Shown in pieces: positions 1 to 64,000 of a stretch of 64,000 bases of DNA (position 1 is the stretch's first letter; the number at the start of each line of letters is the position of its first letter). The notes under the pieces were generated by a model that did no database searches, was not told where the DNA came from, and saw nothing but the letters and a program-made list of their open reading frames with translations. The stretch comes from Rheinheimera riviphila (GTDB lineage Bacteria; Pseudomonadota; Gammaproteobacteria; Enterobacterales; Alteromonadaceae). The DNA is taken from contig NZ_SACS01000005.1 in assembly GCF_004005945.1 (NCBI RefSeq), positions 1 through 64,000 of the forward strand, in the 5' to 3' direction. Made by a program: the position numbers and the translations under genes.

Positions 1-116
1 GCACTACCGCTGGCGCGGTGAGTGACGCCCTACGATCCGGTTGGTACATTTCATTTGGATAAATTGCTAACGATAAGTCCGGCGCACTACCGCTGGCGCG
101 GTGAGTGACGCCCTAC
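1..116. repeat. Pair of 33-bp direct repeats, each an imperfect hairpin
   Basis: The same 33 bases occur at 1-33 and 84-116, a period of 83 bases. Each copy holds an imperfect inverted repeat: CACTACCGC, a TGGC loop, then GCGGTGAGTG, with one bulged base. They lie just past the end of the tetR gene and resemble REP-type intergenic repeats. The left copy starts at base 1, so the array may continue outside the window. I see no further copy in these 64 kb. Confidence 0.7.
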
Positions 117-134
117 TTTTTTACTACTTCTGTG

Positions 135-749
135 TTACCCCGCCAACAACTGTCGCAGCCAGGGTCGTAACGCCTGCAATAGTTGCTGGCGATCGAGCTG
201 GGGGTGCAGTACCGCGCGGACCAGCAGGCCGTTGTAGACTGAGGCCAGCAGTTCGATGCGGGCGTCGACCTCAAAGTCGGGCAGGGTGCGCAAGCTGCCT
301 TGTGGGCCTGCGAGTAACAGCTTGAGCTGGGCGCGCATGCTGTCGTCGGCGTGGCGCAATAAGGTGGCGACTTTATCGTTGCGCGCCGCTTCGGACAGCA
401 TTTCCAGCTGCAGCGCGGCGTACGCCGGATCCAGATTTTTCTCCACGCCATAGTCGGCGCCATCCACCATCGCTTGCACCAGATCGCCATCACACTCGGC
501 AAAACCGGCCAGCAACGAAAACAGATCCGCCATATTCTGCTCGATAATACCGGCAATAATGGCTTCTTTACCGTCGAAATAATTGTAAATATGGCCCGGG
601 CTCATGCCGGCGGTTTTCGAAATTTCGGCCATCCCGGCGCCGTGATAACCGCGGCGGCGAAAACAATCGGCGGCGGCGGTTAACACTTGCTCCCGTCTGG
701 CTTGCGCCAGCGCAGGGTCCTGATGTTTTTTAGCTTTTATCGTCATCAT
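135..749 (-). CDS. TetR/AcrR-family repressor of the RND efflux operon
   Basis: A 204-residue TetR-family regulator. The N-terminal helix-turn-helix is recognisable (RREQVLTAAADCFRRRGYHG, then GMSPGHIYNYFDGKEAII). I start it at the ATG at 749, where a TGGAG ribosome site lies a few bases upstream; the longer reading frame to 794 runs through a hairpin and is unlikely to be coding. It is the last gene of a same-strand set (adaptor, pump, regulator), whereas such regulators more often sit divergent from the pump. The palindrome on the operon's -10 box is its likely target, which would make it self-limiting. The inducing compound cannot be read from the sequence. Confidence 0.9.
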   Translation of the reverse strand: MMTIKAKKHQDPALAQARREQVLTAAADCFRRRGYHGAGMAEISKTAGMSPGHIYNYFDGKEAIIAGIIEQNMADLFSLLAGFAECDGDLVQAMVDGADYGVEKNLDPAYAALQLEMLSEAARNDKVATLLRHADDSMRAQLKLLLAGPQGSLRTLPDFEVDARIELLASVYNGLLVRAVLHPQLDRQQLLQALRPWLRQLLAG

Positions 750-759
750 GTACTCCAGG

Positions 760-788
760 CCGGAGCTCAGCTTGCAACTGAGCTCCGG
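760..788 (-). promoter_or_regulatory. Perfect 11-bp-stem hairpin between pump gene and tetR
   Basis: CCGGAGCTCAG (760-770) and CTGAGCTCCGG (778-788) are exact inverted repeats around a 7-base loop. Read in the direction of transcription the hairpin lies just after the pump stop codon and ends directly before the ribosome site of tetR. It has no T-run, so it is not a standard terminator. It could reduce read-through, protect the upstream message from 3' decay, or modulate tetR translation. Confidence 0.75.
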
Positions 789-799
789 AACCATTTCAT

Positions 800-3700
800 T
801 TAAACCTGTACTGGCTTGGCAAACTTGCCAATCAGCACATAAAACAACGGCACAAACAACACGGCCAGAATGGCGGACGCCAGCATCCCGCCGATCACGC
901 TGATGCCAAGCGCATTTTGCGCGCCAGAGCCTGCACTCGAAGCAATCGCCAGCGGTAATACGCCAAAGATAAAGGCCAACGATGTCATCAGGATCGGCCG
1001 TAACCGTAAGCGAATGGCTTCTACTGCCGCTTCTTTCAATGCCATGCCTTGTTCAAAACGGCCTTTGGCGAACTCGACGATTAAGATGGCGTTTTTCGCC
1101 GCCAGGCCCATGGTGGTCAATAACCCCACCTGGAAATAAATGTCGTTGGATAAACTGGCGCTGGTGGCCGCTACTAACGCACCAAAGATCCCCAGTGGCA
1201 CCACGGCCATTACGGCTGCAGGCACCGACCAGCTTTCGTATAAAGCCGCCAGACACAAGAACACCACCAACAAACTAATGGCGTACAGCATTGGCGCTTG
1301 ATCGCCGGTCATCCGCTCCTGATACGACATGCCGGTCCATTCCGAACCCACGCCGTTGGGCAGTTTTGCCACCAGTTCTTCCATCGCCAGCATAGCATCA
1401 CCGGTACTAAAACCTGGTGCGGCCATGCCCTGAATTTCCATTGAACTCAAGCCGTTATAGCGTTCCAGTCGTGGCGAGCCATAGCTCCAATGGGCGCTGG
1501 CGAAGGCCGAAAATGGCACCATCTCACCGGTTTTATTACGCACATACCACTGCTGAATATCTTCAGGTACCATCCGGCTTGGCGCTTCGCCTTGCACAAA
1601 GACTTTCTTCACCCGACCTTTATCAATAAAATCATTGACATAAGTAGCGCCCCAGCCGGTTTGAATGGTCTGGTTGATATCGGCCTGACTGACACCCAGC
1701 GCACCGGCCTTGGCGAGATCAATATCCAGTTTCAGCTCGGGTGTATCTTCCTGACCATTTGGCCGCACTGCCATCAGGCGTTTGTCTTGCGATGCCATGC
1801 CCAGTAACTGGTTACGCGCCGCTAATAACCCATCGTGACCAATATTGGCGCGGTCTTGCAGGTGCAGGTTAAAACCATTTGCGGTACCCAGTTCCACCAC
1901 TGCTGGCGGGGCAAAGGCAAACACCATCGCGTCTTTAATCTGACTAAACCGGCCCATCGCTTTACCGGCGACAGCTTTCACCGATAAATCATCGCGTTGG
2001 CGTTCATCCCAGTGTTTCAGGTTCACAAAGCCAATGGCGGCATTCTGGCCCTGACCGGCGAAACTAAAACCTGCCACCGAAAATACTGATTTTACGGCTT
2101 CTTTTTGGTCGACCAGGAAATGTTGCTCGACCTGCTTAATCACTTCTAGCGTGCGTTCTTGCGTGGCGCCCGTCGGCAGGATGATTTGATTAAACAAAAT
2201 GCCCTGATCTTCATCCGGTAAAAAGGCCGAAGGTAAGCGCATCATCAGCAGTACCATGCCACCGACAATCAGCGCATAAGCCAATAAATAACGTTTTGGC
2301 TGGCGGATCATCCGGCTGGCAATCGACTGCGTGGCGTTATTACCGGCGTCAAAACCACGGTTAAAACCAGCGAAAAATTTACCCAACCAGCCGCCACCGC
2401 TATGGCCGGACGGTTTTAATAAAGTGGCGCAAAGGGCAGGGGTTAGCACTAACGCCACCAGCACCGACAACGCCATCGCCGACACTAAGGTAATCGAAAA
2501 CTGCCGGTAAATAACGCCGGTGGATCCGCCGAAAAACGCCATCGGCACAAAGACCGCTGACAGCACCAACGCGATGCCGACTAAAGCACCGGTAATTTCG
2601 TCCATCGATTTACGGGTGGCTTCCTTGGCGGATAGCCCTTCTTCGGTCATCACCCGTTCGACGTTTTCAACGACGACTATGGCGTCATCGACCAACAAAC
2701 CTATCGCCAGCACCATCGCAAACATGGTCAGGGTATTAATCGAATAACCAAAGATGGAGAGCACAGCAAAAGTACCCAGCAGCACCACTGGCACGGCGAT
2801 GGTTGGAATTAAGGTGGCGCGGAAATTCTGTAAAAACAGATACATCACCAAAAATACCAGCACGATCGCTTCAAGCAGGGTTTTCACTACTTTTTCAATT
2901 GAGATCTTCACAAAAGGCGTGGTGTCATAAGGCACTACCGCTTGTAAACCGGCCGGGAAATACGGGCGCATGGTTTCAATGGCGGCTTTCACGCCATCGG
3001 CGGTCGACAAGGCATTGGCACCGGCGGCTAACTTCACACCTAAACCGGTGGCTGGTTGGCCATTGTAACGGGCTGAAATCTGGTAACTTTCACCACCAAG
3101 TTCAATCCGCGCGACATCGGCTAACCGCACGGCTGAGCCGTCGGTGTTGATCCGCAGCAGAATATTGCCAAACTGTTCCGTAGTTTGCAGCCGGCTTTGC
3201 GCGGTAATCGACGCATTCATTTGCTGGCCGCTAATCGCTGGTAAACCACCGAGCTGACCGGCCGACACCTGGGCATTTTGCGCCACAATCGCCGCGCTGA
3301 TATCCGATGGCATCAGTTTATAGTTGGCGAGTTTGGCCGGGTCTAACCAAATGCGCATGGCGTATTGACTGCCGAACATCTGAATTTCACCGACACCTTC
3401 CACCCGCGCCAATACGTCCTGCACGTTAGCGCTGACATAATCGCCGATGTCGATATTGCTCATCGAGCCATCTTCAGAAACAAAACCCATCACCATCAGG
3501 AAGTTACGTGCCGATTTAGCCACTTGCACGCCCTGACGCTGCACTTCTTGTGGCAACAAGGGCGTCGCTAATGCCAGTTTATTCTGTACCTGAACTTGCG
3601 CGATATCAGGATTGGTATCAGCGCTAAAGGTCAGGGTAATAGTGGCGGTGCCGCTTGATTCCGAGGTCGCCGACATATAGAGCAAGCCATCGAGGCCTTT

Positions 3701-3907
3701 CATTTTTTGCTCGATCACCTGGGTGACACTGTCTTCCAGCGTGCGGGCCGAAGCGCCAGGATAGCTGGCTGTAATGCTGATGGCTGGTGGCGCGATCGAT
3801 GGATATTGCGCAATCGGCAGGCCGTTGATGGCAAGCACCCCGGCCAGCATGATCACAATGGCGATGACCCAGGCGAAAATCGGCCGGTCAATAAAAAATC
3901 GACTCAT
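800..3907 (-). CDS. RND (HAE1/AcrB-type) multidrug efflux permease
   Basis: A 1035-residue inner-membrane proton/drug antiporter of the AcrB/MexB class, at the usual family length. The N-terminus [20 protein letters not shown] is typical, and TM4 carries the paired aspartates of the proton relay ([17 protein letters not shown]). The two large periplasmic loops between TM1-2 and TM7-8 are present. Its ATG shares one base with the stop of the adaptor gene (TAATG), so translation is probably coupled. No outer-membrane factor gene is adjacent, so the pump presumably uses a TolC/OprM-type channel encoded elsewhere. Substrates cannot be predicted from sequence. Confidence 0.95.
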
Positions 3908-5157
3908 TAGTTCGCTCCTGTGGCTTTGTTTTGGCCAGCAGGCGCAGGATTGGTGGCCGTTGCCGAGTTAACTGCCGCGTTAAAAGGCACTGCTTTGGCT
4001 GGCGCGCCCGGCCGGACTTTTTGCAGACCTTCGACAATCAGTTGATCGCCAGCGGCTAAACCTTCTTCAACCAGCCATTGATCGGCAGCGCCGCCGTTTA
4101 CGGAAACAGTCCGACTTGCTTTCACCAACCGCGGTTCGACAGTACCGGCAGCATTCACCACCAGTGCGGTGGCTTCGCCTTTGGCATTGCGGCTGATTCC
4201 CCGTTGTGGTGCCAGAATAGCGGCGGTGTTAATGCCGGTTTCCAGTGTCGCCCGCACGTACATGCCTGGCAGTAACAACTGATCCGGGTTGGCAAATTCG
4301 GCGCGCAGCACCACCGAGCCGGTGCTGGCATCGACGCTGACTTCGCTAAATTGCAACCTGCCTTTGTGTTGATAAGTGCTGCCATCTTCAAGCTGCAGGC
4401 TGACGGCAGTACCGGCGGCACCCAGTGCACCGCTGGCCAGTGCTTGTTTTAGTTTCAAAAGCTCAGCGCTTGATTGCGTCACTTCGACATAAATCGGATC
4501 CAGCTGTTGTACGACTGCCAAGGCCTGCGCTTGATTGGCGCTGACCAGCGCACCAGCAGTAACCGCTGATTTACCAATCCGGCCGTTAATCGGTGCTGTC
4601 ACTTTGCTGTAATCGAGCTGAATTTGTGCACTTTGTAGCTGCGCTTTGGCGGCCAGCACATCGGCCTTGGCTTGTTCGTGCTGCGCCGCCACTTCGTCAA
4701 AATCCTGCTGGCTGATCAGCCGCTGTTGGATCATTTTCTGATAGCGACTGGCTTTGGCTGCCGCTTGTTGCAAATTGGCATTGGCCCGCGCCAATGCTGC
4801 GGCGGCACTTTGTTTGGCGGCAGCAAAAGTGGCAGGGTCGATTTGATACAGAGTGTCGCCAGCTTTGACGTCGGCGCCTTCAGTAAATAAGCGTTTGAGA
4901 ATAATGCCGCCCACTTGCGGCCGGATCTCCGCCAGTTGCCAGGCGACAGTGCGGCCCGGTAATTCGGTATTTAAGGTGATTTGTTGTGGCGCTAAAGTCA
5001 CCACACCCACTTCAACCGGCGCCGGTGCTGCGCCTTGAGCCACATTTGGCGCCGCTGCTTCAGTGCAAGCCTGCAGCAAAAAAGCACCAAGCAGCGCTGC
5101 CGCCACTGGTTTGAGCAAAGCTCTCGGCTTTTGGAAAAAGGAATTTGACGATGACAT
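3907..5157 (-). CDS. RND periplasmic adaptor (membrane fusion) lipoprotein
   Basis: A 416-residue adaptor of the AcrA/MexA family that links the inner-membrane pump to an outer-membrane channel. The N-terminus has a lipoprotein signal ([10 protein letters not shown], Cys about residue 30). The body holds the split lipoyl/biotin-like halves ([20 protein letters not shown] and [18 protein letters not shown]) around an alpha-helical hairpin rich in Ala and Gln, followed by the beta-barrel and membrane-proximal domains. A GGAG site lies 7 bases before the ATG. It is first in the adaptor-pump-TetR operon, and the promoter and operator lie directly upstream. Confidence 0.95.
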
Positions 5158-5173
5158 AACGAGGCTCCAACTT

Positions 5174-5193
5174 TAGAATGAACGATCATTCTA
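5174..5193 (-). promoter_or_regulatory. TetR-type operator overlapping the -10 box of the efflux operon
   Basis: TAGAATGA and TCATTCTA form perfect 8-bp arms around ACGA. On the minus strand the right arm contains TAGAAT, which is also the best -10 hexamer, placed 17 bases after a TTGCTC -35 box. A repressor bound here would block RNA polymerase directly. Assigning the site to the downstream TetR gene is inference from position and operator form. Confidence 0.8.
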
Positions 5194-5216
5194 CGTTTTG
5201 GTGTTAAAATGAGCAA
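5188..5216 (-). promoter_or_regulatory. Promoter of the efflux operon
   Basis: On the minus strand TTGCTC (5211-5216) is followed after exactly 17 bases by TAGAAT (5188-5193). This is a good sigma-70 arrangement about 30 bases before the adaptor start codon, with the -10 inside the palindromic operator. Confidence 0.7.
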
Positions 5217-5458
5217 GCGCTTTCTTCGGGACGTGGACGCGGGAATTGGTGGTTTGGTCGTGGGAATGGTTAGGGTTGCACCATTTTTGGCTATCGTCGC
5301 AATGCCAAATGAAGCTATGTAAAATTGTCTCAACGATTCGGATTTTTCGTCGAATGCAGCTAATTGAACGTGGATTTGAAAAACGAATTGATAGGTATCG
5401 GCTTCAAACTACAGCAATACTTTTTCAACAGTTCGTACTTTGGTTAATTAGAGTTTTA
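5217..5458. other. AT-richer gap without a convincing gene
   Basis: Between the efflux promoter and the end of the DUF3800 gene I see no credible gene. The short open frames here have no ribosome site and no recognisable domain. Base composition shifts towards A+T near 5290 and stays that way through the DUF3800 gene. Confidence 0.5.
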
Positions 5459-6109
5459 TCAGAAAAATAAAGTTTTGTAGCTGATGCAGTTGCGTAACTC
5501 AGCCCATGGTTGAGAATTTCCATCTTCAAAATGTCCTTGTACAACGCCTGAAAGCATATCTGCAAACTGAACGTTTCGGCTTGAAGCACTGTCACTGGGT
5601 TGCGTCGTTAATTTTGTTACGGCTCGTTTTTCGAACCAAAGTTGAATTTGCAAGTAATCGTGGAGGCTGTTCCCACTTTCCACTTTAATGCTCCTTGGAT
5701 CGGGAATAAAGGTAATGGCTTCATGCTTGGCCATTTCATTGAGAAGCGAGAGACCAATCATATAATTGTAGAGTTTGTTTGCATCACCTCTGATGTGAGA
5801 TTGTACATTCTCTTTCTTAACAGTGATTGAAATATAACGGATATCATCAGGATGCTTAGCCCGCAATTCCCGAGCTTGATTTGCAAACCAGACACGTTCA
5901 ACGACAGACATGTCGGCCCATTTTTTCTCAATATGGGTGGGCCAATTGAATTTGTCGTAGAGCTTTTTAATTAAACGTTTTGGAAGGTGCTTTTTTTCGG
6001 GAGTAACTGCAAGGCTTGCTATTGTGATGTGTCTACTCGAACCTCCAGCGCGATAGGGGGCTGTAAATGTCCATCCTAGATCACCACTTTCATCCAAGTA
6101 GATTATCAT
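5459..6109 (-). CDS. DUF3800-family protein, function unknown
   Basis: A 216-residue protein opening with MIIYLDESGDLGW, the acidic N-terminal signature (YxDESG) of the DUF3800 family. Further acidic residues follow, including FIPDPRSIKVESGN and NVQFADMLSGVV, the second being the usual C-terminal VQxADxL motif. No signal peptide or membrane segment is visible. The family has no settled biochemical function and is often found as single accessory genes. Codon use and flanks are clearly richer in A+T than neighbouring genes, which suggests acquisition by transfer. There is only a weak ribosome site (GAG) before the ATG. It stands alone, with no partner gene on the same strand nearby. Confidence 0.75.
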   Translation of the reverse strand: MIIYLDESGDLGWTFTAPYRAGGSSRHITIASLAVTPEKKHLPKRLIKKLYDKFNWPTHIEKKWADMSVVERVWFANQARELRAKHPDDIRYISITVKKENVQSHIRGDANKLYNYMIGLSLLNEMAKHEAITFIPDPRSIKVESGNSLHDYLQIQLWFEKRAVTKLTTQPSDSASSRNVQFADMLSGVVQGHFEDGNSQPWAELRNCISYKTLFF

Positions 6110-6157
6110 GTTGCTCGCTGATTTTTAGGCAAAAAAATGCGTGATCCCTAGATCCGA

Positions 6158-6172
6158 CGTCTTCAGAAGACG
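6158..6172. promoter_or_regulatory. 15-bp palindrome upstream of the DUF3800 gene
   Basis: CGTCTTC-A-GAAGACG is a perfect inverted repeat with a single central base, about 50 bases upstream of the DUF3800 start codon. It may be an operator or a leader hairpin. The rest of the 6110-6339 gap holds nothing else I recognise. Confidence 0.4.
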
Positions 6173-6339
6173 CTTACGATACACAATGTGCTTCGCGGTT
6201 TGCCTAGGATTTACTCACGCGGTTGTAATGATACTTAGCATCTGATTTTATGTCAATGAAGGTAACTGATCACACTCATGACATCTGCCAGAGTTGCAAC
6301 TTTTGAAACTTAGACCAGAGTAAAACCCAGGCCCGGAAC

Positions 6340-8286
6340 TCAGGACGAAAACAACACCGCCTGATTACGACCCTGATGTTTCGCCTGATATAAAGCAGTG
6401 TCGGCCTGATGCCAGAGTTGCAGTAAATCAGATTGTTGCTGGCGGCTGGCGACGCCGATACTGAGCGTTACTTGCTGATTTTCCTGCAGTTCCGGCCATT
6501 TTAAAGCTGCCACTTCCTGACATAAACGCCGGGCTATTTCCAGTGCCTGATGTTGCTCAGTTGAGGGCAGTAAAATCAAAAACTCTTCCCCGCCGACCCG
6601 GCCGATTTTGTCCTGCGGCCGCAGTGAAAAACGCAGGCAATACGCCACTTTTTTCAGTACCAGATCACCGGCCTGATGGCCGAAGGTATCATTGATTTTC
6701 TTGAAGAAATCGATATCCAGCGCCAGTACGGTAAAGTTGGTCCTATTGCCGCTGGATTGTTGCCATAACTGCTCGGCCATCGCCACGGTATGTCGGCGGT
6801 TTGGCAGCCGGGTTAGTTCGTCAAGTAAGGCCAAATCGGCCAGCTGGCGTGATAATTTGCGTTGGCGTTGCATCAACACTAACAACGTCAGGATTAATAA
6901 GACTGCGCAGCCAAGCGCAATCATCTGCCATAACTTTAACTGCTCGGCATCCTGCAGTTGCTGTTGTTGTAGCAGGTTTTTTTGCTGCAGTAATTCTTTA
7001 TCACTGCGGATTTGTTCGGTTTGCAGCTGGGTTTTTAGCGCGCTGGTGCGCTGATCTAACAGTTGTTGTTGCAGCTGCACATCAAGACGCAATTGCTGTT
7101 GTTGCAGCAAAAAGGCACTTTGCCAATCACCACGTTGCGCCTGTAAATCGGCGAATTCTTTGTACAATCTGGCTTCAAACCGGGCGTTCGGATTCGCTTT
7201 AAAATACTGCGCTGCTGCGGCTAAATCATCCGCCGCTTGCTGCCACTGTTTGAGCGCCTTGTAACTGACCGCACGGCTTAACTGGCAATACGCCAGAAAC
7301 TCCAGATTGTTGCTGCTGCGGTAATGGGCGATCGCCTGATCCAGCAAGACGACGGCTTCAGCGGCGCGGCCGGATTTGGTCAGCACAATCGCGATAGAGC
7401 GCTGATTGTAGGCGATGTCATCCGGTTGTTGTCGTTGTAGTTCGACTTGCAGCGCTTGCTGTAAATAAGTCAGCGCCTGGGGTAAGTCGCCCATACTTTC
7501 AAAAGTGCTGCCAAGGTTAAATAAAGCGGTGGCTTCATCCTGCAAATTATTGCGGCTGCGATGATAAGCCAGGGTGCGTTGATAAAGCGGGATCGCGTCC
7601 TGGTAATCGGCCACCGCCGGATCGGCATAAAGATTGGCCAGGGCGTTACTAAGATAACTTTCCGCGTTCGGGTCATTGTGTTGCGCTGCAATCGTCAGTG
7701 CTTGCTGGAAATCGGCCAAAGCTTTTGGATATTCACCAGTGCGGGCATATTGCTCGGCGCGCAGGCTGAGGGCGCGAATATGCAGTTCCGGATCTTGCTG
7801 TTTTAGCTCGCTTTTAAGAATTTCATGATAAATATCGAGCGCTTGCTGATTTTCACCACGCTGCTCTTCGGCATAGCCGCGGCACAGCTGAAAACGCAGT
7901 TGCCACAGTTCCGGCATCGTCGCTGATGTTGGGGTGACTTCTGCAGTGGATGGAGCCAGTAACTTTTGCTGCAGCGCGATCGCTGCGGCAGGTTGCGCTG
8001 GTGCTAAGGCCCAGCATAACAATTGTTGTACTTTAAGTCGTTGTTCCGGTTCGGTTTGTTGTTGCAGTAATGCTAAAAAAGCTGCTTCACCGGCTTTGGC
8101 GTCGTTGCTAAATAACTGTTCGGCAGCATTGAGTTGTTGTTGAAAGGTTTCTGCAGACAGACTGGCCTGACTCCAGCACAGCAAGCCAAACAGCATAGTC
8201 GCTGTCCGGCAACAATGTCTGACTCGGCACAGGTTGAGTTTTGTCGGTTTGCTATTAACTTTTGGGATCAACATTGCTGGCAACAT
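6340..8286 (-). CDS. Membrane-anchored TPR diguanylate cyclase (GGDEF)
   Basis: A 648-residue protein predicted to make cyclic di-GMP. A signal sequence or anchor near the start (MLFGLLCWSQASLSA) leads into a long periplasmic part built of tetratricopeptide-like helices (about residues 60-390), a Gln-rich coiled coil, one membrane helix (MIALGCAVLLILTLLVLM, about 455-475), and a cytoplasmic GGDEF domain. The active-site motif is intact (GGEEF, about 565-569), and RPQD precedes it by five residues, matching the RxxD inhibitory site. The TPR part probably senses a periplasmic ligand or protein. The exact start is uncertain because no good ribosome site precedes either of the first two ATGs. Confidence 0.9.
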   Translation of the reverse strand: MLPAMLIPKVNSKPTKLNLCRVRHCCRTATMLFGLLCWSQASLSAETFQQQLNAAEQLFSNDAKAGEAAFLALLQQQTEPEQRLKVQQLLCWALAPAQPAAAIALQQKLLAPSTAEVTPTSATMPELWQLRFQLCRGYAEEQRGENQQALDIYHEILKSELKQQDPELHIRALSLRAEQYARTGEYPKALADFQQALTIAAQHNDPNAESYLSNALANLYADPAVADYQDAIPLYQRTLAYHRSRNNLQDEATALFNLGSTFESMGDLPQALTYLQQALQVELQRQQPDDIAYNQRSIAIVLTKSGRAAEAVVLLDQAIAHYRSSNNLEFLAYCQLSRAVSYKALKQWQQAADDLAAAAQYFKANPNARFEARLYKEFADLQAQRGDWQSAFLLQQQQLRLDVQLQQQLLDQRTSALKTQLQTEQIRSDKELLQQKNLLQQQQLQDAEQLKLWQMIALGCAVLLILTLLVLMQRQRKLSRQLADLALLDELTRLPNRRHTVAMAEQLWQQSSGNRTNFTVLALDIDFFKKINDTFGHQAGDLVLKKVAYCLRFSLRPQDKIGRVGGEEFLILLPSTEQHQALEIARRLCQEVAALKWPELQENQQVTLSIGVASRQQQSDLLQLWHQADTALYQAKHQGRNQAVLFSS

Positions 8287-8361
8287 TCGGGTTCGTTCTG
8301 GTATTTATTTATCCTTACTATAACCCGACTGCAGCCCTGATTTGCAACTTAGCCTACCACG

Positions 8362-9441
8362 CTAGTTGGCAAAACCACTGAGTACCAGTTTACCGATCAC
8401 TTGGCCTTGTTCCAGTAACGCATGTGCCTGACGCAGATTTTCTGCGTTAATCTGGCCCAGCTGTTGGCCAACCGTCGTTTTCAGCTGGCCGCTATCGACC
8501 AGCGCCGCTACTTCGTTCAGTAACTGATGTTGCTGTTGTTGATCCGGTGTCTGGAATAACGAGCGGGTAAACATCAGTTCCCAGTGCAGGCTCAGGCTTT
8601 TTAGTTTCAGCGGCCGGATATCCAGCGCGGTTTTTGGGTCGTCAATCAGCGCCAATTTGCCTTGTGGCGCTAAGGCAGCAATAAACTGCTCATAATAAGC
8701 GGCGGTGTCGACCAGGCTGGCGATATGGCTGACTTCTTTAATACCGATGCGCGCCAGTTCTTCGGCGAGCGGCAACTGGTGATTAATCACATAATCAGCC
8801 CCTAACGCCTTCACCCAATTCTGACTTTCTGGTCTTGATGCGGTACCAATCACAATGGCGTCGGTGCGCAGTTTGGCCAGTTGCACCATCACCGAACCCA
8901 CACCACCGGCAGCGCCGCTGATCAGCAGTACTTTTTGTTGATATTGTCTGTAGCTTGGTGACGGTGTTGCTGGCTGATCCAGTTGCAGCCGGTCAAATAA
9001 CAGCTCCCAGGCGGTAATGGCGGTCAGCGGTAAAGCTGCGGCTTCGGCATCGCTGAGGGTTTTTGGTTTGTGGCCAACCAATCGCTCGTCCACCGCATGA
9101 TATTCACTGTTGGCGCCGGGTCTATCGAGCGCTCCGGCGTAAAACACCTGGTCACCGTTCTGGAATAAAGTGACAGCCTCACCCGTCGCAACCACAGTGC
9201 CCACGGCATCCCAGCCCAGAATTTCTGGTTTTTCTACGCTGGCCGGGCGGTTCAGGCGAATTTTGTAATCAACTGGATTGGCGGCGATGGCGCTAATCTT
9301 CACTAACAAATCGTGTGGTTTTAAGCTTGGCAAAGGCAGAGTTAAATCCTGCAGAGCTTGCGGGTTATCGATAGCTAATGATTCGGTGTAACCGATGGCG
9401 CGCATGGTTGCTGGTAAGGTCGTTTGGATTTGTTGTGTCAT
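8362..9441 (-). CDS. MDR-family zinc-less alcohol dehydrogenase/quinone oxidoreductase
   Basis: A 359-residue medium-chain dehydrogenase/reductase. It has the N-terminal GroES-like fold (HDLLVKISAIAANPVDYKIR) and a Rossmann fold with VLLISGAAGGVGSVMVQLAK near residue 170. The cysteine ligands of the catalytic zinc are missing, which fits the ZADH/quinone-reductase branch rather than a true zinc enzyme. The likely reaction is NADPH-dependent reduction of an enone or quinone, but the substrate is unknown. A GGAG site lies 7 bases before the ATG. It is divergent from a LysR gene with about 130 bases between them, the usual layout when the LysR protein controls the enzyme. Confidence 0.85.
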   Translation of the reverse strand: MTQQIQTTLPATMRAIGYTESLAIDNPQALQDLTLPLPSLKPHDLLVKISAIAANPVDYKIRLNRPASVEKPEILGWDAVGTVVATGEAVTLFQNGDQVFYAGALDRPGANSEYHAVDERLVGHKPKTLSDAEAAALPLTAITAWELLFDRLQLDQPATPSPSYRQYQQKVLLISGAAGGVGSVMVQLAKLRTDAIVIGTASRPESQNWVKALGADYVINHQLPLAEELARIGIKEVSHIASLVDTAAYYEQFIAALAPQGKLALIDDPKTALDIRPLKLKSLSLHWELMFTRSLFQTPDQQQQHQLLNEVAALVDSGQLKTTVGQQLGQINAENLRQAHALLEQGQVIGKLVLSGFAN

Positions 9442-9575
9442 TTAAAAACTCCGGGCTTATTCGATTTAAATTGATTGTTCAAAAAGGTGCTGGCTTGAAT
9501 GACGCGCATTGTGCCGGTTTGACATCAGTAGAAAAACCATCTAAAAACACATTCTTTATCAAATAAAATTTGAAA

Positions 9576-10490
9576 ATGCTGCAGCTTCAGGATTTAAAAC
9601 TGTTCCGGCAGATTGTCGTGACCGGCAGTATCAGCGCCGCCGCCCGGCAATTTGATTTAACACCCGCCGCTGCTTCCGCCGCGCTAAAACGGCTGGAGCT
9701 TTATGTGGGCACAGCGTTGATTATCCGCAGCACTCGTTCGCTGAAACTCAGTAGCGCTGGCGAAAAATTCCTGCAACATTGCCAGAATGCGCTGACCGCG
9801 CTGGAGCAAGGCAAACAGGAGCTGACTGAACAAAGTGGCCGGATTGGCGGTGAATTGCGCTTAACTGCACCGAGTGATTTGGGCAGAAATCTGTTATTAC
9901 CCTGGCTGGATGAATTGCAGGATCAACACCCGGATTTACGCATCCGGCTGGAGCTCTCCGATAAAATTGCCGGCCTCACTGCCGAGCAAGTCGACGTCGC
10001 GCTGCGTTATGGCGCCTTGCCGGACTCCAATTTAGTATCCTTTCATATTACCGACGTGCCACGGGTGTTATGTGCTGCGCCAAGTTATCTGGCGATACAT
10101 GGTAAGCCGCTGCATCCAATTGATTTACAACAACATAACTGCTTGTTGTATTTAATCGACCATCGCACTTTCGCCAACTGGCATTTTGGCTATCAAGACG
10201 ATCCTTTTACAGTCAGTGTCAGCGGCAATCGGGTGACCAACGACGCCGAAATCGTCCGGCGCTGGGCGGTCAGCGGCAAAGGCATTGCGCTTAAATCGGC
10301 GCTGGATATGTCTGAAGATTTACGCGCCGGTCGGGTCGTTTCGTTATTGCCGGAATTCAAACCCCACCCGCAACAACTGAATCTGGTCTGCGCCAGCCGC
10401 GCTCAGGTCAGCCCCACGGTGTTGTTGCTGCGTGATGAGCTCCGAATTCGGGTGGCGCAGCAGTTTAACCTGTTGAATTTACAAACGTAG
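9576..10490 (+). CDS. LysR-family regulator
   Basis: A 304-residue LysR-type regulator. The winged helix-turn-helix covers residues 1-60 (LKLFRQIVVTGSISAAARQF, then AASAALKRLE), followed by the periplasmic-binding-protein-like effector domain (GELRLTAPSDLGRNLLLPWL onward). Of two possible starts (TTG at 9570, ATG at 9576) I prefer the ATG; neither has a strong ribosome site. It likely controls the divergent oxidoreductase gene. Its 3' end overlaps the end of the convergent GH92 gene by 12 bases, so it marks the left border of the N-glycan locus and need not belong to it. Confidence 0.88.
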   Translation: MLQLQDLKLFRQIVVTGSISAAARQFDLTPAAASAALKRLELYVGTALIIRSTRSLKLSSAGEKFLQHCQNALTALEQGKQELTEQSGRIGGELRLTAPSDLGRNLLLPWLDELQDQHPDLRIRLELSDKIAGLTAEQVDVALRYGALPDSNLVSFHITDVPRVLCAAPSYLAIHGKPLHPIDLQQHNCLLYLIDHRTFANWHFGYQDDPFTVSVSGNRVTNDAEIVRRWAVSGKGIALKSALDMSEDLRAGRVVSLLPEFKPHPQQLNLVCASRAQVSPTVLLLRDELRIRVAQQFNLLNLQT

Positions 10491-12797
10491 TACACCACCT
10501 TGCACCAGTTGTTGATGGCTGATAAATGGGGTTTTCAGCGCTTTTTCTTGCCAGCTGTAGCTAGAGTTGCTTGCAGCATTCTGTTGAATTTCCAGTGTTT
10601 TTCCTGGGTAATAAGCTGGGTTTAGGCTGATACGGGCGCTTTTTACCGCTGGTTCGAATAGGGTGTATGTTGGGTTGCCGGGATCGGTGGGGTAGAGCCC
10701 GAGCATGCTAAATACCAGCCAGCTGGATAAGGTGCCGGTATCGTCGTTGCCGGGTAAACCGGCTGGTGTGTTGTGATAATGTTGTTTAATTAGCTGTTGT
10801 ACCCGGGCAGAGCTTTGATTGGTTTGCCCAAGATAGTTGTACAAAAACGGATAAGTAATATCCGGCTCGTTCGCCATGTCAAATTTGCCGCTGTCAAAGG
10901 TCAGATCCAGTTGCCGGACAAACTCGTCTTCGCCCAATAGCTTGATCAAGCCCGGCACATCGTGCGGTACATAAAAACGGTAGTTCCAGGCGGTGCCTTC
11001 GATATAACCGGCGGTGGGTTCAAAGTTGCGGCCGCCGTCCGGATTAAACGGGCTGTGCCAGTCGCCGTTACGTTTTTTAGGTCGTAGCATGCCGGTCGAA
11101 GTGTCGAATAACTTTTGGTAATTCAGTGATTTCTGCTGAAACAGCTTGGCATCTTCTGCATGGCCAAGCGCGGCCGCCAAACGGCCAATGGCGGCATCCG
11201 CCAGATAATATTCCAGACTGGTGGAGACGCTGCCATCATATGGGCCTTCATCGTCGACCGGCACGTAACCCAGTTGCAAATAATCAGCATTTTCCGGGCG
11301 CAGTGGGTTATTCGTCGCCGTCAATGCGGCTTTTTTCATCGCCTGGTAAGCGGTTTGAACATCAAAATCGCGGATGCCGCGTAAATAAGTATCGGCAATC
11401 ACCACCGAAGCCGGGTCGCCGACCATCACTTTAGTTTCGATGCCAACCAGTTCCCATTTCGGCAGCCAACCCTGTTCCTGACTCATCGCCACCATTGTCT
11501 GCACCATCGCGCTTTGCAGCTCGGGATAAACCAGACTGAGCAGCGGATGCACATTGCGATTGCTGTCCCACAGGGAAAACACCGAATAGCGTGGCTGATT
11601 TTTATTATTGCCAAACAAAGGTTTATCTGCGGCGAATTCGCCCATCAGCGGGTAATCGCCGTTGATGTCGCTGATGATGCTGGGGTGGATCAGGCTGTGG
11701 TACAAGGCGGTGTAAAATAAGGTCTTTTCTGTTGAACTGGCATCGATGTCGATACGGCTGAGCAGACTATCCCAGGCGTTTACGGCGCGTTGACGTAATT
11801 CATCGAAGCTTAAACGCTGTGCTGTCTGGTACTGCTCTGCATCCAGATTTTGCCGCGCATTGTCGATACTGACCCAGGACACCCCCAGCTCGACTTCAAT
11901 CACCTCGTCAGCCTTGTTGTCAAAGCTGAAATAAGCGCCGATATCGTCACCGCTCAGCAGCTGACGATGAAAAGGGTAGGCTTTGTAGTTGTTGTTATGC
12001 GGCATCCACTCGGCTTCGACATTTTTGTATAACGGCATTTTTTTAAAGCCGCCAAAACGCTGCGCTGGTTTATTAAAACGGGCGACAAAATACACCGGCC
12101 GCGCTTGTTCGCTGTGATAACAAAAAGTGCCAATAGTGCGGCTGCCTTGCACTTCGGTGGCGGAATTAATTTGCAGACTGCCGCCATTTTCGTTGGTCAG
12201 GCCAAGCCCTAAATTCAGCAGAATATTCGCCTGACCGGCCGGAAAGGTAAAACGGCTGCGACCGGAGCGTAAGGTGCTGGTGACTTCGGCGGTGGTTTGA
12301 TACTTGGTTAACACAGTGCGGTAATAACCAGGGCTGGCTTGTTCAGCCTGATAAGTGGAGCCGTATTTTTCGGCGTCCAGTTCCAACGCGCCAGTGGTTG
12401 GCATCAGCAGCAATACGCCCAAATCCGGACAGCCAACACCACTTAAATTGACGTGGCTAAAGCCGGTCAGCAATTTATTCTCGAAGATATAACCGCGTGA
12501 ATTCCAGGCGGCGTCTTTTTCAAATGGATTCAGTTTATCGCCGTTGGCGCTTTTGCCTTCAAAAGCAACGTTAAAAGGCGCTACCGACACCAAGGCCTGC
12601 GGATATTGCGCGCCGGGGTGGGTGGCTCCGAAGTTGGCGGTACCGATAAATGGATTGACGTATTGGCTGGGGCTGTTGAGCGCGCTGCCATTTTTTTGCT
12701 TTGTAATTTGCTCCGCCGCAGTTGCAAAGACGAAGACGTTGCTAGTCAGCAGCAGGCTGAGTTGTAGGTAGCGAGCAAATTGTTTATTCCATTTCAT
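10479..12797 (-). CDS. GH92 alpha-mannosidase (copy 1, secreted)
   Basis: A 772-residue glycoside hydrolase family 92 exo-alpha-mannosidase, a calcium-dependent inverting enzyme family. The N-terminus is a Sec signal peptide without a lipobox (ending about FATAAEQ). Family landmarks are YVNPFIGTANFGATHPGAQ, GFSHVNLSGVGCPDLG, IEGTAWNYRFYVPHDVPGL with the predicted general acid Glu, and GLPGNDDTGTLSSW with the catalytic-base aspartates. In the +1-subsite region it reads MANEPDITYPFLY, where copies 2 and 4 read HGNEP..HH, so its linkage preference probably differs. It is the last gene of the leftward operon, and its ATG overlaps the stop of copy 2 by four bases. Confidence 0.92.
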   Translation of the reverse strand: MKWNKQFARYLQLSLLLTSNVFVFATAAEQITKQKNGSALNSPSQYVNPFIGTANFGATHPGAQYPQALVSVAPFNVAFEGKSANGDKLNPFEKDAAWNSRGYIFENKLLTGFSHVNLSGVGCPDLGVLLLMPTTGALELDAEKYGSTYQAEQASPGYYRTVLTKYQTTAEVTSTLRSGRSRFTFPAGQANILLNLGLGLTNENGGSLQINSATEVQGSRTIGTFCYHSEQARPVYFVARFNKPAQRFGGFKKMPLYKNVEAEWMPHNNNYKAYPFHRQLLSGDDIGAYFSFDNKADEVIEVELGVSWVSIDNARQNLDAEQYQTAQRLSFDELRQRAVNAWDSLLSRIDIDASSTEKTLFYTALYHSLIHPSIISDINGDYPLMGEFAADKPLFGNNKNQPRYSVFSLWDSNRNVHPLLSLVYPELQSAMVQTMVAMSQEQGWLPKWELVGIETKVMVGDPASVVIADTYLRGIRDFDVQTAYQAMKKAALTATNNPLRPENADYLQLGYVPVDDEGPYDGSVSTSLEYYLADAAIGRLAAALGHAEDAKLFQQKSLNYQKLFDTSTGMLRPKKRNGDWHSPFNPDGGRNFEPTAGYIEGTAWNYRFYVPHDVPGLIKLLGEDEFVRQLDLTFDSGKFDMANEPDITYPFLYNYLGQTNQSSARVQQLIKQHYHNTPAGLPGNDDTGTLSSWLVFSMLGLYPTDPGNPTYTLFEPAVKSARISLNPAYYPGKTLEIQQNAASNSSYSWQEKALKTPFISHQQLVQGGVLRL

Positions 12798-15187
12798 TGG
12801 GCTTTTTCACTCATGGTAAAAATCAGTTCGCCACCTTGCATTAGTTGCTGGTGAGATAGGGTAAAGCCGGTGACTGGTGTGCCGTTGAAAGTCACATTCT
12901 TTACATACAGATGCTGCGGCGACTGATTTAATGCTTTGACCCTCAGCTGCTTACCGTTACCCAGTTGCAGTCTGGCCTGATGTACTTCCGGGCTACCCAA
13001 CACGTAGTCGCCGGACACCGGATCAACCGGATAAAAGCCTAAAGCGCTGAATAAATACCAGGCCGACATTTGGCCGGCATCTTCATTGCCAGCCAGACCA
13101 TCCGGCTTGGTGCTGTACAGCTCGTCCATAATCCGCCGCACCAGTGCTTGCGTCTTGGCAGGCTGACCGGCGTATTGGTACAAATACGGCACATGATGGC
13201 TGGGTTCATTGCCATGCACATACTGGCCAATATAACCGGAAATCCATTCTGGCAGCGGTTGCGCGGAGCTGGTTTGTGAGGAGCTGGTTGGTGAGGAAAT
13301 CAGCTGAGCAGTGCTAAACATCTGATCCAGTTTGGCGCTAAACGCGGCCGGACCTCCGTACAATGCGATCAAACCCGGCACATCATGCGGCACAAAAAAG
13401 CTATATTGCCAGGCGTTGGCTTCACAATAATCTTCCGGATAATAGGCGTTCGGATCAAACGGCAGCCGGAATTTGCCGCTGACGTCTTTAGCGCGCATAA
13501 AGCCAGTGCTGGCATCAAAATGTTGGTGATAGTTTTGCGAGCGGGCGCGAAATTCGGCAGCAATATCGGTCTTACCTAAGCGCTCGGCCAAGCGGGCAAT
13601 GGCCCAATCGTCATAGGCATATTCCAGCGTCAGCGCGACATTCCATTTGCGCTCGGCATAAGGCACAAACCCAAGTTGTTGATAACTTTGTAAGCCAAAT
13701 GCCTGCTGTTTGGCACTTTTAACAGCTAGCTGCAGAATTTTATCGCCAAGATTGCTTGGTAATAAACCTTTCAGGTAGTTATCGACCAACACCGGTACTG
13801 CATGGTAACCCAGCATCATATCGGTTTCGTTGCCCTGAAAATTCCACACCGGCAGCAAACCGGAGATGTCGGCGTGATCCAGCAATGATAATAACTGTTG
13901 TTGATTACGATCTGGGTTAAACAGCGTTTTCCAGGGATGCAAAGCGCGGAAAGTGTCCCACAAACTGAAAAAATCGTGATGGGTATGGCCGCTGCGTTGA
14001 TGCACCTGGCCATCTGGGCCTAAAAACCGGCCGTCGCTGTCGGCAAAGACCCGCGGCGCCAAGGCACTGTGGTACAAGGCGGTGTAAAACTGGGTCAGAT
14101 TATCGCGCGTTGCCGTCACCTGTACCTGCGACAACTCAGCGCGCCAGGCTTGTTGTGCTTGTTGTTTCACCTGCTCAAAACTCAGCTTTTCACCTTCGGC
14201 CAGCAGATTTTGCCGGGCGTTGGCGCTACTAACTGAACTTAACGCGGTGCGGACTGTGATCTCGGTATCGCTTGCGGCAAATTGCAGCAATAACGCCACC
14301 GCTACGCCTTGTTGCTGATGTGGTGCTTTGGCGATTGGCGTGGTGCTCAATTGACCATTGGCTTGAAGCGCGATGTCAGCACCCTCAAGTTGCCACTGTA
14401 AGCTACTGATTGGCTTTGAAAACTTAGTGTAAAAGTACACTTTTTGCTTGGGTGCCCAGCCGCTGGAATAACGATAACCTTCGATGCTATAAGCATCGAT
14501 AATCCGGATGGCGCTGGCAGTGGTTCTATCCCAGTTACGGTTATAGCCTAAATCGAGCCGGATCAGCGGTGTGCTGACTGTTTCTTTAGCTGAACCTGCA
14601 ACCTGATCAAACCGATACCGCTGATATCCGGTCCGCAGGCCAGCAGTCAGTTCAACATTCACCCGATAATCCGGCAAATACACCTGGTAATAACCAGCTT
14701 TAGCTTGTTCCTGTTGATGTGAAAAGCTGGAGACAAGCGTGCCTTGCGCTGGGCCGCCGTCGGTTTTTTCACTGTTAAAGGGCAAACGCAGCGGCATAAA
14801 GGAGATATCGTACAAATCACCGGCGCCGGTGCCGGATAAATGGGTATGGCTAAAGCCGGCGATCATGGTATCGGGGTAAAAATAACCGGCGATCCAGTCC
14901 CAGCCGGTGCGACCGTTGTCGGGGCTGAGTTGCACCATGCCATAAGGCACGGTCGCGCCAGGGTAGGTTTTACCCTTGCCATCAGTGCCAATCAGTGGGT
15001 CAACAAACTGCAGCGGATCGGTGGCGGTTAGCACTTGATCAGCTGAGTTGCTGGCCCTGGCTTGTTGCGGTGCCTGTTGTGCGGGCTGACTGCAGCTCGT
15101 GACGCCAACCATCAGCAGCAAGCTTGCCAACACCGCAATACCCTTTGCCGAAACAACCTTCGCTGAAACATCATCGCAGTTATGCAT
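12794..15187 (-). CDS. GH92 alpha-mannosidase (copy 2, lipoprotein)
   Basis: A 797-residue GH92 enzyme. I start it at the ATG at 15187, which has a GAGG ribosome site and lies 22 bases after the AGE-family gene's stop; a longer frame to 15328 would run into that gene and has no signal sequence at its start. The chosen start gives a lipoprotein signal (LLLMVGVTSCSQ). Landmarks are FVDPLIGTDGKGKTYPGATV, GFSHTHLSGTGAGDL, EANAWQYSFFVPHDVPGLI and GLAGNEDAGQMSAWY. The motif YVHGNEPSHHVPYLY is shared with copy 4 and is the type seen in alpha-1,2-acting members as far as I recall; that specificity is inference. Anchoring to a membrane would keep it near the TonB receptor's substrates. Confidence 0.92.
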   Translation of the reverse strand: MHNCDDVSAKVVSAKGIAVLASLLLMVGVTSCSQPAQQAPQQARASNSADQVLTATDPLQFVDPLIGTDGKGKTYPGATVPYGMVQLSPDNGRTGWDWIAGYFYPDTMIAGFSHTHLSGTGAGDLYDISFMPLRLPFNSEKTDGGPAQGTLVSSFSHQQEQAKAGYYQVYLPDYRVNVELTAGLRTGYQRYRFDQVAGSAKETVSTPLIRLDLGYNRNWDRTTASAIRIIDAYSIEGYRYSSGWAPKQKVYFYTKFSKPISSLQWQLEGADIALQANGQLSTTPIAKAPHQQQGVAVALLLQFAASDTEITVRTALSSVSSANARQNLLAEGEKLSFEQVKQQAQQAWRAELSQVQVTATRDNLTQFYTALYHSALAPRVFADSDGRFLGPDGQVHQRSGHTHHDFFSLWDTFRALHPWKTLFNPDRNQQQLLSLLDHADISGLLPVWNFQGNETDMMLGYHAVPVLVDNYLKGLLPSNLGDKILQLAVKSAKQQAFGLQSYQQLGFVPYAERKWNVALTLEYAYDDWAIARLAERLGKTDIAAEFRARSQNYHQHFDASTGFMRAKDVSGKFRLPFDPNAYYPEDYCEANAWQYSFFVPHDVPGLIALYGGPAAFSAKLDQMFSTAQLISSPTSSSQTSSAQPLPEWISGYIGQYVHGNEPSHHVPYLYQYAGQPAKTQALVRRIMDELYSTKPDGLAGNEDAGQMSAWYLFSALGFYPVDPVSGDYVLGSPEVHQARLQLGNGKQLRVKALNQSPQHLYVKNVTFNGTPVTGFTLSHQQLMQGGELIFTMSEKAQ

Positions 15188-15209
15188 CAACCTCACCCCG
15201 GCCTCCGGC

Positions 15210-16460
15210 TTAGTCTGCGCTGCTAAAGCTAACAAGCGGCAAGCTGGCAAAGCCCATACCACGCAGCACTTCGATGCAGGCACACAGGGTGTGATAATCA
15301 CACTTGGCACCGGCGGCACTTTTCTCATTACTGACTTTGCTGTTGTCGCGGTTCAGTAAGCGAAACCAGGCGCCGTATTGGTGGTCAATCATGTGATCCC
15401 AGCTGTATTGCCATAAATTCTGGTACGCCACTAAATAGACTTCAGCGCCAGTGGTTTGATACAACAATGCTGCCGCCGCCATACTTTCAGCTTGCACCCA
15501 GAAATATTTGTCATCGTCACACCTGCGACCGTCCGGGGCAAAACCGTAAATCAGGCCGCCATGTTCGGCGTCCCAGGCTTGCTCGTAAGCGCGGTCAAAC
15601 AGTTCACGGGCTTTGCTCACCAGCCAATCTTGCGGTTGATGGCGGTGCAAAATCAGTAATAACTTAGTCCATTCGGTCTGATGACCTGGCTGGAAACCCC
15701 AGGGCCGATACAGGTTTTTTGGATCAGCTTTGTTGTAGTTCCAGTCTGGCTGGAAACTGCTGGTGTAATGTTCCCACACCAGGCCGTCGGTTAACGCCGC
15801 TTGCCGCACTGTAATGTTCTGCGCCAAGGTCATAGCGCGATCGAGGAAGTGCCGCTCGCCACAGGCTTCATAAGCGGCCAGCATCGCTTCACATAAATGC
15901 ATATTGGCGTTCTGGCCGCGATAATCACTGAGCATACCTTGCGGGCTGATTTCGTCGGCATACAGGCCGTGGTCGGCTTGCCAGAAACGTTGTTCCAGCA
16001 GCTGATAAGTTTGGTTGAGTTGGTGGCTGTCCTTAATTAACCCGGCTTTATGCACTGCGGCATAACAGAGCAGCACAAAGGCATAACCATAAGCTTGTTG
16101 GGTGGTATCGAGCGGCTGATGGTCTTGTAACGTCCAGGCGTAACCCTGGATATCTTCGCGCCAGTGCACTTGCTCGACATAGTCCAGACCGTGCTGGGCG
16201 ATTGTTTTGTATTTCGCTGACTTTTCAGCATCAGCGGCAAATACCATCGCCGCAGTGGCGTAGTTAATGACGATGCGGGTGCTGCTCACCAGCTGCTTAA
16301 ATCCCGGATTAAACAACTCGCCGTTATCAAAGTAGTTGTGAAAATAACCGCCGGACGGGTCGACTACCCGTGAGTCATAAAAACTCAGAATGTCCTGACA
16401 ATGCTGCAGAATAAAATTCTGGTCGTAATAGTTACTAGGCTGTGAGGTGCTTGGCATCAT
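15210..16460 (-). CDS. AGE-family epimerase/isomerase, probable D-mannose isomerase
   Basis: A 416-residue member of the N-acylglucosamine 2-epimerase superfamily, an (alpha/alpha)6 barrel. Conserved segments include GRGxF-like FYDSRVVDPSGGYFHNYFD, the active-site run DYRGQNANMHLCEAMLAAYE, and GFQPGHQTEWTKLLLIL with its HQxEW motif. No signal peptide is present, so it acts in the cytoplasm. Set beside a fructokinase and alpha-mannosidases, its likely reaction is mannose to fructose, as in YihS/mannose isomerases; GlcNAc or cellobiose epimerisation are the alternatives within the family. The tandem ATGs at 16460 and 16457 follow a GGAG site; an overlapping upstream TTG at 16478 also exists. 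Confidence 0.85.
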   Translation of the reverse strand: MMPSTSQPSNYYDQNFILQHCQDILSFYDSRVVDPSGGYFHNYFDNGELFNPGFKQLVSSTRIVINYATAAMVFAADAEKSAKYKTIAQHGLDYVEQVHWREDIQGYAWTLQDHQPLDTTQQAYGYAFVLLCYAAVHKAGLIKDSHQLNQTYQLLEQRFWQADHGLYADEISPQGMLSDYRGQNANMHLCEAMLAAYEACGERHFLDRAMTLAQNITVRQAALTDGLVWEHYTSSFQPDWNYNKADPKNLYRPWGFQPGHQTEWTKLLLILHRHQPQDWLVSKARELFDRAYEQAWDAEHGGLIYGFAPDGRRCDDDKYFWVQAESMAAAALLYQTTGAEVYLVAYQNLWQYSWDHMIDHQYGAWFRLLNRDNSKVSNEKSAAGAKCDYHTLCACIEVLRGMGFASLPLVSFSSAD

Positions 16461-16474
16461 CAATCTCCAAAAAT

Positions 16475-17548
16475 TCAACTGGCCGGCGAAACCGGCAATA
16501 AAGGCAACAAAGGCAATAAGGTTTGAATATCGATCTGGCGTTTAGCCAAATCGGCAAGAATTTCGGTGGCATCCGGCAGGGCAGGGAAAGCGCCGGGCCG
16601 GGTGACGGTGACTGCGCCGCAGGCCGTGGCAAATTCAATACAGGCATGCAATAAGGCGCCTTTCGGTAATGAAGCAGCTGGTAAACAGCTGAGGCTGAAT
16701 AGCAACCCCCCGATAAAAGCATCCCCACCTGCAGTGGTGTCGACCACCTGTACTTTGGGCGGAATGACCTTAGCTACAGCAGTGCCAGCGCGGTAGTAGT
16801 CAATACTGCCGCCGCCATCGGTAACCAGCAATAACTGACAACCGGCTTGCAGGCAGTGCTGAAGATAAGCCGCTTCCGACTCGAAGCCATCACAAAGATA
16901 CTGCAATTCATCCCGCGAAAACTTCACAATATCCGCCTGCCACACCAGCGCGTTGACCCGCTCGCGATCGGCAGCACCTTCACGCCATAAGTTATGCCGT
17001 AAATTGACATCAAAACTGACCAGGCAGCCGGCTGCTTTGGCCTGCTTTACCAGCAAAGTTGTGGTGTGCGCGATAAATTCATCAGTCAGGGTATTGCTGC
17101 AAAAATGCAATATCGGCTTGGCTGCAAACCAGTCGGCGCCAATTTGCTCCGGCGCGAATAACACGTCGGCGCTTTGGTCGCGGTAAAACGAAAAACTCCG
17201 GTCGCCGGTTTCATCCAGCATGACAAAGGCCAAAGCGGTTTTGGCGGTTGGGTGGCGCTTCAATAACGACAAATCCACGCCATAAGCCTGTAACGCTTGC
17301 GCCAGAAAATCACCAAATGCATCCTGGCCGACCTGACCGGCGAAGCTTGCCAAACCGCCTAATTTCGCCACAGCAACCGCGGCATTGGCCGGTGCACCAC
17401 CCGGAAATTGCCGGTAGGCTGGTAATTGCAGTGGGCCTTGTTGCTGCACACCGCTATGCAAAAAATCAATCAGTGCTTCGCCAAAACACAACACCTGACG
17501 TGGTGTGGTGGCAGTAACAGAAGATGCTGGCAAAACTGTAGTAGTCAT
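16475..17548 (-). CDS. PfkB-family fructokinase
   Basis: A 357-residue ribokinase-fold sugar kinase. It has the opening VLCFGEALIDFL, the glycine-rich substrate motif FPGGAPANAAVAVAKLGG near residue 50, and the C-terminal PfkB signature DTTAGGDAFIGGLLFSL with the catalytic aspartate. Length fits, with a slight N-terminal extension. The predicted reaction is fructose plus ATP to fructose 6-phosphate, which with the neighbouring AGE-family isomerase gives a kinase-last route from mannose into glycolysis. Its ATG overlaps the permease stop by four bases, and its own stop lies just before the isomerase start, so the three genes form a tight metabolic block. Confidence 0.88.
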   Translation of the reverse strand: MTTTVLPASSVTATTPRQVLCFGEALIDFLHSGVQQQGPLQLPAYRQFPGGAPANAAVAVAKLGGLASFAGQVGQDAFGDFLAQALQAYGVDLSLLKRHPTAKTALAFVMLDETGDRSFSFYRDQSADVLFAPEQIGADWFAAKPILHFCSNTLTDEFIAHTTTLLVKQAKAAGCLVSFDVNLRHNLWREGAADRERVNALVWQADIVKFSRDELQYLCDGFESEAAYLQHCLQAGCQLLLVTDGGGSIDYYRAGTAVAKVIPPKVQVVDTTAGGDAFIGGLLFSLSCLPAASLPKGALLHACIEFATACGAVTVTRPGAFPALPDATEILADLAKRQIDIQTLLPLLPLLPVSPAS

Positions 17549-18855
17549 AACGATACCTGTGATAACGACGTCAATGTCCGATGTTGCCGGTTGCTATACC
17601 AGGCATAACCCGCGATATAGCCATAAGCCAACACCGGCACGATAAAACTCAGTTGCACGCCAACACTGTCAGCGACCAGGCCTTGCAGCAACGGCAATAT
17701 CGCACCGCCAACAATCGCCTGACACAACAAACCCGAGCCACGGCTGGTCAGTGGACCCAGACCACGGATCGCCATGGTGAAAATAGTTGGGAACATAATA
17801 GAGTTAAAAAAGCCAATCGCAATCACCGACCAGACGGCGACCATGCCAGTTGAGTTCATTGTCACAAACAATAATAGAATTGCGATCAGTGCATTACTTA
17901 ACAGCACATAACTGGCTGAAATATATCGGGTCAGCAGCGCGCCAATAAAACGGCCGATCATCGCGCCGCCCCAATAATAAGCGACCATGGTGCTGGCTTG
18001 TTTTTCCGACAGACCACCGATATGTTCCAGCGCCAGATAGTTCACCAGAAAACTACCAATACTGACTTCTGCGCCGACATACAAAAAAATCGCCAACACA
18101 CCCAATAACAAGCCTTTTTGTTGCCAAATCGAGCTTTCTGCCGTCAGCTGCTGCTGCGTTGGGCTGGCCGCTGCGACCGGTGGCGTTAATAGCGGTAACT
18201 TTAGAAAATAAAAACCAGCGGCGGTCAGCAAAGTGACACCCGCCAAAATCAGATAAGGCAGTTGCACTGATTTGGCGTCGGCTGTAGCGCCTGCTACACC
18301 AGCACTGGCAGATAAATCAGCAGTGGCCGAGAAAATCAACGCCGCACCAAAGAGTGGTGCCAAGGTATGACCCAATGAATTAATCGCCTGTGCCAAACTT
18401 AACCGGCTGGCGGCGGTTTCTTCCTTGCCGAGGATTGCCACATAAGGGTTAGCCGACACTTGCAGAATAGTGACGCCTGAAGCCAGGATAAATAACCCGA
18501 ATAAAAACAGCGCATAAACCGAAATTTCAGCCGCTGGATAAAACAGCAGACAGCCCAAAGCAATAGTCGCCAGGCCAACCATAATGCCTTTGATATAGCC
18601 AATGCGTTCAATCAGTTTGCCAGCCAGCGGCGACACCAGAAAATAAGCGCCAAAAAAGCAGAATTGCACCAGCATCGCCTGGGTGTAATTCAGCGAAAAG
18701 GCCGCTTTGAGTTGTGGGATCAGAATGTCATTTAAGGCGGTAATAAAACCCCAGATAAAAAACAAACTGGTCATGGCGGCAAAAGCAAAATGGTTATTTT
18801 GGCTGGGATCCCCGCTGACCGCAGGCTGGCGGCTGTCAGGTGTCATCATACTCAT
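17545..18855 (-). CDS. FucP-type MFS sugar permease
   Basis: A 436-residue, 12-helix major facilitator of the fucose/glucose/galactose:H+ symporter group. It shows FFIWGFITALNDILIPQLKA near the N-terminus, typical of FucP/GluP, and SANPYVAILGKEETAASRL in the central part. It sits between a GH92 gene and the fructokinase with four-base overlaps on both sides. The sensible substrate is mannose released in the periplasm by the GH92 enzymes, though glucose or GlcNAc cannot be excluded. An AAGG site precedes the ATG at 18855. Confidence 0.88.
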   Translation of the reverse strand: MSMMTPDSRQPAVSGDPSQNNHFAFAAMTSLFFIWGFITALNDILIPQLKAAFSLNYTQAMLVQFCFFGAYFLVSPLAGKLIERIGYIKGIMVGLATIALGCLLFYPAAEISVYALFLFGLFILASGVTILQVSANPYVAILGKEETAASRLSLAQAINSLGHTLAPLFGAALIFSATADLSASAGVAGATADAKSVQLPYLILAGVTLLTAAGFYFLKLPLLTPPVAAASPTQQQLTAESSIWQQKGLLLGVLAIFLYVGAEVSIGSFLVNYLALEHIGGLSEKQASTMVAYYWGGAMIGRFIGALLTRYISASYVLLSNALIAILLLFVTMNSTGMVAVWSVIAIGFFNSIMFPTIFTMAIRGLGPLTSRGSGLLCQAIVGGAILPLLQGLVADSVGVQLSFIVPVLAYGYIAGYAWYSNRQHRTLTSLSQVSL

Positions 18856-21293
18856 GGTTTGGCCTTTTCTGTGGTTGTAGGGGCTGGGGCAGTTGTTGGC
18901 GCCGTGTGGTTCGCCGTCGACATCGAATAGGGTCGATCAGCAGTTGCCAAACCCCGTTGTTTGTTTGGCGTTTCGCTCATCTGAAAATCCAGCTGGCCGC
19001 CCTGAATAAGCTCTTTGTGACTCAGCCAGTTATGCGGATAAGTCTGCTGCTGCCAGGAAAGTGCTTCAATGTAAGGCGTTTTGGCCAAGTTACCCGGCGC
19101 ATTTATTTGCAGCATTTTGCCATTGGGTAAGGTCAGTTTGACCTTTTCAAACAACGGGCTGCCCAGCACATATTGGTCGGTACCAGGTGTTACCGGATAA
19201 AAGCCTAAAGCGCTGAACACATACCAGGCTGAGGTTTGACCGTTATCTTCATCACCGCTGTAACCGTCCGGGGTGGCGCTGTACAGTTTGGTCATTACAT
19301 CGCGCAGTCGCGCTTGTGCCTGCCACGGCTCACCCGCATAGTTGTAGAGGTAAATCATATGCTGAATGGGTTGGTTGCCATGGGCATAATTGCCCATATT
19401 CACCACCTGCATTTCGCGAATTTCATGAATGGTAAAGCCGTAATAGGAGTCATCGAAGGTCGGCGGCATCTCAAAAACTTGATTGAGTTTATTCAGAAAA
19501 ACCTGCTCGCCACCCATTGCCTGCTGCAAGCCGGCAATGTCATGAAACACCGACCAGCTGTAATGCAGGCTGTTGCCTTCAGTAAAAGCATCACCCCATT
19601 TCAGCGGGTTAAACGGGCTTTGGAAACTACCGTCTTTATTGCGGCCACGCATCCATTTGGTTTCAGGGTCCAGTAACTTCAGGTAGTTTTGTGAACGCTT
19701 CTGAAATACCGCTGCATCCTCGGTTTTACCCAGAGCACTGGCGAGCTGGTACAGGTTAAAATCGGCAAAAGCATATTCCAAAGTGCGGGCAGCATTTTCG
19801 TGAATACCGACGTCATAAGGTACATAACCTAAGCTGTTGTAATAACTTAACCCTTCACGACCGACCGACGACACCGGCCGTCCTGCTTCTACTTCGGCAT
19901 TCTTTTTCGTCGCTTCATATAAAGTTTCGATATCAAAATCACGGCCGCCTTTGAGGTAAGCATCAGCAATATTAATGGCCGAATTGGAGCCAATCATCAC
20001 GCCGCGATGGCCCGGACTGGCCCATTCCGGTAGCCAGCCCGATTCTTTATAAGTGTTGACCAAGCCTTGCATGATTTGGCCATTGAGTTCGGGGTACATC
20101 AAGTTAAAAAACGGAAAAACTGCGCGGAAAGTGTCCCAGAAACCGTTGTCGGTGAACATATAACCCGGCAATACGTCGCCGTTGTATGGGCTGTAATGGA
20201 CGATTTGCTGCTTGCTGTCGACTTCATAAAACTTCCGCGGAAACAGCAGCACCCGGTAAAGGGACGAGTAAAAAGTGCGGATTTGATCTAAATCGCCTTG
20301 CTGGATTTCGATTCTGGCGAGTTGCTGTTGCCAGACTTGATGGGCTTTGTGCTCTGTCTGGGCGAAGGTGTCGTTACCAATTTCGCGCTGTAGATTCAGC
20401 TCCGCCTGTGCCTCGCTGATAAAGGACGACGCCACTTTGACATGTACTTGTTCGCCTTTGTCAGTGGCAAAACCGATGATCGCGCCGACATGCTGGCCTT
20501 CGCTTTCTAACTGATTTGGTTGTAATTTCCAGCCGTCATGCCAGCTATGGCTGACAGTAAAATCTTTATCAAATTCCAGCACAAAGTAGTTATGGAAATT
20601 GGCTGGTACACCGCCATGGTTGTTGCGGGCATAACCAATAATTTTGCGCTGTTTTGGCAGGATTTTGACTTTGGAGCCTTTATCAAAAGCATCAAGAATA
20701 AGATAGGCCTGCTCAGTTTTGGGGAAGGTGAAGCGAAACTGTGCCGCGCGCTCGGTGGGTGTCACTTCTGCCGTCACATCATAGTCGGCCAGATACACCG
20801 AATAATGGTGCGGTTTGGCCGTTTCGGCTTTATGCGAAAACCAGGACGCGCGTTCGTCCTGATTAAATTTTAGTGGGCCTGTCACCGCCATCAACGAAAA
20901 GGCGCCGTAATCATTCAGCCAGGGGCTTGGCTGATGGGTTTGTTTAATGCCACGGATTTTGTGGTCATCATATTTATAAGTCCAGCCATCACCCATGGGC
21001 GCCGTCATCGGTGTCCAGAAATTCATGCCCCAGGGCAGGGCAATTGCCGGATAGGTATTGCCGTAAGACAGCTCAAAACTGGAGTCGGTGCCCATCAGCG
21101 GATTGACGTGTTGTACTAAATCAGGCGTATTCACTAAATCTGGCGTGGCGGGTGCTGGTTTTTCGGCCGTGGCAGACCCTAGATTGATAGCGGCATTGCT
21201 GTTTTTTGCCGAATCGCAACCGCTTAGCACACTTAGGCTTAACGTCAGTGTCGCGAGTAAAGCTGTTGAGTTTAAAAGAATTTTTTTACGCAT
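18852..21293 (-). CDS. GH92 alpha-mannosidase (copy 3, lipoprotein)
   Basis: An 813-residue GH92 enzyme and the most divergent of the four. The lipoprotein signal is LTLSLSVLSGCDS. Landmarks are HVNPLMGTDSSFELSYGNTY, FTEGNSLHYSWSVFHDIAGL with the predicted acid Glu, and GYSGDEDNGQTSAWYVFSAL with the base aspartate region. Where copies 2 and 4 have HGNEP..HH, this one reads YAHGNQPIQHMIYLY, with Glu replaced by Gln, and the early segment has KQTHQPSPWLNDYG in place of FSHTHLSGTG. These changes suggest a different linkage, possibly alpha-1,3 or alpha-1,6, but that is inference. It heads the leftward operon, right behind a LacI-type operator. Confidence 0.92.
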   Translation of the reverse strand: MRKKILLNSTALLATLTLSLSVLSGCDSAKNSNAAINLGSATAEKPAPATPDLVNTPDLVQHVNPLMGTDSSFELSYGNTYPAIALPWGMNFWTPMTAPMGDGWTYKYDDHKIRGIKQTHQPSPWLNDYGAFSLMAVTGPLKFNQDERASWFSHKAETAKPHHYSVYLADYDVTAEVTPTERAAQFRFTFPKTEQAYLILDAFDKGSKVKILPKQRKIIGYARNNHGGVPANFHNYFVLEFDKDFTVSHSWHDGWKLQPNQLESEGQHVGAIIGFATDKGEQVHVKVASSFISEAQAELNLQREIGNDTFAQTEHKAHQVWQQQLARIEIQQGDLDQIRTFYSSLYRVLLFPRKFYEVDSKQQIVHYSPYNGDVLPGYMFTDNGFWDTFRAVFPFFNLMYPELNGQIMQGLVNTYKESGWLPEWASPGHRGVMIGSNSAINIADAYLKGGRDFDIETLYEATKKNAEVEAGRPVSSVGREGLSYYNSLGYVPYDVGIHENAARTLEYAFADFNLYQLASALGKTEDAAVFQKRSQNYLKLLDPETKWMRGRNKDGSFQSPFNPLKWGDAFTEGNSLHYSWSVFHDIAGLQQAMGGEQVFLNKLNQVFEMPPTFDDSYYGFTIHEIREMQVVNMGNYAHGNQPIQHMIYLYNYAGEPWQAQARLRDVMTKLYSATPDGYSGDEDNGQTSAWYVFSALGFYPVTPGTDQYVLGSPLFEKVKLTLPNGKMLQINAPGNLAKTPYIEALSWQQQTYPHNWLSHKELIQGGQLDFQMSETPNKQRGLATADRPYSMSTANHTAPTTAPAPTTTEKAKP

Positions 21294-21369
21294 TGGATTT
21301 GGTTTTCCGCTGAAATTCCCGGCAGTGCAGGTTGCACCAACATTGTGCTTAAAATGAGCTAAGCTAGAC

Positions 21370-21383
21370 TGTAATCGATTACA
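21370..21383. promoter_or_regulatory. LacI-type operator 1 (leftward operon)
   Basis: TGTAATCGATTACA is a perfect 14-bp palindrome with the central CG typical of LacI-family sites. It lies about 80 bases upstream of GH92 copy 3, the first gene of the leftward operon. An identical 14-mer lies before the TonB receptor gene. Confidence 0.85.
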
Positions 21384-21483
21384 TTTAAAATTGTCCAGAA
21401 AAAATTCACTGGTTGTTCCAGCTGGCAGTTTTTCTGATTAAATGAGTAATAAGTACTCGGTTCTGCGCTAAATTAGTGATGAG

Positions 21484-21497
21484 TGTTATCGATTACA
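21484..21497. promoter_or_regulatory. LacI-type operator 2 (lacI side)
   Basis: TGTTATCGATTACA differs from the perfect site by one base. It sits seven bases before a candidate -35 box of the LacI gene, 101 bases centre to... that is, about eleven helical turns from operator 1 (114 bases start to start), so looping between the two is possible. This suggests autoregulation. Confidence 0.75.
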
Positions 21498-21631
21498 TGG
21501 TGCTTGCTATTGTCAGAAAGGAGTGGGAATATAGCCAAAATCGCTATATTTCCGTTATGTTTAGCGGGCTACAGCTGAACAATATGTAGAGCAAACAGCG
21601 CAATCCGCTGGCTTTGGGATCTAAAACACGA

Positions 21632-22642
21632 ATGACCAATATCAAAAAAGTGAGTGAACTGGCTGGTGTGTCGACGGCAACGGTATCGCGCACCTTAAAA
21701 TCACCAGAGCAAGTGACCGAAGCCACCCGCGACAAAGTGATGCAGGCGGTGAAACAAGCCGGTTATCGGCCGAACTGGCTGGCCAGCAGTGTCAAAAGCG
21801 GCAAGTCGAATTCGATTGTGGTGCTGGTGCCCAATCTCACCAACCCATTCTTTTTGCGCATTATTGGTGGCATTGAACAGGCGGCACAGGAAAAAGGTTA
21901 TTCGGTGTTATTGGGTGATACCCAGGGCGACAGTAAACGAGAGAACGAATACGCCGGCATGGTGCTGAGCAACAGAGCCGATGGCCTGATCCAGCTGGAT
22001 CATTCATTCCCTTTCGCGCCGCAAGATGCTGAATTAGCGGACAATGTGCCTATGGTCAGCGTCTGTGAACGGATTGAAGGTGAGCGCAAATATCCGGTGA
22101 TCGAGCTGGATAACTATGCGGCAAGCCGGGCGCTGGCGCATCATTTAGTTGGGTATGGCCATCAGAAATTCGCCGCTATTGTCGGGCAAATCAGCAGCCA
22201 GATTTACCGCGAACGTTTAGCTGGCATTCGCAGTGTGCTGCAGGAAGAAAACCTGCCGTTGCCGGACGAAATGCTGGTGGGCGGTAGTTATACCATCGAA
22301 GCTGGCATCGAAGGCGTGCGGCAGTTATTAAAACAGCCGGTACGGCCAACCGCCATTTTTTGCTTTAACGACGATATCGCTATTGGCGCCATTCACGAAA
22401 TCAAAAAATATGGATTAAGAGTGCCACAAGACATTTCAGTGGTCGGTTTTGACAATATCAAAGTATCGGCTTTTATCGATCCACCGCTGACCACCGTCGA
22501 CCAACCCGCCTACGACATGGGCCGCCGCGCTTTTGAAGTGCTCAGTGTGCTGATGCGTGGCGAAAGTCTGACCCGTATCCGCGAAATCCTGCCATTTCAG
22601 CTGGTCGAACGCCAAAGCAGCGGGCCGGTACATAGCTCGTAA
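21632..22642 (+). CDS. LacI-family regulator of the N-glycan locus
   Basis: A 336-residue LacI/GalR regulator. The helix-turn-helix and hinge are clear (MTNIKKVSELAGVSTATVSR, then YRPNWLASSVKSGKSN), followed by the sugar-binding-protein-like core. The ATG at 21632 gives the standard family N-terminus; a TTG six codons earlier is less likely. It is divergent from the leftward operon and upstream of the TonB receptor, and all three copies of one palindrome lie in its two flanking gaps. It therefore most likely represses the leftward operon, itself and the receptor until a mannose-derived inducer appears; whether the rightward operon at 29025 is also a target is not shown by a visible site. Confidence 0.92.
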   Translation: MTNIKKVSELAGVSTATVSRTLKSPEQVTEATRDKVMQAVKQAGYRPNWLASSVKSGKSNSIVVLVPNLTNPFFLRIIGGIEQAAQEKGYSVLLGDTQGDSKRENEYAGMVLSNRADGLIQLDHSFPFAPQDAELADNVPMVSVCERIEGERKYPVIELDNYAASRALAHHLVGYGHQKFAAIVGQISSQIYRERLAGIRSVLQEENLPLPDEMLVGGSYTIEAGIEGVRQLLKQPVRPTAIFCFNDDIAIGAIHEIKKYGLRVPQDISVVGFDNIKVSAFIDPPLTTVDQPAYDMGRRAFEVLSVLMRGESLTRIREILPFQLVERQSSGPVHSS

Positions 22643-22814
22643 ACATCCATTCCAGTGGTCTGAACAGTGTAAATTGTGAGCAAATGTTTGCTGGCAACTT
22701 GCATTTTCATCGTGCTTTTTTAGAGTGAATAACTAATTTAATCAATTGGTTATTCTTGATATTTCCCTTTTATGATCCATCAGTGAATTTTTTATTTTTC
22801 TGCAATTGTACAGA

Positions 22815-22843
22815 TTGACAGCAGTGCCAATGCTGGCTAGTAT
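22815..22843 (+). promoter_or_regulatory. Promoter of the TonB receptor gene
   Basis: A consensus -35 box TTGACA (22815-22820) is followed after exactly 17 bases by TAGTAT (22838-22843). Transcription would begin near 22850, and the operator at 22856-22869 lies directly in its path, a standard repression layout. Confidence 0.8.
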
Positions 22844-22854
22844 CTAACCGCGAC

Positions 22855-22870
22855 ATGTAATCGATTACAT
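22855..22870. promoter_or_regulatory. LacI-type operator 3 (TonB receptor)
   Basis: ATGTAATCGATTACAT is a perfect 16-bp palindrome whose 14-base core equals operator 1. It sits about six bases after the predicted transcript start of the receptor gene, so bound repressor would block initiation or early elongation. Confidence 0.88.
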
Positions 22871-22995
22871 TTTGCTGTAAACCATTTCCGCTGATGTTGA
22901 GAAATGCAGTGGTCATAACATCATAAGAAATAATAATAATGAATCGAGACATGCTTTAAATGTTTACGATTACACCATTCACTGGGGGAGAACCC

Positions 22996-25959
22996 ATGGT
23001 CAACCGGATAGATAGCAAAACGCCTGCGTGGAAAAAAGGTCTGACCCGATCTTTGCTTTCACTGGCAGTTCTAACAGCATTAGGCTCAAATTTTGGTGTG
23101 GCGCAGGCGCAGGAAGCCAGCGCGGACACCGACGAAAGCTCCACAGCAACAACTAAAGAACAGGTGACGGAAGTCATTGAAGTTCGTGGTATTCGCGCCA
23201 GTCAGGCAGAAAACCTGGCGGTAAAACGTTTAGCCGGTGCCGTGGTTGATGCCATTACCGCTGAAGATATCGGTAAATTCCCGGACAAAAACGTTGCCGA
23301 CTCCTTGCAACGGGTTCCTGGCGTGGTGATTTCCCGCAGTGGCGGTGAAGGTGCAGCGGTCAGTATTCGTGGTTTATCTTCTGAATTAACCTTTACCCAA
23401 TTAAACGGCAATTTTATCGCTTCTTCACCTGGCGAACCAAGCCGTTCTTTTGATTACGCATTATTACCTTCAGCGATGATTTCCAAAGTCGAAGTTTATA
23501 AATCTTCTGAAGCCAGACTGGATGAAGGTGGGGTCGGCGGCACCATTTTGCTGCATACCCGTAAACCTTTAGACATGGACTCAGGCTCTGGTGTGATGAA
23601 TGTTGAAGCGACCTACGCCGACGTCACTGACGACTATGAACCGCATTTTACCGGCGTTTATTCCTGGAAAAATGAAGCCGAAAATTTCGGTATTTTATTG
23701 GGTTACACCAAACAAGACCGTACCAACCGCACCTTGACCGGCAGTACCAGTGATTGGCGCTGGACCAGTCAGACCATCAAACCGGTGGATGTGAACGGCA
23801 ATGTCGTTCCTAACAAAGACCTGATCGGACCTATTGTTGATGCCACTGGCACTAAATATGAAGGCTACTGGGTACCCCAGGTGGTCCGTGCCGGCATCAC
23901 CAATGAAAAACGCGAACGTGAAGGTATTCAGATCACACCACAATGGCAACTGACTGATAAGTTAGAAGTTGGCATCAACTACTTCGGCTTCACCCTGGGT
24001 CAGGATATGACCTTGTCGGTACTGGATATGCCGGAATGGTCGCTGAATCCAAACTTCGTCACCAATATGAACACTGATCCCAGCAACTCGGTGATCACCG
24101 GGATTGATTATTCGGCCGGAGCTGCTGGTGCGCAAAACGATATGCAATTTCCGTGGATCCGTGGCACTTACGTCAAAGAAGAATCAACCTCCGACACCTA
24201 CGATTTTAATCTGAAATATGAAGGTGATGCTTTCACGGCGCGGCTGGTGTTTGGTCATACCAAAGCCAAAGGCGGCCCAACAGAAAGCTGGGAAGCTGCC
24301 TATAAAAGTTCGAACTGGGGGGAAGGCGATAAGTTTACCGAAAACGCTGCCCAGTATGCTGGCTGGAATATGACCGGCGATAGCATCAATATGTATATGG
24401 ATCCGGCCATTATTACCAATTTAATGGCGGGCGTCGGCGGTGGCCGTGACCCTGGCTCATCGAATTCCAGTTTTGTCCGCAGCACCCTGGCCGAAACCTA
24501 CGGTCAGGTTGATTTAGATTTTAACGTCGATTTCAGCGTCTTTACGATGATCCGTGCCGGTTACAAATACCGCAACGGCGAATTGCACCGTGAAACCGGT
24601 AATAACTTCTTCCTGCCGAAGGATTTTGATATCGAAGGCGCGCTGGCCAGTGGCCGCGGTATTAATGTGTTTGACAGTTACCAGTGGAATGGCGGCATGC
24701 CAGCGGCCAATAAGGTGATCAATACCAGCTCGGAAGGCAATATTCCTGGCGGCTTTAATATCAACGTGATGCCAACCATTAACTGGAACGCTTATCGCGA
24801 CATGATCACCAGTAATTACCAGTTGTACACCCGGATTGAAGACAATTTTGTCTACGACATCACCGAAGTGATCAACGCCGGTTATCTGCAGGGTGATTTT
24901 GAATTTAGCAGCCTGCGCGGTAACGTTGGCGCTCGCGTGGTGCGCACTGAAACCACCGGCGCTTCCACCGATTTGTACACCTATTTCCTCGATCACACCG
25001 ACGATGTAACCGGTTTACCTGTCACCGGCGATAAACGTTTTATTGAAAAATTCGACGTGATTAGCCAGACCAAAACCGACACCAATGTATTACCAAGCTT
25101 CAACATCGCCTGGGATGCCAGTGACAATCTGGTGGTGCGCGGTGCCGTGGCGAAAGTAATGTCACGGCCGGGGTATGGCGCCTTGGGTAGCCAGGAACGG
25201 ATTAGTTTTGTGTCGGACGAATGGGCCGAAGATCGTGCTTCATTTAACGAATTACCGGGCTTTCGTGGCTCAGGTGGTAACAAAAACCTGAAGCCATATG
25301 AATCGGTACAAAGTGATTTGTCGGTGGAATATTACTACGGCAAAGGCTCAGCTGTAGGTATCGCCATCTTCAACAAAGACGTAGATAACTTCGTGGTGCC
25401 GCTGATCATCAGTTCAACCCGCGATTTCGCCGGTCAACCGGGCGTGGTGCCTGCAGGTCCTATTACCGTGAGCCCTTACAGCACCAGTGGTAACGGCAGT
25501 GACGCCAATTCGAAAGGGGTAGAAGTCTTTATTCAACACGCCTTTGAAAACGGTTTTGGGATCAACGCCAACTATACCCACAACAAAACCAACCAAGCCA
25601 ATGTCAGTGTGCAGGGCGAAAAAGTGGGTGAGTCCCCGCTGGTTGGGAGTGCCGATTATCAATACAACCTGTCGGCTTATTATGAAAACGACGACTACAG
25701 CCTGCGCGCTTCTTATAACAAGCGCGGTGAAGTGGTGGGTGGCCTGGCGAATGGCTTAAACATCTTCTCTGATCCCTATGATCAGGTGGATTTAAATGCC
25801 TCTTACAGTGTGACCGAGACATTGGTCGCGACTGCCGCCGTGGTCAACCTGACCGAGTCTGAATCTGTGCAACGCCTTGGCAATGACACCGATTCACGCT
25901 TCTTAAGCAGCAGTTATTCGGGTCGCCGTTTTTACTTAGGCCTTAATTATAAATTCTGA
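22996..25959 (+). CDS. TonB-dependent outer-membrane receptor for N-glycan fragments
   Basis: A 987-residue TonB-dependent transporter of the proteobacterial TIGR01782-like type used for carbohydrates. I start it at the ATG at 22996, seven bases... with GGGGGAG five bases upstream; this start gives a clean signal peptide (cleavage after AQA, about residue 39). The plug domain follows (VVDAITAEDIGKFPDKNVAD and LQRVPGVVISR), and the C-terminus ends in a beta-signal with a final aromatic (YSGRRFYLGLNYKF). Its position under a LacI operator and amid mannosidases suggests that it imports high-mannose oligosaccharides or glycopeptides; the ligand itself is not shown by sequence. No SusD partner exists here, but the next gene encodes a binding lipoprotein. 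Confidence 0.92.
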   Translation: MVNRIDSKTPAWKKGLTRSLLSLAVLTALGSNFGVAQAQEASADTDESSTATTKEQVTEVIEVRGIRASQAENLAVKRLAGAVVDAITAEDIGKFPDKNVADSLQRVPGVVISRSGGEGAAVSIRGLSSELTFTQLNGNFIASSPGEPSRSFDYALLPSAMISKVEVYKSSEARLDEGGVGGTILLHTRKPLDMDSGSGVMNVEATYADVTDDYEPHFTGVYSWKNEAENFGILLGYTKQDRTNRTLTGSTSDWRWTSQTIKPVDVNGNVVPNKDLIGPIVDATGTKYEGYWVPQVVRAGITNEKREREGIQITPQWQLTDKLEVGINYFGFTLGQDMTLSVLDMPEWSLNPNFVTNMNTDPSNSVITGIDYSAGAAGAQNDMQFPWIRGTYVKEESTSDTYDFNLKYEGDAFTARLVFGHTKAKGGPTESWEAAYKSSNWGEGDKFTENAAQYAGWNMTGDSINMYMDPAIITNLMAGVGGGRDPGSSNSSFVRSTLAETYGQVDLDFNVDFSVFTMIRAGYKYRNGELHRETGNNFFLPKDFDIEGALASGRGINVFDSYQWNGGMPAANKVINTSSEGNIPGGFNINVMPTINWNAYRDMITSNYQLYTRIEDNFVYDITEVINAGYLQGDFEFSSLRGNVGARVVRTETTGASTDLYTYFLDHTDDVTGLPVTGDKRFIEKFDVISQTKTDTNVLPSFNIAWDASDNLVVRGAVAKVMSRPGYGALGSQERISFVSDEWAEDRASFNELPGFRGSGGNKNLKPYESVQSDLSVEYYYGKGSAVGIAIFNKDVDNFVVPLIISSTRDFAGQPGVVPAGPITVSPYSTSGNGSDANSKGVEVFIQHAFENGFGINANYTHNKTNQANVSVQGEKVGESPLVGSADYQYNLSAYYENDDYSLRASYNKRGEVVGGLANGLNIFSDPYDQVDLNASYSVTETLVATAAVVNLTESESVQRLGNDTDSRFLSSSYSGRRFYLGLNYKF

Positions 25960-25982
25960 AGCTGAGCCTGTTGCCGGTACCT

Positions 25983-26012
25983 ATACTCCGCATCTTCAAG
26001 GATGACGGGTAT
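25983..26012. repeat. Intergenic inverted-repeat element in the receptor-lipoprotein gap
   Basis: An imperfect palindrome beginning ATACTCCG and ending ACGGGTAT. Its right 21 bases (25992-26012) are the exact reverse complement of 53237-53257, the left end of a longer element between the yqeY-like gene and dnaG. It lies 23 bases after the receptor stop codon and 42 before the lipoprotein start, where it could form a hairpin that tunes the ratio of the two products. Confidence 0.75.
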
Positions 26013-26054
26013 ATAACTGGCCAGGGCAGCATCATCTTAAGCACAGGATTTTGT

Positions 26055-28793
26055 ATGAAAAATTTTCAATTAAGCAGTATTGCAGTGGCAACCGCCCTGC
26101 TGCTGAGTGGCTGTGGCGGCGCCGGTAAAGATCCGGATCCAACCAACCATCCAACACCAGCCAGCACTGTCGCTGAACTCAGTGGCGCTGTGGTGAAAGG
26201 CACTTTAACTGGTGCGAAAGTGGCACTGGCTGCTGTCAATGGCACCAGCGTGACGTTAGACGGCAGCGCCGTGACCGATGCCAAAGGCCTCATCAGCAAC
26301 TTAAAACTGACCTCAGCACCAGGTTATGCCTTTAACGGCTTGTACCGCGTGACCGTCAGCACCGATGCCAATAGTAAAATGGTCTGCGACGCAGTGCGTT
26401 GTGGTGATATCAGCTTAGGGCAAAATCTTACTGGCGCTGCACTGGGCACGTTACAGCTGCAAAGTCTGGTCTGGATCAAAGCCACTTTAGGCGCCACCGC
26501 CGATGGTAAAGCCGATGCCGCTTTTCAGGCCAATGCGCTGAGCACCTTAGCCAGTGGCTTGTTAACTCAAGCGATTACGCAAGGCCGTTCGATTAGTGCT
26601 TTGGAAAGTCTGGCGCCGGCGCAGCTGGAATACTCGTCATTATTGCTGCGGATTTTAGGGGTTGAAGCCAACAACTTAAACCTGTTCACCGAAGCGTTGG
26701 TCAGTGCTGAGGCGGCGGTGAATCTGGAAACTGCCAGCAACAACACCAAATTGCTGTCGTTATTAAACGCCGCTTTTGCTGATTTTGCGCCAGGTGAAAA
26801 CCTGCAAACGAACTTAACCGCCAGTGCCGCTCTGGTCAACAGCGCTGCTGCCGGCGATTTTGAAGCTGCAGTCGCGCTTCGCGAAAAAGTACTGGCGGCC
26901 TGGGCGTTACACCCGGTGATCACTGAACTTGGCCTTGATGCGACGAAACTAATCGACCTGAAATTGCCATTAGTGGCTGAACTCAAAGCCGGTGGTCCGG
27001 TGCGTGAATATACCACTGCTGACCGTATCGCCACTGCGACCATCACTGCCCGTGGTGCTATCGGCGAAGGTGAAGCCATTGGCAAAGCCTTTGATGGCGA
27101 CAGTAAAACCAAGTGGCTTGATAACAAAGGCATTCCATCGGTTGAAGCGCCATCATGGGCTATCGTGAAATTTGCCGAAGCGGTGCCGGTTAGTACCTTG
27201 TCGATTACCAGCGCTAATGATGCCGATAGCCGTGACCCAGAGAACTTTAACATTGAAGGCTCCAACGATGGCGTCAGCTGGACACCATTGGCAAGCTTCG
27301 CTGGGGTCAGTTTTGCTGAACGTTACCAAACCCAGGATTTTGGTTTTAGTAATACCCTGGCTTACCGCCAATATCGGGTCAATATCACCAAAAACAAAGG
27401 CAATGACAGCCTGATGCAGCTGGCCGAAATTGAGCTGATTGGGCCGGTGTATGCCGATATTGATCACAGCGATGCTGGCGGCAATATCACCTCGCGCGGT
27501 GCTATCAGTGCCAGCGAAAGCGCCGATCGGGTTTTTGACAACGATGGCAAAACCAAGTGGCTGGATAACAAAGGTATTCCAACCGCTGATGCGCCATCCT
27601 GGGTTCAAATCGATTTGGCCGAAGCCAAAGCCGTTGGCACCCTGGCGCTGACCAGTGCCAATGACGCCGACAGCCGCGATCCGGAAAACTTCAATCTGCA
27701 AGGATCGAACGACGGCGGCGCCAGTTGGAGCACTGTAGCCACTTTTGCCGGGGAAAGTTTTGCTAAAAGAGCCGAGCGCCGGACTTTTAGTACCGGCAAC
27801 AGCCTGGCGTTTAGCAGCTATCGGCTGAATATCACCAAAAACAAAGGCAATGACACTTTGATGCAAGTGGCTGAAGTGGAGCTGATTGGGCCGCAAATTG
27901 CTGCCAAAGATCATTCCGCCGGCGCGTTGATCACGGCGCGGGGTGCTATTGGCGATGCGGAAAGCCCGGATAAAGCCTTTGACGATAAAACCTCCACCAA
28001 ATGGCTCGACAACAAAGGCGTGCCTTCTGTTGAATTGCCAACCTGGGTGATGGCGAAATTGCCGGAAGCCAAAGCGGTGAATTTACTGGCGATCACCAGT
28101 GCCAACGATGCCGACAGCCGCGATCCGGAAAATTTCAGTCTGGAAGCATCGATGGATGGTGTGTACTGGGTGAAATTGCAAAGTTGGGCTGGTGTTAGTT
28201 TTGACGGCCGCTTAACCCGGCAGCAATTCCCATTCAGCAATGACGTTGGTTTTAGTTATTACCGGTTGAATATCACCAAAAATAAAGGCAATGACAGCCT
28301 GATGCAAATCGCTGAAATCGAGCTGATTGGCCCGGATTACGTGGCGCAAGATGTATCGTCCTTGCCTGGCGTGACCATTAAAGCCCGCGCTGCGATCAGC
28401 CCTTCAGAAAGTGGTGAGCAGGTGTTTGATAACAATCATCTGACCAAATGGCTGGACAACGGTGGCGCGCCGACTGTTGCTGCACCGGCCTGGGTCAGTG
28501 TTGGTCTGGCACAAAGTCAGATTGTTAGCGCCGTCGCTATTACCAGTGCCAACGATGCGCCAAGTCGTGACATTGAAAACTTTAGCTTGTTGGGATCTAA
28601 CGACGGTACCACCTGGGTGAAGATCACCGACGTTGCCGGCCTGAACTTCGCCGGTCGTTACGAGCGGCAAGTGCTGAGTTTTGGCAATGGCCGTGCCTAT
28701 CAACACTACAAAGTCGACATCAGCAAAAACAAAGGCAACGACAGCTTAACCCAGGTCGCAGAACTGGAATTGCTGGGGCCGGTGCTTGAGTAG
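26055..28793 (+). CDS. Lipoprotein with four tandem discoidin (F5/8 type C) domains
   Basis: A 912-residue protein starting at the ATG at 26055, which gives a lipoprotein signal (ATALLLSGCGG). Residues about 45-300 form an unassigned region of mixed strands and helices. From about residue 310 there are four repeats of roughly 147 residues, each with the pattern TKWLDN.G.P, then TSANDADSRDPENF, then NITKNKGNDSLMQ.AE.ELIGP; the fourth is the most divergent. Such galactose-binding-like folds are typical carbohydrate-binding modules (CBM32 relatives). No hydrolase domain is visible. Lying directly after the TonB receptor, it probably acts as a surface glycan-binding protein in the place a SusD/SGBP holds in Bacteroidetes. 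The ligand is unknown. Confidence 0.85.
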   Translation: MKNFQLSSIAVATALLLSGCGGAGKDPDPTNHPTPASTVAELSGAVVKGTLTGAKVALAAVNGTSVTLDGSAVTDAKGLISNLKLTSAPGYAFNGLYRVTVSTDANSKMVCDAVRCGDISLGQNLTGAALGTLQLQSLVWIKATLGATADGKADAAFQANALSTLASGLLTQAITQGRSISALESLAPAQLEYSSLLLRILGVEANNLNLFTEALVSAEAAVNLETASNNTKLLSLLNAAFADFAPGENLQTNLTASAALVNSAAAGDFEAAVALREKVLAAWALHPVITELGLDATKLIDLKLPLVAELKAGGPVREYTTADRIATATITARGAIGEGEAIGKAFDGDSKTKWLDNKGIPSVEAPSWAIVKFAEAVPVSTLSITSANDADSRDPENFNIEGSNDGVSWTPLASFAGVSFAERYQTQDFGFSNTLAYRQYRVNITKNKGNDSLMQLAEIELIGPVYADIDHSDAGGNITSRGAISASESADRVFDNDGKTKWLDNKGIPTADAPSWVQIDLAEAKAVGTLALTSANDADSRDPENFNLQGSNDGGASWSTVATFAGESFAKRAERRTFSTGNSLAFSSYRLNITKNKGNDTLMQVAEVELIGPQIAAKDHSAGALITARGAIGDAESPDKAFDDKTSTKWLDNKGVPSVELPTWVMAKLPEAKAVNLLAITSANDADSRDPENFSLEASMDGVYWVKLQSWAGVSFDGRLTRQQFPFSNDVGFSYYRLNITKNKGNDSLMQIAEIELIGPDYVAQDVSSLPGVTIKARAAISPSESGEQVFDNNHLTKWLDNGGAPTVAAPAWVSVGLAQSQIVSAVAITSANDAPSRDIENFSLLGSNDGTTWVKITDVAGLNFAGRYERQVLSFGNGRAYQHYKVDISKNKGNDSLTQVAELELLGPVLE

Positions 28794-28805
28794 CTTGGTC
28801 AAGTC

Positions 28806-28850
28806 TTGTTGAAAAAAGAGTTGTTGAAAAAAGTGTTGTTGAAAAAAGAG
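28806..28850 (+). repeat. Three tandem copies of a 15-bp unit
   Basis: TTGTTGAAAAAAGAG occurs at 28806 and 28836, with TTGTTGAAAAAAGTG between them at 28821. The array starts 13 bases after the lipoprotein stop codon. It looks like slippage-prone sequence and may vary in copy number between strains. Confidence 0.85.
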
Positions 28851-28866
28851 TTGTAGTTTTAGCGCA

Positions 28867-28897
28867 GCTGCGTCAGCCATGGATGGACTGATGCAGC
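28867..28897 (+). terminator. Possible terminator hairpin after the discoidin lipoprotein gene
   Basis: GCTGCGTCAG and CTGATGCAGC pair over ten positions (one G-U) around an 11-base loop. There is no immediate T-run, although the sequence becomes T-rich about 20 bases later (28917 onward), so termination would be weak or factor-aided. The rest of the 28794-29024 gap is T-rich, with no clear promoter and no LacI-type palindrome. Confidence 0.45.
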
Positions 28898-29024
28898 CCT
28901 TCGTTATGTAAACCAAGTTTTTGCTTTGTTTTTTTCTTGTTTCATCGTGCTTTGTCAGTGCTTTTAGTTTTTGTTTGTATGCTGGTGAAACCGATTTTTA
29001 TTTTTATGTTTCAGGAGTAAGCCG

Positions 29025-29987
29025 ATGTTGGCTAGCCGTCATTTAAATCCTGGGTTGAGTCATCAAGCCACATCTACCGCCAGACATTTGGATCAGCCGC
29101 TTTTTCTTGGCATCGACGGTGGTGGCAGCAATTGCCGCGCCTGGCTGCAAAATGCCGCAGGCGAGTTGTTGGGGCAAGGGCAGGCCGGTGCTGCCAATCC
29201 GGTCAATGGCTATCAACAAGCTTTGGATGCGATTGTGTTAGCCGCCGAACAGGCGCTGATTGCCGCCGGGTTAGCGCCGACGCTGCTATCGCAGTTGGTG
29301 GTGGGGGCGGGTCTGGCCGGTTTGCATTTACCTTCGATGCAGCAAAAGTTGGCGACCTGGCAACATCCGTTTGCGCGCTTGTATCTGACCACCGATTTGG
29401 ACATTGCCGCTTTAGGCGCTTATGGCGAAGCCGATGGCGCGGTGATTATTTTGGGCACCGGCTTTAGTGCATTGGGATCGGTTGCTGGCGAACAACTGGC
29501 GATTGGCGGTTTTGGCTTTCCGATCAACTGCACCGGTTCTGGCTCAGGCTTGGGCTTGGAAGCGGTGAAGCTGGCGTTATTGGCCGCCGATGGTTTGGCA
29601 GAAACCAGTTTACTGACCGACGCGGTATTTCACGGCCGCACGCAGCAACAACTGGCTGAAGTGATGCTCAAAGCAACACCGGGCCAATATGCACAACTGG
29701 CGCCGCTGGTGTTTCAGTGTGCTGAACAAGGTGACACTCAGGCATTGGCGTTAATCAGCCAGGCGGCTGTTTTTATTGAAAAAGTCAGCCAGCGGTTTTT
29801 AGACGCCGGTGTGACGCAAATCACCATGGTCGGTGGCATCGCCCCGCGGTTATTGCCGTATTTACCCAGCGCTTTACAGCAAAAAATCCAATATCAACAA
29901 GCCGCGCCCGGTCTTGGTGCGCTCAGTTTTGCGAAAAAACAATGGCAGCAAGAATGGCATCAAGAACAGCAGGAAAGCATCCGATGA
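29025..29987 (+). CDS. BadF/BadG-type N-acetylglucosamine kinase
   Basis: A 320-residue kinase of the ASKHA (actin/hexokinase) fold in the BadF/BadG/BcrA/D group, which includes N-acetylglucosamine kinases. The phosphate-1 motif is FLGIDGGGSNCRAWLQNA, the phosphate-2 region DGAVIILGTGFSALGS, and the adenosine motif ITMVGGIAPRLLPYL. An AGGAG site precedes the ATG by seven bases. It is the first gene of the rightward operon and overlaps the next gene by ATGA. The likely reaction is GlcNAc to GlcNAc 6-phosphate, handling the sugar set free by the aspartylglucosaminidase and the beta-mannosidase. Glucosamine kinase activity is an alternative. Confidence 0.85.
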   Translation: MLASRHLNPGLSHQATSTARHLDQPLFLGIDGGGSNCRAWLQNAAGELLGQGQAGAANPVNGYQQALDAIVLAAEQALIAAGLAPTLLSQLVVGAGLAGLHLPSMQQKLATWQHPFARLYLTTDLDIAALGAYGEADGAVIILGTGFSALGSVAGEQLAIGGFGFPINCTGSGSGLGLEAVKLALLAADGLAETSLLTDAVFHGRTQQQLAEVMLKATPGQYAQLAPLVFQCAEQGDTQALALISQAAVFIEKVSQRFLDAGVTQITMVGGIAPRLLPYLPSALQQKIQYQQAAPGLGALSFAKKQWQQEWHQEQQESIR

Positions 29988-31009
29988 GTAACAGACGTGA
30001 TTTTTTGAAGTTATCAGCCATCGGCGGGCTAGTGTCTGGGTTGCTACTGAGTGGCAAAACTCTCGCGGCTACGGCTACTGGCGGCAAGTCGGCTGAAACA
30101 GCTCAAAAATCGATGTCGAAACAACCAATAGTCGTCTCCACCTGGGAGCACGGCATGCCAGCCAATGCTGCGGCCTGGCAGGTTTTAAGCAGTGGCGGCA
30201 CTGCGCTTGATGCCGTCGAGCAGGGCGTGCGGGTGCCGGAAGCGGATCCGAATGTCAGAACTGTTGGTCTGGGGGGGTATCCGGATGCATCCGGCGAAGT
30301 GACGCTCGATGCCTGCATTATGGATCACCAAATGAATTGTGGTTCGGTGGCCTACTTAAAACGAATTAAACACCCGATTTCAGTGGCGCGCAAAGTGATG
30401 GAGCAAACCTCCCATGTGATGCTGGTCGGTGAAGGGGCGCAGCAATTTGCCAAAGCTCAGGGTTTTGTCGAAGAAAACTTACTGACTGAACAAAGCAAAG
30501 CTGACTGGCAGCAATGGCTAAAATCCGGTGCCGCCAAACCACAAATTAATGTCGAAAACCACGACACCATCGGCATGCTGGCGCTCGATAGCCACGGCAA
30601 TCTGGCGGGCGCCTGTACCACCAGTGGCGCGGCTTACAAGCTGCCGGGACGGGTCGGCGATTCACCGATTATTGGTGCCGGTTTATATGTCGATAATGAA
30701 GTGGGTGCAGCCACGGCCACCGGCCAGGGTGAGCTGATGATGAAAACTGTCGGCTGTCATTTAGTGGTCGAGCTGATGCGGCAGGGTTTAAGCCCAAAAG
30801 ATGCTTGCCGTAAAGCGGTCGAACGCATTGCCGCTCGGTTGCCGGATTTTGCCAAATATCAGGTCGGTTTTTTAGCATTAAGTAAAACCGGTGATAGTGG
30901 TGCTTTTTGTATTCAGCCTGGTTTTAACTATGCAGTGCAGGCGCAAGGTTCGGCACTTCTATTGGATGCGGATAACCTGTTAAATCAGCCCGCCGGAGCC
31001 AAAGCATGA
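29984..31009 (+). CDS. N4-(beta-N-acetylglucosaminyl)-L-asparaginase, Tat-type signal
   Basis: A 341-residue glycosylasparaginase (aspartylglucosaminidase) of the N-terminal-nucleophile hydrolase group. The ATG at 29984 overlaps the kinase stop and yields a twin-arginine signal (SNRRDFLKLSAIGG). The self-cleavage site is seen as NHDTIGM, where the Asp-Thr bond (about residues 194-195) is cut and Thr becomes the nucleophile. The substrate-binding stretches GGTALDAVEQGVRVPE and VGLGGYPDASGEVTLDACIM match the family. It hydrolyses GlcNAc-Asn to GlcNAc-amine and aspartate, and in known members needs free alpha-amino and carboxyl groups on Asn. Export before or after self-cleavage is an open point. 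Confidence 0.92.
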   Translation: MSNRRDFLKLSAIGGLVSGLLLSGKTLAATATGGKSAETAQKSMSKQPIVVSTWEHGMPANAAAWQVLSSGGTALDAVEQGVRVPEADPNVRTVGLGGYPDASGEVTLDACIMDHQMNCGSVAYLKRIKHPISVARKVMEQTSHVMLVGEGAQQFAKAQGFVEENLLTEQSKADWQQWLKSGAAKPQINVENHDTIGMLALDSHGNLAGACTTSGAAYKLPGRVGDSPIIGAGLYVDNEVGAATATGQGELMMKTVGCHLVVELMRQGLSPKDACRKAVERIAARLPDFAKYQVGFLALSKTGDSGAFCIQPGFNYAVQAQGSALLLDADNLLNQPAGAKA

Positions 31010-32838
31010 GGTTGCGGTTGCTGACGTTAGCTATCAGCATGCTGGGCTTTTTGCCTTTAGTACAAGCGGCTGCGCCGGTGACTGCAGCGCCGGTGACCGT
31101 AGCGAAAGTCCAAATCATCCCTGATCAACCGCCTTTTGCCTTAACGCTGGCGCAGCTGAAACAATGGTCACCGCAATCTGAATTAGCATCGACCGCCAAT
31201 ATTTCACACCAACCGCTGGCCCGGCGTTTTGTCGCGCCTCTGCTCATGGATAGTCATCAGGATCAGCGGGCAAAAGTGTTGTACGCGCCGGATGGCATGA
31301 ATAATTTTGGTAATTATCTGCAGCCGCAGCCGAAATTTAACCTCTACAACTTCAGCAACTGGGCACAAATTGACGTGCTGAACTGGTTTGCTGGTACCGC
31401 CGATTTAACAGTGCAAATTCCGGCACGGCCCTGGGTCGATACTGCGCATAAAAACGGCGTCAAAGTCATCGGCTCGGTGTTTTTGGGGATCGCGCAGTGG
31501 GGCGGCAGTCCGGATACCGTCGAAAAGTTATTAGAGCAGGATGGTCATGGCCGTTTTGTGCAGGCGCATCAGTTGGTGGCCATCGCGCAATATTATGGTT
31601 TTGACGGCTGGCTGATTAATCAGGAAACCGATTTAACTGCAGTAAAAGATGCGCAGAATCAGTTAGTCAAAGGTCAGAAAGACACCAAACGGGGTGCTGA
31701 ACTCGCGGCGCGGATGCTGGCGTTTATGCAATATCTGACCGCCATTGCACCGCAGGGCATGGAAATTCATTGGTACGACTCGATGCTTGCTGATGGTCGG
31801 GTACGCTGGCAAAACGTCTTAAATGAGAAAAATCAGCAGTATTTACAACAAGGTAAAGTCGCCTCCGCTGATGCGATGTTCCTGAATTATTGGTGGAATG
31901 CTGACATGGTGCAGCAATCGGCTGCCAAAGCCGATGCGTTAGGTCGTTCGCGCTATGAGGTCTATTTTGGCGCTGACTTATGGCCAAGCCGGGATGCCCA
32001 ACGGGCTTTTAGTGAAACCAAGTGGCTGGATTGGTTATTTATGCCGGGCTCTTCGCCCGATAAACATACTGCATATGGCTCCATCGCCTTGTTTGCGCCC
32101 AATGTGAATTTTAATTTCAGCGGTGAGTCGCATCAGCCTGCTTTTAGCGATTTTGCAGCAGATGCCAAAGATCACCGCCGCTTTTATCAGACCGAACAGC
32201 GGTTGTTTGCCGGTGATGATCTCAATAGCGTTGTGGTCGACAGCAGCGGTTGGGCTGGTCTGAGCAAATATCTTCCGGCCAAGTCGGTGATCAGCAGCTT
32301 GCCGTTTGTAAGCAGTTTTAATACCGGTCAGGGTCAACATTGGTTTGTCGATGGTCAGGCAACCGGCAGCGGCTGGACTGATATCAGTGTGCAGGACCTG
32401 CTACCGAGCTGGCAATTTGCGGTGTTTGGCAGTGCCAAAGTTGCCGTCAATTACGATTTTGACCAGGCCTGGCAAGGTGGCAGCTCGCTGCTGATTGAAA
32501 CCACCACGGCCGGTGATGCCGATATTCCGCTGTATCAGACGCAATTGCGGTTAGGTACAAACACTCAGTTACGACTGGTGTTTCAGCCAAAAACCGGCAC
32601 CGCTCAATCAACCCTTCATCAAGTGCAGCTCTATCTGCAATTCGCTGATGGCCACCGTGAATTATTCCCGCTCACAGGTTCTGCGATTGGCGATGGTCCA
32701 TGGCAACAACTACAAGTTGCACTGCCAAAACTGGCAGGCCGCGAACTGGCCCGGATTGGTCTGCAATGGCCAGCGCGGCCACAAACAGCAGCGGTACCAC
32801 CCAGCTTCAGATTAGGTCAACTGGAGTTATTACCATGA
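31006..32838 (+). CDS. GH85 endo-beta-N-acetylglucosaminidase
   Basis: A 610-residue secreted ENGase. The signal peptide ends about residue 21 (FLPLVQA/AAP). The GH85 core is recognisable: FNLYNFSNWAQIDVLNWFAG, then VIGSVFLGIAQWGG, the catalytic YYGFDGWLINQETD with the Asn-x-Glu pair at about residues 205 and 207, and IHWYDSMLADGRVRWQNVL. In GH85 enzymes Glu is the acid/base and Asn orients the acetamido group for substrate-assisted catalysis. A beta-sandwich-like C-terminal part follows (about 430-610). It cleaves between the two core GlcNAc residues of N-glycans. The ATG overlaps the preceding stop, and the stop overlaps the CutC start. Confidence 0.9.
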   Translation: MRLRLLTLAISMLGFLPLVQAAAPVTAAPVTVAKVQIIPDQPPFALTLAQLKQWSPQSELASTANISHQPLARRFVAPLLMDSHQDQRAKVLYAPDGMNNFGNYLQPQPKFNLYNFSNWAQIDVLNWFAGTADLTVQIPARPWVDTAHKNGVKVIGSVFLGIAQWGGSPDTVEKLLEQDGHGRFVQAHQLVAIAQYYGFDGWLINQETDLTAVKDAQNQLVKGQKDTKRGAELAARMLAFMQYLTAIAPQGMEIHWYDSMLADGRVRWQNVLNEKNQQYLQQGKVASADAMFLNYWWNADMVQQSAAKADALGRSRYEVYFGADLWPSRDAQRAFSETKWLDWLFMPGSSPDKHTAYGSIALFAPNVNFNFSGESHQPAFSDFAADAKDHRRFYQTEQRLFAGDDLNSVVVDSSGWAGLSKYLPAKSVISSLPFVSSFNTGQGQHWFVDGQATGSGWTDISVQDLLPSWQFAVFGSAKVAVNYDFDQAWQGGSSLLIETTTAGDADIPLYQTQLRLGTNTQLRLVFQPKTGTAQSTLHQVQLYLQFADGHRELFPLTGSAIGDGPWQQLQVALPKLAGRELARIGLQWPARPQTAAVPPSFRLGQLELLP

Positions 32839-33668
32839 GCTTCACAACATCTTTGCAGCAATTTGCCGGTATCGACATCGAAATTTGCGTCAATTGCGAT
32901 GATTTATCGACATTAGCGATACAGGTTCAAGCGGCGAAGGCGGGCTGCGCGACCAGACTGGAACTCTGTGGTGCGATGCACGAACAAGGACTCACCCCAA
33001 CCGTCGAAGCGGTAAAAATTGCTCGGCAAGCCTGGGGTAATGGGCCTGGCTTAGTGGCGATGTTAAGGCCACGCGGTGGTGATTTTTATTATCAGGCGGA
33101 CGACGTAGCGCTGATGCAACAGCAACTATCGGCACTGGCTGCAGCGGGCGCTGATGCAGTGGTGTTGGGCGTGCTGCGCCAGTCGTCCGATGGACAGATT
33201 GAAATCGACTGGCCGTTGTTGAACGTCTTGCTGGCGCAAGCGGCTGATTTATCAGTTGAAGTCAATTTCCACCGCGCCTTTGATGTGTTGCCTATCCCTA
33301 CCAGAGCAGCGGCACTGCAGCGTTTGCAACAGCTTGGCATTGCGCGGGTGCTCACCGCCGGTTGTGCCTGGGATAGCGGTTTCGGTGCGCTTGAAGGTGT
33401 CCCGCAGTTGCAACAGGATTTACAACAAACCGCCAATGCACAGGCGCCACAACTGGTGATTGGTGGCGGCGTTACGCTGAGTAATGTTGCCATGCTACGC
33501 AAACAACTCATGCAACTCACACAACTCACACAACTTTCGTCAATGACCAGCACGGCTGGCTGTTATTCATTTCATTGTTATTCGGCGGTGTTGACCGACG
33601 GGCGGGTCGACCAGCACAAGGTCGCGGCGCTGGTGGCAACAGCTGCAATACCCCACATTTTTCGTTAA
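32835..33668 (+). CDS. cutC: CutC-family TIM-barrel protein
   Basis: A 277-residue member of the CutC family. Conserved stretches are IEICVNCDDLSTLAIQVQAA, RLELCGAMHEQGLTP, VAMLRPRGGDFYY and VNFHRAFDVLP. No signal peptide is present, so it acts in the cytoplasm. CutC was named for copper homeostasis, but its biochemical role is unsettled. Here it is locked by ATGA overlap into an N-glycan catabolic operon between GH85 and beta-mannosidase, which argues for a sugar-related task. A Leu-Thr-Gln repeat near the C-terminus (QLMQLTQLTQLSS, coded by tandem repeats at about 33508-33537) looks like a recent slippage insertion. The start at 32835 has the usual N-terminus; upstream frame is noise. Confidence 0.85.
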   Translation: MSFTTSLQQFAGIDIEICVNCDDLSTLAIQVQAAKAGCATRLELCGAMHEQGLTPTVEAVKIARQAWGNGPGLVAMLRPRGGDFYYQADDVALMQQQLSALAAAGADAVVLGVLRQSSDGQIEIDWPLLNVLLAQAADLSVEVNFHRAFDVLPIPTRAAALQRLQQLGIARVLTAGCAWDSGFGALEGVPQLQQDLQQTANAQAPQLVIGGGVTLSNVAMLRKQLMQLTQLTQLSSMTSTAGCYSFHCYSAVLTDGRVDQHKVAALVATAAIPHIFR

Positions 33669-33670
33669 GT

Positions 33671-36310
33671 ATGGACCTTATGAACCAAGCCCACAGTGAT
33701 AGCGCATTTAGCACCCTTTTCGCAGCAACAGTCGCCAGCCCGGCAACCCGCCGCCTGGATTTAACCGGCAGCTGGAGTTTTTCAGAGGCGCTTAGCGATG
33801 TCTGGCATCCGGCGACAGTGCCCGGCTGCAATTTCACCGACTTATTCGCCAACGGCCTGATTGCCGATCCGATGCAGGCCGACCATGAAACAGAGTTGCA
33901 GTGGATAGAACAAAAAGACTGGGTCTACCGGCGCGAATTTCAGTTAAGCGCCGCCGAACTACAAAGTCGGGTCTGGCAGCTGGAAGCTCTGGGGCTGGAT
34001 ACCTATGCCGATATTTACCTGAACGGGCAGTTGCTGGCCAGCACCGACAATATGTTTGTTGGTCATCAGCTGGATTGTCAGTCGCTACTGGTTGCCGGTA
34101 ACAATCTGCTGCAGATTTATTTCCATTCACCAATTAATAAAGTGAAACCGCTCCAGCTGGCGTCCGGCATGGTCTATCCGGCGGAAAATGATAAGTCGGA
34201 CGACAAGCTCAGTGTTTATGTGCGCAAGGCACCGTGCCACTTTGGCTGGGACTGGGGCCCGCGATTTGTCAGTAGCGGCATCTGGCGGGGCATTGCTTTA
34301 GTCGGTCATCAGGCGGTGCGAATTGACGATCTGCAGTTTACCCAGCGTGCTCTAACTACAGCTGAGGCCAGCCTGCAGTTTGATCTGGATTTTACCGTGC
34401 TGACGCCGGGGCAGTATCAGCTGCAACTACAATGCAGTGTACGACCGGAACTAAATCAAATAGTTACGCAGGAACTCACCGCTGGCGCACAACAATTTCA
34501 GTGGTTGCTGGCGATGCAACAGCCAGAGCTATGGTGGCCGGCCGGGCTTGGCGAAGCGTATTTATATCCGTTTTCGGTCGCTGTGTATGATGCAAACAGT
34601 CAACAGCTGCTGGCAGAACGCTCCTTGCAGATTGGCCTGCGCACTGTAGAAGTCATCAACGAAAACGATGCCGATGGCCAAAGCTTTTACTTTAAGGTCA
34701 ATGGCTTGCCGGTGTTTATGAAAGGCGCTAACTATATTCCGGCCAGCGCTTTTCCGGGCACTTTAACCGCCGCCGATTATCAGCGTGAGTTTGCTGCAAT
34801 AAGCGCCGCCAACATGAATATGCTGCGGGTTTGGGGCGGTGGTTTTTATCAGGACGAGCAGTTTTACCAACTGGCCGATCAGCATGGCGTATTGATTTGG
34901 CAGGACTTTATGTTCGCCTGTAGTTTATATCCGGGTGATGCGGACTTTTTGGCCAATGTTGAACGTGAAACGCGGTACAACATTAAACGGCTGCGTAACC
35001 ATGCCTGTATCGCCATGTGGTGTGGCAATAACGAAGTGGATATGGGCATTGCGCGCTGGGATTGGCCACAGAAATTTGGTTATTCAGAGCAGTTATTTAC
35101 CAAGCTAAAACAGGACTACTGCCAGTTGTTCGGACAGTTGTTGCCGGGTCTGGTGCAGCAACTCGATGGCGACCGCTTTTACCTGCGCTCATCACCGATC
35201 AGCTTCTGGGAAGACGATGCCGACCATCTCGCCAACCACCATTTTTGGGGCGTCTGGCATGGTGAGCAGCCTTTTACCGAATATCAAAAACGTATTCCGC
35301 GTTTTATGAGCGAATACGGCTTTCAGTCCTTTCCGCTTAAAAGTTCGGTCGATAAGTTTTTACCCCAAGCCGAGCAGCGGTTGGAATCGCCGATGTTGAC
35401 GGTGCATCAGAAGCATCCACGCGGCAATAAACTGATCCAGAGTTATCTGGCTGATGAGTATCAGCTACCGAAGGATTTTGAGCAGCTGCTGTATTTAAGT
35501 CAGGTACAGCAAGCGTTGGGGCTAAAGCTCGCCTTTGATGCGCACCGTGCGGCAATGCCATTTTGCATGGGCACTTTGTATTGGCAATTGAATGACACCT
35601 GGCCGGCCGCTTCTTGGTCTGGCATTGATTATTACGGCCGCTGGAAGGCGCTGCATTATCAGGCAGCACGGAGTTTCCGGGCGCAAAGTCTGGTATTTAG
35701 TGAAGACTTAAGTGAACAGTTTAGCGAACAAAATCAACAGCTCAGGTTAAAACTGGTTTCCGATAGCCAGGTTGCGATGGCCGCCACCTTACAACTACGG
35801 TTGCTGGATTTCAGTGGCGCTGTGTTGTGGCAGCAGTCGCAGCAAATCAGCGTCGCGCCGTTGCAAGTCATGCAATTGCAACAGTGGTCACTAGCCGAGC
35901 TGACAAAGTTAGCCGATGACCGGCAACTGGTGCTGCACGCTCAACTGCTGTCCGCTGCCGATGGTCGGGTTTTAACAGACAATCTGCATTTTTTCCGGCC
36001 TAATCGGGAGCTGTTGTTGCAGCAAGCTGCCGCCGAGCTACAGATCAGCGCCATCGATGGTTTGCTCACAGTACGCTTGCAAAGCCATACCCTGCTGCGG
36101 CAAGTGTTGCTGGAATTACCGGATCTGGAGGGCAAGGTGCTGAATTTCTCGGATAACTTTATCGATTTGTTGGCAAACGAGCCGGTGGAAGTGACTGCCG
36201 CCCTGCCTGATTTAACCAGCGCCCAAATACTGGCGCTGGCATCGCAGCTGCGGGTGCGTTCGCTGGTGGATAGTTATCCAGACACTTCAGTTAACGGAGT
36301 GCCGGTATGA
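33671..36310 (+). CDS. GH2 beta-mannosidase
   Basis: An 879-residue glycoside hydrolase family 2 enzyme of the beta-mannosidase branch. The N-terminal sugar-binding domain shows LDLTGSWSF, DWVYRREFQL and HFGWDWGPRFVSSGIWR. The barrel carries LRVWGGGFYQDEQFYQLADQ, the acid/base Glu in WCGNNEVDMGIARWD (about residue 455) and the nucleophile in FMSEYGFQSFP (about 547). There is no signal peptide, so it works in the cytoplasm on imported Man-beta-1,4-GlcNAc left by GH85 plus the alpha-mannosidases. Starts at 33671 or 33680 are equally plausible. It is two bases behind the CutC stop and overlaps the symporter start by ATGA. Confidence 0.93.
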   Translation: MDLMNQAHSDSAFSTLFAATVASPATRRLDLTGSWSFSEALSDVWHPATVPGCNFTDLFANGLIADPMQADHETELQWIEQKDWVYRREFQLSAAELQSRVWQLEALGLDTYADIYLNGQLLASTDNMFVGHQLDCQSLLVAGNNLLQIYFHSPINKVKPLQLASGMVYPAENDKSDDKLSVYVRKAPCHFGWDWGPRFVSSGIWRGIALVGHQAVRIDDLQFTQRALTTAEASLQFDLDFTVLTPGQYQLQLQCSVRPELNQIVTQELTAGAQQFQWLLAMQQPELWWPAGLGEAYLYPFSVAVYDANSQQLLAERSLQIGLRTVEVINENDADGQSFYFKVNGLPVFMKGANYIPASAFPGTLTAADYQREFAAISAANMNMLRVWGGGFYQDEQFYQLADQHGVLIWQDFMFACSLYPGDADFLANVERETRYNIKRLRNHACIAMWCGNNEVDMGIARWDWPQKFGYSEQLFTKLKQDYCQLFGQLLPGLVQQLDGDRFYLRSSPISFWEDDADHLANHHFWGVWHGEQPFTEYQKRIPRFMSEYGFQSFPLKSSVDKFLPQAEQRLESPMLTVHQKHPRGNKLIQSYLADEYQLPKDFEQLLYLSQVQQALGLKLAFDAHRAAMPFCMGTLYWQLNDTWPAASWSGIDYYGRWKALHYQAARSFRAQSLVFSEDLSEQFSEQNQQLRLKLVSDSQVAMAATLQLRLLDFSGAVLWQQSQQISVAPLQVMQLQQWSLAELTKLADDRQLVLHAQLLSAADGRVLTDNLHFFRPNRELLLQQAAAELQISAIDGLLTVRLQSHTLLRQVLLELPDLEGKVLNFSDNFIDLLANEPVEVTAALPDLTSAQILALASQLRVRSLVDSYPDTSVNGVPV

Positions 36311-38097
36311 ATCTGGTCTGGATTGATCATGCCATTATCCTGCTCTATCTGATAGGCACCTTATGGCTGGGATTATGGATTTCACGCCGCGCTAGTAAAG
36401 ATCTGAATTCCTATTTTCTGGGTGGCAAAACCATGCCCTGGTGGATGCTCGGTGTATCGAACGCTTCAGGCATGTTTGATATTGCCGGCACCATGTGGCT
36501 GGTCACCGTCTGTTTTGTCTATGGCCTGAAAAGCGCTTGGCTGCCGTGGATTTGGCCGATTTTTAATCAGGTATTTTTGATGGTGTATCTGTCGGCCTGG
36601 TTACGCCGCTCCAATGCGATGACCGGCGCCGAATGGCTGCAAACCCGTTTTGGTCATGGTCGCGGCGCTGAACTCTGTCAGCTGGTGGTGGTGGTATTTG
36701 CGCTGGTCAGCGCCATTGGTTTTATCGCTTACGGCTTTAAAGGCATCGGTAAATTTGCCGCCATTTTCCTGCCGTGGGATTTATCACCCGATATGTACGC
36801 GCTGATTATTTTTGCCGTCACCACTTTGTATGTGGTGAAAGGTGGCATGTACGGCGTGGTGTTTACCGAGTTACTGCAGTTTTTGCTGATGACCATCGCC
36901 GCTGTCGCCGTTGGGGTGATTGCGATGCAGCAAGTCAGTCCAGAGCAGCTGGCTGCGGCCACGCCAGAGGGTTGGGACAGTTTATGGTTTGGCTGGAACC
37001 TCGATTTAAACTGGAGCGGGCTGATTGACTCGGTCAACGACAAAATTCACAACGATGGCCTCGATTTATTCGGTCTGATGTTGATGATGATGTTGTTTAA
37101 AGGTGTGTTATTCAGCATGGCTGGCCCGGTGCCGAACTACGATATGCAACGCATTCTGGCGGCGAAAAGCCCGTCCGAAGCGGCCAAGATGAGTGGTTTG
37201 GTGTCCCTGGTAATGTTTATTCCACGGTACATGATGGTCGCTGGTTTTGCCGCACTGGCGCTGGTGTATATGCAGCCGGAAATTCAGGCGGCCGGGGCTG
37301 GTTTTGATTTTGAACAACTACTGCCTTATGCCATCGAGCGTTTTGTGCCGGTTGGCTTAGCAGGTTTACTGATTGCCGGTTTGCTGGCGGCCTTTATGTC
37401 GACGTTTTCGGCGTCGTTAAACGCGGCGCCGGCTTATTTTGTCAACGATATCTACAAAAAGTACCTGCGCCCACAAGGTTCGACCAAAGAATATATCCGC
37501 ATCAGCCATCTGGTGTCGGTGCTGTTGGTGGTGATTGGGGTGGCGCTGGGGCTGCTGCTGGAATCGATTAACGATATTATGCAGTGGATTTTTGGTGCGC
37601 TGTTTGGCGGGTACGCCGCGGCCAATTTACTGAAATGGCATTGGTGGCGTTTTAATGCTTATGGTTATTTCTGGGGCATGTTGTCGGGGCTCATCGCATC
37701 GATGTTATTGCCGTTGTTGTGGCCGGATTTACAGCCGCTGTTAGCGTTCCCCTGGTTATTGCTGGCTGGGTTGATTGGTTCAGTCGCCGGGACTTTATTG
37801 ACGCCGCCGGACGATGAAGCGGTGCTGATGAGTTTTTACCGCCAGGTGCGGCCCTGGGGATTCTGGGCGCCGGTCAAAGCCAAGGTGCTGGCGGCTGATC
37901 CGACGTTTTTCCCTGACCAAACGCCTGGCCGCGATGCAGTGAATATTCTGGTCGGTACCGGCTGGCAATTAACGCTGGTAGTGCTGCCGATTTGTCTGGT
38001 GATGCAGCAATGGCAGGGTTTCTGGGCGGCATTATTGGTGCTGCTGGTGACCTCCTGGTTCCTGAAAATCAACTGGCTCGATAAACTCAAGGATTAA
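36307..38097 (+). CDS. Sodium:solute symporter (SSS family)
   Basis: A 596-residue SSS/SSF permease with about 14-15 membrane helices. Typical segments are SKDLNSYFLGGKTMPWWMLG near the N-terminus and the sodium-site helix PVGLAGLLIAGLLAAFMSTF with its Ser-rich end. It lies between beta-mannosidase and GH92 copy 4 in the rightward operon. By position it should bring an inner product into the cytoplasm, such as Man-GlcNAc for the beta-mannosidase that lacks a signal peptide, or GlcNAc for the kinase. The choice between them is inference. Confidence 0.9.
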   Translation: MNLVWIDHAIILLYLIGTLWLGLWISRRASKDLNSYFLGGKTMPWWMLGVSNASGMFDIAGTMWLVTVCFVYGLKSAWLPWIWPIFNQVFLMVYLSAWLRRSNAMTGAEWLQTRFGHGRGAELCQLVVVVFALVSAIGFIAYGFKGIGKFAAIFLPWDLSPDMYALIIFAVTTLYVVKGGMYGVVFTELLQFLLMTIAAVAVGVIAMQQVSPEQLAAATPEGWDSLWFGWNLDLNWSGLIDSVNDKIHNDGLDLFGLMLMMMLFKGVLFSMAGPVPNYDMQRILAAKSPSEAAKMSGLVSLVMFIPRYMMVAGFAALALVYMQPEIQAAGAGFDFEQLLPYAIERFVPVGLAGLLIAGLLAAFMSTFSASLNAAPAYFVNDIYKKYLRPQGSTKEYIRISHLVSVLLVVIGVALGLLLESINDIMQWIFGALFGGYAAANLLKWHWWRFNAYGYFWGMLSGLIASMLLPLLWPDLQPLLAFPWLLLAGLIGSVAGTLLTPPDDEAVLMSFYRQVRPWGFWAPVKAKVLAADPTFFPDQTPGRDAVNILVGTGWQLTLVVLPICLVMQQWQGFWAALLVLLVTSWFLKINWLDKLKD

Positions 38098-38102
38098 TCC
38101 CA

Positions 38103-40433
38103 TTGAATATTGTCATTTCCCCCGGCTGCCACCGCAGCCGTAGCCGCTGCTTTGGTGTTACGCTCGGATTAACGCTGGTTTTGGGCAGCTGTGCGGCGCC
38201 AGAAACGGCTATTTCCCCAGTTGCTTCAACGGCAGCAACTGCTACAACTGCAACCACAGTAGCCACAACAGCAGCCTCGGAGCCACCTTCGGCAAATGCC
38301 TTGGCGGTGCTGAAATACGTTGATCCCTTTATCGCCACCGGCGGCCATGGCCACGCTTTTCCAGGTGCCGTGGTGCCTTTTGGCATGGTGCAACTGAGTC
38401 CGGATAATCCAAGTCAAGGCTGGGACTGGACCTCGGGTTACCATTATTCTGACAATGTGCTGATTGGTTTTAGTCACACCCATTTATCCGGCACCGGCGT
38501 TGGCGATTTACTGGATATTCTGCTGATGCCACTGCAAGGTGATTATGCGCAGCAACAAAAAAATGAACACAAACGGCCGTTTGCGCTGTATGAGCATGCC
38601 GATGAACAAGCCAGTCCGGGTTTTTATCAGCTGAATTTGCCCGGGCTTGGTGTGAAAGCTGAGCTGAGCGCCACCGAGCGGGTGGGCGTGCATCGCTATA
38701 GTTATAGCAACAGTGAAAAGGCCAAACTGCTGCTCGATTTGGGTTATGCCCAGAATTACGATAAGTCAGTGGTGACCTTGTTAAAGGTTGAAGACGCTTA
38801 CACCATCAGCGGTTACCGCATTTCCACGGGTTGGGCTAAATATCAGCCGCTGTATTTTGTGGCGACCTTTAACCAGCCGTTTGCTGCACAGTTGTATCAG
38901 GATGGCAAAGCGGTCAAAGGCCAACTGCTGCAAACCGAAAAAGGCCAGGCAGTGCTCGATTTTGGCGCTTTACCGGGGCAGTCGCTGGTCGGCAAAGTGG
39001 CACTCTCTTATGTCAGCATCGACGGCGCCAAAGCCAACTTAGCGGCGGAAGTGCCGCATTTTTCGTTTGATCGGGTGAAAGCAGAAGCTGCCCAGCGCTG
39101 GGCGACGCAGCTGGGACGCTTTCAGGTGAACGATCCTGACGAAACCGCCAAAACCAAGTTCTATACCGCGCTTTATCATAGCTATCTGGCGCCGCAACTG
39201 TTCAGCGATGTCGACGGCCGCTATTTTGGTGCCGATGGCGCGGTGCATCAGCCAATGGTTGATGGCAACCAGCAGCAAATCCCGCGTTATACGCTGTTTT
39301 CACTGTGGGATACTTTCCGCGCTTTGCATCCGTTATTGACCATCACCGATCCTTCGCGCGTTGACCCGATGATGCACTCCTTGCTGGGTTTTTATGATGA
39401 AAGCGGTTTGCTGCCAACCTGGGATCTGATGTCAAACGAGACCGATGTGATGATTGGTTATCATGCAGTGCCGGTGCTGGCGGATGCTTATCTTAAAGGC
39501 CTGACCACAGCTTCTGCCGGGCGCATTCTGCAAGCCGCTAAAGCCTCGACGCAGCAGTCACGTTTTGGCATCGATTTGTTTGGCAAATACGGGTATGTGC
39601 CGTCAGATCTGGACGTCGAAGCGGTATCAAAAACGCTGGAATATGCTTTTGACGACTATGCAATTTCGAAAATAGCCGAGGCGGCCGGCCAGCAGGCCGA
39701 TGCCGATTATTTTGCGAAACGGGCTTTGTCGTATCAGCAACTGTTTGATGCCAGCACCGGTTTTTTCCGGGGGAAAACCAGCAACGGCGCTTGGGTCAGC
39801 CCCTTTAATCCGATTTATGTGGCGCATCGCACCACCGATTACACCGAAGCCAATGCCTGGCAATACACCTTTTTTGTACCCCATGATGTGCCGGGTTTAA
39901 TGGCGCTTTATGGCGGCGAAGCGAAGTTCACCGAAAAACTCGATACGTTGTTTAGCATGAGTTCAAAGATGGAAGGCGAGGTGTCGCCGGATATTACCGG
40001 CTTAATCGGCCAGTACGCCCATGGCAACGAGCCGGTGCATCATGTGCCTTATCTGTATGCTTTTACCGGCAAAAAATGGCAAGGTGAAGCGCGGATCAAA
40101 CAAATCCGCGACAGCATGTACCGCGCCGAACCCAATGGCCTGGCCGGCAATGACGATCTCGGTCAGATGTCGGCCTGGTATGTGTTTAGCGCTTTGGGTT
40201 TTTATCCGCTTAACCCGGTCGGTGGCGAATTTGTGCTCGGCACACCGCAGTTTTCTGCTGTCACACTTAAACTTGATCATGGCAAGTTGTTGCAGATCAC
40301 CGCTGAACCGGCAGCTCCAGGCGAGTATGTCACAGCTGTATCTTGGAACGGCCAGCGGATAGTAGGGCAGGTGCTGAACTACCAACAGCTGATGCAAGGT
40401 GGTACCTTGCACTTTGAGTTTGGGCCTATCTAA
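38103..40433 (+). CDS. GH92 alpha-mannosidase (copy 4, lipoprotein, TTG start)
   Basis: A 776-residue GH92 enzyme closest to copy 2. The only usable start is TTG at 38103: an in-frame stop lies upstream and no ATG follows before the conserved core. An AAGGA site about nine bases upstream and a lipoprotein signal (LGLTLVLGSCAAP) support it. Landmarks are YVDPFIATGGHGHAFPGAVV, GFSHTHLSGTGVGDLLDILL, EANAWQYTFFVPHDVPGLM, YAHGNEPVHHVPYLY and GLAGNDDLGQMSAWY, so catalytic and +1-site features match copy 2 and suggest similar linkage use. It is five bases behind the symporter gene and is the last gene before the strong terminator. Confidence 0.92.
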   Translation: MNIVISPGCHRSRSRCFGVTLGLTLVLGSCAAPETAISPVASTAATATTATTVATTAASEPPSANALAVLKYVDPFIATGGHGHAFPGAVVPFGMVQLSPDNPSQGWDWTSGYHYSDNVLIGFSHTHLSGTGVGDLLDILLMPLQGDYAQQQKNEHKRPFALYEHADEQASPGFYQLNLPGLGVKAELSATERVGVHRYSYSNSEKAKLLLDLGYAQNYDKSVVTLLKVEDAYTISGYRISTGWAKYQPLYFVATFNQPFAAQLYQDGKAVKGQLLQTEKGQAVLDFGALPGQSLVGKVALSYVSIDGAKANLAAEVPHFSFDRVKAEAAQRWATQLGRFQVNDPDETAKTKFYTALYHSYLAPQLFSDVDGRYFGADGAVHQPMVDGNQQQIPRYTLFSLWDTFRALHPLLTITDPSRVDPMMHSLLGFYDESGLLPTWDLMSNETDVMIGYHAVPVLADAYLKGLTTASAGRILQAAKASTQQSRFGIDLFGKYGYVPSDLDVEAVSKTLEYAFDDYAISKIAEAAGQQADADYFAKRALSYQQLFDASTGFFRGKTSNGAWVSPFNPIYVAHRTTDYTEANAWQYTFFVPHDVPGLMALYGGEAKFTEKLDTLFSMSSKMEGEVSPDITGLIGQYAHGNEPVHHVPYLYAFTGKKWQGEARIKQIRDSMYRAEPNGLAGNDDLGQMSAWYVFSALGFYPLNPVGGEFVLGTPQFSAVTLKLDHGKLLQITAEPAAPGEYVTAVSWNGQRIVGQVLNYQQLMQGGTLHFEFGPI

Positions 40434-40458
40434 TATAAAAGATGGTAAAAAAAGATGG

Positions 40459-40516
40459 TAAAAAGGGGGCGGAGTTAATTGTTTGCAAAGTAAACAATTA
40501 GCTCCGCCCCCTTTTT
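40459..40516 (+). terminator. Very strong terminator closing the rightward operon
   Basis: AAAAGGGGGCGGAG (40461-40474), then TAATTGTTT, a GCAAAG loop, AAACAATTA and CTCCGCCCCCTTTTT form a stem of over 20 pairs with only one mismatch, ending in a T-run. The A-run on the other side makes it potentially bidirectional. Just upstream GATGGTAAAAA is present twice. Confidence 0.93.
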
Positions 40517-40550
40517 CATTACATAGCAGCCCCGACCAGCAGGCAATTCG

Positions 40551-40579
40551 TTGACAAGATAGGCCGAACCCGTTAGAAC
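40551..40579 (+). promoter_or_regulatory. Promoter of cstA
   Basis: TTGACA (40551-40556) is followed after 17 bases by TAGAAC (40574-40579), about 45 bases before the start codon. With the terminator just upstream, this makes cstA a separate transcription unit. Confidence 0.65.
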
Positions 40580-40625
40580 AATCAGACAAAAAATAAACAA
40601 AAACAATAGTCTGACGGGGAATAGC

Positions 40626-42692
40626 ATGACAAGGAACTGGCGCCAGAATTTGATCTGGCTGGCGGTCGCTGTGACAGGCGCTTCGGCGGCCGGCGGCATC
40701 GCACTCAATCGAGGCGAATCGATTAACGCCATCTGGTTTATCGTGGCGGCAGTTTGTACTTATTTGATTGGCTATCGTTTTTATAGTGCCTGGATCGCGG
40801 CCAAAGTGCTGATGCTGGACGACACCCGCGCCACACCTGCCGAACGTCTTGCCGATGGTCGCGATTATGTGCCGACCAACCGCTGGGTGGTGTTTGGCCA
40901 CCATTTCGCCGCCATTGCCGGTCCTGGCCCGCTGATCGGCCCGACGCTCGCCGCGCAATTTGGTTATCTGCCGGGCACCTTGTGGATTTTAGCCGGTAGC
41001 GTGCTGGCAGGTTGTGTGCAGGACATGATTGTGTTGTTTTGTTCGATGCGCCGTGACGGCCGTAGTCTGGGCCAGATGGCGCGGGATGAATTGGGGCCGG
41101 TCGGTGGTTTTGCCGCGTTGCTCGCCACCTTTCTGATTATGATTATTCTGATTGCCGTACTGGGGCTGGTGGTGGTGAATGCGATGAAACACTCGCCTTG
41201 GGCCACTTCTACAGTGGCGGCGACTATTCCCATCGCTGTGTTTATCGGTATTTATATGCGCTACCTACGCCCAGGCCGGGTGCTGGAAGGCTCGTTGCTT
41301 GGGGTGGGGTTGTTGCTGCTGTCGGTCGGGGCCGGTGGCTGGGTCGATCAACAAGCTGGGCTACGCGAATGGTTTAATCACCCTGGTTTGCCGTTGGCGT
41401 TTGCCGTGATTGGTTATGGTTTGCTGGCAGCTATTTTGCCGGTGTGGCTGCTGCTGGCGCCCCGAGATTATCTATCCACCTATATGAAACTCGGCACTGT
41501 GGTGTTGCTGGCGGTCGCAATTGTCATCCTGCAGCCGGACGTAAAAATGCCAGCACTGACCCAGTTTATTGACGGCACCGGCCCGATTTTCGCTGGCAGC
41601 TTGTTTCCTTTTGTTTTTATCACCATTGCTTGTGGTGCTATTTCTGGTTTCCATTCACTGATTTCCTCTGGTACCACCCCCAAACTGCTGGAAAATGAAC
41701 GGGATATCCGGATGGTTGGTTATGGTGGTATGGCGCTGGAATCTTTTGTTGCGATCATGGCGCTGCTGGCAGCCTGTGTGCTGGACCCAGGCGTATATTT
41801 CGCCATTAACAGTCCGGCTGGTGTGGTTGGTGCGGATCCGGCGACTGCAGTCGCGACTATCACCAGTTGGGGCTACCCGGTCACCGTTGAGCAAATGAAC
41901 AGTCTGGCGGCGACAATGGGCGAAGCCACCTTGTTTGCCCGTACCGGTGGCGCACCATCGCTGGCGGTCGGCATGGCCAGCATTTTTGCTTCGGCTTTTG
42001 GCGATCACTTGCTGGCGATGTGGTATCACTTTGCCATTATGTTTGAAGCGGTATTTATCCTGACGACCTTAGATGCCGGCACCCGGGTCGGCCGTTTTAT
42101 GTTGCAGGATATGTTGGGTAATTTTATCCCCAAATTGGGTCAAACCAGCTGGTACCCATCGGTGGTGCTGAGCTCTTGTCTGGTGGTAGCGGGCTGGGGA
42201 TATTTCCTCTACATCGGAGTGATTGACCCGAATGGCGGCGTCAATATTCTGTGGCCGTTGTTCGGGATTTCTAATCAGTTATTAGCCGCGATTGCCCTCA
42301 CCGTTGCAACCTCTATTCTGATTAAAACCGGTCGGGTGAAATATGTCTGGGTCACGGCGCTGCCACTGTTGTGGTTACTGATCCTGACCTCCACGGCGGT
42401 GTTTCAGAAAATCACCAGCGACGACCCAAGGATCGGTTTTTTCGCAGCGGCCAATGACTTACAGCACAAACTGGATGCAGGTTTATTAACGGCGGATAAA
42501 GCCGCTGTGGCGCCGCAGCTGATTTTTAACCAACAACTGGATGCCTGTCTGGCGCTGTTGTTTGTGGTGCTGTTGTATCTGGTGGTTGGGGACATGCTGC
42601 GAATGGCCTGGCGGCGCCAGCGCGGACTTGCGGTATTGCCTTCGTCAGAAACACCTTATCAGCCTAGTCAGTTGCCCAAAGTCATGGGTTGA
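40626..42692 (+). CDS. cstA: CstA-family carbon starvation/pyruvate transporter
   Basis: A 688-residue membrane protein of the CstA/BtsT family, which includes proton-coupled pyruvate and peptide transporters in E. coli. Characteristic segments are [40 protein letters not shown] and [19 protein letters not shown], followed by the C-terminal 5TM domain ([20 protein letters not shown]). A GGGG site precedes the ATG. It is followed by the small YbdD-type gene, the partner almost always found with CstA. Its place after a glycan-degradation operon may be chance; pyruvate recovery during growth on sugars and amino acids is a plausible link. Confidence 0.92.
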
Positions 42693-42727
42693 CCCGAGAT
42701 GCAAATAAATAAAACAGGAACCGCCTG

Positions 42728-42907
42728 ATGAAAAGCTGGTTATTGCAATGTTGGACGCTGCTGCGGCAGTTATCCGGTGACGATGCCTACGAGCGCTACT
42801 TGCGCCATCAGCTCAGCCAGCATCCGGATGAGCCGCCGCTGGATCGGAAAAGCTTTTTTAAGCGCGAACAAGAGCGGAAATGGCATGGCATAAAACGCTG
42901 TTGTTAG
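42728..42907 (+). CDS. YbdD/YjiX-family small protein (CstA partner)
   Basis: A 59-residue protein that begins MKSWLLQCWTLLRQLSGDDA and ends KWHGIKRCC. The pattern (a short amphipathic start, Y..Y..H....HP, then F..E.....G...RCC) matches the YbdD/YjiX family (DUF466), whose genes follow cstA or btsT in most proteobacteria. AGGA lies eight bases before the ATG, and the gene starts 35 bases after the cstA stop. The molecular role is unknown; an accessory role for the transporter is likely. Confidence 0.85.
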   Translation: MKSWLLQCWTLLRQLSGDDAYERYLRHQLSQHPDEPPLDRKSFFKREQERKWHGIKRCC

Positions 42908-42971
42908 GCTAAAGTTACTGGCGATACGCTGCAATCCGAGTTTTTTGCTGCTGAACTGTTACTGATCGGTC

Positions 42972-42985
42972 CAGGCCTTGGCCTG
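42972..42985 (+). promoter_or_regulatory. Short perfect palindrome before the 43001 gene
   Basis: CAGGCC-TT-GGCCTG lies eight bases before the AGGAGG ribosome site of the next gene. It could be a small leader hairpin or a binding site. Confidence 0.35.
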
Positions 42986-43000
42986 TGACAAGGAGGGGTG

Positions 43001-44122
43001 ATGATTTGGTTAGAAGCCGCGATGGCATTTTGTGTGGTGATGATGGTGTTATCGACCATGGTCACGGTGCTGGTGGAGAGTTTTTATCACCGGCTGTTTA
43101 AGTTACGCCAGCGCGGCATGCGCCAGCTGGTGGCGGCTTTATATACCGACATCATCGCGCCACGCTTGCAGCTGGAAACCCGTGCCGCCACAGGTTTTAG
43201 CAAGAAAATCACTACTTTACGCTATATGCCTTTTGACAAGCAGCTCACCGGTTTTAGCGGCTGGTTTCGCAAACACTGGCACCGGGTGATTGTTGGGCGT
43301 GAAGTACAAAGTCTGACTGCGCTTGAGTTTATCGCCCGTTTCGCCGATACCGAAGCCGGGCGTGAGCTTGCCGCGAAAGCCCAGCAACTTGGTGCGACCA
43401 TCGCGCCGCAATATCTGAGTGATTTCCTCGATGATGTGTCCGAAAAATTTGCCGATTATGGCAATAGTACCCGCGAGTATTTCGCCAAAAGAGCGCAAAT
43501 GGTTTCGGTATTGTTATCCATCGTGCTGGTGTTAGTGCTAAACCTGAACGTGGTGGATGTGTTTAACACCGTGCTGCGGGATGATAAGGTGCGGCAACAG
43601 TTACTGACACAAAGTGAATTGGTCAGTCTGACGATGCAACAACAGCAACAGGCGGCTGATGCGGCGGTACAACAGCTGGTTAGCGCATCGCGCGGGACAA
43701 CAGACGTTGATGCAGATGCAACTTCAGACCCAATCGCAGCCCCGCCACACCTTAGCCCAGAAAAGTCGGTCGCTGAATTACAGGCCAGCATGCAGCAATC
43801 GTTAAAACTGTTACAAGACGCCAGCATTCCGATGGGGGCACCCTGGCCACAGCAATTTCCTGAACTCTTAGAACGGATGGCGCTGGTGATTTTTTCCGGC
43901 TTACTGGTCGGCCTCGGTGGGCCGTTCTGGTTTGACACCTTCCGCAAATTGTCGTCGATTGCCGGGGTGATCCGCGCTTTACCGCAAGTTGCTGCCGAGG
44001 ACCAAGCGCCGGACGCGGTCAGCACCCTGACGCCACTGCAGGTGTTTCAAAAAGCTTTAAAAATGCAGCAGCTGGCGGATCCACAGCGTTATTTGGCGGC
44101 GCAGCAAAAGCCGGCTGATTGA
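43001..44122 (+). CDS. Unidentified inner-membrane protein
   Basis: A 373-residue protein I do not recognise. Visible features are an N-terminal membrane helix (LEAAMAFCVVMMVLSTMVTVLV), a basic, probably cytoplasmic part (residues about 30-165), a second helix (MVSVLLSIVLVLVLNLNVVDVF), a Gln-rich polar region with likely coiled coil (about 200-285), and a third hydrophobic segment (MALVIFSGLLVGLGGPFWFD) followed by a short tail. The ATG at 43001 has a very good AGGAGG site; GTG three bases earlier is also open. It lies after cstA-ybdD on the same strand and converges with the response-regulator gene. Confidence 0.75.
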   Translation: MIWLEAAMAFCVVMMVLSTMVTVLVESFYHRLFKLRQRGMRQLVAALYTDIIAPRLQLETRAATGFSKKITTLRYMPFDKQLTGFSGWFRKHWHRVIVGREVQSLTALEFIARFADTEAGRELAAKAQQLGATIAPQYLSDFLDDVSEKFADYGNSTREYFAKRAQMVSVLLSIVLVLVLNLNVVDVFNTVLRDDKVRQQLLTQSELVSLTMQQQQQAADAAVQQLVSASRGTTDVDADATSDPIAAPPHLSPEKSVAELQASMQQSLKLLQDASIPMGAPWPQQFPELLERMALVIFSGLLVGLGGPFWFDTFRKLSSIAGVIRALPQVAAEDQAPDAVSTLTPLQVFQKALKMQQLADPQRYLAAQQKPAD

Positions 44123-44148
44123 AGTTGACAGCAGTGTTGATGAAGCCG

Positions 44149-44883
44149 CTATTGATTTAACCACTTTCGCAACAACGCAGTTCTGGTTTTGCTGCTGATG
44201 GCAGGTTCTTGGTCACAGCAAAGAACGACGGCTACCGCTTCTTTGCTAAAGGGCTCGACTTTGACGATGCTGTTGATGTGAATAATATCGCTGCGGTTCA
44301 GCCGGAAAAAGTCGGCTGGGTCGAGTTGGCGTTCAATCTCACCTAAGTTGCTTTCGGTCAGAATATGCACTTGATGCCGTTGGTCTGTCGCGAGCAACAC
44401 GCCGTTGGCTGCGCGGATCAGCAGAATATCGGCCACCGGCAAAATGGCCAAACTTTGCCCTTTGCGTAGTAAAAAACGTTTTTTAAAGCTTAAGGTTGCA
44501 GTTGCTGTGGCGGGCAGCTGCAGTTTATGCTTCAGCTGGGCAAAGTTCAGCATCGCCTCGGCAAAGCGCTGGTATGAAAATGGCTTTAACAAATAATCGA
44601 CCGCCTGATACTGAAACACCTGCATCCAATATTGATCATAGGCGGTGGTAAAGAGCACAGGGCAAGGCAAATCCAGCTGTTCCAGCGCGCTGAACACCTG
44701 ACCATCAGCCAGCTCAACGTCGGAAAAAATCAAATCCAGCGACCGCGGCTCGCTGAAAAACGCCAGCACTTGTGCCACGCTGCCGAGTTGCGCCACGATC
44801 TCCGCGTCAGGCTGCTGTCGACTCAGATAGCCGATAAGTTTTTCTGCAGCCAGCGGTTCATCTTCAATAATCACTACTTTCAT
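44149..44883 (-). CDS. LytTR-family response regulator
   Basis: A 244-residue response regulator. The receiver has the acidic pair (VVIIEDEP), the phospho-acceptor Asp at about residue 55 (LIFSDVELADG) and the conserved Lys (YLLKPFSY). The LytTR DNA-binding domain covers about 145-244 (RFLLRKGQSLAILPVADILL, then FFRLNRSDIIHINSI). I start it at the ATG at 44883, since upstream residues are non-coding noise. It lies 20 bases behind the sensor kinase gene with which it should pair. Arrangement and domain types resemble BtsS/BtsR and YpdA/YpdB of E. coli. Confidence 0.93.
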   Translation of the reverse strand: MKVVIIEDEPLAAEKLIGYLSRQQPDAEIVAQLGSVAQVLAFFSEPRSLDLIFSDVELADGQVFSALEQLDLPCPVLFTTAYDQYWMQVFQYQAVDYLLKPFSYQRFAEAMLNFAQLKHKLQLPATATATLSFKKRFLLRKGQSLAILPVADILLIRAANGVLLATDQRHQVHILTESNLGEIERQLDPADFFRLNRSDIIHINSIVKVEPFSKEAVAVVLCCDQEPAISSKTRTALLRKWLNQ

Positions 44884-44903
44884 CAACGTTGGTTGTTTCC
44901 TGT

Positions 44904-45911
44904 TCAACTCGCTTGCAGCGGCACCCGAACGATAAATTGCTCGTTTTTCACAATGTCCAGCGGACGACCCAGCAGCGCCAGGCAACGTTCCGCCAGATTG
45001 GCTAAACCAGTGCCGGTGCCTGGCTGCGCAAAGGCTTTTGGTCGCAGCAAATGTCGGACAATAAGCTGCTCTTGCTGTACTTCAAGACAGATTTCCAAAG
45101 GCTCGCTCGCTGAAGCGCAGTTATGCTTCACCGCATTTTCTATCAGCAGCTGCAGGCTGCAGGGCACCAATTGCCACTGTGCTGACTGCTCGGCCAACAC
45201 ATTGTTCTGCAGTCGAAAACTGCGTGGAAACCGCTGCTGCAGCAACGCCAGATATTGTTTGGCAAACATCAGCTCCTCGGAGAGCGTCACTAAAGGTTTG
45301 CTACCTTGCTGCAATTGGTAACGGTAAATGTCGGCGAACTGATCTAAAAACTGCTCGGCCTGATCGGCATTTTTATGGATCAGCACTGACAACACATTCA
45401 AATTGTTAAATAAAAAATGTGGGTCCAGTTGTTGTTGCAGCAATTGCAGTTGGTAGCGCTGGTTTTGCTGGCCGACTTTGAGCAGCTCCAGCTGTTGTTG
45501 CTGCTGCTGTTGTAACGCCCGCCATAACAGGTCCGCCCCGGCGATTAAGCTATGCACCAGCAGATACATCAGGCTAATCCGCAGATACTGCTGCGCGACA
45601 GTCGGCTGCTGGGTTGCGAGGTCGATGATCAGTTGCAGCAGGGTCATCAGACCGACAAACAGCAGCAGACTCAGGCCAAAACTTTGAGTGTAACGCCGCA
45701 GCGGTGATGGTGGTTGACGTGTTGCCCAGAGCAGATTGTCCGTTTTACGGCTTAACCACAAGGACAGCACCGCTTGCAACGTCAGCCAGACTGGCGCATC
45801 GGCATGAAACTGCAATGGCTCGCCTGGCGCGGTTTGCAATAGCGCCAGATACAACATCAGCCCGTATGAAAACAACAACAACGCCGCCAGAGTTTTCAGT
45901 TTGTGGTTCAT
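44904..45911 (-). CDS. LytS-like sensor histidine kinase (His_kinase/PF06580 type)
   Basis: A 335-residue membrane kinase. Four hydrophobic segments fill residues 5-125 (for example LAALLLFSYGLMLYLALL and GLSLLLFVGLMTLLQLIIDL). A Gln-rich coiled coil follows, then the phospho-acceptor motif LDPHFLFNNLNVL with His at about 165, and an ATP-binding domain with LLIENAVKHN and GTGTGLANLAERC. There is no PAS or GAF domain and the membrane part is not the 5TM type of LytS, so the signal is unknown. It lies between an anchored protein of unknown function and the LytTR regulator, with a four-base overlap to the former. Confidence 0.92.
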   Translation of the reverse strand: MNHKLKTLAALLLFSYGLMLYLALLQTAPGEPLQFHADAPVWLTLQAVLSLWLSRKTDNLLWATRQPPSPLRRYTQSFGLSLLLFVGLMTLLQLIIDLATQQPTVAQQYLRISLMYLLVHSLIAGADLLWRALQQQQQQQLELLKVGQQNQRYQLQLLQQQLDPHFLFNNLNVLSVLIHKNADQAEQFLDQFADIYRYQLQQGSKPLVTLSEELMFAKQYLALLQQRFPRSFRLQNNVLAEQSAQWQLVPCSLQLLIENAVKHNCASASEPLEICLEVQQEQLIVRHLLRPKAFAQPGTGTGLANLAERCLALLGRPLDIVKNEQFIVRVPLQAS

Positions 45912-46633
45912 TTTGGTTGCACCGCTTCAGGCAGACGCATCAGTTCAGTGCCATCTTCGGCATAAAACACCAACTGTGGTTTGCCATCGGTATCAACCGC
46001 CATTTCGATTCGCTTTTTACCTTGAGGATCATTCAGTTGCAGCATGGCTTTTTTGTTTAATGTGCCATAAAACGCCCGGCGTTGACCATGAATATCTGGA
46101 TGTTGTTGCTCCAACTCTTTGATTTTAGAAGTCGCAGCGGCGTCGCCCTTTTCCGAAGCCAGCATCAACGCCATGTATTCATCAATCGGGTAAGCCGGTC
46201 GGTCGACAATATTGACGCCGGTGATCAACATGTTGTCCTGTTCGATATGTTGCAGCGCCAGGCTCTGATCCTGATTGTAACGGTCAAAAGATAAATGCAG
46301 ACCATGTTCTACTTTGTCGCCTTTTTTCTGGCCACGAAAGATGAAGCCGCCGTTTTCAGTGCCTTCATCATTGTAAAAAATCATGCCTGGCCTTGGGCCC
46401 GGATCAAAAAACGCTTTGCCTTCTTTAATGGCTTTTGGCGCATGGCTGGTATTGGCGATGACCAAGCGCGGATGGCCGCTTGGCTCCATCACATTGATCC
46501 GCTGTACATTCAGTTCACGCACCGTGCTGCTGTCGACTGGCAGTATCTGCGTTTTGATGGTCAGCGCTGCCAGCACGGCGACGAACAGGATATTAAGGCT
46601 GGTTTGGTTAAAGATTTTATGAGATTGCTGCAT
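45908..46633 (-). CDS. Unidentified membrane-anchored protein in the two-component operon
   Basis: A 241-residue protein of unknown function. The ATG at 46633 gives a short basic start and one membrane helix (NILFVAVLAALTIK), after which the chain is soluble and probably periplasmic. Two stretches look alike: NVMEPSGHPRLVIANTSH near the start and MLQLNDPQGKKRIEMAVDTD, then GKPQLVFYAEDGTELM, near the end. Each pairs a short strand with a Gly-turn, as in small beta-rich repeat domains. It is translationally coupled to the histidine kinase (ATGA overlap), so it may act as its periplasmic sensor or as an accessory protein. Confidence 0.7.
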   Translation of the reverse strand: MQQSHKIFNQTSLNILFVAVLAALTIKTQILPVDSSTVRELNVQRINVMEPSGHPRLVIANTSHAPKAIKEGKAFFDPGPRPGMIFYNDEGTENGGFIFRGQKKGDKVEHGLHLSFDRYNQDQSLALQHIEQDNMLITGVNIVDRPAYPIDEYMALMLASEKGDAAATSKIKELEQQHPDIHGQRRAFYGTLNKKAMLQLNDPQGKKRIEMAVDTDGKPQLVFYAEDGTELMRLPEAVQPK

Positions 46634-46890
46634 GATACCGTTCCGTTTTGTGGTTGATACCAGCAGTTTGGTGGAAGCAACAAGGGGTCGAAAGCACGAT
46701 CCCATCAAGGGTAGAAAACGCACTTTTAACAGCGGAAAAAGCGCAATGAGTGGGGGTGAATGAAGAGGACGAGTGACATCATCCATGACGTCACTCAGCA
46801 GTTGACCTGCGATTTGATTCAGCAATACAACCGCTGCAGTTACAGTAACTGAATTTCGCAGTGCTGCTGCGTGTTCCCCAACCTTCGATG
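46634..46890. other. Gap with two inverted repeats
   Basis: No gene is visible. Two palindromes stand out: GAGTGAC (46771) to GTCACTC (46796), a 26-base near-perfect hairpin with one mismatch, and CAGTTAC-A-GTAACTG (46837-46851). Both lie between the stop of the zinc-ribbon gene and the start of the anchored protein gene, so the first could end the upstream transcript and either could be a regulator site. Confidence 0.5.
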
Positions 46891-47649
46891 CTAAGTGAGG
46901 TCTGAGATTAAATCTGTCAGCTGCTGTTGTGGCGGGACATCTGACTGACCAAGCTGCATTTGCAGTAATGTCAGATGTTGTTGCTGTCCTGCATCAAGTT
47001 GCTGCTGGGCGATGATCCGGCATAACTGCCGCGCCCGTTGCAGCAGACCCGCCCGGTGACAAACATCCACATAATGAAACAGCATCCGCTGTTGCTCGGA
47101 GTCCAGACGCGGGTTATTGCTAAAATAACGCCGGAAGTATTCTGCAGTCACTTTCCGACACCAGATTGCAGCGTTTTTGTCGGCCAGTTCATCACAGACC
47201 CAGGCTGCTGCTAATGCGCTATATGCCGCATCACACAACTGCTGGCGGGATAAATCCAAAATCGCTTTGCACAAAAACACCCGCGCCAGTTTAGGTAAAC
47301 TTTCGTCGGACCATTGCAGTTGATATGGAATACTGTGCACCAATGCCCGGATGTCGTCCGGGCAAGCATGATTCAGAGCGGTAGTGGCAAAACCGCATTT
47401 TTGACAATAGATGATCGACAATAAATAGCCGTATCCGGTTGGTGCGCCGACATCATTTTCGAGGTTAATGCCCACGCTCAGATCCGCCGGGCTGTCGCTA
47501 TCGATCGTTCTGGCGGTCTTCATCGGGTGTTGGCAAACACCACATGCAATGACGGAGCCTGGCAGGGGCTGATTGGTGCCCTTTATTGTAATGCCGGTAT
47601 CACGGGTGCCAATGGTGGCGTCCTGTTGCTGGCAATTGCGTTCCTGCAT
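46891..47649 (-). CDS. DUF2225-like zinc-ribbon protein
   Basis: A 252-residue protein with two Cys pairs (ACGVCQHPMK and IYCQKCGFATTALNH) that would bind one zinc, followed by an all-helical region resembling TPR repeats (about 130-245). The layout, including the middle NxE..D....YGY segment, matches my memory of DUF2225 family proteins, which have no known function. No signal or membrane segment is present. I place the start at the ATG at 47649 with AGGA about ten bases upstream; a start at 47676 is possible. It is divergent from the receiver-AraC gene, so the two may be linked. Confidence 0.65.
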   Translation of the reverse strand: MQERNCQQQDATIGTRDTGITIKGTNQPLPGSVIACGVCQHPMKTARTIDSDSPADLSVGINLENDVGAPTGYGYLLSIIYCQKCGFATTALNHACPDDIRALVHSIPYQLQWSDESLPKLARVFLCKAILDLSRQQLCDAAYSALAAAWVCDELADKNAAIWCRKVTAEYFRRYFSNNPRLDSEQQRMLFHYVDVCHRAGLLQRARQLCRIIAQQQLDAGQQQHLTLLQMQLGQSDVPPQQQLTDLISDLT

Positions 47650-47815
47650 CTTGCTTGTCCTTGATTTCGTGTACATTTACCGAAAAACCCCTGGTCAAAC
47701 CCAGTGTGGACAGTTTATAAATGGCATTAACAAATGTATGTAAAAAAGCGACAGGAACTTGTTTTTTCCCGACATGTTCTCGCTTGGATGTGGGCGAACC
47801 TGGAGATAGGCTTAG

Positions 47816-49099
47816 ATGCACATGGATGTCAGAATCAACAGGGAGCTGTTGCACGATGAATTAGAGCAGGAATTGATTTTCGAAGACGAGCTGACAAAGG
47901 AGTTACTTGCCTGTGAAAGTTTATGCCAATTGCTGGATATCAAGCTGGATTGGTTGGTTCAAAGTACAACTGCAATCAGGATTGCCCCGCAAAAGTTAAA
48001 TTTGCTCTGCCAACTATTCATCAAGGCGACGATGAAACAAGGGCAGTTGTGCCGACGGATCAGGCTGAACTCTGTACAAAAACCTGCAGGTGCACAGCTT
48101 GTGATCCATTTTGATGCCGCAACGTTGTTACCTGATTGGCATCAAAATCTGGCGTTTATCCGATTTTGTTATCTGGCGCGGCAAAGCGGCTGGCAGGTTA
48201 AGCTCTGTCACACTGAGCGACTGAAGCGGTTGCAACTTTTTGTGCCGGGCGAAGTGCTGGTGGCAGACAGCGCTGACGCATCCAACCGGCAGATCCGTCG
48301 GGACGGCTTAGCGGATTACGGCCAATATATTGGCGGTGAACAACGTTATCGGCCCTGCATTTTGCTGTTTGAACCCAACAACGAGATCCGCCGATTTATC
48401 GCCAGTTTATTGCAGAATGACTATCTGGTGTTGCTGGTGCCGGATGACTCGCAGCTGCTGGAATGGGTCAAACGCGAACAACCGGATTTGATCCTGGCTG
48501 ACGTGTTAGCAGCAAAACCAGATGCCTTGGCGTTGATCCGTCAGCTCAGTCAAGATCAGGCCTGTCGTCATATTCCACTATTTGTGCTCTCCGGGTTTAA
48601 AGATCTGGCGACAAAAACCGAATGCTTACTGGCGGGTGCGGTGGACTATTTTTGTAAACCGTTCCATGCCGCTGAGTTACTCCTGAAAATTCGCAATCAA
48701 ATTCGCCAAAGTATTGCGTTCACCTTGCTGGCAGATAAAAGTCATTACCTGGCCCGATTGCAGACCGATGTTGCGGCGCGTGATCTGCGATTTACCAAGC
48801 GGTTAGATCAGTTGATTGACGCGAATTATCAGCTAGCTGACTTTTCAATCCCGGCGCTGGCTGCTTTACTGGGATCCAGCGAACGCCAGCTGCAGCGGCG
48901 TTGTTTGCGAATTTATCAAAGCTCTCCGGCCGAATATCTGCAGGAGTTCCGCTTGCAACGCGCCAAAGCATTATTACAGCAAGGCCAGACGTTGCAGTCG
49001 GTCGCTTACGGTTGCGGTTTTTCGTCTGATCAATATTTTAGTAAGTGCTTTAAAAAACGATTTGGCATCACGCCAGCAATGCTGCAAAAAGGGCGCTGA
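47816..49099 (+). CDS. Receiver-AraC regulator with degenerate kinase-like N-terminus
   Basis: A 427-residue regulator. Residues about 1-170 have no clear domain, but IAPQKLNLLCQLFIKATMKQ, then LVIHFDAATL and FIRFCYLARQSGW, look like a decayed histidine-kinase ATPase domain without its glycine motifs. A receiver follows (about 182-300) with the acceptor Asp in LILADVLAAKPDA and Lys in YFCKPFHA; the first acidic pair is reduced (LFEPNNEI). The C-terminus is an AraC-type double helix-turn-helix (about 325-427, ending in SVAYGCGFSSDQYFSKCFKK). The order equals the cytoplasmic end of hybrid two-component systems without a membrane sensor. Target and signal are unknown. Confidence 0.82.
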   Translation: MHMDVRINRELLHDELEQELIFEDELTKELLACESLCQLLDIKLDWLVQSTTAIRIAPQKLNLLCQLFIKATMKQGQLCRRIRLNSVQKPAGAQLVIHFDAATLLPDWHQNLAFIRFCYLARQSGWQVKLCHTERLKRLQLFVPGEVLVADSADASNRQIRRDGLADYGQYIGGEQRYRPCILLFEPNNEIRRFIASLLQNDYLVLLVPDDSQLLEWVKREQPDLILADVLAAKPDALALIRQLSQDQACRHIPLFVLSGFKDLATKTECLLAGAVDYFCKPFHAAELLLKIRNQIRQSIAFTLLADKSHYLARLQTDVAARDLRFTKRLDQLIDANYQLADFSIPALAALLGSSERQLQRRCLRIYQSSPAEYLQEFRLQRAKALLQQGQTLQSVAYGCGFSSDQYFSKCFKKRFGITPAMLQKGR

Positions 49100-49158
49100 G
49101 CGGCACAAGCTGCTGGTGTAAATAGTGCGGAAAGAATCGGGAAACGGGATTTGATAAT

Positions 49159-49235
49159 TGGTGGCCCCACCTGGACTTGAACCAGGGACCGATCGATTAT
49201 GAGTCGAGCGCTCTAACCAACTGAGCTATAGGGCC
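49159..49235 (-). tRNA. tRNA-Ile2 (anticodon CAT, lysidine type)
   Basis: A 77-base tRNA with encoded CCA. The acceptor stem GGCCCTA pairs with the 3' side before ACCA, the D-arm AGCTCAGTTGGTTAGAGC is standard, and the T-arm contains GGTTCAAGTCC. The anticodon loop CTCATAA gives CAT. Acceptor and anticodon-stem identity (GGCCC start, CGACTCATAATCG) resembles E. coli ileX/ileY rather than initiator or elongator Met, so it should read AUA after lysidine modification. Confidence 0.93.
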
Positions 49236-49424
49236 GTGTTTGATGCAGTTGCGAATGCAGGATGCAATAAAACGCAGGCAGTATAAGAATTTTTCGGACT
49301 GTTGTCACTTGCTGTCGCGGGCTTTCCTTGGTCAATTGCTGATTTTTTAGGCGCTTAGCTTGCGCGGATGCCGCAGGGCTGTGTACTTGCTGAAAAACTG
49401 CTGCAGTTACCAATCCAGCTGTGG

Positions 49425-49454
49425 AAAAAAAAAAGCGCCCGTAGGCGCTTTTTT
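49425..49454 (-). terminator. rpoD terminator
   Basis: GCGCC, a CGTA loop and GGCGC are flanked by an A-run (49425-49434) and a T-run (49449-49454). The hairpin lies 25 bases past the rpoD stop and works in either direction. Confidence 0.92.
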
Positions 49455-49478
49455 AAACTTAGTTCAACGAACCAGTGA

Positions 49479-51329
49479 CTACTCGTCGAGGAAGCTTTTT
49501 AACACTTCTGAGCGGGAAGGGTGACGCAGCTTACGCAGTGCTTTGGCTTCGATCTGACGGATCCGCTCACGCGTTACGTCAAACTGTTTGCCGACTTCTT
49601 CCAGTGTATGGTCGGTATTCATATCGATACCAAACCGCATCCGCAGTACCTTGGCTTCGCGGGCGGTGAGGCCTGCCAGCACTTCGTTGGTGGCTGCCTT
49701 TAAGCTTTCCATGGTGGCTGAATCCAGTGGTGATTCTGAACCACTGTCTTCGATAAAATCGCCTAAATGCGAATCTTCGTCATCGCCAATCGGTGTTTCC
49801 ATCGAAATTGGTTCTTTGGCGATTTTCAGCACTTTGCGGATCTTATCTTCCGGCATGCCCATGCGCTCAGATAATTCTTCCGGCGACGGTTCACGCCCCA
49901 TCTCCTGCAGCATCTGCCGTGAAATACGGTTCAGCTTGTTGATGGTTTCAATCATATGCACCGGAATACGGATGGTGCGCGCCTGGTCGGCGATTGAACG
50001 GGTGATCGCCTGACGGATCCACCAGGTAGCGTAAGTTGAGAACTTGTAACCACGACGGTATTCGAATTTATCTACGGCTTTCATCAGACCGATATTGCCT
50101 TCCTGAATCAAATCAAGGAATTGCAAACCACGGTTGGTGTACTTTTTCGCAATCGAAATTACCAGACGTAAGTTGGCTTCCACCATCTCTTTCTTGGCGC
50201 GGCGAGCTTTGGCTTCACCAATCGACATCCGGCGGTTAATGTCTTTGATTTTGAAAATCGACAGGCCGGTTTCTTCTTCAATTTTGCGCAGTTTGTCGGT
50301 TGAACGCACCAGATCGTCACGCATTTCTCCCAGTTTTGGAGAATATGGCTTGTTGGCGGCGATTTCGGCGTCAATCCAGGCGCTGCTGTTTTCGTTACCG
50401 GTAAATGCTTTTAAGAAGTTTTTCTTTGGCATTTTCGCGTATTCAACACAGTTTTTCATCACGATGCGTTCCTGGACGCGAACGCGATCCATCATTTCAC
50501 GCATGTTTTTGACTAAACGGTCAAATTGCTTTGGTACTAACCGGAAACAACGGAAAACTTCACTCAGCTTTTCGATTTCAGCTTTGGTGGTCGCATGTTC
50601 GCGGCCATTGCTGGTAATTGAATTGCGGGTTACTTCGTATTGGGTACGCAGTTCACCGAATTTGATTTTGGCAACTTCCGGATCCGGGCCGGTATCGGCT
50701 TCTTCGGTTTCGCCATCTTCTTCTTCGTCGTCACCGGTTAAATTAGTATCTTCATCAGCTAATTCTTCTTCCGGCACATCAGAACCGATATGCGTCGCGG
50801 TTGGCGCGATATCGTCGACTTCGTTTGGATCAATAAAAGCAGAAACGATATCGCTTAAGCGAATTTCTTCAGCTTCAAATTTATCCCATTGTTCAAGCAG
50901 ATAGGTAATTGCTTCCGGGTATTCGGCGACCGAGGTTTGTACCTGGTTGATCCCTTCTTCAATACGCTTGGCGATGTCGATTTCGCCTTCACGGGTCAGT
51001 AGTTCAACTGTACCCATTTCGCGCATGTACATCCGGACTGGATCTGTGGTGCGACCCAGTTCTTTATCAACACTGACCAAAGCCTGTGCGGCTTCTTCGG
51101 CGGCGTCTTCATCCGGTGCCGCGTCAGACATAATCAAGTCGTCAGCGTCAGGTGCCGTTTCAAACACCTGAATACCCATGTCGTTAATCATGCGGATGAT
51201 ATCTTCGATCTGATCAGAGTCGATGATATCTTGTGGAAGGTGATCGTTTACTTCGGCAAAAGTTAAATAACCTTGCTCTTTACCTTTTAAGATAAGGAGT
51301 TTTAATTGCGACTGAGGATTATGCTCCAT
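49479..51329 (-). CDS. rpoD: RNA polymerase sigma factor RpoD (sigma-70)
   Basis: A 616-residue primary sigma factor. Region 1.1 starts [20 protein letters not shown]. Region 1.2 is seen in [20 protein letters not shown], an acidic non-conserved insert lies about residues 195-225, and regions 2.3/2.4 read [19 protein letters not shown]. Region 3 is [19 protein letters not shown] and region 4.2 is [20 protein letters not shown]. Length matches gammaproteobacterial RpoD. I start it at the ATG at 51329; a longer frame adds seven unlikely residues. It is the last gene of the rpsU-yqeY-dnaG-rpoD operon and is followed by a clear terminator. Confidence 0.98.
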
Positions 51330-51431
51330 AGAGGCTGTTCTTCCACCCAAATATGTTAAATTTCAAAAATGCGAATGAGCGAGTATAACAAAGCGCGGCT
51401 TTTCTAGCCAGCAACCTGAGCTCATCTGCAG

Positions 51432-53156
51432 TTATTTGCTCTTGAATGCCTTCAACAGCATGGCGTATTCGTGTCGTTCGGCCACCGATAATTTACTTAA
51501 TTGGTCCTTGCGTTGTAATGATTCAAGGCGCTGCTGTAAATATTGGTCTTCGATCGAACGAAACGTATCTAAAAACTCCTGAGTTAATTGCTCTTCTGCG
51601 ACCTGATGGTCCCATAACGCCAATTTACTCAGAATGTTGTACTCTGGTAATTCCCGCCAGTATTCCAGCAGTTGCGCTGTCGTTAACTGTGGTTTTTCTA
51701 TTAAATGTTGTTGAATCGCCAGCAATAGCGCTACACCTGGTAAATTCGCCTGTGCTAATTCCGGCGCATGCGGCATTACTTTGGCCAGCTGCGGATACTG
51801 CAGCAGCAGTGCAACAGCCCGGCGCATTGGCGTAATTTTGCTGGTTTTCACCGGCGTTACACTGGCTTTACCGGCGCTGTTTTTGGTATTTGGATTGCGC
51901 GCTCTGCCCACCAGATTGGCCAGCTTTTCCTGTAATAATTCACGGTAAAATTCACTGGGGATCGTCGCAATCATCTCATTGGCTTTGACCCACAAACCGG
52001 ACTTTCCGGCATCGCTGGATACATCCAGCTCCTGCAATAGGTGGTCAAACAGATAATTGCTTAAAGGCATTGCCTGGTCGAGCCGGGCTAAAAACGCTGC
52101 TTTGCCTTCTTTTTGGACCAGTGAATCCGGATCTTCGCCGTCCGGCAAAAATACAAAATTCAGTTCAACGCCGTCTTTTAATTGCGGCAACGCGCTTTGT
52201 AGCGCGCGCCAGGCGGCATCACGACCAGCACGGTCGCCGTCATAACAACAAATCACTTTGCGACAAAACCTGAACATGGTTTGCATATGGTCAGAAGTGG
52301 TGGCAGTACCAAGGCAAGCCACGGCAAAGGAAATCCCTTGTTCCGACAGCGCCACCACGTCCATATATCCTTCAACCACCAACAGCCGGTCGAGCCGATC
52401 CTGTTGTTGTCGGGCTTCATACAAGCCGTAAAGTTCCCGGCCTTTATGGAACAATCTTGTTTCCGGCGAGTTCAGATATTTAGGGGTACCGTCACCTAAA
52501 ACCCGTCCGCCAAAACCAATCACCCGCCCGCGTTTATCGCGGATAGGGAACATAATGCGGTCGCGGAAAAAATCATATTCGCGGCCATTTTCGTTGCGAT
52601 TGGTCAGCTTTAATTCAAACAGCTGATCGCGGGAAACTTTGTTGGCGCCGAGTTGTTTCAGCAGCAAGTCCCAGCTATCAGGGGCATAACCAATGCCGTA
52701 TTTTTCGATGGTCACAGCCGATAAGCCACGTTTTGCAACATAGGCCGTGGCATGTGAATGCTGACTTAATTGTTGCTGATAGCTCTGCGCTGCTTTTTGC
52801 ATCTGACTGTAGTCATCAGCCGTACCCTGCACATAAGCTTTTGCTTTATGGCCGGCTTCACGCGGCACTTCAACGTGGTGAATTTTTGCAAGCTCTTCAA
52901 TGGCTTCCACAAATTCGAGTTGTTCAAATGCCATCATAAAACTAATGGCATTGCCATGAGCGCCACAGCCAAAGCAGTGATAAAACTGTTTGTCAGCACT
53001 CACGGTAAAAGAAGGTGATTTTTCGCTATGGAAAGGGCAACAAGCGGTATAGTTTTTACCGGCTTTTTTTAACGGCACCCGTAAATCAATTAATTCGACG
53101 ATGTCAGTACGAGCTAACAAATCATCGATAAAGGGTCTTGGGATTTGTCCTGCCAC
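51432..53156 (-). CDS. dnaG: DNA primase DnaG
   Basis: A 574-residue primase that makes RNA primers at the replication fork. It has the N-terminal zinc-binding domain (ACCPFHSEKSPSF and YHCFGCGAHGNAI), the catalytic core with the TOPRIM motif LLVVEGYMDVVALSEQG and the metal-site DGDRAG, and a C-terminal helicase-interaction region. The start codon is GTG at 53156 with AAGGA five bases upstream. It is the third gene of the macromolecular synthesis operon, separated from the yqeY-like gene by a palindromic repeat element that could lower its expression relative to rpsU. Confidence 0.97.
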   Translation of the reverse strand: MAGQIPRPFIDDLLARTDIVELIDLRVPLKKAGKNYTACCPFHSEKSPSFTVSADKQFYHCFGCGAHGNAISFMMAFEQLEFVEAIEELAKIHHVEVPREAGHKAKAYVQGTADDYSQMQKAAQSYQQQLSQHSHATAYVAKRGLSAVTIEKYGIGYAPDSWDLLLKQLGANKVSRDQLFELKLTNRNENGREYDFFRDRIMFPIRDKRGRVIGFGGRVLGDGTPKYLNSPETRLFHKGRELYGLYEARQQQDRLDRLLVVEGYMDVVALSEQGISFAVACLGTATTSDHMQTMFRFCRKVICCYDGDRAGRDAAWRALQSALPQLKDGVELNFVFLPDGEDPDSLVQKEGKAAFLARLDQAMPLSNYLFDHLLQELDVSSDAGKSGLWVKANEMIATIPSEFYRELLQEKLANLVGRARNPNTKNSAGKASVTPVKTSKITPMRRAVALLLQYPQLAKVMPHAPELAQANLPGVALLLAIQQHLIEKPQLTTAQLLEYWRELPEYNILSKLALWDHQVAEEQLTQEFLDTFRSIEDQYLQQRLESLQRKDQLSKLSVAERHEYAMLLKAFKSK

Positions 53157-53236
53157 CTTTTTCCTTTTGCTTAAAAATGCTCATTTCAGAAAAAGACAAA
53201 CCGTGCGCTAAGGCACGGTGTGCAGTTTAACAGCTT

Positions 53237-53362
53237 ATACCCGTCATCCTTGAAGATTCGGGGTTGTTGGCCGCCTTCACAAACCCCAGTCACATAGAAC
53301 TACTATGCTCCTGGGGATTCGTTCAGTTGCCGCCTACCCGAATCTTCAATGATTTTGGGTAT
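53237..53362. repeat. 126-bp palindromic intergenic repeat inside the operon
   Basis: The outer arms start ATACCCGTCATCCTTGAAGA and end ATCTTCAATGATTTTGGGTA (then T), with matching TTCGGG/CCCGAA inner ends. Within lies a second hairpin, CCCCAG ... CATAG-AACTA-CTATG ... CTGGGG. The left 21 bases recur, inverted, at 25992-26012. I recall similar elements scattered between genes of Shewanella and Vibrio relatives. It carries no gene and looks like a non-autonomous, REP/MITE-like element. Confidence 0.82.
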
Positions 53363-53367
53363 GGACG

Positions 53368-53811
53368 TTAGTTCAGCCGGTTTTTCACCAGAGCACTGAG
53401 TGCGCCCATATCGGTGCGACCCTGAACCTGCGGCTTTAACCAGGTCATGACTTTTGCCATGTCCTGCATTGAGCTGGCTGCTGTTGCGGCAATTGCCTGC
53501 GTCAGCATATCGTCCAGCTCAGCCTGAGTTAAGGCTTGCGGTAAAAACTGCTCAATGATCGCGATTTCAGATAACTCAATTTCTGCTAAATCAGCTCTGC
53601 CGCCGGCAGTATACTGAGTCGCAGACTCTTTGCGCTGTTTGGCCATTTTGGTCAAAATTGCAAGGATATTGGCATCGTCAGGTTGCATCTGATGGTCGAG
53701 CTGGCGTTGTTTAACTTCAGCCAGTGCCATACGGATAGTACTAAGACGCAATTTGTCTTTGGCACGCATTGCGTCTTTTTGTGCTTCCTGAAGTTGCTCG
53801 AGCAGAGCCAT
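53368..53811 (-). CDS. GatB/YqeY-domain protein
   Basis: A 147-residue single-domain protein of the YqeY family, related to the tail domain of the amidotransferase subunit GatB. Typical segments are LLEQLQEAQKDAMRAKDKLR, then TIRMALAEVKQRQ, MAKQRKESATQY, IEQFLPQALTQAELD and the C-terminal GRTDMGALSALVKNRL. It may bind tRNA or act as an amidotransferase accessory, but its role is not settled. It lies 15 bases behind rpsU, a placement common in gammaproteobacteria. Confidence 0.93.
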   Translation of the reverse strand: MALLEQLQEAQKDAMRAKDKLRLSTIRMALAEVKQRQLDHQMQPDDANILAILTKMAKQRKESATQYTAGGRADLAEIELSEIAIIEQFLPQALTQAELDDMLTQAIAATAASSMQDMAKVMTWLKPQVQGRTDMGALSALVKNRLN

Positions 53812-53826
53812 CTGAGGAATGCGGTC

Positions 53827-54042
53827 TTAGTAAAGCTTGATACGACGAGCGTTTTCGCGTGAAAGCTTTTTCATGTGGCGCTTAACAGCAGCAGCTTTCT
53901 TACGTTTACGAACCCAAGTTGGCTTCTCGAAGAATTCTTTTGCACGGACATCAGCCAATACGCCTGCTTTTTCGCATGAACGTTTGAAACGACGTAACGC
54001 TACGTCAAATGGTTCGTTTTCTTTAACTTTAACAACAGGCAT
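53827..54042 (-). CDS. rpsU: 30S ribosomal protein S21
   Basis: A 71-residue basic protein matching S21 along its whole length ([20 protein letters not shown] at the start, [15 protein letters not shown] at the end). It is part of the 30S platform needed for initiation. A GAGGT ribosome site precedes the ATG. It heads the rpsU-yqeY-dnaG-rpoD operon and is divergent from tsaD. Confidence 0.98.
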
Positions 54043-54226
54043 TAAAATCTCACCTCGGTTTATCTGGATACCGCGTTCTGGTCAGCGGCTAACCAATACG
54101 TTTAAATTTGGTGCGGCATTTTACTCAAAAGCCACGCCTAAAGTAAAGCACTTATATGCTTTGCTGGCTCTGTGCGTTGGATCCCGTTACAATTCGCGGC
54201 TTAGCGCCGGGTAAAGAGGGGAAAAA

Positions 54227-55240
54227 ATGCGGGTTTTAGGTATCGAAACGTCTTGTGACGAGACCGGAATTGCCATTTATGATGGCGAAAAAGGGCTATT
54301 AAGTCACGTGTTATATTCACAGATTGCCATTCATGCTGACTACGGTGGCGTGGTGCCAGAGCTGGCGTCACGGGATCATATCCGTAAAACTTTGCCGTTG
54401 ATTAAACAAGCGCTGCAGGAAGCCGGTGTCAGTGCCGACAGCATTGACGGTGTGGCTTACACCGCAGGTCCCGGTTTATCCGGCGCCTTATTAGTGGGGG
54501 CTTCAATCGGTCGTAGTCTGGCGATGGCCTGGGGCAAACCGGCGCTGGCGGTGCATCATATGGAAGGGCATTTATTGGCGCCGATGCTGGAAGCCAATCC
54601 GCCGCAGTTTCCTTTTATCGCATTGTTGGTCTCCGGCGGTCACACGCAGTTGGTGCGGGTCGATGGCATTGGCCAATATCAGTTATTGGGCGAATCAGTT
54701 GATGATGCAGCAGGCGAAGCCTTTGATAAAACAGCCAAATTGATGGGGCTGGAATATCCGGGTGGACCTTTGCTGGCGAAACTTGCAACACAAGGTGATG
54801 CAAAAAAATACAAATTCCCACGGCCGATGACCGACCGACCTGGCCTGGATTTCAGCTTCAGTGGTTTAAAAACTGCAGCTTCGAATGTCATTGCTGCCGA
54901 AGGCAACAGCCCGGAAGTGCAGGCTGATATTGCCGCGTCTTTTCAGCAAGCAGTGGTGGACACTTTAGTGTTCAAATGCCAGCGTGCACTGAATGAAACC
55001 GGCTTAAAACGATTGATCGTTGCAGGCGGTGTTAGTGCCAATACTTCATTGCGAGAGCAGCTGCAGCAGCTTTTGAGTAAAATGAAAGGCGAGGTGTTCT
55101 ATCCACGTAAAGAGTTTTGCACCGACAATGGTGCGATGATCGCATTTGCCGGTTATCAGCGACTTAATGCAGGCCAGCAGCAGGATTTGAGCATCGGCGT
55201 GACACCACGCTGGCCGATGACGGAATTGCCAGCAATTTAA
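54227..55240 (+). CDS. tsaD: tRNA N6-threonylcarbamoyladenosine transferase TsaD
   Basis: A 337-residue metalloenzyme that, with TsaB/TsaE/TsaC, makes t6A37 in ANN-decoding tRNAs. The opening [20 protein letters not shown] and the metal-binding VHHMEGHL (two His) are diagnostic, as are [14 protein letters not shown] and [14 protein letters not shown]. It is divergent from rpsU, with a 184-base gap holding a candidate -10 (TACAAT at 54189). The terminator at 55260 separates it from the convergent ABC operon. Its tRNA targets include isoleucine tRNAs such as the one encoded at 49159. Confidence 0.98.
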
Positions 55241-55259
55241 GATACTTTACCTGCTAAAA

Positions 55260-55288
55260 CAAAAATCCCGCGTGATGCGGGATTTTTT
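55260..55288. terminator. Bidirectional terminator between tsaD and the ABC operon
   Basis: ATCCCGC, a GTGAT loop and GCGGGAT are flanked by an A-run and a T-run. It serves tsaD on the plus strand and the ABC permease on the minus strand. Confidence 0.92.
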
Positions 55289-55310
55289 ATGGGTTCACCG
55301 AAGTTAGGCG

Positions 55311-56486
55311 CTAAGTTCTGGCTTTTCGACCAACAAAAGCCCGGGCAATATCTGACCAGTCCGGCTCTTTGCCATACATCCGAATGCCGAGCGCAAACAC
55401 CCGGCTGGCCGCAGCTTTAAACCACCACAAGCAACCAATTAACAGCAATAAGGAAAGTGCCCATTCCCACATCGGCACCGCTGAATTGGCCATCCGCAGT
55501 GGCATTGCCGCAAATGAAGTCAGTGGAAACAGACTTAAAATCTGCATCATCAGGCCCTCTGCATTGTCCATCACACTAAAAGCCAGCCCTAAAGGCGCTG
55601 CAGGTAAAAACATCATAATGCTGCGGCTGGAATGGTTTGGATCATCAATAGTCGCAGCAAAACCTGCCATAAAACTATTCACCAGTAATAAACCTAATCC
55701 GACAAATAACAAGGCGCTAAACACTTCAAAACCAGTCATTGGGATCGCTTGCATCGGCTTATTATCGATGAGACGGAAGGCCTGGATCACCAGAAAGAAA
55801 AACAAGCCACTGGTCAGCATCGATTTTAAGCAAAACAATGAAATGCCCAGGATTTTCCCATCCATCCATTGTTGTGGCGTGAGTAAAGTCAGCAGCTGTT
55901 CGGTGACCCGGTTTTGCTTTTCAGTGGTGATGGCGGTGAACATAAAACCAAAACCAGAAAATACGCCAAGGGCCAGTAAAAACAGCAAACCGGCGCTGAC
56001 CAGTTTCTGGCCTTTGTCATCTTTGGCACCGCTATCCGCTTTGAGTAGCTCCACCTTAATTTCCGGCAGTTTGGCGATCAGTTGTTGTTGCTCGGCGCTC
56101 AGTGGCAGGGCGCTAATCAAGCGTTGTTGTTGCCATTTTTGCACCGTGGTTTTTAACTTATCTTGCCAGCTGGCTTTTTCTTCGGCCAGCAACTGCACCG
56201 GCGTCACGCTGGTATCTATCACTGCGTCCCAGACATCGCCGACCCCGGCTGCCACATCGGCTTTTTTATCCGGTGGTAACAGTTGAAATTTAAAGCCGTC
56301 CAGTTCCGGTACGCTGCCAGTTGTTGCCAATACAGCAACGTTATAATCTTTATCCAAAGCGTTTTTCAGCATTGGCCACAAACTGGTCAAGGTGAAAATC
56401 AACACCATTAAACCAATCCCGATCAGCTCTTGTTTCCACTTGAAATAACGTTTGAACTCAAATAAAGCGATGGTCCAGATTTTCAT
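55311..56486 (-). CDS. ABC-2 type permease (NatB-like)
   Basis: A 391-residue ABC exporter membrane subunit. The first helix follows the basic start KRYFKWKQELIGIGLMVLIF, then a large extracytoplasmic domain (about 40-165) leads to five or six further helices (from LVSAGLLFLLALGVFSGFGF onward, ending SLLLLIGCLWWFKAAASRV). The single helix, big loop and helix cluster match NatB and the ABC-2 family that exports Na+, drugs or lipids. It overlaps the ATPase stop by four bases. The transported compound cannot be told. Confidence 0.88.
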   Translation of the reverse strand: MKIWTIALFEFKRYFKWKQELIGIGLMVLIFTLTSLWPMLKNALDKDYNVAVLATTGSVPELDGFKFQLLPPDKKADVAAGVGDVWDAVIDTSVTPVQLLAEEKASWQDKLKTTVQKWQQQRLISALPLSAEQQQLIAKLPEIKVELLKADSGAKDDKGQKLVSAGLLFLLALGVFSGFGFMFTAITTEKQNRVTEQLLTLLTPQQWMDGKILGISLFCLKSMLTSGLFFFLVIQAFRLIDNKPMQAIPMTGFEVFSALLFVGLGLLLVNSFMAGFAATIDDPNHSSRSIMMFLPAAPLGLAFSVMDNAEGLMMQILSLFPLTSFAAMPLRMANSAVPMWEWALSLLLLIGCLWWFKAAASRVFALGIRMYGKEPDWSDIARAFVGRKART

Positions 56487-57460
56487 GCGGCGACTCCTTC
56501 GCTGATGCTCTGAGTGGAGATGGTCTGTGTGGTGTCAGGGGCTTGATTATGATGTTGCACAGCCGCCAGGTATAAGTCGTGCAGACTCGGTTGTTGGCGG
56601 CTGAAATCGGCGAGGGTACCCAGCTGACTGAGCTCCTGCAGCAATTGATTGACCGTGGCATGGTCATGTAATTCAAGTAAAAACTGCAACTCAGATTGAG
56701 CCTGCCAATGCCTGACACTCTGACAATCGCCGAGCTTGGCTGAGTCAATGTTTGCCGTGAAACGAACGCTGTAACTGACTTTTGGGTCCAGTTGCTGCGT
56801 CACTTGTTGCAGGTTACCGTGCGCCACCACCTGGCCTTTGTTCAGTAGCATCATCTGATCTGCCAGCCGTTCAACCAACGCCATTTGGTGTGCACTCAAT
56901 AACACCGTTGTCCCTTTAGCTTTGAGTTCAGCCAGGATCGTCAGCACATGTTCCTGATTAATTGGATCAAGCCCGGAAAACGGCTCGTCCAGAATCAGTA
57001 ACGCCGGTTGATGCATCAGGCAACTAATCAATTGCACTTTTTGCTGGTTACCCTTGGATAGTTTTGATAGGTTTTCTTTGCGTTTATCAAGCAAATCAAG
57101 TCGTTGCAACCAATGCTCCAGTTGTTCGGCAATCTGGCTTTTCGTTAAGCCACGCAGCTGGCCGATATACTGCAGATTTTCTACCACAGTCTTATCCAGG
57201 TACAAACCGCGGTCTTCCGGCAGATAACCAAAACAACCCTCAGGCAAGCTGCTGTGCTGCTGGCCTGCGAGTGTCACACTGATTTGCCCTTGATCAGGCA
57301 AGGTCAAACCGACCAACATCCTGATCAACGACGATTTACCGGCGCCATTCGGCCCCAGCAACGCAAAAATCTGGCCGCCGGGGATGGTAAAACTTAAATC
57401 CTGTACCGCCTGCACATTGCCGTAAGTTTTGGCGACGTGCGACACTTCGATATGCAACAT
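56483..57460 (-). CDS. ABC transporter ATP-binding protein (NatA-like)
   Basis: A 325-residue ATPase subunit. Walker A is LLGPNGAGKSSLIRML (about residues 34-49), the signature is LSKLSKGNQQKVQLI, Walker B is LLILDEPFSGLDPI and the switch His is in VLLSAHQMALVERL. A C-terminal extension of about 100 residues (from VSYSVRFTANIDSAKLG) is typical for the DUF4162-bearing NatA group. It forms an operon with the permease gene behind it. Confidence 0.93.
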   Translation of the reverse strand: MLHIEVSHVAKTYGNVQAVQDLSFTIPGGQIFALLGPNGAGKSSLIRMLVGLTLPDQGQISVTLAGQQHSSLPEGCFGYLPEDRGLYLDKTVVENLQYIGQLRGLTKSQIAEQLEHWLQRLDLLDKRKENLSKLSKGNQQKVQLISCLMHQPALLILDEPFSGLDPINQEHVLTILAELKAKGTTVLLSAHQMALVERLADQMMLLNKGQVVAHGNLQQVTQQLDPKVSYSVRFTANIDSAKLGDCQSVRHWQAQSELQFLLELHDHATVNQLLQELSQLGTLADFSRQQPSLHDLYLAAVQHHNQAPDTTQTISTQSISEGVAA

Positions 57461-57743
57461 AACAACTCCATTTATACGAAATCATGCGAAATCATGGGCT
57501 GGAGCATACCTTCGCTGATTTGTTGATGTGAACATTTTTTTGCATTTCTGCTGCAAAAGGAGGAGGAGCGGTTGATTTCGGCAGTTGAATGGTTTGTTGG
57601 CCAGGGCTTCATGTGTCGTACCTGGTGTCGTTTGCCAAAGTCCATGCATTCGGATCAGGTTTTCAGTAGAATGCAGCGGCATTGCGGGCTTGCCCGCCAG
57701 TTAAGACTGCGGGTTTGACGGTGTTGGTAAAAAAGGGTGATGC
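57461..57743. other. Divergent gap between ABC operon and pabA-like gene
   Basis: A 283-base gap without a gene. GCGGGC-TT-GCCCGC (57684-57697) is a short perfect hairpin 46 bases before the amidotransferase start, of unknown role. No Trp- or leader-peptide-type attenuator is visible. Confidence 0.4.
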
Positions 57744-58355
57744 ATGTTGCTGATGATCGACAATTACGATTCGTTTACTTACAACCTGGTGCAATATTTT
57801 GCCGAGCTGGGTCAGCAGGTGGTGGTGCGGCGTAATGACGATATTTCTATTGCTGAAATAACGCAGCTGATGCCGGAGTTTCTGGTGATTTCGCCAGGTC
57901 CCTGCAGCCCGGATCAAGCCGGAATTTCACTGGAAGCGATTCGCCATTTTGCCGGAAAAATCCCAATTCTGGGGGTATGTCTGGGGCATCAGGCGATGGC
58001 GCAGGCGTTTGGCGGCAAGGTGCAGCGGGCAAAACAAGTGATGCATGGCAAAAATTCGTTGATCCGTCATACCGGACAGTCGGTGTTTTGTGGCCTGAAT
58101 AACCCGCTGAGCGTCACCCGTTATCATTCACTGGTGGTCGCCCAAGATCAGTTACCTACCGACTTTGAAATCACTGCCTGGACCGAACATACCGATGGAC
58201 GCATCGATGAAATCATGGGGCTGGCGCATCGTACTTTAGCCCTGCATGCGGTGCAATTTCATCCAGAAGCGATCTTAACGGAACAAGGTCACCAGTTATT
58301 GGCGAATTTTTTAAACTTTGCAGTCGATGCAAGGCCTGCCGCGGTTGACAGCTGA
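57744..58355 (+). CDS. pabA: Glutamine amidotransferase of anthranilate/aminodeoxychorismate synthase
   Basis: A 203-residue class-I glutamine amidotransferase (PabA/TrpG). It opens with [20 protein letters not shown]. The triad is visible as Cys in GVCLGHQAM (about residue 77) and His-x-Glu in [10 protein letters not shown] (about 170). It gives ammonia to PabB or TrpE for folate or tryptophan synthesis. There is no trp gene beside it, and a lone gene a few kilobases upstream of astC/argD is a known gammaproteobacterial layout for pabA, so I favour PabA; it may serve both enzymes. Confidence 0.88.
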
Positions 58356-58406
58356 ACGGCCTAATCGCACACTGCCATAGCAGAAGAATTTGGAACTTTG
58401 TAGAGC

Positions 58407-59528
58407 ATGTCGATTGCAGTGGTATTACAACAACGTTTTTTTGATTGTGTGCTTGAAGTCAGTCCGGAACAAACCCGGTTTGGCGTCAAAACAGGTCAGC
58501 GCAAGGGGCAGCAGCCCGACACCAAACGTACCTTACTCGCTATAGAGCAACAGGCGCAGCAAAACCGCCAGGCGGGTGTTGCGGCCAAACAACAGTTTCT
58601 CGAGTTTACCCAGGCGCATTTACACGATCAGGTGGCCGAAGAATTATTTCTGAAACTGGGTAAATTTGACACCATCGCCAGTACCGTGTTTAGTCTGGCA
58701 GAAGGCTTTCCGCCCGTATTGGATACACTCAGTACCAAAGCAGTGACCTTGAGCCAACTCGAAGCGCTGATCAGTAAAGTGGACTGGTTAAAAGAAGACA
58801 TTCTAAAGCTGGTCAATCAGCCAAATTATCGCAAAAAAACTTCATCCGGCACTTATGTCAAAGAGCTAAAAACAGCGCTTGGTATGGTGGGTATCGAATC
58901 TTTAAAACAAATCGTGCCGGTATTTGGTTTAAAACGTTGTTTACCCCATGCGACCGACCCGTTTACCGGTTTTAAAACCAACATCTGGGAATATAGCCTG
59001 GCCGTTGCCATTGCTTCACAGCGGCTGGCGGAAGAAACCGGTGACAATCAGTTTGTGGCTTTTTGTGCCGGTTTGTTTAATAGCCTGGGCTATTTTGTGG
59101 TGACCCGCACTTATTTACGCACTTATCAGCAAACCAAACAAACCGCCTTGTTACAAGCGCGGGATGCCCGGGATACGGTGCTGACAGATGCGCTGGACAG
59201 CCTCAATGCCGATGCCAGTTTCCTGACCAGCTGCTTCCAGGAATTTGCCGCTATTATCAGCGCCGATTTAGTGTCGAAATGGCAACTAAAACGCATCCCG
59301 TTGTGTAATACGCTGGACCAACTGGCCGAAGGTGTGACTTTTCAGGGCGCCAATCAGCTGACCCGACTGCTGCATCAGGCGGAGTATTTCGCCCAGTCGC
59401 AGACGCTTAGAAAAGCCAAATTGCTGAGTGATGCCGAAGATCAACAATGGCGCCAGGAAGTGCAATTACGCGAAGATTATCTGCATATTTTGCAAAATAC
59501 CCGGCTCGATAAACTCGATTTAGAATAA
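58407..59528 (+). CDS. HDOD-domain protein
   Basis: A 373-residue cytoplasmic protein with an HDOD domain at about residues 95-290: LAEGFPPVLDTLSTKAVTLS, LEALISKVDWLKEDILKLVN and LGMVGIESLKQIVPVFGLKR. The later DNQFVAFCAGLFNSLGYFVV corresponds to the HD-like segment but lacks the metal-binding His-Asp, as is normal for HDOD. No GGDEF, EAL or receiver domain is attached. Family members often act as adaptors in signalling; the specific role here is unknown. There is only a weak ribosome site, 51 bases after pabA, so it may be cotranscribed with it. Confidence 0.85.
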   Translation: MSIAVVLQQRFFDCVLEVSPEQTRFGVKTGQRKGQQPDTKRTLLAIEQQAQQNRQAGVAAKQQFLEFTQAHLHDQVAEELFLKLGKFDTIASTVFSLAEGFPPVLDTLSTKAVTLSQLEALISKVDWLKEDILKLVNQPNYRKKTSSGTYVKELKTALGMVGIESLKQIVPVFGLKRCLPHATDPFTGFKTNIWEYSLAVAIASQRLAEETGDNQFVAFCAGLFNSLGYFVVTRTYLRTYQQTKQTALLQARDARDTVLTDALDSLNADASFLTSCFQEFAAIISADLVSKWQLKRIPLCNTLDQLAEGVTFQGANQLTRLLHQAEYFAQSQTLRKAKLLSDAEDQQWRQEVQLREDYLHILQNTRLDKLDLE

Positions 59529-61055
<1,527 letters not shown>

Positions 61056-61071
61056 CGCCAAATTGCCAGAA

Positions 61072-61090
61072 CCCCGGTATAAAGCCGGGG
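61072..61090 (+). promoter_or_regulatory. Hairpin after astC
   Basis: CCCCGG, TATAAAG, CCGGGG forms a six-pair hairpin 16 bases past the astC stop, without a proper T-run. A second hairpin, GGCGGG (61147) with CCCGCC (61162), follows before astA. They may partly uncouple astA from astC or stabilise the message. Confidence 0.5.
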
Positions 61091-61188
61091 TCATATTTAG
61101 AAATAATCAGAAAAACAACAAAGTAACGAAGCAATCAACACAAAATGGCGGGCGTGAAGCACCCGCCGCAACTCTGGAGTAAGCGACG

Positions 61189-62205
61189 ATGATGGTGATT
61201 CGCCCAATCCGCGCCGAAGATTATCCTGCCTTATACGATATGGCAGTCGAGTCCGGCCACGGTTTTACCTCTTTGCCGGTCAATGATGAATTGTTGCAGC
61301 GCAAAATTAATCGATCAGAAGATTCTTTTGCCAAAGAAGTCAGCAAACCCGGCGACGAAGGGTATTTGTTTGTATTGGAAGATACCGAAACCGGTTTTAT
61401 TTGTGGCACCAGCGCCATTGAAGCGGCGGTGGGCCTGGATGATGCGTTTTATCATTATCATCTGGGTAAAGTGGTGCATACCTCAAGGGCGCTTGGTGTT
61501 TATAACACCGTCGATATTCTGACCTTATGTAACGATTACACCGGCGCCACCGAGCTCTGTACTTTGTTTCTGCGCGAGCAACGCCGGTTAAAGCACAATG
61601 GTAAGTTACTGTCGCGGTTCCGGTTTTTGTTTATGGCGGAATTCCGTGAGCGTTTCTCCGACCGGGTGATTGCTGAAATGCGCGGAGTATCGGATGAAGT
61701 CGGCAACTCGCCATTCTGGCAATGGCTGGAAGAACATTTCTTTTCAGTCGATTTCCCAACCGCTGATTATCTGACTGGCATTGGTCAAAAGGTGTTTATC
61801 GCCGAACTGATGCCGAAATATCCGATTTACGTCAGCTTGTTAAGCAAAGAAGCCCAAGCGGTGATTGGCCAGGTGCATGCCAAAACCAAACCGGCGCTGG
61901 CGTTATTGCAGTCCGAAGGTTTTTCGACCACTGGTTATGTCGATATTTTTGATGCCGGTCCCACGGTTGAAGCCAAGCTGGAGCACATCAGAACTGCGCG
62001 CAACAGCCGCCGGTTACAGGTGCGGGTGGCGGATGTCAGTGGCGGCCAGCCGTATTTGATTTGTAACTGCGATCGGCAAAATTTCCGTGCCAGCTGGACG
62101 CATTTGCATGTCAGTGAAACCAGTGAAGAAGTGAATTTGCCACCGGATCTGGCTGCGGCGCTGCAAGTACAGGACGGTGACTGGGTGCGACTGGCGCGGC
62201 TGTAA
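61189..62205 (+). CDS. astA: Arginine N-succinyltransferase
   Basis: A 338-residue enzyme that transfers succinyl from succinyl-CoA to arginine, the first step of arginine catabolism by the AST route. The start MMVIRPIRAEDYPALYDMAV and the segments VHTSRALGVYNTVDILTLCN, FRFLFMAEFRERFSDRVIAE and SPFWQWLEEHFFSVDFPTAD are typical of AstA. Two adjacent ATGs (61189, 61192) follow a GGAG site. It lies 133 bases after astC and 39 before astD. It is a single-chain enzyme; no AruF/AruG pair is seen. Confidence 0.95.
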   Translation: MMVIRPIRAEDYPALYDMAVESGHGFTSLPVNDELLQRKINRSEDSFAKEVSKPGDEGYLFVLEDTETGFICGTSAIEAAVGLDDAFYHYHLGKVVHTSRALGVYNTVDILTLCNDYTGATELCTLFLREQRRLKHNGKLLSRFRFLFMAEFRERFSDRVIAEMRGVSDEVGNSPFWQWLEEHFFSVDFPTADYLTGIGQKVFIAELMPKYPIYVSLLSKEAQAVIGQVHAKTKPALALLQSEGFSTTGYVDIFDAGPTVEAKLEHIRTARNSRRLQVRVADVSGGQPYLICNCDRQNFRASWTHLHVSETSEEVNLPPDLAAALQVQDGDWVRLARL

Positions 62206-62229
62206 GCTTTGCTGATGCAAGACAACTAA

Positions 62230-63708
<1,479 letters not shown>

Positions 63709-63742
63709 CCAACGCAACAGCCGAAGTTTCAGGAAAATAACT

Positions 63743-63780
63743 GCCCCTACTGGCGTTCGCTGACCATGGGGGCTTTTTTT
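63743..63780 (+). terminator. Terminator after astD
   Basis: GCCCC (63743) pairs with GGGGC (63769-63773), with further pairs in between, and a run of eight T follows directly. Confidence 0.85.
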
Positions 63781-63881
63781 TGGCAAAGCCAATAAAATAT
63801 TTTCAGACAAAGCTTTACCCTGCTTCCTGTTCTGTGGCAGATTTGACTACCTTCTGGTTATAACGGTTTTTGGTTTTTACC

Positions 63882-64000
63882 ATGGTTACTGACAAACCCG
63901 GCTACGAACACCTGATCCAGTTTTTAACGGAGCACCTGGCGTTATTTGAACAGGCCGGTACGCCAACGCGCGATAACAAAACTCTGGGTGTCATTATTGA
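63882..64000 (+). CDS. Start of an unidentified gene, cut by the window edge
   Basis: An open frame starting at ATG 63882 and running off the end: MVTDKPGYEHLIQFLTEHLA, then LFEQAGTPTRDNKTLGVII. The 39 residues look like real coding sequence but match neither AstB nor AstE as I know them, and I cannot name the family. There is no strong ribosome site before the ATG. Confidence 0.5.
   Translation, partial: MVTDKPGYEHLIQFLTEHLALFEQAGTPTRDNKTLGVII

Follow-up and report, generated by a model that had tools for sequence, protein, structure and literature searches.

Several described systems come close to the locus. The high-mannose PUL of Bacteroides thetaiotaomicron (BT3987; PMC10154615) combines an endo-glucosaminidase with several GH92 enzymes. 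Within the Gammaproteobacteria, the nix region of Xanthomonas is described as carrying a TonB receptor, a beta-mannosidase and an alpha-mannosidase, together with an asparaginase and cutC (PMC5700972, PMC6718126). Alteromonas macleodii AD45 has GH85 and GH92 in one PUL (PMC6972757), and the alf-2 glycoamino-acid pathway of Lactobacillus casei acts on GlcNAc-Asn with a glycosylasparaginase and a sugar kinase (PMC6960285). All of these features recur in the locus described here, the likeness to the A. macleodii cluster being set by GH85 and GH92 alone.

Content and conservation of the locus

The locus spans positions 10479-40433 of the window, the whole 64,000-nucleotide stretch of Rheinheimera riviphila DNA that was analysed. 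It comprises 16 genes in two divergent operons flanking a LacI regulator gene, with 4-base overlaps at eight gene junctions. Pfam and NCBIfam profiles assigned four GH92 proteins, GH85, GH2, Asparaginase_2, a NagK-like kinase, GlcNAc_2-epim (AGE), PfkB, CutC, an MFS permease of the gluP kind, SSF, LacI, a TonB receptor and an F5/8 type C protein. Every gene named at these coordinates by an earlier, sequence-only reading was thereby recovered, and its tally holds: 13 enzymes and transporters, together with a regulator, a receptor and a lipoprotein. GH92b (15187), GH2 (33671), the glycosylasparaginase AGA (29984) and the discoidin lipoprotein (26055) probably start downstream of the mechanical ORF starts.

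Of 146 other genomes, 11 carry GH85 (counting the genome itself, 12 of 147). A search for the same genes in relatives, akin to the gene-order check suggested by the earlier reading, showed that each of the 11 keeps the gene set around GH85 to the extent that its contigs cover it; from this recurrence, the grouping is more than chance. The relatives' loci show two gene orders, fructokinase is missing from the locus in two of them, and the locus of G018 is divided between two contigs. CstA (40626-42692) adjoins the locus in R. riviphila and was excluded from it because the stretches of the 11 relatives gave no CstA match at E 1e-8.

Probable regulation and outer-membrane uptake

The regulatory and uptake features are as follows.

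21370-21383, no strand: probable LacI operator TGTAATCGATTACA (pattern search)
21484-21497, no strand: probable LacI operator with one mismatch (pattern search)
21614-22642, plus strand: LacI-family regulator (Pfam, NCBIfam)
22856-22869, no strand: probable LacI operator TGTAATCGATTACA, ahead of the receptor operon (pattern search)
22960-25959, plus strand: TonB-dependent receptor (TIGR01782, 622 bits)
26055-28793, plus strand: lipoprotein bearing four F5/8 type C (discoidin) stretches (Pfam; lipobox LLLSGC; start probably at 26055)

In the whole 4.75 Mb genome, copies of TGTAATCGATTACA occur at the locus only, and the reversed control pattern gave none. Each of the 11 relatives has the operator too, exact or with a single mismatch. 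Both operons are probably under the local LacI repressor, which would bind at the three operators. A regulon reaching past the locus was considered and rejected, no extra operator with up to one mismatch being present anywhere in the genome.

The discoidin lipoprotein gene adjoins the receptor gene in all 11 relatives. No SusD family member, and hence no SusC/SusD pair of the Sus-like kind, was found by Pfam or NCBIfam among the 16 locus proteins. The sequence-only reading had placed the lipoprotein "in place of SusD". F5/8 type C stretches were found where SusD was looked for; the replacement is a guess, because Proteobacterial TonB receptors generally function without SusD.

Predicted route from glycopeptide to phosphorylated sugars

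Seven genes of the locus can be assigned to the release and use of mannose, six of them on the minus strand. Signal peptides here and below were judged by eye.

10479-12797, minus strand: GH92a, exo-alpha-mannosidase (Pfam GH92, 485 bits; Sec signal)
12794-15187, minus strand: GH92b, lipoprotein exo-alpha-mannosidase (Pfam, 557 bits; N-terminus LLMVGVTSC; start probably at 15187)
15210-16478, minus strand: AGE-family isomerase, probably D-mannose isomerase (Pfam, NCBIfam, solved structures)
16475-17548, minus strand: PfkB kinase, probably fructokinase (226 bits to fructokinase, under the cut-off of 450)
17545-18855, minus strand: MFS permease of the glucose/galactose (gluP) subfamily, probably for mannose (TIGR01272, 370 bits, cut-off 203)
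18852-21293, minus strand: GH92c, lipoprotein, predicted alpha-1,2-mannosidase of the BT3990 type (1040 bits to 2wvx/2ww1, BT3990)
38103-40433, plus strand: GH92d, lipoprotein exo-alpha-mannosidase (nearest solved proteins 7zgm and 6f8z)

GH92b and GH92d are 47% identical, and GH92c is closest to B. thetaiotaomicron BT3990. The described hallmark of GH92 alpha-1,2-mannosidases is a His and a Glu of the +1 subsite, plus a Trp (PMC9522356). Scored on His and Glu, the pair is present in GH92c only and absent from GH92a, GH92b and GH92d. The solved proteins closest to the AGE protein are 3gt5 and 5x32, and its closest NCBIfam model is D-mannose isomerase (200 bits, under the model cut-off of 600).

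Five further genes suit the core of the glycan.

29025-29987, plus strand: GlcNAc kinase of the NagK kind (NagK_SO3507, 299 bits, under the cut-off of 370)
29984-31009, plus strand: glycosylasparaginase (AGA) with Tat-like signal RRDFLK (Asparaginase_2; bit scores; Thr209)
31006-32838, plus strand: GH85 endo-beta-N-acetylglucosaminidase (Pfam, 261 bits, cut-off 22; Sec signal)
33671-36310, plus strand: GH2 beta-mannosidase (696 bits to 2je8; no signal peptide)
36307-38097, plus strand: sodium/solute symporter, proposed substrate Man-beta-GlcNAc or GlcNAc (Pfam SSF, 135 bits)

The Asparaginase_2 protein scores 394 bits to glycosylasparaginase, whereas the highest-scoring isoaspartyl peptidase reaches 144 bits, and the latter identity was rejected. 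Its autoprocessing residue Thr209 is present, corresponding to the first residue of the solved beta chain, and D208 and T209 are invariant in 12 rows. GH85 scores 231 bits to 3fhq; N205 and E207, of the catalytic N-x-E motif, are invariant in 10 rows.

In the route that we infer, mannose-rich glycopeptides would enter through the TonB receptor, perhaps aided by the discoidin lipoprotein. Four GH92 enzymes, predicted to be exported and three of them lipoproteins, would strip the alpha-mannose. GH85 would split the bond between the two core GlcNAc residues, and AGA would then cut the remaining GlcNAc-Asn. Mannose would be imported by the MFS permease and converted by isomerase and kinase to fructose 6-phosphate, while Man-beta-GlcNAc would probably be taken up by the sodium symporter and cut inside the cell by GH2. 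NagK would phosphorylate the GlcNAc.

An endo-beta-N-acetylglucosaminidase, alpha-mannosidases and a beta-mannosidase thus stand within one unit, as looked for in an N-glycan locus. No endo-mannanase, sialidase, galactosidase, fucosidase or hexosaminidase was found by Pfam or NCBIfam among the 16 genes. Judged from gene content, conservation and operator sites, the locus can with good confidence be read as an inducible pathway by which high-mannose N-glycopeptides are consumed.

That it is aimed instead at the alpha-mannan of fungi or algae is very unlikely. The four GH92 enzymes would suit such a substrate, and A. macleodii AD45, with its GH85/GH92 cluster, is reported to grow on alpha-mannan, at a level comparable to strain MIT1002 (PMC6972757). 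Nevertheless, neither a GH76 nor a GH99 endo-mannanase is among the 16 genes, and both operons share one operator. By their generally accepted activities, AGA, NagK and GH85 suit a chitobiose-Asn core.

High-mannose N-glycan was also the substrate named by the sequence-only reading, and the enzymes present fit it, but "complete, self-contained" was too strong a description. Glycosylasparaginases are reported to cleave only glycans bearing a single Asn (PMC6960285), so peptidases from elsewhere are required. The 16 genes also include neither a GlcNAc-6-phosphate deacetylase nor a deaminase.

CutC and its coupling to AGA

The gene between GH85 and GH2 encodes CutC, which the earlier reading had listed without assigning it a role.

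32835-33668, plus strand: CutC, TIM barrel (PF03932, 122 bits, cut-off 23; no signal peptide)

The structure model has a pLDDT of 90 and its best fold match is human CutC. Fold and the motifs E, RxELC, RPRGGDF and HRAFD are common to the locus protein, human 3iwp and Shigella 1twd. The alteromonad CutC rows form a clade of their own (support 100/99), the majority beside AGA.

Presence of the two genes was compared in 198 Bacteroidota genomes, treated as independent and including the centre G433, which had been picked for having both. Among the matches listed (down to about E 6e-36), and with AGA identified visually from an identity of about 45% upwards, AGA was present in all 61 CutC genomes and CutC in none of the 102 genomes lacking AGA. 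Among the same matches, 35 of 96 AGA genomes were without CutC; AGA can therefore function without it. G618 and G472, which have AGA-like pieces (45-50%), were scored as lacking AGA and are both without CutC, and the CutC of G491, in broken pieces, was scored as present. Under a stricter AGA call, 59 of the 61 listed CutC genomes keep AGA (exceptions G539 and G551). The coupling persists within genome-size classes among the matches listed; the count covers AGA and CutC alone among sugar genes.

In the Alteromonadaceae sample of 89 genomes (G000-G088), 17 of 20 CutC-bearing genomes have AGA and three do not; of the 58 genomes from the rest of the order, 21 have CutC but no AGA. The family is given as Alteromonadaceae because named loci from it group with the relatives. 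In another order, 56 of 58 pairs are immediate neighbours among the matches listed (to about 1e-73). CutC, sought in the stretches with the locus protein and a profile built from its matches, directly follows AGA in 44 of the best 80 of 587 AGA loci. Where AGA is missing, the neighbours of CutC showed no consistent sugar theme, either in G042, G044 and G060 (10 proteins) or in the rest of the order and one genome more (G090, G139, G134, G294, G131 and G096; 10 proteins). G060 has NagK next to CutC and an MFS permease nearby, and G134 has an antiterminator of the BglG type as well as an MFS protein; the other neighbours are housekeeping and signalling genes.

NagK, AGA and CutC are neighbours without GH85 or GH92 in G005, G015 and G087. 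A minimal ancestral operon of these three was considered and set aside. The group in G015 may be a remnant of a larger locus, because a discoidin fragment adjoins it, and G001 holds an AGA fragment without CutC.

The link could in principle reflect one old co-inherited operon with no common function. The AGA genes of G083 and G038 are supported as separate in origin (AU p 2e-5), while for their CutC a non-alteromonad origin was not rejected (AU p 0.389). That CutC need not be native, and the pair may therefore have moved together; independent re-formation of the pair is not claimed. Gene orders vary nevertheless (AGA-CutC, CutC-AGA, GH85 between), and among the matches listed 28 of the 61 Bacteroidota CutC genomes show no CutC copy closer than 10 kb to AGA (a contig end may part some pairs) and keep AGA all the same. 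Together with the separate AGA origin, these observations make bare co-inheritance unlikely.

We propose from the genomic coupling that CutC clears 1-amino-GlcNAc for NagK. AGA yields this glycosylamine rather than GlcNAc, and it is described as not metabolizable and as unstable at acidic pH (PMC6960285). CutC would convert it to GlcNAc and ammonia, feeding NagK. Three observations count against the step: 35 of the 96 Bacteroidota AGA genomes are without CutC among the matches listed, CutC is present in other families where AGA is missing, and the signal is Tat-like on AGA but absent from CutC, so the glycosylamine would need passage across the inner membrane.

It is quite possible, if short of probable, that CutC acts on another GlcNAc compound, as an epimerase, a mutarotase or a GlcNAc-phosphate enzyme. 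Its nearest folds outside the family include ribulose-phosphate epimerase, ManNAc-6-P epimerase and aldolases, and in G060 NagK adjoins CutC without AGA. A role on 1-amino-GlcNAc better matches the tracking of AGA presence by CutC among the listed Bacteroidota matches and the placing of CutC directly after AGA in the best-scoring loci.

The family name suggests a copper protein that merely happens to lie in the operon. The literature on a copper role is divided. A review places all available evidence on copper homeostasis, knock-down causing copper sensitivity in worm and human cells, and states that how CutC takes part still needs defining (PMC11083455). The E. coli copper phenotype on which the label was based has since been reassigned to the small RNA MicL, reported as its whole cause (PMC6538781). 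Among the matches listed, AGA accompanied CutC in every CutC genome of the Bacteroidota sample, and a copper role is quite unlikely here. To our knowledge, no enzyme of the locus requires copper.

Cytosolic PNGase generates glycosylamine ends. It is conceivable, though rather doubtful, that the CutC family as a whole consists of glycosylamine hydrolases, acting in bacteria on AGA-made 1-amino-GlcNAc for NagK and in animals possibly on the ends made by PNGase.

The locus suggests a gammaproteobacterial route to oligomannose glycoproteins using GH85, AGA and a discoidin lipoprotein. The weightier outcome is that CutC, a family spanning bacteria to humans without an agreed function, is tied to one named reaction neighbour, AGA. 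If the proposal is true, CutC would be a glycosylamine-handling enzyme.

Comparison with known systems

Relative to the B. thetaiotaomicron PUL as described (PMC10154615), the locus has GH85 where Bacteroides has GH18, holds AGA, NagK, CutC and the isomerase within its bounds, and has no SusD family member that was found. The Xanthomonas nix region differs in NixF, with a GH18 domain, and in its fucosidase, hexosaminidase and galactosidase; GH85 is not named in the available parts of its descriptions (PMC5700972, PMC6718126). Unlike the locus AGA, L. casei AsnA2 has no signal peptide; spontaneous decay of 1-amino-GlcNAc is invoked there, and the term CutC is absent from that paper (PMC6960285). 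The A. macleodii AD45 PUL, unlike the present locus, was assigned to mannan (PMC6972757). The sequence-only reading regarded the gene set as "a different solution", but part of it had been published before: a GH85 and GH92 cluster for A. macleodii (PMC6972757) and cutC for the Xanthomonas nix region (PMC5700972, PMC6718126). The locus is a variant of these published kinds.

Organization of the locus

The sequence-only reading had proposed a self-contained locus for the use of high-mannose N-glycan. Every gene on its list was borne out by Pfam and NCBIfam, and the substrate assignment is probable. The window lies on contig C70 of a 4.75 Mb genome with named Alteromonadaceae among its relatives, and two divergent operons flank a LacI gene. 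Overlaps of 4 bases occur at eight gene junctions, GH85–CutC among them.

Features of the window
135-5157: AcrB-type RND efflux pump, membrane fusion protein and TetR regulator
Left operon, in order: GH92c, MFS permease, probable fructokinase, AGE-family isomerase, GH92b, GH92a
21614-22642: LacI gene
Right operon, in order: TonB receptor, discoidin lipoprotein, NagK, glycosylasparaginase (AGA), GH85, CutC, GH2, sodium symporter, GH92d
40626-42692: CstA-type symporter, directly downstream of the locus
42998-44122, 45908-46825 and 46891-47676: proteins of 374, 305 and 261 amino acids, with zero Pfam matches
49479-55240: Sigma-70 and DNA primase genes adjoining TsaD, near the locus

CstA had no match in the stretches of the 11 relatives (other GH85-bearing genomes with the same locus) and was therefore rejected as a locus member. 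For the 374-residue protein, an NCBIfam search also gave no match. Such a grouping of Sigma-70, DNA primase and TsaD genes is the usual macromolecular synthesis neighbourhood.

Enzyme identities and predicted localization

The Asparaginase_2 protein scored 394 bits against glycosylasparaginase versus 144 bits against isoaspartyl peptidase, and the latter assignment was rejected; its Asp208-Thr209 pair is invariant across a 12-row alignment. For GH85, the match to the solved enzyme 3fhq reached 231 bits. The nearest solved proteins were the β-mannosidase 2je8 for GH2, and 3gt5 and 5x32 for the AGE protein. GH92c matched the BT3990 type at 1040 bits and is the only one of the four GH92 proteins with a His-Glu pair; the available passages of PMC9522356 attribute α-1,2 specificity to His, Glu and Trp. 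The solved structures nearest GH92d were 7zgm and 6f8z. In the same passages 6f8z (BT3130) is handled as an α-1,3 enzyme, and 7zgm, a code that occurs there, is presumably that paper's own α-1,3 GH92.

Inspection by eye indicated lipoboxes in GH92b, GH92c, GH92d and the discoidin protein, Sec signals in GH92a and GH85, and a Tat-like signal in AGA, and no signal peptide was seen in CutC, GH2 or NagK.

Predicted operator

The palindrome TGTAATCGATTACA is present as two exact copies and one with a single mismatch, all within the two intergenic stretches adjoining the LacI gene. The rest of the genome holds no further site at up to one mismatch, and a reversed control pattern gave zero matches genome-wide. 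At least one site with no more than one mismatch was found in all 11 relatives; the shuffled-sequence background was 0.15 sites per 40 kb with up to two mismatches allowed. Two relatives, G086 and G024, are without an exact site. In G024 an additional site stands immediately ahead of the relocated NagK-AGA pair. Two extra discoidin-domain reading frames lie downstream of the G024 locus (L034, 14843-18671), with an operator-like site between them.

Distribution and gene history

GH85 was detected in 12 of the 147 genomes of the relatives set, the window's own included. In the even class sample of 274 genomes, full-length GH85 was confined to the window's own genome, and there was a single weak partial match. 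All 11 relatives have the receptor, lipoprotein, NagK, AGA, GH85 and CutC, the CutC of G018 lying on a second contig with GH2, symporter and GH92d. The left operon is visible in nine of them; the contigs of G020 and G074 stop short of it. The loci of G018 and G003 lack fructokinase, and NagK-AGA lies at the end rather than the middle of the locus in G086 and G024.

When loci of named genomes were fetched by AGA alone and the best 80 of 587 were used, GH85 was present in three:

Paraglaciecola polaris, apparently identical with the G074 contig
Lacimicrobium alkaliphilum
Agaribacter marinus, with no CutC between GH85 and GH2 and a CutC copy on contig C5

Pseudoalteromonas ostreae carries receptor, lipoprotein, NagK, CutC and AGA in a stretch without GH85.

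Smaller groups were found within the window's family, Alteromonadaceae. NagK, AGA and CutC are grouped with no adjoining GH85 or GH92 in G005, G015 and G087. The last belongs to a different genus; of its two scanned neighbours, one encodes an AraC regulator and the other a phosphatase-family protein. AGA and CutC of G005 and G015 closely resemble the G021 and G004 proteins. Because a short discoidin-lipoprotein fragment adjoins NagK in G015 (L163, 12697-12852) and both G005 and G015 have TonB receptors at a distance of some kilobases, these two groups may have been left over from the large locus. G001, which lacks CutC, carries NagK and a fragment of AGA.

In G083 and G038, receptor and discoidin lipoprotein are followed by NagK-CutC-AGA. 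Their AGA groups among Bacteroidota sequences in the tree, and monophyly of the 19 alteromonad AGA rows was rejected (AU p = 2e-5). This Bacteroidota-type AGA adjoins a receptor 69% identical to that of the window (L165, L166), an arrangement that looks like transfer of AGA into a pre-existing locus. For the CutC of these two genomes, a non-alteromonad origin was not rejected (AU p = 0.389). In the CutC tree, all 21 rows from the family fall into one clade (100/99), separate from the others. Copies of this clade also occur at a distance from AGA in L158 (G042), beside DNA gyrase B-type and signalling genes, and in L161 (G086), whose reading frames match those of L158 in length; G086 has two CutC copies, one AGA-linked.

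Co-occurrence of CutC and AGA

The link between CutC and AGA is the result most worth pursuing from this locus. Among the best 80 of 587 AGA loci, CutC lay within the stretch in 50 and was absent from it in 30; in 44 it was on the same strand within 300 bases downstream of AGA. Whole-genome searches for 37 of these 80 found CutC in 33.

The phylum to which Flavobacterium belongs was sampled with 198 genomes; among the matches listed, CutC occurred in 61 and AGA in 96. Every CutC genome had AGA, CutC was absent from all 102 genomes lacking AGA, and 35 of the 96 AGA genomes were without CutC (Fisher 2e-26, treating genomes as independent). Among 154 size-listed genomes, those of at least 3.5 Mb had CutC in 50 of 64 with AGA versus 0 of 31 others, so the association is not due to genome size alone. 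Of the 63 CutC genes in this phylum, 33 are separated from AGA by no more than 10 kb, and 26 of these follow it directly. In the order of genome G310 (289 genomes), again among the matches listed, at least 97 genomes had AGA, as did 58 of the 60 with CutC, and AGA immediately precedes CutC in 56 of those 58.

In the 89 genomes of the window's family, CutC was found in 20, AGA (E 1e-90 or better) in 18 and both in 17; of the pair, G042, G044 and G060 have CutC alone, and G001 has a fragmentary AGA alone. Outside this family, the window's order is represented by 58 genomes, of which 21 have CutC and none has AGA at E 1e-90, and three class-sample genomes have CutC above the cut-off without AGA. 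These AGA-free copies count against an exclusive link.

Possible role of CutC

The AGA product 1-amino-GlcNAc is described, in the passages available from PMC6960285, as not metabolizable and as unstable at acidic pH. An enzyme acting between AGA and NagK would be of benefit to a cell at neutral or alkaline pH, and CutC, located at this step, would be a candidate for converting the product into GlcNAc. There are two chief obstacles: AGA is apparently exported, judging from signals read by eye, whereas CutC is apparently not, and AGA occurs in many genomes without CutC.

Residues E16, E43, C45, R78, H146, R147, D150 and H247 are conserved in both AGA-linked and AGA-free CutC, the lowest value being 92% (R147, Bacteroidota group). 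This shared conservation favours a single chemistry. CutC is predicted to adopt the human CutC fold, and the next-nearest folds include ribulose-phosphate epimerase, ManNAc-6-phosphate epimerase and aldolases.

Comparison with described systems

Beyond the passages cited here, no paper linking CutC to glycosylasparaginase or glycosylamines was found, most subscription literature being outside the scope of the search. As far as the accessible passages go, MicL is named as the sole cause of the copper phenotype of E. coli cutC (PMC6538781), and CUTC is regarded as part of copper homeostasis in a mode yet to be defined (PMC11083455). In the parts of PMC6718126 and PMC5700972 available, cutC is described as a copper gene of the Xanthomonas nix region, and a Xanthomonas asparaginase appears as N-glycan related in a predicted VirK interaction network that also lists CutC. 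For Alteromonas macleodii AD45, the available text of PMC6972757 describes growth on α-mannan and a GH85/GH92 polysaccharide utilization locus, with both enzymes labelled as mannosidases.
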